Shown piece after piece: positions 1-40,201 of a stretch of DNA of 40,201 nucleotides. The notes below the pieces were generated by a model that was not told the DNA's origin, ran no database searches, and saw only the letters and a program-made list of their open reading frames with translations. Within the stretch, counting starts at the first letter, position 1, and each line of letters opens with the position of its first letter. This DNA is from an uncultured Bacteroidales bacterium (GTDB lineage Bacteria > Bacteroidota > Bacteroidia > Bacteroidales > Muribaculaceae), in the NCBI GenBank assembly GCA_902774055.1, contig CACYGX010000024.1, positions 1 to 40,201 of the forward strand. Reading direction: 5' to 3'. Both the position numbers and the translations under genes were made by a program.

Positions 1-33
1 TTCTACCTGTTCTCGGAATCTTGACGTGGACGC

Positions 34-162
34 CTAAGGGTTTCCCTTCCTTGTCTCTGCACTGTCAATTTTCCTCATTGCAAACATTTCAATGATCTCT
101 GCCCCGCGGCTCCCGGATGCCCTCGAAAAGGCGTCAAAAAAATCGCTCACGCAATTTGTCAT
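34..162 (-). CDS. Possible small protein, 42 aa, unrecognised
   Basis: A 42-codon frame starts at ATG (160-162 on the plus strand reads cat) and ends at TAG at 34-36. It begins MTNCVSDFFDAF and is rich in charged residues. I do not recognise it and see no signal peptide or membrane segment. Its only support is position: it starts about 15 bases downstream of the start site expected from a strong consensus promoter at 185-216. It may instead be the 5' end of an untranslated RNA, or the remnant of a longer gene running off the left edge, since the frame stays open for the remaining 11 codons beyond the TAG. Confidence is low. Confidence 0.2.
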   Translation of the reverse strand: MTNCVSDFFDAFSRASGSRGAEIIEMFAMRKIDSAETRKGNP

Positions 163-184
163 ATTGTGAGCCGCAAAAGCGATG

Positions 185-216
185 CAAAATTACAACCGCA
201 CACCAAACCCACCAAA
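185..216 (-). promoter_or_regulatory. Consensus Bacteroidetes promoter facing left
   Basis: On the minus strand there is a -33 TTTG (213-216), a 20 bp spacer and a -7 box TAATTTTG (185-192). This fits the Bacteroidetes sigma-ABfr consensus TTTG / TAnnTTTG. It fires towards the left edge of the window, so the transcript it drives is mostly outside view. Confidence 0.5.
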
Positions 217-308
217 TATTTCCATCAAAAAATTAAATAAATAACTTATTTTAACGAATTACGGGTATATATTTATTGTTTACCGATAAAAGTAGCCTAT
301 TTCTCTCG

Positions 309-329
309 TTGCAAGCCAAAGGCTTGCAA
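309..329. repeat. Perfect 9-bp inverted repeat
   Basis: TTGCAAGCC, loop AAA, GGCTTGCAA. A tight hairpin lies in the intergenic region between the left-edge promoter and the terminator at 420-444. Neither strand has a T-run after it, so it is not an obvious intrinsic terminator. Function unknown. Confidence 0.4.
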
Positions 330-419
330 AACTTGACTCAAATTACTGCCTCTTGATAGACGACTAGTCCCGAAAAGGCTAAAAATGAGCGCAAAACATG
401 CAGCCACTGAGAAAAGCAA

Positions 420-444
420 GGGAGCGGTCGATGTGACCGCTCCC
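420..444 (-). terminator. Intrinsic terminator after the coiled-coil gene
   Basis: A perfect 10-bp stem (GGGAGCGGTC / GACCGCTCCC) with a 5-base loop starts 34 bases past the stop codon of the coiled-coil gene. On the minus strand it is followed by a weak T-rich tract (CTTGCTTTTC); on the plus strand by TTTATATATA. It could work in both directions. Confidence 0.65.
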
Positions 445-478
445 TTTATATATAGAAATATGTGATTAAGTTCTGGAT

Positions 479-1879
479 TTAGAACAGCGACAACTGTCGA
501 GGATCTTCTCCGGGATGAGGGGGCATGGAGCCGTCATCTTCCCAGTCGATATCATCGATAGCACGCATGGCGGGATCATCCTGCTCAACAGGAGCATCAT
601 TGCTGACGAAAGCAGCGGCCTGGGCGGCAGGTTTGCTCAGCTCCTCGACTTGCTGGTTCAGCGCAGCGATGCGGCGATCCTTCTCGGCGATGGCGTCGGC
701 CATTGCTTGAGCCTCGTGCTGCTTCTTTTGCAAGGTGACCTGAGTGCGCTTGAGCTCGGCCTTGGCGTCGTCGCGCTCGGCAGTGATCTTAGCGAAGTTT
801 GCGGCCTTCTCATTGCCGTCAACGCTCAACGAGTTGTATTTGCGCTTATAATCGTCGGCCATCGCCGTCACCGTGGCGAGTTGCTGCTTGAGGCCATCAA
901 TGAGATTTCCGGTCTCGATGCTACGACGGTTCTGCACCTCGGCATTCTGCTTTGCTGCCTGCTCGAGCTGCTCGATATTCTTCTGCAGGCCCTCGTTCTC
1001 CTCCTTGAGGACGATGTGAGCCTTGCGCATCTCATCAAACTCTGATGAACGGCGCTGCAAGTCGATGACCTGCTGGCGCAGCGAAGCGATCTCGGAATTC
1101 TTCTTGTCCTTGAATTCCTCGACCTGGCGGACCATGCCCTCGGCAGCTTTGAGTTCCTCGCTAGCGGCATTCAGGCGCTCCTCGAGATCGGTAGACTTGG
1201 TGCGCAAATTCTCAATGAGCTCATCGCGCTGCTCGACCTGCTGGGTCAGCTCCTCTACCGACGGGCCATCGTTAGCGGGCAAGGGTATGCTGTCACGACG
1301 TTCGATCTCGGCATCGCGCTCGGCAAGCTGCTTCTCCAAGTCCTCGATGGTCGAAGACATCTCCTGCACCTTATTGTTGAGTTCGGCAGAATCATCGCCA
1401 CGAGCCTCCATCGCCTTGATGCGGCTCTCCAGGCTTTTCTTCTCCAAGTCAAGGCTTTCGAAATTAGACTCGAGTTCGGCGAGTTTTGCGGACAGGTCAT
1501 TGGCCCTCGACTGTGCCTGACGGCTTTTAGCCTCGGCAACCTGTACCTTCTCCTTGGATTCCTCGACAACCTTTTTGGCATCCTCGGCCATGGCCATGAG
1601 TTCCTCGCGCTCCTTCTTCCAGTTGCCCTTGAGCATGTCAATGACAGCCTGTGTGTGCTCATTCATCAGGCGAGCAGCCTTGTCGGCGAACTCAGCGTCG
1701 ATTGCATACTCCTCGTGCTCGTCCACCTCGATGTTCACCTCATCCTTTGCGTGCTCGTGGTCAGGCACATTCTTATCTTTGCTAAAGGGGTTTACAAATG
1801 TCGTAGGCTGACCGTAAACATCATAATCGTCACCGTCAGAGCCACCGAAAGCGTTCTTGATTGATTTGAAAAATGACAT
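479..1879 (-). CDS. Long coiled-coil protein with C-terminal beta-clamp-type motif
   Basis: 466 aa from the ATG at 1879, giving N-terminus MSFFKSIKNAFGG. An in-frame ATG 63 bases upstream (1942) would add a less likely leader. Residues 1-12 can form a short amphipathic helix. Residues about 15-60 are acidic and poorly ordered. Residues about 65-430 are almost continuous heptad-like, charge-rich coiled coil with few breaks (one near SIPLPANDGPS). The last 35 residues are acidic and proline-rich and end exactly in QLSLF. QLSLF matches the canonical bacterial sliding-clamp binding pentapeptide (QL[SD]LF), normally found at exposed termini or loops of replication and repair proteins. There is no signal peptide or transmembrane helix, so it should be cytoplasmic. 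I cannot name a family. A structural or chromosome-associated role is inference. It precedes a terminator and is transcribed separately from topA. Confidence 0.8.
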   Translation of the reverse strand: MSFFKSIKNAFGGSDGDDYDVYGQPTTFVNPFSKDKNVPDHEHAKDEVNIEVDEHEEYAIDAEFADKAARLMNEHTQAVIDMLKGNWKKEREELMAMAEDAKKVVEESKEKVQVAEAKSRQAQSRANDLSAKLAELESNFESLDLEKKSLESRIKAMEARGDDSAELNNKVQEMSSTIEDLEKQLAERDAEIERRDSIPLPANDGPSVEELTQQVEQRDELIENLRTKSTDLEERLNAASEELKAAEGMVRQVEEFKDKKNSEIASLRQQVIDLQRRSSEFDEMRKAHIVLKEENEGLQKNIEQLEQAAKQNAEVQNRRSIETGNLIDGLKQQLATVTAMADDYKRKYNSLSVDGNEKAANFAKITAERDDAKAELKRTQVTLQKKQHEAQAMADAIAEKDRRIAALNQQVEELSKPAAQAAAFVSNDAPVEQDDPAMRAIDDIDWEDDGSMPPHPGEDPRQLSLF

Positions 1880-2169
1880 AATTTTTAAGTTTTTGTGTAT
1901 TTGGTTTGTTTTTGTTATTATCCACCGAAAAACCTCTCTCAAAGAACAATCCTAAAAGTTAAAAACAACTTTAGGTTTCGGTTTGCAATAAATTATATTT
2001 CAATATATTGCATCTCTAGAGAGATTGGACAAAAAGCCGAAAACAGGCATCGGTTTTCTCTCCAGTCGGTAAAGTTACGATGATTTTTTCTAATAGAGGT
2101 TCAAAAAGGAAAAATATTTCGTTATTTGGACTGATTATTCTTTAAATGGAAATAGTCCTAAAAACACAA
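1880..2169 (-). other. AT-rich leader region of the coiled-coil gene
   Basis: About 290 bases between the topA terminator and the coiled-coil start. It contains two imperfect inverted repeats: CCTAAAAGTT/AACTTTAGG at 1951-1975 and GCAATA/TATTGC at 1985-2011, with a CTCTAGAG palindrome just beyond. No perfect TAnnTTTG box is present; TAACTTTT (1954-1961) and a TAACTTTA near 2075 are one-mismatch candidates. No credible gene is seen. Confidence 0.35.
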
Positions 2170-2205
2170 GAGGCTGCGTGATAAAATTTTATCAAACGCA
2201 ACCTC
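2170..2205 (-). terminator. Intrinsic terminator of topA
   Basis: On the minus strand GAGGTTGCGT pairs with ACGCAGCCTC (one G-U pair) around an AT-rich centre that is itself palindromic (GATAAAATTTTATC). It is followed by TTGTGTTTTTA. It starts about 20 bases after the topA stop. Confidence 0.75.
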
Positions 2206-2225
2206 AAGTAAAACTTTATATTTTT

Positions 2226-4601
2226 CTACTTTTTAGAAGACGTTTTTGAAGCCGTAGAACGGGTGCGTGTAGCGCGTCGGCGCGTGGTTCCCTTGGAGAT
2301 ATTGGACTCGTCGGCCACGATCTCACGACACTCCTCCAGGGTGAGCGATTCGGCATCTTTACCCTTGGGGATTTTCACGTTCTGCTTCTTGTAGACGATG
2401 TAGGGTCCATATCGTCCGTTCATGACCTTGAGGTCCGGTTCCTCGTCAAAGGTCTTGAGCACCTTTTTGGCCTCGGCGTCACGCTGAGCCTTGATCAAAT
2501 CTATCGCCTCCTCGAGCGTAATGGCCGTGGGAGAGATATCCTTGGGGATGGACGCGTACTTGCCATTGTGCTTCACATAGGGTCCGTAATGTCCCACGCC
2601 GATGGTCACCTCGGAGCCTTCGAACTCGCCCAAGTCTCTAGGCAGGTCAAAGAGCTTGACAGCCTCCTCGAGCGTGAGGGTCTCGATGCTTTGGCCCTTC
2701 TGCAACGAGGCAAAGCGCGGCTTGGTCTCGTTGTCGGCGCTACCCATCTGCACCAGGGGCCCGTAACGACCAATCTTCACCATAACCGGGAGGCCAGTCT
2801 TGGGGTCATTGCCCAGCGTGCGCTCACCCACCTTGTGCTCAAGTCGCAGCGACGACACCTGGCTGATCGTGGGGTGGAAGCCATCGTAGAAGTCGGCAAT
2901 TTCCTTATTCCAGACGACATTGCCCTTGGCCACCTCATCAAACTCGTTCTCGACCTTTGCCGTGAAGTTGTAGTCCATAATCGAGGGGAAATACTTCACC
3001 AAGAAGTCGTTGACCACCATACCCACGTCGGTGGGGATGAGTTTACCCTTCTCGACGCCATAGACCTCGCTCTTCTTGCCCGAGGTAATCTTGCCACCCT
3101 TGAGCGTGATGATTTCATAGTCGCGCTTCTGGCCCTTGTCCTCGCCCTTCTCGACATAATTGCGCTCCTGAATGGTTGAGATGATGGGCGCATAGGTAGA
3201 GGGGCGTCCGATGCCCAGTTCCTCAAGACGGCGCACCAGGGAAGCCTCGGTGTATCGGTTAGGCTGCTGGGTATAGCGCTGCGTAGCTACAATCGCATTG
3301 GCATTGAGCTGGTCGCCCTTGTCCAGCGCCGGGAGCGTGTGCACCTCGGCGTTGGCGTGCTTGCCGTCGGACTGCTGGTTATCATCGGTGCTCTCAAAGT
3401 AAACCTTGAGGAAGCCATCGAACTTCACCACCTCGCCCTCGGCAACAAAGACCTCCTTGCGGCCACTAACCGAGATGTTGGCTGTGGTCTTCTCGAGTTC
3501 GGCATCGGCCATCTGTGATGCGATGGTGCGCTTCCAGATGAGGTCATAGAGTTTCTTCTCTTGGGGCGTGCCAGTGATGGTGTGATTGCTGATGTAGGTG
3601 GGTCGGATAGCCTCGTGAGCCTCCTGGGCCCCCTTACTTGTCGTGCGATAGTGACGCACCTTGAGGTAACGCTCACCGATGTTCTCCTTGATCTCCTTGC
3701 TAATGGTTCCCAGCGCGAGGTTGCTCAGGTTCACCGAGTCGGTACGCATGTAGGTGATCAAACCTTCCTCGTACAGGCGCTGTGCCAGGCGCATCGTCTG
3801 CTTGACCGACAAGCCGAGTTTGCGAGCAGCTTCCTGCTGCAGGGTGCTCGTGGTGAAAGGAGGCGCGGGCGTGCGCTTGAGGGGCTTGACGGTCACGTCA
3901 GCCACCTGGAAGTCAGCCTGCTTGCAGTCCTCGAGAAAAGCAGTAGCGGTGTCATGGTCGGCCATGTGGCGGTTCAGTTCAGCCGAGAATTCCCCACCCT
4001 CTTTGCTGGCAAATTGAGCCGAAATGCGGTAATAAGGCTCACTCTTGAACTCCTTGATTTCCTTCTCACGCTCGGCGACCAGTCGAACAGCGACACTCTG
4101 CACGCGTCCTGCCGACAAGCCCGGCATGATCTTACGCCACAGGACAGGCGACAACTCAAATCCCACGATGCGGTCGAGCACGCGTCGTGCTTGCTGTGCG
4201 TCCACCAGATTCAGGTCGATGCTGCGCGGATGCTTGATGGCCTCCAGGATAGCAGGCTCGGTAATTTCATGGAAAACAATGCGTCGTGTGTTGTCGGGAG
4301 ACAAGCCGAGCACCTCAAACAGATGCCAAGCAATAGCCTCTCCCTCGCGGTCTTCATCACTTGCCAGCCAAACGACGTCGGCCTGATCGGCTTCGTTCTT
4401 GAGTTTCTTAACTTGTTCTTCCTTGTCTTCGGGGATTTCATATAGCGGCTTGAAGCCGTCCTCAACGTCGATGCTAAAAGTCTTCTTGTGCAAGTCGCGG
4501 ATATGTCCAAAACTAGACATCACCTTATAATCGTTGCCTAAGAATTTCTGGATGGTTTTTGCTTTAGCGGGAGACTCGACGATAACTAAGTTTTTTGCCA
4601 T
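2226..4601 (-). CDS. topA: DNA topoisomerase I (type IA)
   Basis: 791 aa. It relaxes negatively supercoiled DNA by single-strand passage through a 5'-phosphotyrosine intermediate. The N-terminal TOPRIM domain opens with LVIVESPAKAKTIQKFLG and carries the acidic motif DEDREGEA near residue 110. The type IA core includes the active-site segment GLITYMRTDSVNLS near residue 290, where the tyrosine is the expected nucleophile. The C-terminus has no zinc fingers. Instead it has repeated modules with GRYGPL/GHYGPY/GRYGPY signatures (residues about 610, 680 and 730) and a basic Arg/Lys/Ser/Thr-rich tail, the form usual in Bacteroidetes. Length and start (MAKNLVIVES) are typical. It stands alone between its own promoter and terminator. 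Confidence 0.97.
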   Translation of the reverse strand: MAKNLVIVESPAKAKTIQKFLGNDYKVMSSFGHIRDLHKKTFSIDVEDGFKPLYEIPEDKEEQVKKLKNEADQADVVWLASDEDREGEAIAWHLFEVLGLSPDNTRRIVFHEITEPAILEAIKHPRSIDLNLVDAQQARRVLDRIVGFELSPVLWRKIMPGLSAGRVQSVAVRLVAEREKEIKEFKSEPYYRISAQFASKEGGEFSAELNRHMADHDTATAFLEDCKQADFQVADVTVKPLKRTPAPPFTTSTLQQEAARKLGLSVKQTMRLAQRLYEEGLITYMRTDSVNLSNLALGTISKEIKENIGERYLKVRHYRTTSKGAQEAHEAIRPTYISNHTITGTPQEKKLYDLIWKRTIASQMADAELEKTTANISVSGRKEVFVAEGEVVKFDGFLKVYFESTDDNQQSDGKHANAEVHTLPALDKGDQLNANAIVATQRYTQQPNRYTEASLVRRLEELGIGRPSTYAPIISTIQERNYVEKGEDKGQKRDYEIITLKGGKITSGKKSEVYGVEKGKLIPTDVGMVVNDFLVKYFPSIMDYNFTAKVENEFDEVAKGNVVWNKEIADFYDGFHPTISQVSSLRLEHKVGERTLGNDPKTGLPVMVKIGRYGPLVQMGSADNETKPRFASLQKGQSIETLTLEEAVKLFDLPRDLGEFEGSEVTIGVGHYGPYVKHNGKYASIPKDISPTAITLEEAIDLIKAQRDAEAKKVLKTFDEEPDLKVMNGRYGPYIVYKKQNVKIPKGKDAESLTLEECREIVADESNISKGTTRRRATRTRSTASKTSSKK

Positions 4602-4629
4602 ATTTTACTACTGCTTTAAAAATCGGCTG

Positions 4630-4637
4630 CAAAGGTA
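4630..4637 (-). promoter_or_regulatory. -7 box of the topA promoter
   Basis: TACCTTTG on the minus strand matches TAnnTTTG and lies 29 bases upstream of the topA ATG. No clear TTTG is seen 19-20 bp further upstream, so the -33 element is weak or absent. Confidence 0.45.
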
Positions 4638-4764
4638 ATCCAATAAATTGAAATAACGGTTAGGAGAAATGACATTTTTTCGCTACACACATCTTTTAAT
4701 AATATATTATTAATGTGCACAAAGAACTATTGTTTCCAGTAAAGGACCGATGCTTGTCAAAAAA

Positions 4765-4809
4765 GAGAATGCGTCCTGACGGCAAACTGTGCCGCTGGGA
4801 CGCATCCTC
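4765..4809 (-). terminator. Intrinsic terminator of B12 locus 1
   Basis: On the minus strand GAGGATGCGTCC pairs with GGACGCATTCTC, enclosing an inner CGGC/GCCG hairpin, followed by six T residues. It lies 42 bases after the stop of the DUF4465-like gene and closes the riboswitch-controlled unit. Confidence 0.85.
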
Positions 4810-4851
4810 ACACATTGGTTACTATATACTTAATACAATTTTCCCTCGATG

Positions 4852-5829
4852 TTATTTCATCACCTTGGCGGTAGAAGTCGTGCCGTCGGTGTAGGTGGTA
4901 ACGACGATATTCACGCCGTCAAAGGGCACATCACTGGTCATGCCCTGCAGGTTGACATAGCGCATGCCGGCAACAGCCTTGTCAGCATTCACATCCTCGA
5001 CCGAGGTGTGAGTGCGCTTCACCTGGAACTTGTCCATGCAGAAGTAGCTGGCGGTATTCATGCCATAGGCACCCGTATCAGTCGAATTCAAAGTAAAGTA
5101 AACCGACTGCACTTCGCCCAGACCAGAAAGGTCAAAATAGGTCCAGTCATTGAGCGCCTTGAGTTCGCCATCTACAAACTCGATGAGGTTGATGCTGACA
5201 GTGGTCTCAGAGCGATCAGCGGTAACGCCGTGAGCAATGAGTTCAAAATAGTCGCCCTCCTGGAAAGCGCGAGCCATGCCATCGCCATGCACGCAGCCAT
5301 AGTAGGGCCAAGGATGGTTGCAAACATAAACGCCAACAGGAGTAAAGGTCATGTTGCCATCCTGATTGATGAACATCACCTGGTTGCTGGGACCTTCCAT
5401 TGCCCAGCTGCTGTAATAGGCCACGAGGTAAGGCTGATCGGGATCGGCAGTCACCGAGCCGTCGGCATTGATGACGCAACCGCCACCAGCCATGCAGCCG
5501 CCATAATTAACCGTCCACGTGCCATTGGCACCAGGCAGGCCATAGTCGGTGATGTCGCCACCGATTGCAGGACAGAAACCGTCCCAATAATATCCACCCC
5601 AAGAGGCGCCCTCGCCGTCGATGAGGTGAGAGAGCAGGAATGCACCGTGGTTGTCGCCAAACTGCAGCCAAGTGTAGTCTGCGTCATTGTAACATCCCGT
5701 CCAGATGCCATTCTCGTTATACTCCAGTACGTCTGGATACAGGGGGCTGTTCAGGTCAAGAGTTACAACACTAGCCCATGAAGCCGAAGCCATCAGGGCA
5801 CTTGCCAGTAAAGTAAAGATTTTCTTCAT
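4852..5829 (-). CDS. Secreted DUF4465-like protein with T9SS-type C-terminus
   Basis: 325 aa. Residues 1-19 form a Sec signal peptide (MKKIFTLL...SASWAS). The body, about 20-265, is rich in Trp, Tyr, Gly and Asp (for example WNGCYND-like, GNWTVNYGG-like and YFDLSGLGEV segments) and resembles DUF4465 beta-sandwich proteins. Such proteins recur beside B12 transport genes in Bacteroidetes. The C-terminal 50 residues contain YVNLQGM and end in TYTDGTTSTAKVMK. That pattern resembles a type A type IX secretion sorting domain (NLQGM...GVNIV...K), not a dockerin. It is the second gene after the cobalamin riboswitch, 41 bases behind the fusion gene, so it is probably B12-repressed. Binding of corrinoids or of a partner protein is inference; no enzyme motif is visible. 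Confidence 0.72.
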   Translation of the reverse strand: MKKIFTLLASALMASASWASVVTLDLNSPLYPDVLEYNENGIWTGCYNDADYTWLQFGDNHGAFLLSHLIDGEGASWGGYYWDGFCPAIGGDITDYGLPGANGTWTVNYGGCMAGGGCVINADGSVTADPDQPYLVAYYSSWAMEGPSNQVMFINQDGNMTFTPVGVYVCNHPWPYYGCVHGDGMARAFQEGDYFELIAHGVTADRSETTVSINLIEFVDGELKALNDWTYFDLSGLGEVQSVYFTLNSTDTGAYGMNTASYFCMDKFQVKRTHTSVEDVNADKAVAGMRYVNLQGMTSDVPFDGVNIVVTTYTDGTTSTAKVMK

Positions 5830-5870
5830 GATGTTTGTATTAATGGGTTAAACTAAATGTTAATTGTCAA

Positions 5871-8438
5871 TTAATTTGTCAGCAGGATGTCGATGAGCGC
5901 CGACACGTCCGAGATGCCGATAGAGCCGTCACGATCCACGTCGGCAGCACCTGGATCATAGTTGGCCAGTACCGAGCCAAGCAGGACGTCGATCAGCGTC
6001 GATAAATCCTCGATATTGACACTGCCATCCATATTGAGGTCTCCGGGGGTCGAGGTCCTGGTTACCGTGACCACAAAAAATGTCGTCGCCAGTTTGCCGT
6101 TGCTGTCGGTTGTCACGTTGATGGTCGTCCTGCCCTGGGCCACGGCCTCAACCATCAGGTCTGTACCGCTCACCCACGCCCGAGCTACCGACTCGTTGTC
6201 GCTGACAGCGGTTGTCACAGCCAGCGCAGCCATGTTGTCCTCGTCACTGACGGCGTGCAACAAGTCAATGACATCAACCTGGCCCTGACGCAGTTGCCTG
6301 TCGGTGATAGCCACAATGGGCGCGCACACGTCGGGATAGACCGCCATTGCAGGGAACCAATAGGCATCCTGCAGACGCACTTGACGTTTCAGTTCCAGCG
6401 TGGTGGGGTTGTAGAAAAGAACCCAATTGTGATTAAAGTTCTGATAAGACATGGGAGCAGCCTCGACGGTTTGTACCACCATGTCGCCCGTGTGGGGGTC
6501 AAAACTGATGGCCGAAGCATAGAGGCCCTGGAGTTCCTTCGAGCCATCCCAATTGATCTCGACACCCTCGGGCAAAGAGATCAGAGCGTCGGTAAACGTC
6601 CTGGTCGTGAAATCGTAGCAACTGATATAGTTCTGGTACTCGTCGTAGTTATAATAAACACGCTCGGCATGCGGATCCACGCAGACCATTCTTGCCCGCC
6701 AAGCGCCCCAAGAGCTCATAGCGCCATGCAGGCCGTCGAGCATATGCACCTCAGCGGGACTGAGGGTGACAGGGTCGATGCGGGTAAAGTTGGCTGCGTA
6801 CGGACCACCGCTGTAGTCGTAGATTTCGCGGGAATTGTTGGCCACATACAGATTGCCGCCCGCAGTCACAAACACGGTAACGATATTGGGGAAGGACAGC
6901 GTGGTCACTACCGCATCGGTGACAGGGTCAATAACATGAAGTCCCCTGCCCTGCTGCACGGCGAATACATATTGGCCAAAGCGCACCATGTCGCCACACT
7001 GGTCCTTATAAAGGCTATTCTGGTCGCCGCGAGCGCTGGACATGGTCCCGGCGATGGAACTCACAACACTCATCGTGGGCACATCGATGACAAAGATGCC
7101 AGCATTGGTCGAGGCATAGCCCTTGGTGCCATTCACCGCACAGTAAGCACGACCGTCATAGACACTGTCGGCACTCTGGCCGAAGCGCAGGATGCTACCC
7201 TGCTGCTTGAGGGTCGTGGCATCGAGCACCGCGAGGCGGGAGCCCACAGTGCTGCCCGAGGCCTCATTGGCGTTAGCCTGCTTGCTGACAACAAAGAGTT
7301 TATCCCCAAAGAGCTGTCCAAACTGGGTAGTCACGCCCAATTTGGTATCGGGATTGACCATAGCATAGACATTGTACTCCATCTCGTCATAATCATAATT
7401 GTAGAAGTTGATGGAGCCTTGATTGGGTCCGTAACGGTCCTCATTGATGAAGATGACGCCATTGGTGAACGTGTAATCGTCTGGTCCAGGGCCAGGTTCA
7501 TCTGCCTCAGCATCGGGGTGAAGGTCCTCGGCGCCGCAGATCTCGGTCGATACCTCACCGAGCCATCCGCAATAGTCCAGTTGAGCGCAATAGACCTTGA
7601 TGAAATCGATATGGTCGAGTGTAACGGGATTACCGTCCTCATCAATCGCCCAATCGATCATGAAGCCAGGCTCCAAGTTGTTGGGCAGATTGTCCACATA
7701 GCCTTCGCCAAAGAACGGCTGGAACCAGTTGTTCCCATTGCCACCGCTCATGTCAATGGATGAGTTGGGCAACCTAGTGCCACGCATGGTGATTACCGTA
7801 TCCTCGATCCACAAGGGCCAGTAGGGCTGACTGTGGAAGGTGTTACGCCACACGTAACCATCACCCAGCTCAGCATCGTTGCTGGTCCAATGTACATACT
7901 CGATATCGTTGATAAAGCGCCAACTGGGGTGAGGCTCGCGCTCCTTGTTCTCATCGGGCTTGAAATAGGTCACCTCGAAGCCATGCTGGCAACGGTCGTA
8001 ATCCGCGCCCTTGATTTCATACCAATGGTCGGCGGCGCTGGGCACGCCATCGTCGTCCATGTCCACGCCCACCATAATGATGCCGGGTTCACAACTTCCA
8101 CCCATCTGATCGGGCACGGCCTGGCTCTGCATCGCATTGCCATAGATCTTCACATCATAGCCATGCTTATTGATCACGGGGTGGTCAAAGCCAAAAATGA
8201 TATACCCGCCATAGCTACCCAGGCTGACGGAGCCACTTATGCCACCACACAGTGAAGCCTCGAGTTGCGCATTGATGCTGTCCTGGGTATAACCAGGCTT
8301 GTAAGCCGGGAAAACGTTGACAAACTGTCCCGGTGCAGGCAGGTAGTCATACACGTGGGCGATGTAAGGCGAATTGCCGGCGCTAGCCAGTAGCACGCTC
8401 ATCACGGTCATCGTTGCGAGAAGTATCGTTTTCTTCAT
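5871..8438 (-). CDS. B12-locus surface protein fused to BtuG-like propeller, with dockerin tail
   Basis: 855 aa. Residues 1-20 are a signal peptide without a lipobox Cys. Residues about 24-315 match the surface protein at 23591-24805: shared blocks include PAPGQF, GYGGY, GFDHPV, MVGVDM, QPYWPLW, GYVDNLPNN and HIDFIK. Residues about 330-700 form a YncE/DUF5074-type beta-propeller opening GVIFINEDRYG, alignable with the opening of the BtuG-like protein at 24819-25997. Residues about 705-795 look like an Ig-like domain (TTINVTTDSNGK). Residues about 797-855 are a two-repeat dockerin-like module (GDLNMDGSVNIEDL; DVDRDGSIGISDV). It is first in a riboswitch-led operon, so expression should rise when cobalamin is scarce. 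By analogy with BtuG it may capture corrinoids at the surface; this is inference. Confidence 0.78.
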   Translation of the reverse strand: MKKTILLATMTVMSVLLASAGNSPYIAHVYDYLPAPGQFVNVFPAYKPGYTQDSINAQLEASLCGGISGSVSLGSYGGYIIFGFDHPVINKHGYDVKIYGNAMQSQAVPDQMGGSCEPGIIMVGVDMDDDGVPSAADHWYEIKGADYDRCQHGFEVTYFKPDENKEREPHPSWRFINDIEYVHWTSNDAELGDGYVWRNTFHSQPYWPLWIEDTVITMRGTRLPNSSIDMSGGNGNNWFQPFFGEGYVDNLPNNLEPGFMIDWAIDEDGNPVTLDHIDFIKVYCAQLDYCGWLGEVSTEICGAEDLHPDAEADEPGPGPDDYTFTNGVIFINEDRYGPNQGSINFYNYDYDEMEYNVYAMVNPDTKLGVTTQFGQLFGDKLFVVSKQANANEASGSTVGSRLAVLDATTLKQQGSILRFGQSADSVYDGRAYCAVNGTKGYASTNAGIFVIDVPTMSVVSSIAGTMSSARGDQNSLYKDQCGDMVRFGQYVFAVQQGRGLHVIDPVTDAVVTTLSFPNIVTVFVTAGGNLYVANNSREIYDYSGGPYAANFTRIDPVTLSPAEVHMLDGLHGAMSSWGAWRARMVCVDPHAERVYYNYDEYQNYISCYDFTTRTFTDALISLPEGVEINWDGSKELQGLYASAISFDPHTGDMVVQTVEAAPMSYQNFNHNWVLFYNPTTLELKRQVRLQDAYWFPAMAVYPDVCAPIVAITDRQLRQGQVDVIDLLHAVSDEDNMAALAVTTAVSDNESVARAWVSGTDLMVEAVAQGRTTINVTTDSNGKLATTFFVVTVTRTSTPGDLNMDGSVNIEDLSTLIDVLLGSVLANYDPGAADVDRDGSIGISDVSALIDILLTN

Positions 8439-8626
8439 ATCACGTTTTTTGTTTAATATCTGGTTTCGATTCCCTAATTATCAGGGAAATAAAGGTGGAT
8501 CCAGCGACACGAAGGAACTGATTACCGCTAGTGATGACTTCAATAAAACACACAGATTGCTCTGCATCATCATTACTTCGCCAGGGTTCAAGTGCCGCGT
8601 GAACCACAAATCATTGGCTGTGTGAA

Positions 8627-8825
8627 GGCAGGTCTTCTGGCTTCTCCCCCTTCGCGTCGGCGCCTTCCCGGTGATGATGCATACTCCAAGCGTTTGCAAC
8701 CAGTGGCATGATGCCGCGCGAAGTGTTGTCAGGGAGTTACAGCAGCGGGTACTGCTCAGGATTCTCACCTGATTCCCTTTTCATCCCTTGCCCCACAAGA
8801 GGCAGGGAACCTTGACACGTTCAAT
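8627..8825 (-). ncRNA. Cobalamin riboswitch, locus 1
   Basis: Read on the minus strand, the region carries the hallmarks of the cobalamin (adenosylcobalamin-type) aptamer. These are a 5' paired region around GGTTCCCTGCC, then GGGAATCAGGTGAGAATCC and the paired CAGTACCCGCTGCTG. The 3' end is the B12 box AGCCAGAAGACCTGCC (8627-8642). It lies downstream of a consensus promoter and upstream of the surface/propeller fusion gene. Unusually, about 190 bases separate the B12 box from the start codon. Outer boundaries are approximate. Confidence 0.92.
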
Positions 8826-8835
8826 TTGGTCAATG

Positions 8836-8869
8836 CAAAGTTACAACAATTATTTGAGACAACAACAAA
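8836..8869 (-). promoter_or_regulatory. Promoter of the locus 1 riboswitch
   Basis: The -7 box TAACTTTG (8836-8843) matches TAnnTTTG. Upstream is a TTG at 8863-8865 (19 bp spacer) within TTTTGTTG (TTTG at 8866-8869, 22 bp spacer). The expected start lies just upstream of the riboswitch. Confidence 0.55.
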
Positions 8870-8915
8870 ATTCTACATTTTGTTGCTCAAATGACAAGAA
8901 ACTGTTGGTTGAGTA

Positions 8916-8954
8916 AAAATGGGTGCCCCGCGTAATGAGCGGAGCACCCATTTT
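8916..8954 (-). terminator. Intrinsic terminator after the C10 peptidase gene
   Basis: On the minus strand AAAATGGGTGCTCCGC pairs with GCGGGGCACCCATTTT, almost perfectly, and is followed by further T residues. It starts 30 bases past the peptidase stop codon and insulates this unit from the riboswitch promoter. Confidence 0.85.
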
Positions 8955-8983
8955 GGGTGGTGAACAGTGTTGTATAGATACAA

Positions 8984-11281
8984 TTACTGATTCTCCAGGA
9001 GATTGTCGATGAGGGCACTCACGTCGGCTATCGTGACTTGGCCGTCGCCATTCACATCGCTATATTCCGAGGTGCCAGTGCTCAACAATTGGTCAATCAA
9101 GTCGGCAAGGTCGTTGATATTGGTCTCGCCGTCCAGATTCACATCGCCATCGGTCGGGTCAATGGGCATGATTTGGGAGAAGCGGTTCCACGGGGCAAGA
9201 TTCTTATAGGCCTCAACCGCATGAGCGGGCACTCGAAGTATTGCCTGGTCATAAAGCTTGTTGAACACATTGGCATTGACGGAAATGGGCTCGGGAATGA
9301 GGCAGGTGACAACCCGCAGGCTATCACACCCATTGAACAAGGAAGAACCGAATGTGGTGACGGATTTGCCAATGACCACATTCCTCAAGTTGGTGCATTT
9401 TGCAAACGCATTCATGCCGACCCTTGTGACCGCGTTTGGGATGGAAACACTCGTCAAACTCGAGCACAGGTTGAACGCATTGTTGCCAATCTCGGTAAGG
9501 GAGTTGCCCAATGTCAACTCCTCAAGCCCAGAGTTCTCATAGAAAGCATTCTGGTATATGACAGTGACCGAATTGGGGATATTCACCCGCTTCAATCCCG
9601 TACAATGATAAAAAGCACTGGAACTGATCGTTTTAACGGACTTGCCGAGGGTCAATTCCTTGATTCTAGTGTTCTTGGCGAAATTGCTGGGTATCACCAC
9701 GACGCTGTCGCCGACTATCACTTTTTGGGTATAATTAGGAACAATAGCCAGCACTGTGGGCAAGCAATTCTTGACATTCCAGATAAAACGCTTCAGATTG
9801 GTACAGCCCGAAAAAGCCTGATTACCCACCGAGACAACCGTTGACGGGATGGACAACTCGGCCATACTGACGCAATAGTCAAACACGTTATGACCTATTG
9901 TGGTGACCGACTCCGGCAGCTTGACGTTTGTCAGATTTTCACAACCCAAAAACATTTTTGGGGGCACCTCGGTGATGCCTGTAAAGTACTGGAACTCATC
10001 AAACGAGTACAATTTTGCCATGTAAAACGGTTTCAGCTCAGTCACCGCAGCGGCCTCCTCCATCGTGAGCACACCATCATCATTCTCATCAGCCGCATGC
10101 AGGCAAGAGGCTTCGGCCAAGGGGTCAGCGAACTGGATTCCTACCCCAGTGGGTGGCAAAGCCGGCCTGGGCTCAGCAAAGAAAACAGCTTCTTGGTTTT
10201 GGGAATAATTGATGAGACCTGTGCCCAACGAGTCGATGGCCGTGAGCCGATAATAGCCATTTGTGTTCCCCCACCCCCAAACGATGTGGAAGAATCCATC
10301 CCCGTCATAACCATCGCAGACAAAGGCATGGCCAACTGAGTTTGGACGCCAACCGGCATATAAAACGGGGCGCGAGTTGCTCAGTTCATCATAAACCAGG
10401 CTTTCCCACTCCTCATCGGTGAGGCCACAGTCGCCTCGATCCAGACACTCGGCCTTAGAGCTATAATTGAAATAGGCGATCAGCGCTGGCGGCACACTCG
10501 CCGTATAGGCACCCGATGCTCCAGTCGCATAATTCATCTGCACCGATGAGCCGCAATACTTCATCAGATTGGCCACTGCGTCTATCTGTTCTTGGGTCCT
10601 GCCCTCGTCACTCCAGTAAGCGGGCATCATGTTGTCCCAATCGATAAACGTGCCGGCGGGAATCGCCTCAACACTCACGCCTTTTTTAGTGGTATAGGCT
10701 GGCATATCGTGAGTCGTCCTGTTCACCGAGTTGGCATGGTGGTAATACATCACTTGGGCCATCGCAGTTGCCACACAACCAGTCACAAAGTGCCTGCCAA
10801 GGGAATCAAGCGGACAATAGATGTTATAAGGGTAGGTCTGGTCCCAGCGGGTTGTCAACATCGGGGTTACAGGCGGCATCGCAGGGGATTTGATGCTCCC
10901 ACGTGAAACAGACAAGCCATTGTCCCGCATAAACTGAATCTGGCGGGCATACTCATCGAGCCACCACTGCATGTTATCGGGCATATTGTCGATGTCAACC
11001 GAGCCCGTGTCAGAATAGCCCAAGATGGCGGGGGCGCAATCGTCACCGCTGGCAATAACATAGCCAGCATTGTCACCGATGTTGAACACATAGTAGGCCG
11101 ACGACGGGGCCGCCATCGGAGCATGACGCAACGACGAGGGCATGACGCTCTTGCCACGCTGCAGGAGGAAGGCCTGAGCGTTAGCCTGTGCCTGTTGCCA
11201 TGATATGGGTTTAGCCAGCATGTGGGGCGCAAATGCCCCACATGCTAAAGTTAACGCCACTATGATTGATTTAATTTCCAT
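8984..11281 (-). CDS. Secreted C10 (streptopain-like) cysteine peptidase with LRR and dockerin tail
   Basis: 765 aa. A signal peptide covers about residues 1-23. Residues about 25-130 resemble the C10 propeptide (SAYYVFNIGDNAGYVIASGDD). The peptidase domain runs about 135-375. Its catalytic Cys is about residue 169 in TGCVATAMAQVMYYH and its His about 318 in VGHAFVCDGYDG, followed by WGWGN, all as in SpeB-type enzymes. Residues about 395-415 contain an EF-hand-like loop (DENDDGVLTMEE). Residues about 435-690 are BspA-type LRR_5 repeats. The end (about 709-765) is a dockerin-like pair (DVNLDGETNINDL; DVNGDGQVTIADV). It overlaps the upstream LRR gene by 11 bases, implying co-transcription and coupled translation. 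An extracellular protease is well supported; the LRRs may bind host or partner proteins (inference). Confidence 0.88.
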   Translation of the reverse strand: MEIKSIIVALTLACGAFAPHMLAKPISWQQAQANAQAFLLQRGKSVMPSSLRHAPMAAPSSAYYVFNIGDNAGYVIASGDDCAPAILGYSDTGSVDIDNMPDNMQWWLDEYARQIQFMRDNGLSVSRGSIKSPAMPPVTPMLTTRWDQTYPYNIYCPLDSLGRHFVTGCVATAMAQVMYYHHANSVNRTTHDMPAYTTKKGVSVEAIPAGTFIDWDNMMPAYWSDEGRTQEQIDAVANLMKYCGSSVQMNYATGASGAYTASVPPALIAYFNYSSKAECLDRGDCGLTDEEWESLVYDELSNSRPVLYAGWRPNSVGHAFVCDGYDGDGFFHIVWGWGNTNGYYRLTAIDSLGTGLINYSQNQEAVFFAEPRPALPPTGVGIQFADPLAEASCLHAADENDDGVLTMEEAAAVTELKPFYMAKLYSFDEFQYFTGITEVPPKMFLGCENLTNVKLPESVTTIGHNVFDYCVSMAELSIPSTVVSVGNQAFSGCTNLKRFIWNVKNCLPTVLAIVPNYTQKVIVGDSVVVIPSNFAKNTRIKELTLGKSVKTISSSAFYHCTGLKRVNIPNSVTVIYQNAFYENSGLEELTLGNSLTEIGNNAFNLCSSLTSVSIPNAVTRVGMNAFAKCTNLRNVVIGKSVTTFGSSLFNGCDSLRVVTCLIPEPISVNANVFNKLYDQAILRVPAHAVEAYKNLAPWNRFSQIMPIDPTDGDVNLDGETNINDLADLIDQLLSTGTSEYSDVNGDGQVTIADVSALIDNLLENQ

Positions 11282-13769
11282 TTAACAAAGCATCAATCAG
11301 CGCCGACACGTCCTTGATATCCACCACGCCGTCACCATTGACATCGGCATTGCCGGGAGCAGGAGTACTGCCATCGAGTAGCAGGTCAATCAAGTTCGAC
11401 ACGTCCTTGATACCGATCTCGCCATCACCGTCAACGTCGCCAGCAGCGGCCAGGCCCTGGATATGGGCAAACTTGAACCAGAAATCGGCAGCGCTGTAAG
11501 CATCGATGACGGTATTCGGGACAAATAATGTAGCCTGACTGTAGGTCCTATTGGAGAACACGTTGGCATTTTCCATCACGGGAGGAACCAGGCTCCAGCA
11601 AGTGACGGACTGCAGGTCGGTGCAGTAGTTGAACGCTTTCTCGCCAATCGTTGTCACACCTGAACCCATCGTCACGCTGGTCAAGGCGGTGCAACCCTGG
11701 AAGGCCATCGAGCCGATAGCGGTCACCGAGGCGGGAATTGTCACACTCGTCAATTCCTCGGCGCCATCAAACGCATTGTCGTCAATTGATGTGACAGTAA
11801 AGGTGAAGTTTTCATAAGACACTGTGTCGGGAATCATCACGTTGCCCGAGTAATTGTCCGCGCCAACTTCCTTGCTTGTCACGCACACGGTACTGTCGCC
11901 AGTCACCTTGTAACGGATGCCATCCACCTCGAAGGCCATTCCCGGCACAAAGATGCCCTCGATGACTTTGAACTTACTCCAGTTAGTTGCAGCCCTATAG
12001 TCGTCAACAGCCGTGATGGGCACTTGCAGTTTACCATACGTCATACAGAAACTCTCAATACCATAGTCACGGAGGTCGGGTGGCGTGGAGGCCAAGGAAA
12101 TCACCGTTCTCAAGTAATAACAATTGTTGAAAGCGTGTTGGCCAATGTAAGTGATTGAACTTGGCAGGGTGACACTCGACAGATTTGTACATCCATTAAA
12201 TGACATGTAGCCAATCTTTGTCACTGAGTTGGGTATCGTCAAGTTCGTCAAGCCAGAACACTCATAAAACGAACAATAATCAGTTTCGGTGAGCGAAGTG
12301 GGCAAAACCAGTGTAGTTAAAGATGAACATTTACGGAAAGCATATCGACCGATTGAAGTGATCGTGTTTGGGAATTCTATGGCCTCCAATGCCGTGCAGC
12401 CATAAAAAGCCTCATCGCCGATAGCGGTAACCGAAGATGGGATATCGATGTGAACTAGGGTTTTACAATTCCGGAAAGATCTAGCGCCGATGGTCGTGAC
12501 AGAATTGGGGATAACCGTGGCCTGGCATCCCACGACCAGTGTACCGGTAGCGGTTTCGATGACGGCATTACAGTTACCACGAGAATCAAATACCGGGTTG
12601 GCATTGTCAACCTGGATGCTGGTCAAAGACGTACAACCAGAAAAAGAGCCACTATGGATATTGGTGACAGAACTGGGAATGAAAATGCTTGTCAAGTTGG
12701 CACAATCCTGAAAAGCATAAGACCAAATCGTGTTGACGGTGTTCGGTATGAACGAATTCATACAGCCAACAATCAACCTATTGGTCTCGCTGATGATGAT
12801 AGCGTTACAATTCTCGCGTGAGTCATACACTGGATTATCACTTGCCACATTGATTTCGGTGAGACCTGTACAGCCAGCAAACACCTCATAACTTATTGAC
12901 TCTACTGACTTGGGAAGGTATAGACTGGTCAAACCAGAACAATTCTGGAACGATTCATAGTCGAGTTTTTTAACACCCTCACTGATTGTAAGGCTTGTCA
13001 AGCCTGAACAGCCGTAAAATGCTCGAGGGTTAAGAGTAGTCAGCGAAGCAGGGATCACCACACTCGTCAAGCCGGAACAGTTCTCAAAACCGGACCAACC
13101 AACGCTGGTGATGTTGTCAGGGAGATCGATGCTGGTCAAGCCCGTGCAAGAAGCAAAAGCACGCTCGCCAAACGAAGTGACTGAATTGGGAATCGTCACA
13201 CTCGTCAAATTCTTACAATTGTAGAAAGCCTGTCCAGCTACACATTTGGTCCCTTCCCTGATCTCGATGCTGGTGCCTGCAGGCATCGTGCCCTTATAGG
13301 TATAGAGCACCTTACCCGCATAAACTACACCATCGGGCTGATTTGCCAGCCAGGGCGTATCGCGGAAAACGTCATAGCCGATAAAAGAGACCGAATTGGG
13401 GATGTCAAAATCCTCCATTTGGGTACAACCATAGAAGGCGCCGTCGCCAATCGTTGTAAGTGTTTCGGGTAAGACAATACTCGTCAATCCAGAGCACTGA
13501 AAGAAGCCATAACGATCAATTGTGGTGACCACATAAGAATGACCATCATAGTCCACAAAGGCTGGAATCACCACGTCCCCGCTATAGCTGGGGTCATAAG
13601 ACCAATTCGGCTCTGTTTCGGTTGTAACAGTAACCGTTGATCCATCATCATTAATACTGTAGAAGATGCCATCAACCTCAAAGTCATACTGTGCCGCATT
13701 AACTACCGAGAAACCCAGTAGTTGGCAAAACAACACGAGTAATAGTTTCAGAAAGTAGGATTTTTTCAT
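11271..13769 (-). CDS. Secreted BspA-like leucine-rich repeat protein with dockerin tail
   Basis: 832 aa. Residues 1-25 are a signal peptide with no lipobox. From about residue 55 to 600 there are many LRR_5 (BspA/TpLRR) repeats of about 23 residues, of the form LTSV-IP-SVT-IG--AF-GC. A spacer with a second YKVTGDSTVCVTSKE-type module follows, then more LRRs to about 770. The C-terminal 57 residues are a dockerin-like pair (DVDGDGEIGIKDVSNLIDLLL; DVNGDGVVDIKDVSALIDALL), with good Ca-loop residues. BspA-type repeats usually mediate adhesion to host matrix proteins or other bacteria; a specific ligand cannot be read here. It is first of a two-gene operon with the C10 peptidase. Confidence 0.88.
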   Translation of the reverse strand: MKKSYFLKLLLVLFCQLLGFSVVNAAQYDFEVDGIFYSINDDGSTVTVTTETEPNWSYDPSYSGDVVIPAFVDYDGHSYVVTTIDRYGFFQCSGLTSIVLPETLTTIGDGAFYGCTQMEDFDIPNSVSFIGYDVFRDTPWLANQPDGVVYAGKVLYTYKGTMPAGTSIEIREGTKCVAGQAFYNCKNLTSVTIPNSVTSFGERAFASCTGLTSIDLPDNITSVGWSGFENCSGLTSVVIPASLTTLNPRAFYGCSGLTSLTISEGVKKLDYESFQNCSGLTSLYLPKSVESISYEVFAGCTGLTEINVASDNPVYDSRENCNAIIISETNRLIVGCMNSFIPNTVNTIWSYAFQDCANLTSIFIPSSVTNIHSGSFSGCTSLTSIQVDNANPVFDSRGNCNAVIETATGTLVVGCQATVIPNSVTTIGARSFRNCKTLVHIDIPSSVTAIGDEAFYGCTALEAIEFPNTITSIGRYAFRKCSSLTTLVLPTSLTETDYCSFYECSGLTNLTIPNSVTKIGYMSFNGCTNLSSVTLPSSITYIGQHAFNNCYYLRTVISLASTPPDLRDYGIESFCMTYGKLQVPITAVDDYRAATNWSKFKVIEGIFVPGMAFEVDGIRYKVTGDSTVCVTSKEVGADNYSGNVMIPDTVSYENFTFTVTSIDDNAFDGAEELTSVTIPASVTAIGSMAFQGCTALTSVTMGSGVTTIGEKAFNYCTDLQSVTCWSLVPPVMENANVFSNRTYSQATLFVPNTVIDAYSAADFWFKFAHIQGLAAAGDVDGDGEIGIKDVSNLIDLLLDGSTPAPGNADVNGDGVVDIKDVSALIDALLNGN

Positions 13770-13827
13770 ATCTCTGTCATTTTATCAGTTTAACATTATC
13801 ATTTTCATCAGAAATGCCTCACAGGGG

Positions 13828-13835
13828 CAAAGATA
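13828..13835 (-). promoter_or_regulatory. -7 box upstream of the LRR/peptidase operon
   Basis: TATCTTTG on the minus strand matches TAnnTTTG, 58 bases before the LRR gene start. No good -33 TTTG is found at the expected spacing. The rest of 13836-14067 is AT-rich, with a GCTAATTAGC palindrome near 13999-14013 and no convincing terminator for nrdG. Confidence 0.4.
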
Positions 13836-14067
13836 ATGATAATTTTTGATTGACAGAGGTATAAATCTAATAATTTGCAAAAAGATGGCTCAAAAATGTG
13901 TCGTTTTTAACGAAGCCACATAGGTGTTGGTCCAAACCCTGCGGGGCTAATGCGAATTTCACGAATTCATCTAATCTACTATGAATGGTAAAAAGGGTTA
14001 GCTAATTAGCGAATGGCATTAAAAAAGTTTTCAGGGTCAACGGCTTTATCGCAGCTTTTAATCATCC

Positions 14068-14550
14068 TTACTGCCACAGGGTGAGTTGACCCGTGGCAAG
14101 GGTGCGGGGAATGTCGATGAGGCGCTGGTTGGTGCTGCCGCGGAAACGGAGGCTGATGTCGCGCTGAGCCTGAATGAAGGGGCCGTCAACAAGGACATCC
14201 AGTTCCTGCACGACCGCCAACAGCTTGGGATCCTTTTCTATTTCCTCCCAAGTGTAGCCCGTGAAGCACCACACGTTGTAGCCCAGTTCCTGCTTGATGC
14301 GGTGGATGAGGGCGCGGGTGCCTTCGGGCTGCTGCAAGGGGTCACCGCCGCTCAGCGTGACGGGGGCCTCGTTATAGGCAATGACCTGCATCAATTCGTC
14401 GAGGGTGCGCTCCTGGCCGCCCATGAAGTCCCACGAGGCGGGATTATGGCAGCCGGGACAATGGTGGTCACAGCCCGCCATGTAGATTGACGTGCGCAGG
14501 CCAGGGCCATCAACACTCGTGCCCTCAACGATATGCAGAATGCGTAGCAT
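14068..14550 (-). CDS. nrdG: Anaerobic ribonucleotide reductase activating enzyme
   Basis: 160 aa, a radical-SAM activase of the class III reductase. It uses a [4Fe-4S] cluster and S-adenosylmethionine to generate the glycyl radical on NrdD. The cluster motif CX3CX2C is present as CDHHCPGC near residue 27, followed by HNPASWDF. TLSGGDPLQQ near residue 63 is the conserved GGDP SAM-binding element, and VDGPFI lies near residue 122. Length is normal for the family. It lies downstream of nrdD in the same orientation, separated by 60 bases that contain a strong hairpin. Confidence 0.95.
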   Translation of the reverse strand: MLRILHIVEGTSVDGPGLRTSIYMAGCDHHCPGCHNPASWDFMGGQERTLDELMQVIAYNEAPVTLSGGDPLQQPEGTRALIHRIKQELGYNVWCFTGYTWEEIEKDPKLLAVVQELDVLVDGPFIQAQRDISLRFRGSTNQRLIDIPRTLATGQLTLWQ

Positions 14551-14557
14551 TTAAGTT

Positions 14558-14601
14558 TTATTTAGGCTTTAGGACCGCAGTTGATCCTAAAGCCTAAATA
14601 A
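14558..14601. repeat. Perfect 17-bp inverted repeat between nrdD and nrdG
   Basis: TTATTTAGGCTTTAGGA and its exact complement flank a 10-base loop, filling most of the nrdD-nrdG gap. On the minus strand it is followed by AAAACTTAAATG rather than a T-tract. It is therefore better read as an RNA-stability or partial-termination element than a classical terminator. Confidence 0.6.
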
Positions 14602-14610
14602 CCTCATATT

Positions 14611-16818
14611 TTACTTGTGAACGACGCGGTCTTTCAGTTCGGCAAGTTTGCCGCTGTTCCAGCGGTCGGTGGTGCCGACAAGGTAACCGGTGATGCGCTG
14701 CAGGCGGTCGATGTTGTGACCGTGGCACTCGGGACACTCATGAAGGTCCTCGGTAGCATCCTCATAGCCGCAGTCCATGCAGCGGTTGCGGTTGTGGTTA
14801 ACCGAGCAGTAGCCCATGTTGTACTTGTCCATGAGGTCCACAACGTTGGCGATGGCCTCAGGGTTGTGGGTGGCATCGCCGTCGATCTCGACATAGAAGA
14901 TGTGGCCGCCACGCGTCAGTTCATGGTAAGGCGCCTCGACCTCGGCCTTGTGCTTGGGAGAGCACTTGTAATAGACCGGCACATGGTTGCTATTGGTGTA
15001 ATAAATCTTGTCGGTCACGCCAGGGATTTCGCCGAAGTCCTTGCGGTCGCGGCGGGTAAATTTGCCAGCCAGGCCCTCGGCGGGCGTTGCGAGGACGCTG
15101 TAATTGTGCTGGTAACGCTCGCTGAACTCATTGACGCGGTCACGCATATAGGTGACAATCTTCAAGCCCAGCTGCTGTGCCTCGTCGCTCTCGCCATGGT
15201 GATGGCCGACCAGGGCAATCAGGCACTCGGCAAGGCCGATAAAGCCGATTCCCAGGGTTCCCTGGTTGATGACACTCTCCACCTTGTCGTTGGGTCCCAA
15301 TTCACTGGCACCGTTCCACAACTGGCTCATGAGCAAGGGGAACTGCTTGGCCATCGCCGTCTTCTGGTACTGGAAGCGGGCATCGAGCTGACGCGCAGTG
15401 ACTTCGAGCATATTGTCGAGTTTGGCAAAGAAGCGGTCGATGCGCTCTTGCTTGTCCTTAATGTCCATGCACTCGATAGCCATGCGCACGATATTGATGG
15501 TCGAGAACGACAGGTTACCGCGTCCAATCGACGTTTTCTCGCCAAAGCGGTTCTCAAACACGCGTGTGCGGCAGCCCATTGTGGCCACCTCGTGCTTGTA
15601 ACGCTCGGGGTCGTCAGCACGCCACTGCTCGTGGTAGTTGTAGGTGGCGTCGAGATTGACGAAGTTGGGGAAGAAGCGGCGCGCCGTCACCTTGCAGGCC
15701 AACTGGTAGAGGTCATAGTTGGGGTCGCCTGGCTTGTAGCTCACACCCGTCTTCTTTTTCCAAATCTGGATGGGGAAAATGGCCGTGGAGCCGTTGCCCA
15801 CGCCACGATAGGTCGAGTTGAGCAGTTCACGGATGATGCAGCGTCCCTCGGCACTGGTGTCGGTGCCATAGTTGATGGAACTGAACACCACCTGGTTGCC
15901 GCCGCGCGAGTGAATCGTGTTCATGTTGTGGATAAAGGCTTCCATCGCCTGGTGCACGCGACGCACGGTCTTGTTGATCGCGTGCTGGAGGATGCGCTCG
16001 TCGCCCTGCAGGAAGTCGAGTTCGCGCTCGGTGTAGTCATCGAGTTTGACGTCATAGAGGCGGCTATAGTCCTGCCCCATGAGGGTCTCCAGGTTCTTCA
16101 CCTCCTCGATGAATGTGCGCCTAACGTAGGGAGCCAGATAGAAATCAAAAGCGGGAATGGCCTGGCCACCGTGCATCTCGTTTTGAGCCGTCTCCATCGT
16201 GATACAAGCGATAACGCCAGCCGTCTCGATGCGCTTGGCAGGGCGCGACTCGCCATGTCCAGCCATATAGCCCTGCTTGAGCACCTTGTCGAGCGGATGC
16301 TGCACACAGGTGAGGCTCTTGGTGGGATAGTAGTCCTTGTCGTGGATGTGCAGGTAATTGCCGCGGACGGCATCACGTGCTTCCTCGCTCAGCAGGTAGT
16401 CATCGACAAAGGGCTTGGTGGTCTCACTAGCGAACTTCATCATCATGCCTGCCGGGGTGTCGGCATTCATGTTGGCGTTCTCGCGGGTGACGTCGTTATT
16501 CTTGGCATTGATGATTTCCAGAAACAGGTCACGTGTTTTGGCCTTGCGCGCCACGCTGCGCTGGTGGCGGTAATTGATGTAGCAACGAGCGACCTCCTTG
16601 CGGGGGCTCTTCATCAGTTCCAGCTCCACCTGGTCCTGGATGTCCTCGACGCTCATCTGGCTACGGCCACGCTGGCCGATGCGGTCGGCGATGCGCTGGA
16701 TAAGGCTCTCGTCCTCGCCATTGGCGGTGGCGAGCATAGCTTTGCGGATCGCAGCTTTAATTTTTTCCTCATTATAGCCGACAACGCGGCCGTCACGTTT
16801 AAGTACAGTCTGAATCAT
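14611..16818 (-). CDS. nrdD: Anaerobic (class III) ribonucleoside-triphosphate reductase
   Basis: 735 aa. It reduces ribonucleoside triphosphates to deoxyribonucleotides under anoxia. An N-terminal ATP-cone covers about residues 1-95 (VLKRDGRVVGYNEEKI). The catalytic barrel carries Cys in SLTCVQHPLDK and GCRTRVFENRFG. A zinc ribbon with two CxxC pairs (CMDCGYED...CPECHG) precedes the glycyl-radical loop RITGYLVGTTDRWNSGK near residue 710, whose Gly before Tyr-Leu is the expected radical site. All expected motifs are present. It is the first gene of nrdDG, and its promoter has a near-ideal Bacteroidetes match. Confidence 0.96.
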   Translation of the reverse strand: MIQTVLKRDGRVVGYNEEKIKAAIRKAMLATANGEDESLIQRIADRIGQRGRSQMSVEDIQDQVELELMKSPRKEVARCYINYRHQRSVARKAKTRDLFLEIINAKNNDVTRENANMNADTPAGMMMKFASETTKPFVDDYLLSEEARDAVRGNYLHIHDKDYYPTKSLTCVQHPLDKVLKQGYMAGHGESRPAKRIETAGVIACITMETAQNEMHGGQAIPAFDFYLAPYVRRTFIEEVKNLETLMGQDYSRLYDVKLDDYTERELDFLQGDERILQHAINKTVRRVHQAMEAFIHNMNTIHSRGGNQVVFSSINYGTDTSAEGRCIIRELLNSTYRGVGNGSTAIFPIQIWKKKTGVSYKPGDPNYDLYQLACKVTARRFFPNFVNLDATYNYHEQWRADDPERYKHEVATMGCRTRVFENRFGEKTSIGRGNLSFSTINIVRMAIECMDIKDKQERIDRFFAKLDNMLEVTARQLDARFQYQKTAMAKQFPLLMSQLWNGASELGPNDKVESVINQGTLGIGFIGLAECLIALVGHHHGESDEAQQLGLKIVTYMRDRVNEFSERYQHNYSVLATPAEGLAGKFTRRDRKDFGEIPGVTDKIYYTNSNHVPVYYKCSPKHKAEVEAPYHELTRGGHIFYVEIDGDATHNPEAIANVVDLMDKYNMGYCSVNHNRNRCMDCGYEDATEDLHECPECHGHNIDRLQRITGYLVGTTDRWNSGKLAELKDRVVHK

Positions 16819-16876
16819 ATTCTGGGTACCAAAAAGTTAGGTTGTTTATTATTGCTATCGCTACTTTTGCGCTAAA

Positions 16877-16895
16877 AAACCGGCCTTGCCGGTTT
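16877..16895 (-). terminator. Terminator-like hairpin at the 5' end of the nrdD transcript
   Basis: AAACCGGC, loop AAG, GCCGGTTT, with a run of T residues continuing past the stem on the minus strand. It sits immediately downstream of the -7 box at 16903-16910, so it would form in the first 20 nucleotides of the leader. That is too close to the start for normal termination; it may stabilise the mRNA or act in early elongation. Role uncertain. Confidence 0.45.
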
Positions 16896-16902
16896 GGGAT
16901 TG

Positions 16903-16933
16903 CAAAGTTAATAAAGCCCCTTGAAACAGCAAA
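16903..16933 (-). promoter_or_regulatory. nrdDG promoter
   Basis: -33 TTTG (16930-16933), exactly 19 bp spacer, -7 TAACTTTG (16903-16910). This is a full Bacteroidetes consensus match. It gives an nrdD leader of about 80 bases. Confidence 0.7.
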
Positions 16934-16966
16934 CAATTTTCAAGAAAAAATTCTAAGAAATTTTCG

Positions 16967-17046
16967 TTTTGGAAAACTTTTTGGGGCAATGTTGAAATTA
17001 ACACATTGATTTACTGGTGGTTAAAAATATTTTTGGAAAACTTTTT
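16967..17046. repeat. Pair of 16-bp direct repeats upstream of the nrdDG promoter
   Basis: TTTTGGAAAACTTTTT occurs at 16967-16982 and again at 17031-17046, 64 bp apart. Both copies lie upstream of the nrdDG -33 element. An operator pair or UP-like element is possible. They do not resemble the 16-bp palindromic NrdR box. Confidence 0.4.
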
Positions 17047-17104
17047 ACGATCCATGAATAGAAAAAAGCGATAAAACGGCGCAAACCAGAGGTTTGCGAT
17101 ACAC

Positions 17105-17179
17105 AGACAGGCGGCATATAGACGGGCGATACATTGACGGGCGGTACATTGACAGGCGACAGATAGACGGGCGGTTCAT
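17105..17179. repeat. Five tandem 15-bp repeats
   Basis: Five back-to-back degenerate units of the form [AT]GACRGGCGR + 5 bases ending in AT (agacgggcgatacat and variants). The 15-bp period is a multiple of three, so both strands stay open, but no start, signal or partner supports a real protein. The array lies between the terminator at 17208-17229 and the nrdDG promoter. Confidence 0.6.
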
Positions 17180-17207
17180 ATCGCTCAACAATCCATCACA
17201 AAAAAAG

Positions 17208-17229
17208 CAGGCCCCGTGGGTGGGGCCTG
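17208..17229 (-). terminator. Intrinsic terminator of the 530-aa secreted protein gene
   Basis: CAGGCCCC / GGGGCCTG with a 6-base loop, followed on the minus strand by seven T residues after GC. It starts 53 bases after the stop codon. It resembles the terminators of the three neighbouring paralogs (GTCAGG...CCTGAC). Confidence 0.8.
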
Positions 17230-17282
17230 ACTTTATCGTCTTGATTGCCACTTGGCGTGAAGCGGCAGGGGGCTTGTCTTGA

Positions 17283-18875
17283 TTAATCCCAAGAACCGGT
17301 CAACAGGTAGTCGATCAAGGCCGAAACGTCAGCGATGCCTACCTCACCGTCGAGATTGCAGTTGGCATTATCAAGGTTGACACCTTCAGTTTCACCAGTC
17401 AGCAGGTAGTCGATCAAGGCCGAAACGTCGGCGATAGCCACCTCGTTGTTGTCGTCCACGTCACCACGCAGGCCCTGGGGCTGCTCGCCGCCATCCTTCT
17501 TGCAAGCAAAGGTCACCTTGGGCAAGAATTTGTCGGTCTTGGTGTAATGGCCAAAGTTGGAGCTATAGGTATAGTAGGCGGTGAGGCCTTGGGTAGATTC
17601 ACCATAGAAATTAGTGGTACCAAAGTTGCCGGCCTCGGTCACAACGGTAGCGATCACCAGGTTGCCGCCATTGTACTTGTAAGGCTCGTCAAAAGTGATG
17701 ACAAACTCCTCGGCATAGCGCTCAGGAACGACATTAGCGACGACAGTGGTACCCGTGATGGGCACACCGTTGTCCTCAAATACCGTCTGCTCGGTCTCCT
17801 TGAGCGAGAACTGCACATTACCATTATAGAATGCCAGTCCGTCCCTGGGATAGAATGTGAGAGAAATGATCTCCTTGCCGGCAAAGTCAGTCAGTTTCTC
17901 GGCAGGATAGATCATCTGGCCCTCGCCACCGGGGAAATCATAATATAAGCCATAGACGGGCAATGCACTCGTGGTCAAAGAGCCACCCTCGCCGCACACC
18001 GTGTACTCATCGGCCTCGGGGAGCCCCCTGCCACTGAGAGCCACCTGGAACGTGCCAGCAGCGCCACAGTCAATGGTCAACGCACTAGCAAAGTCGCCCT
18101 CGGCAGTTGGAGCGAACTTCACGGGCACTGTCATGGATTCACCAGCAACGAGTTCGGCGGGCTGTGCATCGACGCTGAACGGCGCTTGAACGTTAAAGGC
18201 GGGAGTGAAGGGATTTTGTCCCACATTCTTGATGACGACACTCATTTCCTCTTCATTACCGATGCGCTGCGGGTGGAAAGCGACCTCGGTGGGGGTCACC
18301 GTGGCAGCATACTCGGCGGGAGTGTATTCAAAGGTGGTCTTCGGGATAAACGACACCTGCGTGCTGCGGGATTTGCCCGAACTATAGAACGGATTAGTGC
18401 CCAAGAAATAGGCATAACCAAAATCGCCAGCCTCCTCCACATAGGAGTCAAACAACAGATTACCGCCATTGTAAACAAAGGGCTTGTCAAAGGGGATAAC
18501 TATGTCCGTCACGCCATTAGGGATTGAAATGGTGGCGACACGGGTCAAGCCTTCGGTCACAAATTGATTGGTCGAGAAATCTCTCTGTTCCACGATACCC
18601 AGCGACACGGCAACCTGGCCACCCGAAGCGTCAGTCATTCCATTAATGTAGAATCTCATTGACGTGATGGGACGCCCGATCATCTCGGTCAGTTTCTCTG
18701 CCGGATAGATCACCTGGGACTGTGTGCCGACAGATTCCAGATAATAGGTGTTAATGGGGATGGTGCGGTCGGTAGCAGTGCCCTCATAGATGGTCAACTC
18801 GGCCGCCTGGGCAGGGGTGAACAGCCCCATTGACATCAGTGATACAATAAATAGTCTAAAGAATTTCTTCATCAT
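17283..18875 (-). CDS. Secreted modular protein, paralog 1 (beta domain, Hydin-like, beta domain, dockerin)
   Basis: 530 aa. A signal peptide covers about residues 1-25. Residues about 26-195 are a beta-rich domain with signatures YPAEKLTEMIG, TSMRFY, NGGNLL and IPKTTFEY. Residues about 196-290 look like a Hydin/ASPM-type immunoglobulin-like domain (VKNVGQNPFTP-like; LTIDCGAAGTF). Residues about 295-465 repeat the first domain (YPAEKLTDFAG, NGGNLVIATVV, LPKVTF). After the linker PQGLRGDV come two dockerin-like repeats, ending in LTGSWD. There is no lipobox and no catalytic motif. Its closest architectural match in the window is the 535-aa paralog at 21673-23280. Function unknown; surface localisation is inferred from the signal peptide and the shared tail. 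Confidence 0.75.
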   Translation of the reverse strand: MMKKFFRLFIVSLMSMGLFTPAQAAELTIYEGTATDRTIPINTYYLESVGTQSQVIYPAEKLTEMIGRPITSMRFYINGMTDASGGQVAVSLGIVEQRDFSTNQFVTEGLTRVATISIPNGVTDIVIPFDKPFVYNGGNLLFDSYVEEAGDFGYAYFLGTNPFYSSGKSRSTQVSFIPKTTFEYTPAEYAATVTPTEVAFHPQRIGNEEEMSVVIKNVGQNPFTPAFNVQAPFSVDAQPAELVAGESMTVPVKFAPTAEGDFASALTIDCGAAGTFQVALSGRGLPEADEYTVCGEGGSLTTSALPVYGLYYDFPGGEGQMIYPAEKLTDFAGKEIISLTFYPRDGLAFYNGNVQFSLKETEQTVFEDNGVPITGTTVVANVVPERYAEEFVITFDEPYKYNGGNLVIATVVTEAGNFGTTNFYGESTQGLTAYYTYSSNFGHYTKTDKFLPKVTFACKKDGGEQPQGLRGDVDDNNEVAIADVSALIDYLLTGETEGVNLDNANCNLDGEVGIADVSALIDYLLTGSWD

Positions 18876-18936
18876 ACAGCATTAATGATTAAGTAAGTTA
18901 ATAATTCAGGTTTCAGGTAAATGACTTTACAAGGCT

Positions 18937-18944
18937 CAAAGGTA
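18937..18944 (-). promoter_or_regulatory. -7 box for paralog 1
   Basis: TACCTTTG on the minus strand matches TAnnTTTG, 61 bases upstream of the start codon. No TTTG is found 19 bp upstream, unlike the other three paralogs. Confidence 0.4.
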
Positions 18945-19012
18945 CACAAATAATTGTTATCCCCACAGCCCAATCGCCCTTAAAACAAGGAAAGATTACC
19001 TTACCCGAAAAA

Positions 19013-19044
19013 AAGTCAGGCCCCAAGTGTGTGGGGCCTGACTT
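19013..19044 (-). terminator. Intrinsic terminator of paralog 2
   Basis: AAGTCAGGCCCC / GGGGCCTGACTT, a 12-bp perfect stem with an 8-base loop, running into seven T residues on the minus strand. It starts about 38 bases after the stop codon. Confidence 0.88.
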
Positions 19045-19081
19045 CATCGTCTAATGCCGCTAGGCATTAGTCTTGTCTTGA

Positions 19082-20416
19082 TTAATCCCAAGAACCAGTC
19101 AACAGGAAGTCGATGAGCTTGGAAACGTCAGCGATGGTGACACCGTCAACGAGGTTGCAGTCAGCGTTCTCCAGGTTGACACCAGTAGCGTCACCAGTCA
19201 GCAGGTAGTCGATCAGAGCCGAAACGTCAGCGATGGTTACCTCATGGTTGTCATTCACGTCACCGCGCAGGCCCTCGGGCTCGGGCTCAACATATTTCAC
19301 CCAATCAAGGAGAGCGAACTCATAGACACCATTATTCTTGACAATAATGCCATAGGCATTCCAATCGCCCATGGTGGGCTGATTCACTGCCCAGGGATAG
19401 GAAGCAATCGTAATGTTGCCGCCATTCAGCGGTAATGTGCGGATCGGGAGGAAACCCTTGTTCACCTTCTCGACGTAAACATAGGCATTGAGCATGCTGT
19501 CATCAACGGGGAAGTCGGTGATCTTCTGAGCAGCAGCCAGCTCGGCATTGGTCTCACCGCTGGCGCTAAGGCCTGCAGCATCGGTGTACCAAACCCAACC
19601 GTCATTGCTGGTCTTGGTGGCATTCCAGCCCTGGCTCAGTACCTGACCATTCTCGAAGTTGCCCTCTACGCCAGAAATCATGGCGTAACCGCTCTCGTCG
19701 CGCAAGAACAGGTAGCCAAGATTGAAGGCGGTAACAACAGCGTCGCCGTCGAAGGTGAACGCAGCATTGTCCTCCAGTGCGTTAGCCTCGGACAAGAGAG
19801 CGATACCTTCCTCTTGAGCACCGCCACCTTCATAGGTGAAGGTGGCCTTGGGCAGATTGACATCACCCTTCGTGCTGCCAGCCCAGCCATAAGAGCTCAT
19901 GACTAAGTATGAACCCATTTCCTTGCCATAGAAGTATGTGTCTTGATACTCACCTGCAGTTGACTGAACATCAATCAACAGAGCACCACCAGTGTAGGTA
20001 AAGGCATTGTCGAAAGTAATGGCCCAAACGCCATCTTCATCTGCAGCAGGAACTACAGTAGCAACAGCGGTTACAGGAACATTCAGCAAGTCACCAGAAA
20101 CACCACCCCATGCGTCAGGAGTCCAAGGAGTCACATCGTCCATGTTGGCCAGTGAAATCGTTACAGAGCCACCCAGTGCGTTTACAGTACTGGGGGTACT
20201 GGTGTAGAATTTCACGCCAGTAATCTCGGTACCAGCAGCCAAGCCAGTCAACTCAGCAGCGGGATACTGCATCTGGTTGTGCTGATCGGTTTCGAAGTTA
20301 TAGCCATAGACGGGAGCATACTCACAATTGGCGGTGCCATCAGCAGCAGTCCATTCTGTGGCCTGGGCAGCAAATGCTATTGCTGCCACAGCAAAAAGCG
20401 TTAAAACTTTCTTCAT
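19082..20416 (-). CDS. Secreted modular protein, paralog 2 (beta domain, OB-like domain, dockerin)
   Basis: 444 aa. A signal peptide covers about residues 1-19. The first domain (about 20-198) is the same beta-rich type as in the neighbours (YPAAELTGLAAG, GVKFY, TGGALLIDV, LPKATFTY). The middle (about 205-375) differs: NLGYLFLRDESGYAMISG resembles OB-fold-like domains of Bacteroidetes surface proteins, followed by a Trp-rich stretch. The linker PEGLRGDV leads to two dockerin-like repeats and the end LTGSWD. The second Ca loop is unusual (CNLVDGVTIADV) and the first lacks the usual Gly (DVNDNHEVTIADV). It is monocistronic with a consensus promoter. Function unknown. Confidence 0.72.
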   Translation of the reverse strand: MKKVLTLFAVAAIAFAAQATEWTAADGTANCEYAPVYGYNFETDQHNQMQYPAAELTGLAAGTEITGVKFYTSTPSTVNALGGSVTISLANMDDVTPWTPDAWGGVSGDLLNVPVTAVATVVPAADEDGVWAITFDNAFTYTGGALLIDVQSTAGEYQDTYFYGKEMGSYLVMSSYGWAGSTKGDVNLPKATFTYEGGGAQEEGIALLSEANALEDNAAFTFDGDAVVTAFNLGYLFLRDESGYAMISGVEGNFENGQVLSQGWNATKTSNDGWVWYTDAAGLSASGETNAELAAAQKITDFPVDDSMLNAYVYVEKVNKGFLPIRTLPLNGGNITIASYPWAVNQPTMGDWNAYGIIVKNNGVYEFALLDWVKYVEPEPEGLRGDVNDNHEVTIADVSALIDYLLTGDATGVNLENADCNLVDGVTIADVSKLIDFLLTGSWD

Positions 20417-20503
20417 AAAAAAAACAGTTTAAGAAATTAATAAAAATATGTTAACAATACGAAATTCAGTTGATTCTCTAAAAAGAGGGCTTCATTATGG
20501 CGA

Positions 20504-20534
20504 CAAAAATAACGCTTTGACGCCTAATTACAAA
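20504..20534 (-). promoter_or_regulatory. Promoter of paralog 2
   Basis: -33 TTTG (20531-20534), 19 bp spacer, -7 TATTTTTG (20504-20511). This is a full consensus match with a leader of about 80-90 bases. The same layout is seen upstream of paralogs 3 and 4. Confidence 0.65.
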
Positions 20535-20572
20535 ATAATTTTGTCGCATTTCATTATTATTCACCGAAAAAG

Positions 20573-20602
20573 GTCAGGTCCCCTGCAATTAGGGAACCTG
20601 AC
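20573..20602 (-). terminator. Intrinsic terminator of paralog 3
   Basis: GTCAGGTT / GGACCTGAC-type stem with one mismatch and an AT loop (TGCAATT on the plus strand), followed by TTTTT on the minus strand. It is nearly identical to the terminator at 21587-21616. Confidence 0.78.
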
Positions 20603-20658
20603 TTCTTCATGAATTATCACTCAATAGAGAGCGATACTAAAATTATTCTCTTGAATGA

Positions 20659-21432
20659 TTAGTCCCAAGAATTGGTCAACAGGTAGTCGATCAAAGCCGA
20701 AACGTCGGCGATGGTGATACCGTCCTGGAGGTTGCAGTCAGCATTCTCCATGTTGATACCAGTAGGATCATTAGACAGCAGGTAGTCGATCAGAGCCGAA
20801 ACGTCGGCGATGGTTACTTCATGGTTGTCATTCACGTCACCGCGCAAGCCCTGGGGCTCGGGGGTGTCACCGCTGCCGTAATCAAACGTTGTGTGAGGCA
20901 AGAAATAACGGGGATACCAATTGCCATAGGCCTTGGTGATGCCAGCGTAGTTGTCGGTCTCGACGCCCCAGAAGTAGGTCATGCCATAACCACCGGCTTG
21001 AGCCACCACAGTGGAGAGGATAAGGTTGCCACCCTGGTACTCATAGGGGGTGGTGAAGGTGAAAGTGATTTCGGTAGCGTCTGTGGTCTTGGTCATTGTG
21101 GCGGTGCCCACCAGGGTCAGCCCCTCGGTCACATACGCATTATTGAATGCGGTCAGTTCGGTTTCGCCCAGATAGATGTTGAGCAAGCCATCGCTCATCT
21201 TGCAACCGGTCTCGTCGGTGTAGAAGGTCATCGAGTTGATTGTCTTGCCCACCATGGCGGTAAGGTCGGCAGCGGGATAGAGCGTCTGGGTAATAGAGCC
21301 TTCGGAGTCATACCACTGGCTGTTGACGGGCACGTAGTAGTCAAATTTTTCGCCATTGTACAGGTCAAGTGTCTCGGCCGATGCTGAGAGCAACATCAAT
21401 GCTGCAGCAGCAAGCGTAAAAAATTTTTTCAT
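20659..21432 (-). CDS. Secreted modular protein, paralog 3 (one beta domain, dockerin)
   Basis: 257 aa, the minimal member of the set. A signal peptide covers about residues 1-19. One beta-rich domain spans about 20-190 (YPAADLTAMVG, INSMTFY, YQGGNLILSTVV, LPHTTFDYG). The linker PQGLRGDV is followed by two dockerin-like repeats (DVNDNHEVTIADV; DCNLQDGITIADV), ending in LTNSWD. The 3' end and downstream sequence are almost identical to those of paralog 4, pointing to a recent tandem duplication or gene conversion. No enzymatic or lipoprotein features. Function unknown. Confidence 0.74.
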   Translation of the reverse strand: MKKFFTLAAAALMLLSASAETLDLYNGEKFDYYVPVNSQWYDSEGSITQTLYPAADLTAMVGKTINSMTFYTDETGCKMSDGLLNIYLGETELTAFNNAYVTEGLTLVGTATMTKTTDATEITFTFTTPYEYQGGNLILSTVVAQAGGYGMTYFWGVETDNYAGITKAYGNWYPRYFLPHTTFDYGSGDTPEPQGLRGDVNDNHEVTIADVSALIDYLLSNDPTGINMENADCNLQDGITIADVSALIDYLLTNSWD

Positions 21433-21518
21433 AAAAAAAATAGTTTAAGTAATTAATAGAAATATGTTAATAATACGATAATCAGTCGTCTCTCAAGTAA
21501 GAGATCTTTTTAATGGCG

Positions 21519-21549
21519 CAAAATTAACGCTTTGAGACCTAATCTCAAA
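21519..21549 (-). promoter_or_regulatory. Promoter of paralog 3
   Basis: -33 TTTG (21546-21549), 19 bp spacer, -7 TAATTTTG (21519-21526). Full consensus; the surrounding sequence is recognisably homologous to the paralog 2 promoter region. Confidence 0.65.
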
Positions 21550-21586
21550 ATATTTTTTGCATAATTCATTATTATTCACCAAAAAA

Positions 21587-21616
21587 GTCAGGCCCCCTGC
21601 AATTAGGGAACCTGAC
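21587..21616 (-). terminator. Intrinsic terminator of paralog 4
   Basis: A GTCAGGTT / GGCCTGAC-type stem around TGCAATT (plus strand), followed by six T residues on the minus strand. Sequence and surroundings match the paralog 3 terminator. Confidence 0.78.
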
Positions 21617-21672
21617 TTCTTCATGAATCATCGCTCAATAGAGAGCGATACTAAAAAAGTTCTCTTGAATGA

Positions 21673-23280
21673 TTAGTCCCAAGAACCAGTCAACAGGTAG
21701 TCGATGAGCTTGGAAACGTCGGCGATGGTGATACCGTCCTGGAGGTTGCAGTCAGCGTTCTCCACGTTGATAGCGGTGTCGTCACCGGTCAGCAGGTAGT
21801 CGATCAGAGCCGAAACGTCGGCGATGGTTACTTCCTGGTTGTTATTCACGTCACCGCGCATGCTCTGGGGCTCAGGGGTGTCTTCCTTCACGTAACCGAA
21901 GGTTGCCATGGGGAGGAAGTTGTAAACGTGGGTCTCATAACCCAGATCCCAGAAGTAAGCATAAGAAGCGCCAGCCTTCTCGATGCCACAGAACTTCTCA
22001 ACGCCATATTCACCTTCCTCAGTCACCAGTACCTCGATAGCGAGGTTACCACCGTTATACTCATAAGGCTCGGTAAAGTTGAACACGATATCGCCATTGA
22101 CAGGTGATGCGTTGGCAATAACAGTCATATCGGTATAAGGGTTAGCACTTGCAAATGCATCCTCTTCTACGGCCTTGATAGAGAGCTGAAGGTTACCATT
22201 AGCCATGTACTTGTTAGCGGGCTTCTGGCTCTGGAAAGTGATTGAGTTGATCTTCTTGCCTGCGAGAGCGGTCAACAGGTCAGCGGTGTAGATCATTTGG
22301 CTTACATTGCCACTATTCTCACGGTCAAAGTTCATAGCGTTTACGGGGACATTCCCTTGGACGACGTCACCTTCAGCAACAACGACCAGAGCGGGAGCCT
22401 CGGCTGCAGTGGCAGTCATGGGAATATTAAAGTTACCAGCAGCACCACAGTTAATGGTCAGGGTAGCATTGTAATCACCAGCGACTTCAGAAGCAAACTT
22501 CACGACAATATTCATTGCCTCACCATGAGCGAGTTCAACGGGAGTAGCCTCAATGCTGAAAGGAGCCTCAACAGTACCAATAACAGGGGTAAATGCATTC
22601 TGACCCATGTTCTTCAGGGTGATTGTCTTGGTGGCTTCTTCGCCAAGATATACGGTACCAAAAGCAACTTCTTGAGCGCTAACAGTAGCATTATCTGCTA
22701 AAAACTCATAGGTAAAAGTGGTCTTGGGATAGAAATTGGTTTCGCCACCAAAACTAGAGCTAGCATAACCCACATTATTCACGGGTGCACTCTGGCCATA
22801 GAAATTGACATGTTTATAAGAGCCATTTGCAATAACCACAGTCTCAATTACGAGATTGCCACCCTCGTAAGCCCAAGGCTCATCAAAATTGACAACAACC
22901 TCAGTTTCACCAGTTGTCATGGTAATTTCGGCAACCTTAGTCAATCCAGTAGTAATAAAGTCGGGCATATAGCCAGAATAAGCGGTCTTCTCGGTAGTAC
23001 CTAAAGAAACGGCCAGCTTTTCGCCATTCAGTTTATTACCCTCAGCATCGGCAATGTAGAACTTCATCGATGAAATGAGGCCACCATTCATTGCAGCAAG
23101 ATCTTCTTCAGGCATGATGGTCTGCACCTTGTAGTTGGCGACATCGCAATTGTAGCCATAGAACGGAGTGCACTCACTGGTTTGAACATCGTTATAGACG
23201 GTCAGTTCATCGGCCTGTGCGGACACGAACGAAGTCAGCGCGATGAGCGCTGCGGACATGAGTTTAAAACTTTTTTTCAT
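21673..23280 (-). CDS. Secreted modular protein, paralog 4 (beta domain, Hydin-like, beta domain, dockerin)
   Basis: 535 aa. A signal peptide covers about residues 1-23. The first beta-rich domain (about 24-195) has ISSMKFYIAD, EGGNLVIETVV and YPKTTFTYEF. A Hydin-like domain follows (about 196-290; TLKNMGQNAFTPVIG, LTINCGAAGNF), then a second beta domain (about 295-470; INSITFQ, NGGNLAIEVLV, LPMATFGY). The linker PQSMRGDV leads into dockerin-like repeats (DVNNNQEVTIADV; DCNLQDGITIADV), ending LTGSWD. Domain order equals that of paralog 1, while the tail and terminator equal those of paralog 3, so the family shows module exchange. Function unknown. Confidence 0.75.
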   Translation of the reverse strand: MKKSFKLMSAALIALTSFVSAQADELTVYNDVQTSECTPFYGYNCDVANYKVQTIMPEEDLAAMNGGLISSMKFYIADAEGNKLNGEKLAVSLGTTEKTAYSGYMPDFITTGLTKVAEITMTTGETEVVVNFDEPWAYEGGNLVIETVVIANGSYKHVNFYGQSAPVNNVGYASSSFGGETNFYPKTTFTYEFLADNATVSAQEVAFGTVYLGEEATKTITLKNMGQNAFTPVIGTVEAPFSIEATPVELAHGEAMNIVVKFASEVAGDYNATLTINCGAAGNFNIPMTATAAEAPALVVVAEGDVVQGNVPVNAMNFDRENSGNVSQMIYTADLLTALAGKKINSITFQSQKPANKYMANGNLQLSIKAVEEDAFASANPYTDMTVIANASPVNGDIVFNFTEPYEYNGGNLAIEVLVTEEGEYGVEKFCGIEKAGASYAYFWDLGYETHVYNFLPMATFGYVKEDTPEPQSMRGDVNNNQEVTIADVSALIDYLLTGDDTAINVENADCNLQDGITIADVSKLIDYLLTGSWD

Positions 23281-23350
23281 AAAAGTGTTAAGTTGATTAG
23301 AAAGTTATAATAATACGAACTTGGTTTCATTTAATGGTAGCAAGTAGTCG

Positions 23351-23367
23351 TTTGTACTTCGTACAAA
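23351..23367 (-). repeat. Hairpin at the 5' end of the paralog 4 transcript
   Basis: TTTGTAC / GTACAAA with a 3-base loop. It begins within about 8 bases of the -7 box at 23375-23382, so it would cap the 5' end of the mRNA. No T-tract follows. Confidence 0.4.
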
Positions 23368-23374
23368 TACGCGT

Positions 23375-23405
23375 CAAAAGTACTCAGATTTTTAGATTTT
23401 TCAAA
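23375..23405 (-). promoter_or_regulatory. Promoter of paralog 4
   Basis: -33 TTTG (23402-23405), 19 bp spacer, -7 TACTTTTG (23375-23382), a full consensus match with a leader of about 90 bases. The remainder of the 310-base gap, 23406-23590, holds no visible gene and no strong terminator for B12 locus 2; only a weak CGCT/AGCG hairpin lies near 23515-23530. Confidence 0.65.
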
Positions 23406-23590
23406 ATTATTCATGTGAAAACTTGTGAAATCATTCTCATTCCACCCAAAATCCATAGTCCAGTATGTTTTCCAAGTGCTCTCTTCGAGGCACAATAAAT
23501 GCACTCAAAGCGCTAATTATCAAGCGTTTTGAAGTAAGGAAACGACCCATCAGCAACTATGCAAATATGAGAATGCAGTTGGCTGGTCGG

Positions 23591-24805
23591 TTATTGCAAG
23601 ATAAGGTCGATAAGCTTATTTACATCACTGATATTTACCTCGCCGTCCTGGTTGACATCGGCAACAGTTGTCACCACTCCCGCCAGGATATAGCTTATCA
23701 GTGCATTAACGTCACTGATGCTCACCTCGGCATCGCCGTCCACGTCGCCCACAATAATGTCTGGAAGAACGGCATCGGGATGGAAATCGATGCCTGCTGC
23801 GACCTCGGTCGAGGTCTCGCCGGTCCAGCCGCAATACTGGTTCATCGCGTTGTAAATCTTGATGAAGTCGATGTGCGTGAGGTTGACGTGGCGGCCTTGC
23901 TCGTCCACAGCCCAATCGATCTTGAAGCCTGGATTATAGACACTGCCTTCTTCAGAGATGAAATTGGGGTTGTTAGGGAGGTTATCGACATATCCCCAGT
24001 CAAAGAAATATTGCACAAAATAGGAATTACCGTCGTTGCCTCCCAAATCCACGGCGTTACAACGCAGTTTTGAACCCGTGAACGTCAGGGACTCCTCGTC
24101 CTGCAGCCACAAGGGCCAGTAGGGCTGGTTGTGGGCGGTGTTGCGGCTCATGTATCCGCTGATGCTGTCAGGATCGACGTCGTTGCTGGTCCAGCGGATG
24201 TAGGTCGTGTCGTTCAAGTACGGATCGACATGGCTGGGCGTGCGCGGCTTGTTCTCGTCGGGGCGGTAATAGGTAATCGTGTAGTCATGTTGAGTCTTGG
24301 GGTGGCTATATTCGCTGCCGGCAAGCTCATACCAGGCGTCGCCGTCGTCGGGCACTCCATTGCCGTTCATGTCCACTCCCACCATGACGATGCCAGGCTC
24401 GCTGCTGCCGCCACGCGTCTCGCGGTCGCTGACAAAGGCATTGCCCTGAATCTCAAAATCATAGGTGTGCATATTGACAACGGGATGGTCAAAGCCGACG
24501 ATGACATATCCACCATAGCCTCCGAGGGAAATCATGCTCTCGGCCCAAACGGTATCGACGCGGGTGATCACCTCGCCATGAAAGGTCACCGACACTGTAT
24601 CGACATGGCCGCAGATGCTCCTGTGGCAACGTGCTAACACGCTATCGACAGGCTCCCCTACCCTGCTGACGGGCAAGGTGTTGATGAATTGCCCAGGGGC
24701 GGGTCGGTATTCATAAACGCGCGACAGCCACGGGTGGTTAGCCCACAGGGTCAAGGCCGACAGGATAACAAACGCGAGTGCTGTGATATTTCTTGAAAAA
24801 CTCAT
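23591..24805 (-). CDS. B12-locus secreted surface protein with dockerin tail
   Basis: 404 aa. Residues 1-22 are a signal peptide (MSFSRNITALAF...LWA) with no lipobox. Residues about 23-345 form the domain shared with the N-terminal part of the 855-aa fusion at 5871-8438. Shared blocks are PAPGQF, LGGYGGY, GFDHPV, EPGI, MVGVDM, QPYWPLW, GYVDNLPNN, IDWA and HIDFIK. A Ca-loop-like DMNGNGVPDDGD is also visible, and many acidic and aromatic residues suggest a beta-rich fold. Residues about 352-404 are two dockerin-like repeats (DVDGDAEVSISDVNALI; DVNQDGEVNISDVNKLI). It is third in the riboswitch-btuB-btuG operon, 13 bases after btuG, so B12-linked surface function is likely; direct corrinoid binding is inference. 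A counterpart of known B12-locus surface proteins is plausible but not proven. Confidence 0.75.
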   Translation of the reverse strand: MSFSRNITALAFVILSALTLWANHPWLSRVYEYRPAPGQFINTLPVSRVGEPVDSVLARCHRSICGHVDTVSVTFHGEVITRVDTVWAESMISLGGYGGYVIVGFDHPVVNMHTYDFEIQGNAFVSDRETRGGSSEPGIVMVGVDMNGNGVPDDGDAWYELAGSEYSHPKTQHDYTITYYRPDENKPRTPSHVDPYLNDTTYIRWTSNDVDPDSISGYMSRNTAHNQPYWPLWLQDEESLTFTGSKLRCNAVDLGGNDGNSYFVQYFFDWGYVDNLPNNPNFISEEGSVYNPGFKIDWAVDEQGRHVNLTHIDFIKIYNAMNQYCGWTGETSTEVAAGIDFHPDAVLPDIIVGDVDGDAEVSISDVNALISYILAGVVTTVADVNQDGEVNISDVNKLIDLILQ

Positions 24806-24818
24806 ATTTCGTTACGTT

Positions 24819-25997
24819 TTAATGTTCGTTGATATTGGTTCCCAAAAAGGCAAAATGGGCAGGAATGTCGCCCGTTCGCACATCCCACTTCTTGTTGCCG
24901 TAGCGGTCAAAGCAATAGAGACGTCCCGGAGAGACGTAGTCCTTGGCATCGGTGACATAGATGTCCTTAGTGATGGGGTTGACGGCCACAGCATAGGGGA
25001 TGACGATGCTCTTGTCGGTGCCGTCGGTGATGAAATTGTCGCTCACCTTCTTGTGCGACTGTGCATCGATGATGGCATAGGAGAAGGTGTTGCTCATCGT
25101 GACATAACTCCACTGGGTGCTCACGACATAGACCGAGTCGCCGTCCACCCACATGTTGCTCACGGGGCAGTCGATGCTGTCCACGAGTTGCTGCTTGCGC
25201 GTGTCATATGCATATATCTTGCTGGGGCGAGAGAAATAATCGCCACGCGAGGCCACCCACAACACGCCACGATGGTCGCTCTTGACCCACGAGAGATTGA
25301 TGGCGATGGGGACTCGGCGCTCCTCCTTGAAGGTCGCCAGGTCAATGATCGAGAGCGTGTTCTCGTAGTTCGGCACCATATAACCGCCCGAATTGGCCAC
25401 ATAGATCTTGCCCTCGACAATCTCCAATTCGTCGGGCTGGAAACCCACGATGCACGTATCCACAACCTGCATGGTGACAGTATCAATCTTGGCAACATAA
25501 CCACGCTGCTCATAGTTCGGGTTGATCTGAACCGGGCCTGCATAACTCGTCACATAGGCATAGCCGCCGTAGAAACGAATGAAACGGCAATTGGGAATGT
25601 TGATCTGGTATTTTTTCTTACAGGTGTACTTGTCGAGCACATCCACCTTGTTGGAGCAGTTGATGACACAGTACAAGTTACTGCCATAGATGCCGATATC
25701 GTTGCCCACATCGCCCATCTCCTTGGGCACCGTGGGATTGGCATAGGAGAAGATGTTGCGGATGTACTCCCCCTCAGCGTAATCATAGTAGTCGAGCGTG
25801 GCCTTGTTCCAGCCCATATTACCCTCGCACAGCAGGTAAAAGCCCTCAATATCAGTAAATTCAGGCTGTGCTACCGACACATGCTCGGGCAGAAAAATCG
25901 TCACCTCCTCGCGACACCCCGCCAGCATCACCAATAAAACCAGCAATTGGGACAAAAGAACCGTCCCTTTGTACCATTTTTTTTGGATCTTTTTCAT
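24819..25997 (-). CDS. btuG: BtuG-like surface lipoprotein (vitamin B12-capturing beta-propeller)
   Basis: 392 aa. The lipoprotein signal ends in LAGC with Cys at residue 28. The following REE fits a Bacteroidetes surface-export signal. The rest is a YncE/DUF5074-type seven-bladed propeller. It starts with a GFYLLCEGNMG blade edge. Repeated blade motifs follow, such as KVDVLDKYT, YAYVTSYAGPV, KIYVANSGGY, LWVASRGDY and DIYVTDAKD. BtuG proteins sit over BtuB at the outer membrane and bind cobalamin with very high affinity in Bacteroides. The assignment rests on fold signature, lipoprotein status, and position after a riboswitch and a BtuB-type receptor. Its ATG shares one base with the btuB stop (TGATG), so translation is probably coupled. 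Confidence 0.85.
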   Translation of the reverse strand: MKKIQKKWYKGTVLLSQLLVLLVMLAGCREEVTIFLPEHVSVAQPEFTDIEGFYLLCEGNMGWNKATLDYYDYAEGEYIRNIFSYANPTVPKEMGDVGNDIGIYGSNLYCVINCSNKVDVLDKYTCKKKYQINIPNCRFIRFYGGYAYVTSYAGPVQINPNYEQRGYVAKIDTVTMQVVDTCIVGFQPDELEIVEGKIYVANSGGYMVPNYENTLSIIDLATFKEERRVPIAINLSWVKSDHRGVLWVASRGDYFSRPSKIYAYDTRKQQLVDSIDCPVSNMWVDGDSVYVVSTQWSYVTMSNTFSYAIIDAQSHKKVSDNFITDGTDKSIVIPYAVAVNPITKDIYVTDAKDYVSPGRLYCFDRYGNKKWDVRTGDIPAHFAFLGTNINEH

Positions 25998-28081
25998 CAG
26001 ATGTCGAATTTGAGGATGAGTTTGTAATTACGGCCTGGCATCGGATAATTCAAGATGACGTCGTAGTACTGGTTGAAGAGGTTGTTGACCTCGCCTGAGA
26101 CTTTTAACGTCGTCTTGCCCAGGTGGAACACATAGCCGGCCGAGAGGTCATGGGTGTACCAAGGCTGCTCGTGGTTCTCGCGGGTGTTGGCACTGGTGTG
26201 GTAACGCTCGCCCACATAGATGAAACTGTAGTTCATGTCAAAGTCGCGCCAATTCAAGTGTCCAACTACCGATCCGCTGTGCCATGGGATATAGGCCAAC
26301 TGGCCCTTGTAGGTGCCACCGTCCTCGTTGTCGGCAGGATTGGTGTAGTCCTGGGCCTTCTGGTAGGTGTAACTGAGGTTGATGTCCAGTATTATATCGG
26401 CTGGAAGGTTCAACGTGGTGCGTGCGCTCACATCAATGCCTCGGATCTTCACGATGCCTACATTCATCATCATCCAGCGGTACTGGCCCGTGCCCTTGGG
26501 GACGGCGATGATCTTGTCGGTGATATAGTTGTAATAGGCATCGGCACTCAACTTGATGCCCGCCAGCAGCCCCCTGTCGTTGAGCAGACGGTAGAGGAAG
26601 CCCACATTGTACTGGGTGGCATACTCAGGATTGAGCGTGATGTTGCCCATATCGGTGTAATACAGGTCGTTGAAAGTGGGCATGCGGAAAATGCGCTTGT
26701 AGTAGGCCCGCAGGTTGAATTCCCGCTCGTGCCACGGCTGCCAACTGAGGAAAACAGCGGGAGTCACCTTGTTCATGTACTTACTGCGCTTGCCCACTAC
26801 CTGGCCGTCGAAACGAGCCGATGAGCGGTCGTTGACCATCGTGTAAAGGAGGCTACCCTGAGCTTTGAATCCACGCCAAGTATAGGCGGTTGCCAGCGCC
26901 GTGAGCACAGTGTGGCGGATGGGATAGGCAAAGTTGGTCAACGTGGCATCGAGGCGGTTCCACTGGTAATCGACCGAGAGATTCACGTCCCAGTCGGTGA
27001 GGATGGTGTATTTGTTAGCCGTGGAAAGGTAAATCTCGTCTTGCCAGAACTTGTTGTCGATATACATCAGCGTGGTGTCGGGATTAAGATAATGCAGACG
27101 GTCGCGAGAATACTTGGCATTGAACATCATCTCGTAGCGGTCGGTGAACTTGCGCTGATAGGCTCCCTGAAGGAAGAAATTGCTGTCCCACTGGCGTTGC
27201 GCATGTTTCCACACATTATTTACTATGGCGCCAGGAATGCCCTTGTTGCTGTCATAGTAATAGGCCTTGGCATGCCACTTGCCGCTGGACATCACGCCAA
27301 AAACGGCACCCTCCACGCGATAGGAGCGCACATCGCCATTCTGCCTCACCGCGGTCGTGTCCCACGCCAGTGACCCGTCGCTGTAGTGGCGCATGTAGCG
27401 AAAACGATACTTGCCCGTGGCATAGGTGAACTCGCTGTTGAAGGACAGGCTCACCGAACGGCTCAACTTGTGCTCCCAGCGCACACTGGGATTGACCAAG
27501 CCGAAAGAGCCCGTCTTGAACGACACGTTGAAGTTGTCCCGCTTGCCGTCCTGGAACTTCGGGCGACGGGTTCGCAGGTAGATTGTGCCTGCCGAGCCAT
27601 AGTCGCGCGCACTCTGGAAGATGTTGCTGCGCTGACCGTTATAAAGCGAAATGGCCTCGATATTGTCAAGCGAGAATTTGCCCAAATCGACCTGTCCGTT
27701 CTGGGCATTGCCAATCTGGATGCCGTCATAGAAGACACCCATGTGGTTGGTACCCATTGAGCGGATATCGACAGTCTTGAGTCCGCCCACGCCACCGTAA
27801 TCCTTGAGTTGTACGCCAGCAAAATAGCGCACAGCATCGGCGACAGAATGGCTATTGAGACCCTCCAACTGCTTACCCGTGAGTTCCTGGGCAGGAATCA
27901 CGTCCTCATAGGGTCGCCGGCCATATATGATGACATTCTGTATATACTGCATCGAGTCCAGGCGACCATGACCCACGCTGGCCATGACCGAGTCGGCCTG
28001 GTGTGCGAGAACGCCCTCCTGGGCATGGGCACACAGGAGGCACACGATAATCATGCAGAATGTCACAAATGTTGCTCGCAT
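25997..28081 (-). CDS. btuB: BtuB-like TonB-dependent cobalamin receptor
   Basis: 694 aa. A signal peptide covers about residues 1-20 (MRATFVTFCMIIVCLLCAHA). A TonB-box-like segment IQNVIIYGRRP lies near residue 48. The plug domain spans about 55-175 (LNSHSVADAVRYFAGVQLKD; VDIRSMGTNHMGVFYDGI). The 22-strand barrel follows and ends in MPGRNYKLILKFDI with a C-terminal aromatic/Ile pattern typical of outer-membrane proteins. The length is moderate and there is no N-terminal carboxypeptidase-like extension, so it is of BtuB rather than SusC type. It is first gene behind a cobalamin riboswitch, directly followed by btuG. The inner-membrane BtuCDF genes are not in this window. Confidence 0.92.
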   Translation of the reverse strand: MRATFVTFCMIIVCLLCAHAQEGVLAHQADSVMASVGHGRLDSMQYIQNVIIYGRRPYEDVIPAQELTGKQLEGLNSHSVADAVRYFAGVQLKDYGGVGGLKTVDIRSMGTNHMGVFYDGIQIGNAQNGQVDLGKFSLDNIEAISLYNGQRSNIFQSARDYGSAGTIYLRTRRPKFQDGKRDNFNVSFKTGSFGLVNPSVRWEHKLSRSVSLSFNSEFTYATGKYRFRYMRHYSDGSLAWDTTAVRQNGDVRSYRVEGAVFGVMSSGKWHAKAYYYDSNKGIPGAIVNNVWKHAQRQWDSNFFLQGAYQRKFTDRYEMMFNAKYSRDRLHYLNPDTTLMYIDNKFWQDEIYLSTANKYTILTDWDVNLSVDYQWNRLDATLTNFAYPIRHTVLTALATAYTWRGFKAQGSLLYTMVNDRSSARFDGQVVGKRSKYMNKVTPAVFLSWQPWHEREFNLRAYYKRIFRMPTFNDLYYTDMGNITLNPEYATQYNVGFLYRLLNDRGLLAGIKLSADAYYNYITDKIIAVPKGTGQYRWMMMNVGIVKIRGIDVSARTTLNLPADIILDINLSYTYQKAQDYTNPADNEDGGTYKGQLAYIPWHSGSVVGHLNWRDFDMNYSFIYVGERYHTSANTRENHEQPWYTHDLSAGYVFHLGKTTLKVSGEVNNLFNQYYDVILNYPMPGRNYKLILKFDI

Positions 28082-28114
28082 TACACAAGTTACGGGTTTC
28101 TGAATCTAAGATTT

Positions 28115-28298
28115 GGCAGGTCTTCTGACTCGCCCCTACCCTAAATGCGCATCTGACCTTCCCACGTAAGTCCCCATCAAAGGGAGTTCGCGCAGTGGCC
28201 AACTGCGGGTATTTCGCTTGGGGGCACACAGCAGCACCGTCTGTCCGGGATTCTCACCCGGTTCCCTTTTCACCTGTAGCCTAAAGCCCTAGGCACCA
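28115..28298 (-). ncRNA. Cobalamin riboswitch, locus 2
   Basis: On the minus strand: GGTGCCTAGGG 5' region, AAAAGGGAACCGGGTGAGAA with its complement CCCGG, then CTGCTGTG and GCCACTGCGCG. The 3' B12 box is GAGTCAGAAGACCTGCC (28115-28131). These are the conserved core and terminal elements of cobalamin riboswitches. The B12 box ends 33 bases before the btuB start, consistent with control of translation initiation and/or elongation of btuB-btuG-surface protein. Confidence 0.94.
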
Positions 28299-28307
28299 AA
28301 TCAGCGG

Positions 28308-28315
28308 CAAAGATA
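28308..28315 (-). promoter_or_regulatory. -7 box upstream of the locus 2 riboswitch
   Basis: TATCTTTG on the minus strand matches TAnnTTTG and puts the start at about 28300, just at the riboswitch 5' end. No TTTG is seen at the expected -33 distance. Confidence 0.5.
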
Positions 28316-28350
28316 CTACAAAAAAACATGTATTTGGCCTATTATACAAA

Positions 28351-28385
28351 AAAACTCCAGTGCGCATCACTGCGGGCTGGAGTTT
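28351..28385 (-). terminator. Intrinsic terminator of rpoBC
   Basis: On the minus strand AAACTCCAG pairs with CTGGAGTTT around an inner GC-rich loop, and is followed by seven T residues. It starts about 98 bases after the rpoC stop and insulates it from the B12 locus promoter. Confidence 0.88.
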
Positions 28386-28482
28386 CAATAAACAAATTAA
28401 CTATGGAAAATATACGATTATTTCAATCTTTCTATTTCTCAGTTATGTATCGATGTCTATCAGTGTGGTTCACACACTAATA

Positions 28483-31400
28483 TCAATCTTGCATCTCGGC
28501 GAGTTCACGCTCTTGACGAGCCTGCTCGGCAAGTGCCATCTCGTTCTTGTCACCAACGACGAGCGTCTGATAGTCGCGCAATCCGGTGCCGGCGGGAATG
28601 AGGTGACCGCAAATCACGTTCTCCTTCATACCCTCGAGATGGTCCACACGGCCGTTGATAGCTGCCTCGTTGAGGACCTTGGTGGTCTCCTGGAACGAAG
28701 CTGCCGACATGAAGCTGCTGGTTTGCAGCGCGGCACGTGTAATACCCAACAGGATCTGCTCGCTGGTAGCGGGCACAGCGTCACGAACGACAACAAGCTT
28801 CATATCACGACGCTTGAGCGACGAGTTGATGTCACGCAGCTTGCGGGCGGTGAGAATCTGTCCGTTCTGGACCTCGTCACTGTCACCACTGTTGACAACA
28901 ATCTTCTTGCCCCAGATGCGGTCGTTCTCCTCCATAAAGTCGCGCTTGTCGACGGTCTGTTCCTCGAGGAAACGGGTGTCGCCCGGATCGATAATGCGCA
29001 CCTTGCGCATCATCTGGCGCACGATAACCTCGAAGTGCTTGTCGTTGATCTTCACACCCTGGGTGCGGTAAACGTCCTGAACCTCGTTAACGATATAGTC
29101 CTGAACGGCCGTCGGGCCCTTGATGCGCAAGATGTCGGCGGGAGTGATGGCGCCATCGGACAATGCGGTGCCGGCGCGCACGAAGTCGTTCTCCTGAACC
29201 AGAATCTGCTTGGACAGGGGCACGAGGTACTTCTTCTCCTCGCCCAGGCGGTTCTTGACCGTAATCTCGCGGTTACCGCGCTTGATGCGTCCGAAGGATA
29301 CCTCACCGTCAATCTCGCTGACGATAGCGGGGTTAGACGGGTTGCGGGCCTCGAAGAGCTCGGTTACACGGGGAAGACCACCAGTGATATCACCAGCGCC
29401 ACCCGAGAACGAGCGCGGAATCTTCACGAATACCTCACCAGCGGTGATGGGTTCGCCGTCCTTCTTCATGAGGTGGGCGCGCACGGGCAACGAGTAAGAC
29501 TTCACAATGTTTCCGTCGGCGTCAACAACCTCGGCCTCGGGGATACGGTTATGGTCCTTGGTCTCGATGATGAAGATCTCGGCATTGCCTGAAATCTCAT
29601 CATACTCCTCGCGATAGGTCACGCCCTCGATGAGGTTCTTGAAGTTCAATGTACCCTCAACCTCACTGACAATAACAGCGTTGAATGCGTCCCACTCACA
29701 GATCTTCTCGCCAGCGTTCACCATGGAACCAGGCTTGAAGAACAGCTTGGAGCCGTACTCGATGGGGGCATGGGTGAGCACCATGTTGGTGTTGGGATCC
29801 TTGATTTGCATCTCGGCCATACGACCAACGACGATGTCAACGCCATCCTTATCCTGAACGGTGCGCAGGTCTTCAATCTCGATGCGACCGTTGTACTTCG
29901 AAGTGATGTTGGAAACAGCCGATGCGTTGCTTGCCACACCACCAGCGTGGAAGGTACGCAGGGTCAGCTGAGTACCAGGCTCACCGATGGACTGGGCGGC
30001 AATCACGCCGACAGCCTCACCACGCTGCACCATGCGGTGCGATGCCAGGTTGCGGCCATAGCACTTGGCGCAAACGCCGTGCTTTGCCTCACAGGTGAGG
30101 ACTGAGCGGATCTCCACCGACTCGATGGGAGACTCGTCGATGCGCTTGGCAGCGACATCGGTAATCTCTTCACCACTCTTAACGATAATCTCGCCTGTGG
30201 TGGGATCAACCACATCGTGAACCGAAACACGGCCCAGGATGCGCTCGCCCAGCGTAGCAACCACGCGGTCACCATTGCGCACCTCGCGGCAAACGAGTCC
30301 GCGCAGGGTACCGCAGTCCTCCTCGTTGATAATCACGTCGTGAGCGACATCGACCAGACGACGGGTCAGGTAACCAGCGTCGGCGGTCTTCAATGCGGTA
30401 TCGGCAAGACCCTTACGGGCACCGTGGGTCGAGATGAAGTACTCCAGCACCGAGAGGCCCTCCTTGAAGTTAGCAAGAATCGGGTTCTCGATAATCTGGT
30501 GACCACCCTCAACACCCGACTTCTGAGGCTTAGCCATCAGACCACGCATACCTGAGAGCTGACGGATCTGGTCCTTTGAACCACGAGCGCCAGAGTCAAG
30601 CATCATGAATACTGAATTGAAGCCCTGCTTGTCGGCGGTAATCTGCTTCATGAGCTCGTTAGTGAGCTCGGTATTAACGTTGGTCCAGATGTCGATAACC
30701 TGGTTGTAACGCTCGTTGTCGGTGATGGCACCCATGTCATAGTCCATCTTGATCTGCTCGGCCTTGGCATCACCCTCGGCGATAATCTCGGCCTTGCGAT
30801 CGGGGATGAGCACGTCGTTCAGGTTGAACGACAAACCACCCTTGAATGCCATGTAGTAACCCATGTTCTTGACATCATCAAGGAACTGTGCCGAACGGGG
30901 CACACCGCAATTGCGGATAACACGGGTGATGATGTTGCGGAGCGACTTCTTAGAGATCAACTCGTTGATGTAGCCAATCTCGGCAGGCACAGTGTTGTTG
31001 AAGATGATGCGACCTACTGAAGTCTCCTCGATGAGCTTCTGCTCGTGCTCGCCGTTCTCGTTGACAACGTCGGCCATAACGCTGATGATGGCGTGCATGG
31101 CTACCTTGCCCTCGTTATAGGCGATGAGTGCTTCCTCAGGACCGTAGAACTTGAGACCCTCACCCTTGTCACCCTTGCGCAGCTTGGTGATGTAGTACAG
31201 ACCGAGTACCATATCCTGTGAAGGCACAGTAACGGGATCACCATTGGCGGGGTTAAGAATATTGTGGGGCTCGAGCATCAGCATCTGGGCCTCGACAACA
31301 GCCTCGTTGCCCAGCGGCAAGTGAACAGCCATCTGGTCACCGTCAAAGTCGGCGTTGAATGCCGTACATGCCAGCGGGTGCAGCTGAATGGCCTTACCCT

Positions 31401-32781
31401 CGATGAGTTTGGGCTGGAACGCCTGGATACCCAAGCGGTGCAGCGTCGGTGCACGGTTCAGGAGCACGGGATGACCCTTCATCACGTTCTCGAGGATGTC
31501 CCAAACGACGGGCTCCTTGCGGTCCACAATCTTCTTAGCGCTCTTGACCGTCTTGACGATACCGCGCTCGATAAGTTTGCGGATGACGAAGGGCTTGTAA
31601 AGCTCAGCTGCCATGTCCTTGGGGATACCGCACTCGCCCATCTTCAGCTCAGGACCTACAACGATAACCGAGCGGGCTGAATAGTCCACACGTTTACCGA
31701 GCAGGTTCTGACGGAAGCGGCCCTGCTTACCCTTGAGGCTGTCGCTCAAGGACTTGAGGGGACGATTGGCGTCACTCTTGACGGCACTCGACTTGCGCGA
31801 GTTGTCAAGCAGCGAGTCCACGGCCTCCTGCAGCATACGCTTCTCGTTGCGCATGATGACCTCGGGGGCCTTGATTTCGATGAGTCGTTTCAGACGCGTG
31901 TTGCGGATGATAACGCGACGATACAGGTCATTCACGTCACTGGTAGCGAAGCGGCCACCATCCAGCGGAATCAGAGGACGCAACTCGGGCGGAATCACGG
32001 GGATGACCTTGAGAATCATCCACTCGGGACGGTTCATGCCCTTGCTGGCACGGAAAGACTCCACAACCTGGAGGCGCTTGAGAGCCTCGGTCTTGCGCTG
32101 CTGCGAGTTCTCCTTATAGGCACGGTCGCGCAGGGTGTTAGCCAACGAGTCAAGGTCAAGCTCGGCAAGGAGGTCATAGATGGCCTCGGCGCCCATCTTG
32201 GCGATGAACTTCTCAGGATTATCGTTCTCCAGGGACTGGTTGTCCTTGGGGAGCTTCTCCATGATGGCAACGTACTCGTCCTCGGTGAGGAGATCATACT
32301 TCTGGAGTTCGCGGCTATCGGTACCGTTCTCGTACTTCACGCCAGCGGGATTGATAACGACATAACGCTCGTAGTAGATAATCATGTCGAGCTTCTTGGT
32401 GGGGATGCCCAGCAGATAACCAATCTTGTTGGGCAGCGAGCGGAAGTACCAGATGTGAGCAACGGGAACTACCAGCTCGATGTGTCCGCTGCGCTCACGG
32501 CGCACCTTCTTCTCGGTCACCTCGACACCACAATGGTCGCACACGATACCCTTGTAACGGATGCGCTTGTACTTACCGCAATGGCACTCATAGTCCTTTA
32601 CAGGACCGAAGATGCGCTCGCAGAACAAGCCGTCACGCTCGGGCTTGTAGGTGCGGTAGTTGATGGTCTCGGGCTTGAGAACCTCACCATGTGAATTCTC
32701 CAGGATCTCGTCGGGCGAAGCCAGACTGATAGAAATCTTGGTGAAATTGTTCTTTATCTTATTATCTTTCTTGAAAGCCAT
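28483..32781 (-). CDS. rpoC: RNA polymerase subunit beta'
   Basis: 1432 aa. The largest catalytic subunit of RNA polymerase. The N-terminal zinc finger [13 protein letters not shown]...CDHCG is at about residues 66-85. The catalytic metal site [15 protein letters not shown] lies near residue 460. The second zinc site [13 protein letters not shown] is near 890, with the trigger-loop/bridge region between them ([18 protein letters not shown]). Length and start ([13 protein letters not shown]) agree with Bacteroidetes. It starts 15 bases after rpoB, the standard rpoBC arrangement. No insertion, truncation or resistance-type change was noticed. Confidence 0.98.
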
Positions 32782-32796
32782 GATTAGTAAGCGTTA

Positions 32797-35700
32797 TTAA
32801 TCGAGTTTCACATTCAGACACAATCCACGCAGCTCGTGCAGCAGCACGTTGAGCGACTCGGGAATGCCCGGAGTGGGCATGGGATCACCCTTGACGATGG
32901 CCTCATAGGCCTTGCTGCGGCCCACAACATCGTCACTCTTGACGGTGAGGATCTCCTGCAGGACATGGCTGGCGCCGAAGGCCTCCAGTGCCCAAACCTC
33001 CATCTCACCAAAGCGCTGACCACCAAACTGGGCTTTACCGCCAAGGGGCTGCTGGGTGATGAGGCTGTACGGGCCAATCGAACGGGCGTGCATCTTGTCC
33101 TCGACCATGTGACCGAGTTTCAAGAAGTAGGTCACACCCACGGTAGCCTTCTGGTCGAAGGGCTCACCAGTGGCACCGTCATAGAGCTGGGTCGTGCCGG
33201 CACGCGGCAGACCAGCCTTGTCGGTCCATGCGTTAAGGTCATCGAGGCTGCAACCATCAAAGATGGGCGTAGCAAACTTGACATCAAGCTCACGACCGGC
33301 CCAACCGAGGACGGCCTCAAAGATCTGACCCAGGTTCATACGCGAAGGCACACCCAGGGGGTTCAGTACCAGGTCAACGGGCGTTCCGTCGGCGAGGAAA
33401 GGCATATCCTCCTGGCGAACGACGCGCGACACGATACCCTTGTTACCATGGCGACCTGCCATCTTATCACCGACGCTGATTTTGCGCTTCTTGGCGATAT
33501 AGACCTTGGCCAGCTGCATGATGCCCGAGGGCAACTCGTCACCGATGCTGATGTCGAGTTTCTTGCGCTTGAGCTCGGCCTCAAATGCCTTGCTCTTGTG
33601 CAAGTAATTCATGACGGTCGAACGGATGAGTTCGTTGCGGTGAGTGTCGGCAGTCCAACGGCTCAGGTTGATGCTGTCGAAGTTCTCGATGCCCATGATG
33701 AGCTCACGGGTGAACTTCTCGCCCTTGGGCACGACTTCCTCGTCCATGTAGTTCTTCACACCCTGGGAGATGCGTCCCTCGGTCAGGGTGTTCAATTTCT
33801 CGATGAGAATACCGCGCAGCTCCTCTTGGCGTGCAGCATACTCCTTGTCCAGAGCCTCAATCTCGGGATCCACACCGCGGGTGCGTTTCTTGACGGCACG
33901 GGCAAACAGGCGGGTACCGATAACAACGCCCTTGAGCGACGGGTTGGCCTTCAACGAGGCGTCCTTCACGTCACCAGCCTTGTCACCAAAGATGGCACGC
34001 AGCAGCTTCTCCTCGGGAGTGGGATCACTCTCACCCTTGGGGGTAATCTTACCGATCAGGATGTCACCGGGGATGACATGGGCACCGATGCGGATGATAC
34101 CGCGCTCGTCGAGGTCCTTGGTAGCATCCTCGCTCACGTTGGGGATGTCGTTGGTGAGTTCCTCCATACCGCGCTTGGTCTCGCGCACCTCGAGGGTGTA
34201 CTCGTCCACATGCACACTGGTAAGGATGTCCTCACGCACGAGACGCTCGTTGATCACGATAGCGTCCTCATAGTTATAACCCTTCCAGGGCATGTAAGCC
34301 ACCTTGAGGTTACGTCCCAGTGCGAGTTCGCCATCCTGCGTCGAGTAACCTTCGGTAAGGATCTGGCCCTTGGTGACTCTATCACCAGCAGCGCAGATGG
34401 GGCGAAGGTCGATGGTCGTGCTCTGGTTGGTCTTGCGGAACTTGGGCAGCTTGTACTCCTTGACAGCACTGTCGAAGGAAACAAACTCCTCGTCCTCGCT
34501 ACGGTCGTAGCGGATGCGGATGACGCTAGCGTCAACAAACTCGACAACGCCATCGCCCTCGGCCTGCAACTGGGTGCGGCTGTCATAGGCCATGCGCTGC
34601 TCGATACCGGTACCCACGATGGGGGCCTCGCTACGCAACAGAGGCACAGCCTGGCGCATCATGTTTGCACCCATCAGCGCACGGTTAGCGTCGTCATGCT
34701 CCAGGAAGGGAATCAGGGCGGCAGCAATCGATGCGATCTGTTGGGGCGACACATCCATGAGTTCAACCTCCTCGGGGGCTACCACGGGGAAGTCAGCGTT
34801 CTTGCGGGCCTTGACACGGTCGCGAACGAAAGTGCCGTCCTCGTTAAGGGGCGCATTGCCCTGAGCGATGATACGGTCTTCCTCGTCCTCGGCGGTCAAG
34901 TAAACGATCTCATCATTCTTGAGATTCACCTGACTGTTCTCCACCTTGCGGTAAGGAGTCTCGATGAAGCCCAGGTTATTGATCTTAGCATATACACACA
35001 ATGACGAAATCAGACCGATGTTGGGACCCTCAGGGGTCTCGATCGGGCACAGACGGCCATAGTGGGTATAGTGAACGTCACGCACCTCAAAACCGGCACG
35101 CTCACGCGACAGACCGCCAGGACCCAGGGCGCTCATACGGCGCTTGTGGGTAATCTCGGCCAGCGGGTTGGTCTGATCCATGAACTGGGACAGGGCGTTG
35201 GTGCCGAAGAACGTGTTGATAACGCTCGAGATGGTCTTGGCGTTGATCAGGTCGATGGGAGCAAACTGCTCGGTGTCGCGCACATTCATGCGCTCGCGGA
35301 TGGTACGCGCCATGCGTGCCAAACCCACGCCGAACTGGTTGTACAACTGCTCACCAACGGTGCGAACGCGGCGGTTGCTCAGATGGTCGATATCGTCCAC
35401 ATCCTGCTTGCTGTTAATCAAGCCGATGAGGTACTTAATGATCTCGATGATGTCCTCCTTGGTCAAAACGCGCTTCTCGGGGTCGGTGTCAAGACCCAAC
35501 TTGGCATTGATGCGGAAACGTCCCACCTCGCCCAGGTCATAGCGCTTCTCACTGAAGAACAGGTTAGTAATCACCTCACGAGCGCTATTGTCATCGGGCG
35601 GCTCGGCGTTGCGCAACTGACGGTAGATGAAGTTGACAGCTTCCTTACCGCTGTTACAGGTGTCCTTGTTCAGGGTGTTGAAGATGATCTGGTAATCACC

Positions 35701-36600
35701 GGTGTTGACATCCTCGCGGTGAAGCAGGATGGTGGCCACGCCAGATTCCAGGATCTCGGTGATGTTCTCCTCTTGCAACTCAGTGTCACGGTCAATGATC
35801 ACGTCGTTACGCTCGATGCTAACAACCTCACCGGTATCCTCGTCAACGAAGTCCTCACTCCATGAACGCAGCACACGTGCGGCGAGCTTACGGCCGACAG
35901 CCTTCTTGAGGTTGGTCTTGTTGACCTTGATCTCCTCGGCAAGTCCAAAGACTTGAATGATGTCATTGTCCGTTTCCAGTCCGATGGCACGCAACAGCGT
36001 GGTCACCGGTAATTTCTTCTTACGATCGATGTAGGCATACATCACGTTATTGATGTCGGTAGCGAACTCGATCCATGACCCGCGGAAGGGGATGATGCGC
36101 GCCGAGTACAATTTCGTGCCGTTAGCATGCAGGCTCTGGCCAAAGAAAACGCCAGGTGAGCGGTGCAGCTGTGACACAACGACGCGTTCGGCACCATTGA
36201 TGACAAAGGTGCCTTTCTCGGTCATATAAGGGATGGATCCCAGATAGACGTCCTGAATCTCGGTCGGGAAATTGTGGTCCGGGTCGGTGCAATACAGTTT
36301 AAGCTTAGCCTTGAGGGGTACGCTATAGGTGAGTCCGATGTCCAGACACTCATCGATGGAATAACGAGGCGGGTCGATGTAATAGTCGAGGAATTCAAGT
36401 TTAAAGTTGTTGCGGGTGTCCTCGATGGGGAAATTCTCGGCAAAAACTTTATAGAGTCCTTCGTTTTTTCTCTTTTCAGTCGGTGTATCCAGTTGCAGGA
36501 AATCACGGAATGACTGTAACTGCACGTCGAGGAAATCGGGATAAGGATAGGGATTTCTTACTCGCGCGAAATTTACTCGTTCTTTTTTTGAAACTGACAT
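32797..36600 (-). CDS. rpoB: RNA polymerase subunit beta
   Basis: 1267 aa from the ATG at 36600 ([20 protein letters not shown]). This start fits the family; an in-frame ATG at 36666 would add 22 atypical residues. The rifampicin-binding region reads [19 protein letters not shown], with no classical resistance substitution. Other family blocks are [30 protein letters not shown] and the C-terminal [17 protein letters not shown]. It catalyses transcription together with RpoC. The gene lies downstream of rplL but beyond two terminator-like hairpins. Confidence 0.97.
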
Positions 36601-36736
36601 TGACAAAGAAGTTTTGTGAACTCGAATGAGATTGATGAAAGATGAGATAACAGAGTCCTTAAACACTCATCCCCAGGCTTGAGTTGAGCCCCTATCGGGA
36701 TGACGTAACAGGCTGAGTTCCAATGATCATCAAAAA

Positions 36737-36776
36737 GAGTTGGTCGCTCGCAGGTTGCCCGCTAGACGGCCAACTC
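36737..36776 (-). terminator. Second terminator-like hairpin between rplL and rpoB
   Basis: On the minus strand GAGTTGG pairs with CCAACTC across a GC-rich partly paired interior, and is followed by five T residues. It lies about 137 bases upstream of the rpoB start, so it may serve as an attenuator for rpoBC. Confidence 0.65.
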
Positions 36777-36814
36777 TGATGAATCATGATATGCAGGTCA
36801 AAATTGACACAAAA

Positions 36815-36851
36815 AGGTTAAGAACCCACTCGTGGTGGTGGTTCTTAACCT
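36815..36851 (-). terminator. Intrinsic terminator or attenuator after rplL
   Basis: AGGTTAAGAACC / GGTTCTTAACCT, a perfect 12-bp stem, followed by TTTTT on the minus strand. It starts 22 bases after the rplL stop. Partial termination here would explain excess L7/L12 over RNA polymerase subunits. Confidence 0.82.
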
Positions 36852-36873
36852 ACACACCTGTTAACAGGTGCTA

Positions 36874-37251
36874 TTATTTCAGTTCAACCTCGGCACCCAG
36901 GCCCTCGATCTCTGCCTTCAGAGCCTCGGCCTCGTCCTTGGATGCACCCTCCTTCAGGGTTGCGGGAGCCTTGTCAACAAGGTCCTTAGCGTCCTTCAGA
37001 CCCAAGCTGAGGAGCTCTTTCACCTTCTTGATCACCTGGAGCTTCTGAGCACCAGCGGCCTTGAGGACAACATCAAAAGAGGTCTTCTCCTCGGCCTCGG
37101 CGGCACCACCAGCAGCGGGACCAGCGGCAACAGCAACAGCTGCAGCGGCGGGCTCGATGCCATATTCGTCTTTCAAAATCTGAGCGAGTTCGTTAACTTC
37201 CTTAACGGTAAGGTTCACTAACTGTTCTGCAAAAGCTTTCAAATCTGCCAT
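36874..37251 (-). CDS. rplL: Ribosomal protein L7/L12
   Basis: 125 aa. It forms the stalk dimers of the large subunit that recruit translation factors. The N-terminal dimerisation domain ([24 protein letters not shown]) is followed by the Ala/Gly-rich hinge ([22 protein letters not shown]) and the C-terminal factor-binding domain ([33 protein letters not shown]). Length is standard. It follows rplJ with a 39-base gap and precedes a strong terminator. Confidence 0.98.
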
Positions 37252-37290
37252 AATAGTATGGATTTAAAATTGGTTGTTGTTTGTTTTTGT

Positions 37291-37815
37291 TTAATTTTCT
37301 TTTTTGGATAAGGTTTCCAGGACTCCGTGGAGCTTATTGCCACCCGACTGCAGAGCGCTGATAACGTTCTTGGCCGGCGACTGCAGCAATGCCACAACAT
37401 CGGCGATGAGCTCGTTCTTGCTCTTGATAGCCACGAGAGCGTCAAGGTTCTGCTCGCCAACATAGACGGTCTCCTCGACATAAGCGGCCTTGAATGCGGG
37501 AATGGTCTCCTTCTTACCGCGGAATTCCTTGATGATTTTAGCAGGCGCGTTACCAGTGTCGCTGAGCAGCAACGTGGTGGGGCCAGCCAGGGAGTCATAG
37601 AGGCCACTATAGTCGATGTCACAAGCATCCATGGCCTTCTTCAACAGGGTGTTCTTGACAACCATCATCTTGATACCGGCCTTAAAGGCAGCGCGGCGCA
37701 AGTCCACGGTCTTCTCGGCGTTCAGCGATGTGGTGTTTGCCAGATAAACTACACTATACTTGTCAAGAGTCTCTTTGATCTTGTCGATCATTAAGGTTTT
37801 ATCTTCCTTCTTCAT
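37291..37815 (-). CDS. rplJ: Ribosomal protein L10
   Basis: 174 aa. It anchors L7/L12 dimers to 23S rRNA. The N-terminal rRNA-binding domain contains YSVVYLANTTSLNAEKTVDLR and the conserved KNTLLKKAM near residue 55. The C-terminal helix that carries L7/L12 follows about residue 135. It lies between rplA and rplL, only 24 bases from rplA, which leaves no room for a large independent L10 leader. Confidence 0.97.
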   Translation of the reverse strand: MKKEDKTLMIDKIKETLDKYSVVYLANTTSLNAEKTVDLRRAAFKAGIKMMVVKNTLLKKAMDACDIDYSGLYDSLAGPTTLLLSDTGNAPAKIIKEFRGKKETIPAFKAAYVEETVYVGEQNLDALVAIKSKNELIADVVALLQSPAKNVISALQSGGNKLHGVLETLSKKEN

Positions 37816-37839
37816 TTCGTTGTAATCAATTTAAAATGT

Positions 37840-38535
37840 TTAAGCCTCAATCGACTTGGGATCAACCTTGATGCCCTTGCTCATGGTGCTCGAAAGATAA
37901 ATGCTCTTGATGTACGTACCCTTAGCGGCAGCGGGTTTCAGCTTGATGAGCGTGTTGATGAACGCGGCAGCGTTGTCGCGGATCTGCTCGGGGCTGAAGG
38001 ACACCTTACCGATCGAGGTGTGTACAATACCACCCTTATCGACCTTGAAGTCGATCTTACCTTGTTTCACTTCTTTCACAGCCTTTGCAACGTCAGGAGT
38101 AACGGTGCCACTCTTGGGGTTAGGCATGAGGCCACGGGGACCGAGAATGCGGCCCAAGGGACCTACCTTACCCATGATCTGGGGCTGAGTGATAATCACA
38201 TCAATGTCAGTCCATCCGCCCTTAATCTTGTCGATGTACTCGTCAAGACCGACATATTCTGCTCCGGCTTCCTTAGCAGCGGCTTCGGCCTCCGGTCCAC
38301 AAAGAACCAGGACGCGAACCTGCTTGCCAGTGCCATGAGGCAGCGACACAACGCCACGAACCATCTGGTTGGCCTTACGGGGATCGACACCAAGACGTAC
38401 GTCGATATCCGTGGAAGCATCAAACTTGGTGAAAGTGATTTCCTTAACCAATGCTGCAGCTTCCTCAAGGGTGTAAGCCTTCCCCGTTTCAACCTTCGCG
38501 TTGTACAACTTCTGATTTTTCGTTAATTTACTCAT
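37840..38535 (-). CDS. rplA: Ribosomal protein L1
   Basis: 231 aa from the ATG at 38535 ([16 protein letters not shown]); a TTG two codons upstream is less likely. It forms the mobile L1 stalk at the E-site and in many bacteria autoregulates its operon. Family blocks seen: [13 protein letters not shown] near residue 70, [13 protein letters not shown] near residue 140, and the C-terminal [11 protein letters not shown]. It follows rplK with a 14-base gap. Nothing unusual in length. Confidence 0.97.
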
Positions 38536-38549
38536 AATCAATAAAGTTT

Positions 38550-38930
38550 TTAAACGTTCTCAGGGAATTGACCCTTTACAGTGATACCCATACTTCTTGC
38601 TGTTCCGGCCACCATACGCATAGCCGAGGTTACAGAAGCCACCTTCTTGCGGTTGGGCTCACCAGAGCCACCCTTGATCTTAGCGGCCTCCAGCAACTGA
38701 ACGGGCACGGGAGAAGTCTTGACGATGAAGTCAAAACTCTTGTCGGCGTAGTAAGAGATAACTACGGGCAACACCTTGCCAGCCTTGTTCTGGGTGCGGG
38801 CGTTGAATTGCTTGCAAAAATCCATGATATTGATACCCTTAGAACCCAGAGCGGGACCTACGGGAGGAGAGGGGTTTGCTGCCCCACCCTTAATCTGCAA
38901 TTTGATCTGTCCAGCAATTTCTTTAGCCAT
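38550..38930 (-). CDS. rplK: Ribosomal protein L11, with an internal deletion in the C-terminal domain
   Basis: 126 aa; the usual length in this phylum is about 145. The N-terminal domain is intact ([30 protein letters not shown]). After EPNRKKVA the sequence goes straight to [17 protein letters not shown]. Relatives carry about 21 further residues between these points (a VAEITWEQ...KMVDLN...EAAMRMV-like stretch), which form part of the rRNA-binding C-terminal fold. The loss is in frame and the GTARSMGI block is present. L11 binds the GTPase-associated 23S rRNA region and is needed for RelA activation and thiostrepton action. This may be a real lineage trait or an assembly artefact. The comparison is to remembered Bacteroides sequences. 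Confidence 0.93.
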
Positions 38931-39006
38931 TGTACAAATTCAATTTAATATGGTGTAATAAAAACAATGTAAGTATTGACTCAGTAGCGTAACATCAACC
39001 TCGCCA

Positions 39007-39561
39007 TTACTCACGTTCGACTTGCGAATTATCCAACTTGAGCGGCGTCTCGCGTCCAAATACCTTTACCATCACTGTCAACTCGCGCTTCTCGTGGTTG
39101 ATCTCCTTGATCTCACCAATGAAGCCGCTGAAGGGGCCGAAGTTCACCTTCACCGACTCGCCAACGACATAGTCGTTGACCGAATCAGCTGCCTCGGCCT
39201 CACGGGCCTCGGCCTGGCCGAGCATCGTCAGAATCTGCTGCTCGGGCACGGGTTCCGGACGGCGTTCACCCTCGCGTGAGCGCACAAAGTTCACCACGTT
39301 GGTGGTGTCCTGCAGGGTCACTTCGATGTCAGGGATAAGCTCCAGCTTCACGAACACATAACCCGAAAACATGACCTTCTCTTTGAGGACCTTCTTTCCG
39401 GCACGCGTCGTGTAAACCTTCTCGGTGGGCACGAGAATCTGAGAGATGTTCTCGGCGTACACAGGATTGTTCTTCCTGTAACCCTCGATCATCTCCTTAA
39501 CCTTCATCTCCTTGCCTGAGATAGTACGCAGGATGTACCACTGATGCTTACCTTGAGACAT
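39007..39561 (-). CDS. nusG: Transcription termination/antitermination factor NusG
   Basis: 184 aa. The NGN domain begins WYILRTISGKEMKVKEMIE and contains YVFVKLELIPD. The C-terminal KOW domain reads VGESVKVNFGPFSGFIGEI with VFGRETPLKLD near the end. It couples RNA polymerase to Rho and to the ribosome. It sits in the conserved secE-nusG-rplK order. Length is normal and there is no insertion. Confidence 0.97.
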   Translation of the reverse strand: MSQGKHQWYILRTISGKEMKVKEMIEGYRKNNPVYAENISQILVPTEKVYTTRAGKKVLKEKVMFSGYVFVKLELIPDIEVTLQDTTNVVNFVRSREGERRPEPVPEQQILTMLGQAEAREAEAADSVNDYVVGESVKVNFGPFSGFIGEIKEINHEKRELTVMVKVFGRETPLKLDNSQVERE

Positions 39562-39612
39562 AGTTGTGACTAGTGCTGTGACAGTTTGTTAAAAAATACT
39601 TGATGCTGTAAC

Positions 39613-39629
39613 GTCCACCACGAGTGGAC
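39613..39629. repeat. Small hairpin between secE and nusG
   Basis: GTCCAC / GTGGAC around a 5-base loop in the 91-base secE-nusG gap. No T-tract follows, so a terminator is unlikely; it may be an RNA processing or stability element. Confidence 0.3.
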
Positions 39630-39652
39630 AGGAGGTTTTCAAGCGCCCTCGA

Positions 39653-39859
39653 TCAGGAAGCTACACCGTAAACGAGGTGCATCACTTCATTGATACAGAG
39701 GTCGATTACCCAAATGACCAGCGACGCAACGATGGAAGCAACCATTACGACGATGGTACTGTTGGCCAGTTCACTCTTAGTAGGCCAAGAAACCTTATTA
39801 ACGAGCTCGTTATAAGATTCCTTGATATCCGTAAGCCTGTTATTAAAAAACTTTTTCAT
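39653..39859 (-). CDS. secE: Protein translocase subunit SecE
   Basis: 68 aa from the ATG at 39859 (MKKFFNNRLTDIKESYNEL). An upstream in-frame ATG would start inside the tRNA 3' flank and is rejected. The protein has the conserved amphipathic segment NKVSWPTKSELANST followed by one hydrophobic transmembrane helix (VVMVASIVASLVIWVIDL). It is an essential SecYEG component in the inner membrane. Length fits the short SecE form. Confidence 0.95.
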   Translation of the reverse strand: MKKFFNNRLTDIKESYNELVNKVSWPTKSELANSTIVVMVASIVASLVIWVIDLCINEVMHLVYGVAS

Positions 39860-39882
39860 TTGTTTATTCGTCTTTCTGTTTG

Positions 39883-39955
39883 CACGGGAAGTAAGGCTCG
39901 AACTCACGACCTACGGTTTTGGAGACCGTCGCTCTACCAACTGAGCTATTCCCGT
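39883..39955 (-). tRNA. trnW: tRNA-Trp (CCA anticodon)
   Basis: Folds as a full cloverleaf: acceptor ACGGGAA/TTCCCGT, D-stem GCTC/GAGC, anticodon stem ACGGT/ACCGT with loop CTCCAAA (anticodon CCA), T-arm GTGAG-TTCGAGC-CTTAC with one G-U pair. The discriminator is G. The CCA end is not encoded. It lies between tuf and secE, a position I recall for tRNA-Trp in Bacteroidetes. Confidence 0.97.
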
Positions 39956-40201
39956 ATTTAAAAAGGGTCCGGCTGGCTTGATGATGCCAGTGATCTGACC
40001 TGAACCTACGGTGCGGCCACCCTCGCGGATAGCGAAACGCAGACCTTCGCTGCAAGCAACCGGGGTGATCAGCTTGACGTCGATCTCGACGTTGTCACCA
40101 GGCATTACCATCTCGACACCAGCGGGGAGCATGATCTCACCGGTTACATCCAGGGTGCGGATGTAGAACTGGGGACGATAGTGGTTGTGGAACGGGGTGT
40201 G
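39911..40201 (-). CDS. tuf: Elongation factor Tu, 3' end (runs off the window), abnormal C-terminus
   Basis: The last 96 codons of EF-Tu domain 3: [49 protein letters not shown]. In Bacteroides the protein stops about four residues after GSGQIT. Here the frame continues [13 protein letters not shown] and on through the tRNA-Trp gene, ending at TAG 39911-39913, so the predicted tail is about 20 residues too long. A tract of five T residues lies at 39960-39964 (CCCTTTTTAAA on the minus strand). One T fewer would give TAA just before the tRNA. A homopolymer error or a real frameshift are both possible. The true end may be near 39958. The rest of the gene is outside the window. Confidence 0.9.

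What the first reader, a model, noticed from the sequence alone, without database searches (positions are those of the whole stretch)
5871..24805. Eight exported proteins share a C-terminal dockerin-like module with no cohesin in sight
Seen: the proteins at 5871, 8984, 11271, 17283, 19082, 20659, 21673 and 23591 all end in two repeats of the form D-x-[ND]-x-[DN]-x-x-x-x-I-x-D-[VL]-x-x-LI. All have Sec signal peptides and none of the eight has a lipobox. They cover unrelated functions: B12-locus surface proteins, a C10 protease, a BspA adhesin-like protein and four unknown modular proteins. Known: type I dockerins bind cohesins in clostridial cellulosomes, but these proteins are not glycosidases and no cohesin is visible here. 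Inference: the module may be a general sorting, anchoring or docking tag of a surface assembly in this lineage, possibly an alternative to lipidation or to type IX signals. This is my best candidate for an undescribed system.
Basis: partly seen in the sequence, partly recalled or inferred. Interest (0 to 1): 0.78.

Follow-up and report, generated by a model that had tools for sequence, protein, structure and literature searches.

The report
Dockerin surface tags with hidden cohesins
Many exported proteins of an uncultured gut bacterium end in a dockerin 'plug', and its genome also encodes cohesin-fold 'socket' proteins that a standard model mostly misses, which suggests a plug-and-socket system for showing proteases, adhesins and vitamin B12 catchers at the cell surface.

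The parts
5871..8438 (-). B12-locus protein: residues 19-307 like PDB 8blw_B/7biz_A, then DUF5074, C-terminal dockerin at 5880-6047
   Evidence: cobalamin riboswitch 171 bp upstream
8984..11281 (-). C10 peptidase with Spi inhibitor propeptide and BspA-type LRR, C-terminal dockerin at 8996-9148
11271..13769 (-). BspA-type LRR_5 protein, C-terminal dockerin at 11283-11444
17283..18875 (-). Protein with an ASH/choice-of-anchor-D-like domain, C-terminal dockerin at 17301-17465
   Evidence: choice_anch_D 39.2 bits, below its cut-off of 45
19082..20416 (-). Exported protein with no other Pfam match, C-terminal dockerin at 19100-19264
20659..21432 (-). Exported protein with no other Pfam match, C-terminal dockerin at 20677-20841
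21673..23280 (-). Choice-of-anchor-D protein, C-terminal dockerin at 21691-21855
23591..24805 (-). B12-locus protein, 44% identical over 347 columns to the N-terminal part of 5871-8438 and similar to 8blw_B/7biz_A, C-terminal dockerin at 23600-23749
4852..5829 (-). DUF4465 protein ending in the variant, T9SS-like tail (4855-5001) that several cohesin scaffolds of this genome carry
8610..8829 (-). Cobalamin riboswitch ahead of 5871-8438
   Evidence: 106.2 bits
28098..28315 (-). Cobalamin riboswitch ahead of the BtuB-like locus that ends in the dockerin protein 23591-24805
   Evidence: 84.6 bits
24819..25997 (-). BtuG-like protein (3dsm_A E 1.5e-12), N-terminus with LVMLAGC, so a likely lipoprotein; no dockerin seen at its end
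25997..28081 (-). BtuB-like TonB-dependent receptor
   Evidence: TIGR01779 113.7 bits, below its 599.7 cut-off

Best explanation
The eight tails are type I dockerins that serve as surface-docking tags. Shown by sequence or model: dockerins over the curated cut-off; cohesin-fold modules in scaffold-like proteins of the same genome; T9SS core proteins (SprA, PorU family) there; dockerins in the place of T9SS tails in the C10 peptidase family. Inferred: tagged proteins leave through Sec, fold, and are captured by calcium-dependent cohesin-dockerin binding on scaffold proteins held at the outer face of the outer membrane by T9SS-type C-terminal domains (clear in one relative, only suggestive in this genus). 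One socket system would thus display many different proteases, LRR adhesins and nutrient-capture proteins without each needing its own lipid anchor or sorting domain. How tagged proteins cross the outer membrane is unknown: export on their own and then capture, or carriage together with a cohesin protein.
Against: No binding was tested and no complex predicted. This genus's scaffold tails pass neither PF18962 nor TIGR04183; comparison with canonical tails is weak (probability 54.8 and 26.8), and the two variant tails do not resemble each other (2.1). Cohesin modules (about 15) are far fewer than dockerins (at least 151). By sequence the cohesins are weak: best PDB match E 0.011, and Pfam reports no cohesin in the 8-cohesin or 6-cohesin proteins, whose counts rest on my profile. 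G061, another genus of the family, has at least 30 dockerins and no cohesin hit; 9 of 45 cohesin-bearing genomes outside the genus show no dockerin. Two of 16 complete in-genus C10 proteins end in tails that look T9SS-like by eye, and one of 24 matches a model named T9SS-dependent endonuclease. Four of the 23 comparison genomes also have only 0-5 PF18962 hits, and variant tails escape that model: 27 in this genome against 3 PF18962 hits. Co-occurrence is not corrected for relatedness.
Confidence: 0.7

Rival explanations
1. The dockerin is itself an export passport: it goes through the T9SS translocon, either bound in the periplasm to a cohesin protein that bears a T9SS tail (piggyback export) or recognised directly.
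For: In-genus C10 proteins match no T9SS sorting-domain model (0 of 24 scanned, 16 of them complete) while 14 of 15 homologues elsewhere do; 0 of 72 terminal-dockerin proteins have the variant tail; SprA and five PorU-family hits are present; cohesins and T9SS tails lie on one protein in G039.
Against: No direct evidence; I ran no literature search on export of bound partners; far more dockerins than cohesins.
Confidence: 0.2
2. Mostly periplasmic or intramolecular modules: dockerins pair with cohesins on the same or neighbouring proteins, and there is no surface assembly.
For: Cohesins and dockerins lie side by side in the same polypeptides; dockerin proteins carry no recognised outer-membrane export signal.
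Against: 69 of the 72 terminal-dockerin proteins of the sample have no cohesin of their own; cargo types (C10, M6, S8 peptidases, BspA LRR, B12-locus proteins) are ones I would expect outside.
Confidence: 0.14
3. A classical cellulosome for plant fibre, as dockerin counts in rumen surveys have been read.
For: Many relatives are from ruminants; PMC10872696 proposes Sodaliphilus as candidates for cellulose degradation from dockerin counts (passages).
Against: Of 64 dockerin proteins scanned, the 25 commonest of 49 Pfam families include one catalytic glycoside hydrolase (GH53, 1 member), against LRR_5 18, C10 11, M6 7, S8 4; the other 24 families were not shown.
Confidence: 0.05
4. Relic or neutral spread of a calcium-binding repeat without a partner.
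For: G061 has dockerins without cohesin hits.
Against: Near-uniform loop residues, presence in 37 of 37 genus genomes, recurring scaffold-adaptor gene pairs.
Confidence: 0.04

Closest known systems
Putative cellulosome-like complex of Candidatus Stygibacter (Cloacimonadota), PMC8542988 (passages)
   Same: Signal-peptide enzymes including peptidases with C-terminal dockerins; tandem-cohesin scaffoldin with a conserved C-terminal domain for surface attachment (cited there to the T9SS literature); inferred from genomes
   Different: Other phylum; four kinds of dockerin enzyme named, and one 3,755-residue CBM-bearing scaffoldin; here at least 151 dockerin matches in one genome, LRR-type scaffolds and coh-doc adaptors, and dockerins in place of T9SS tails
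Clostridial and ruminococcal cellulosomes, including genomes with many dockerins and few cohesins such as R. albus (PMC6118326, passages)
   Same: Type I dockerin; cohesin fold; scaffold, adaptor and anchor-like architecture; multi-cohesin scaffold with its own dockerin; LRR_5-dockerin proteins also occur in a Ruminococcus (PMC7480376, passages)
   Different: Bacteroidota host with T9SS; anchoring by T9SS-type tails (in G039) rather than Gram-positive means; few glycosidases in the cargo sampled
Dockerin-rich Sodaliphilus MAGs (PMC10872696, passages)
   Same: Probably the same genus (inference); 63-107 dockerins per MAG
   Different: Main text has no occurrence of 'cohesin'; dockerins are read as signs of cellulose degradation
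Camel-rumen Bacteroidetes bins with dockerins and cohesins (PMC6071333, passages and one section)
   Same: Bacteroidetes bins with dockerins (up to 11) and two bins (129, 136) with 2 and 1 cohesins in Table 1
   Different: No scaffold architecture for these bins, anchoring or tail replacement in what I read
T9SS type A sorting domain (PF18962/TIGR04183)
   Same: C-terminal tag; present on C10 homologues outside the genus
   Different: Different module; attachment to surface polysaccharide or lipid (recalled), not docking
BtuG and BtuH surface lipoproteins of Bacteroides (PMC10404256 title; PMC6143338, PMC8941943 passages)
   Same: B12-locus proteins near BtuB and, in the window, under cobalamin riboswitches
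   Different: Lipid-anchored there; two of the window's B12-locus proteins are dockerin-tagged

Membership tests
Dockerin type I | Two calcium-loop/helix repeats scoring over the PF00404 cut-off | tested here: met
   8 of 8 window proteins 26.1-34.9 bits, cut-off 22.9; solved dockerins are the top PDB hits to the dockerin part of the coh-doc profile
Dockerin type I | Calcium-dependent binding to a cognate cohesin | not testable with these tools
   Needs a binding assay
Cohesin | Cohesin fold | tested here: met
Cohesin | Sequence match over the PF00963 cut-off | tested here: inconclusive
   1 of 2 own-genome hits passes (28.3 vs 24.1; at this lax E the control rang in 2 of 14 genomes, 1 over cut-off); L135 scaffold 22.9, below; G039 1239-residue protein 58.8, its 2466-residue neighbour and the L133 scaffold no hit; PDB best E 0.011
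Cellulosome | Scaffoldin with tandem cohesins | tested here: met
   By my profile: 6 cohesins plus dockerin in L133 and L134, 8 and 5 in L132 (G039) (these loci were found first with the five-row own-genome profile); own-genome proteins have at most two each
Cellulosome | Dockerin cargo dominated by plant-polysaccharide enzymes | tested here: not met
   64 own-genome dockerin proteins: LRR and peptidases dominate; one GH53 among the 25 of 49 families shown
T9SS-anchored scaffoldin (Stygibacter type) | Cohesin scaffold with a curated-grade T9SS sorting domain, in a relative | tested here: met
   Two G039 proteins
T9SS-anchored scaffoldin (Stygibacter type) | The same in this genus's scaffolds | tested here: inconclusive
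   Variant tails fail the curated models; weak similarity only
T9SS substrate (the dockerin proteins themselves) | C-terminal T9SS sorting domain | tested here: not met
   0 of 24 in-genus C10 proteins match PF18962 or TIGR04183 at E 0.01, 16 of the 24 being complete; none of the 8 window proteins matches PF18962

The most novel reading that the evidence does not exclude
A Bacteroidota lineage has exchanged covalent or lipid surface anchoring for a modular plug-and-socket surface: dockerins act as the general export-and-display tag, and cohesin proteins with T9SS-type tails (perhaps served by an expanded PorU sortase set) carry folded dockerin cargo through or onto the T9SS translocon.
Probability: 0.2. 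Interest if true: 0.9.

Novelty: new variant of a known kind. Interest (0 to 1): 0.66.

Why it matters
It offers a reason why surveys count many dockerins and few or no cohesins in rumen Bacteroidota (Pfam's model passes one of about 15 cohesins here), and it would move cohesin-dockerin assembly from fibre degradation to general display of proteases, adhesins and vitamin-capture proteins. It also makes a question testable: how proteins with a signal peptide but neither lipid anchor nor recognised T9SS tail reach the surface of a Bacteroidota cell.

Tried and rejected
Pfam cohesin alone gave 2 hits, 1 over cut-off. Reading the variant tails as certain T9SS domains was rejected as unproven. C10 counts: 24 in-genus proteins were scanned; 8 of them are cut by the end of the fetched stretch inside the dockerin, so a T9SS tail beyond it could not have been seen (odd, but not excluded); of the 16 complete ones 14 have a dockerin by my profile and 2 (L107, L114) have neither dockerin nor a T9SS-model match, though by eye they look T9SS-like. 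Six more in-genus C10 proteins (L090, L091, L095, L101, L102, L131:2-1189) and two outside (L122:2745-4499, L123:1-1257) were dropped before the count because they were cut before any tail. The 15 outside proteins, all complete, come from 11 genomes (three each from G059 and G039). The PF18962 scarcity is not taken as proof of replacement, since variant tails escape it. The cellulosome reading was rejected on cargo; C39-like hits there probably overlap C10 ones, as. Co-occurrence was not corrected for phylogeny. No complex prediction was made. The scaffold model (pLDDT 70.9) was not used for the tail. The genus name Sodaliphilus rests on features and MAG labels, not on marker genes. Literature: searches in an open-licence library; titles and abstract starts only, lists capped (30 of 41, 30 of 99 and 15 of 272 shown); passages from PMC10266427, PMC6118326, PMC6071333, PMC10872696, PMC8542988, PMC5831590, PMC9177762, PMC7480376, PMC8941943, PMC6143338, PMC13398666, and one section of PMC6071333. 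In what I saw nothing described this arrangement in Bacteroidales; cohesins in two Bacteroidetes bins were reported, while PMC5831590 (its genome) and PMC9177762 report none in Bacteroidetes.
Full report
OBSERVATION. The eight ORFs exist as described and each ends in a Dockerin_1 module over Pfam's cut-off (26.1-34.9 bits against 22.9).

GENOME-WIDE. The window's genome (3.17 Mb, 54 contigs) has at least 151 dockerin matches (150 of 247 candidates scored, so a lower bound; matches, not proteins). The expansion is lineage-specific. The scan that names organisms returned 31 loci, all from uncultured Bacteroidales genomes labelled Muribaculaceae, Prevotellaceae, Bacteroidales, Bacteroidaceae, Prevotella or Porphyromonadaceae; many titles name a ruminant and the RUG names stand for rumen (recalled), but the SRR8387* bins give no host. 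With the 63-107 dockerins reported for Sodaliphilus MAGs (PMC10872696, passages) the genus is probably Sodaliphilus; this is inference.

THE TAGGED PROTEINS. In 374 kb of this genome, chosen around dockerins and cohesins and including the window, there are 90 dockerin proteins, 87 complete; in 72 the dockerin lies within 12 residues of the C-terminus. Of those 72, 62 have a signal-peptide-like start by a crude heuristic (24 of 100 for other ORFs); several of the misses look like mis-called starts. The 15 non-terminal cases include 6 cohesin proteins. Pfam scan of 64 of the 72 (the other eight are the window's): LRR_5 18, C10 peptidase 11, M6 peptidase 7, C39-like 5 (probably overlapping C10), S8 4, CotH 4, and one GH53 among the 25 families shown of 49. 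Among 110 loops that fit a search pattern, position 10 is isoleucine in 108 and positions 10-11 are IA in 63; in clostridial dockerins these positions contact the cohesin (recalled).

CO-OCCURRENCE. Order sample: 38 of 38 genomes with 29 or more dockerins have cohesin hits, 1 of 23 others (Fisher 1e-15). Family sample outside the genus (182 genomes): 36 of 45 cohesin-bearing genomes have a dockerin, 31 of 137 cohesin-less ones do (Fisher 8e-12). Relatedness is not corrected. Against: G061 has at least 30 dockerins and no cohesin hit at 85% completeness.

ANCHORING AND THE TAIL SWAP. The genome has SprA (2639.6 bits) and five PorU-family hits over the cut-off. The two G039 scaffoldins end in T9SS sorting domains over both curated cut-offs. 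This genus's scaffolds end in two variant tails that fail those models; homologous scaffolds carry one or the other. Profile comparison with canonical tails gives 54.8% and 26.8% and 2.1% between the two variants; the faint family hits include T9SS type C (E 0.012, 2 of 9) and type A (E 0.022, 2 of 10). I call this suggestive, not shown. PF18962 hits number 2-8 in each of 37 genus genomes against a median of 43 (capped at 77) in 23 others, of which four have 0-5; G039 has 71 along with 38 dockerins. The cleanest test is one protein family. C10 peptidases outside the genus (15 complete proteins, 11 genomes): TIGR04183 14, PF18962 13, PF00404 1 (G039). Inside the genus (24 proteins): PF00404 21, PF18962 and TIGR04183 0. 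Eight of these 24 are cut inside the dockerin; of the 16 complete ones 14 have a dockerin by my profile and 2 end in tails that look T9SS-like by eye but match no model; one of the 24 also matches a T9SS-dependent endonuclease model. A second hint lies in the window: 5871 and 23591 resemble PDB chains 8blw_B ('YncE family protein') and 7biz_A ('Cell surface protein'); 8blw_B also contains a part like the BtuG-like neighbour 24819, which itself resembles 3dsm, the BtuG2 structure (PMC6143338, passages). 5871 lies 171 bp behind a cobalamin riboswitch and 23591 closes a BtuB-like, BtuG-like locus behind another. BtuG and BtuH of Bacteroides are surface lipoproteins (PMC10404256, title; PMC8941943 and PMC13398666, passages); that 7biz is BtuH is recalled. 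Here two proteins carry a dockerin, and the DUF4465 neighbour 4852-5829 has the scaffold-type tail.

MECHANISM. Most likely: Sec export, folding, then calcium-dependent docking to cohesin scaffolds held at the surface by T9SS-type tails. Shown: the parts and the swap in one family. Inferred: binding, surface location, calcium dependence. Open: the route across the outer membrane. Because the tagged proteins lack recognised lipid and T9SS signals, carriage with a cohesin partner is the boldest reading left open.

NOVELTY. Prior art: Stygibacter's inferred surface-anchored scaffoldin with dockerin peptidases (PMC8542988, passages); dockerin counts for Sodaliphilus; camel-rumen Bacteroidetes bins with up to 11 dockerins, two with 1-2 cohesins (PMC6071333). 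Another camel-rumen study detected cohesins only in Firmicutes_A bins (PMC9177762, passages), which fits the finding that Pfam's model misses most of these cohesins. Not seen by me in print: the cohesin set and scaffold-adaptor architecture of this genus, the non-fibre cargo, and the exchange of sorting tails for dockerins.

Noticed in passing
G000:C13:24298-40128 and C20:44291-47614 (L188, L189, L190): Five PorU-family (T9SS sortase) hits, four of them close together on one contig, all over the curated cut-off. An expanded sortase set could serve the variant tails.
   Followed up: partly
L178:1784-7951, L182:4494-6242, L182:10092-11465, L183:4960-6948; L137:5947-7347, L150:5944-7347: Proteins with an N-terminal or central dockerin (or coh-doc) followed by a domain whose ending (CRVSYRN...GFRLAL) resembles, from memory, formylglycine-generating-enzyme-like proteins.
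   Followed up: no
genus genomes G000-G036: C10 peptidases are strongly expanded in the genus (2-33 matches per genome, 24 here), against 0-9 in the other 24 genomes of the order sample.
   Followed up: partly
window:4852-5829: DUF4465 (B12-binding family, PMC13398666) protein ends in the variant tail found 27 times in this genome.
   Followed up: partly
window:8610-8829 and 28098-28315: Two cobalamin riboswitches stand ahead of two B12 loci whose products include dockerin-tagged proteins.
   Followed up: yes
G061 (another genus of the family): At least 30 dockerins but no cohesin hit: divergent cohesins, missing contigs, or another receptor.
   Followed up: no
L132 (G039:C25:205500-225000): A cluster with 8- and 5-cohesin scaffoldins, both with T9SS sorting domains and InlB-type B-repeats, beside a protein with an internal dockerin and an end that looks T9SS-like by eye.
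   Followed up: partly
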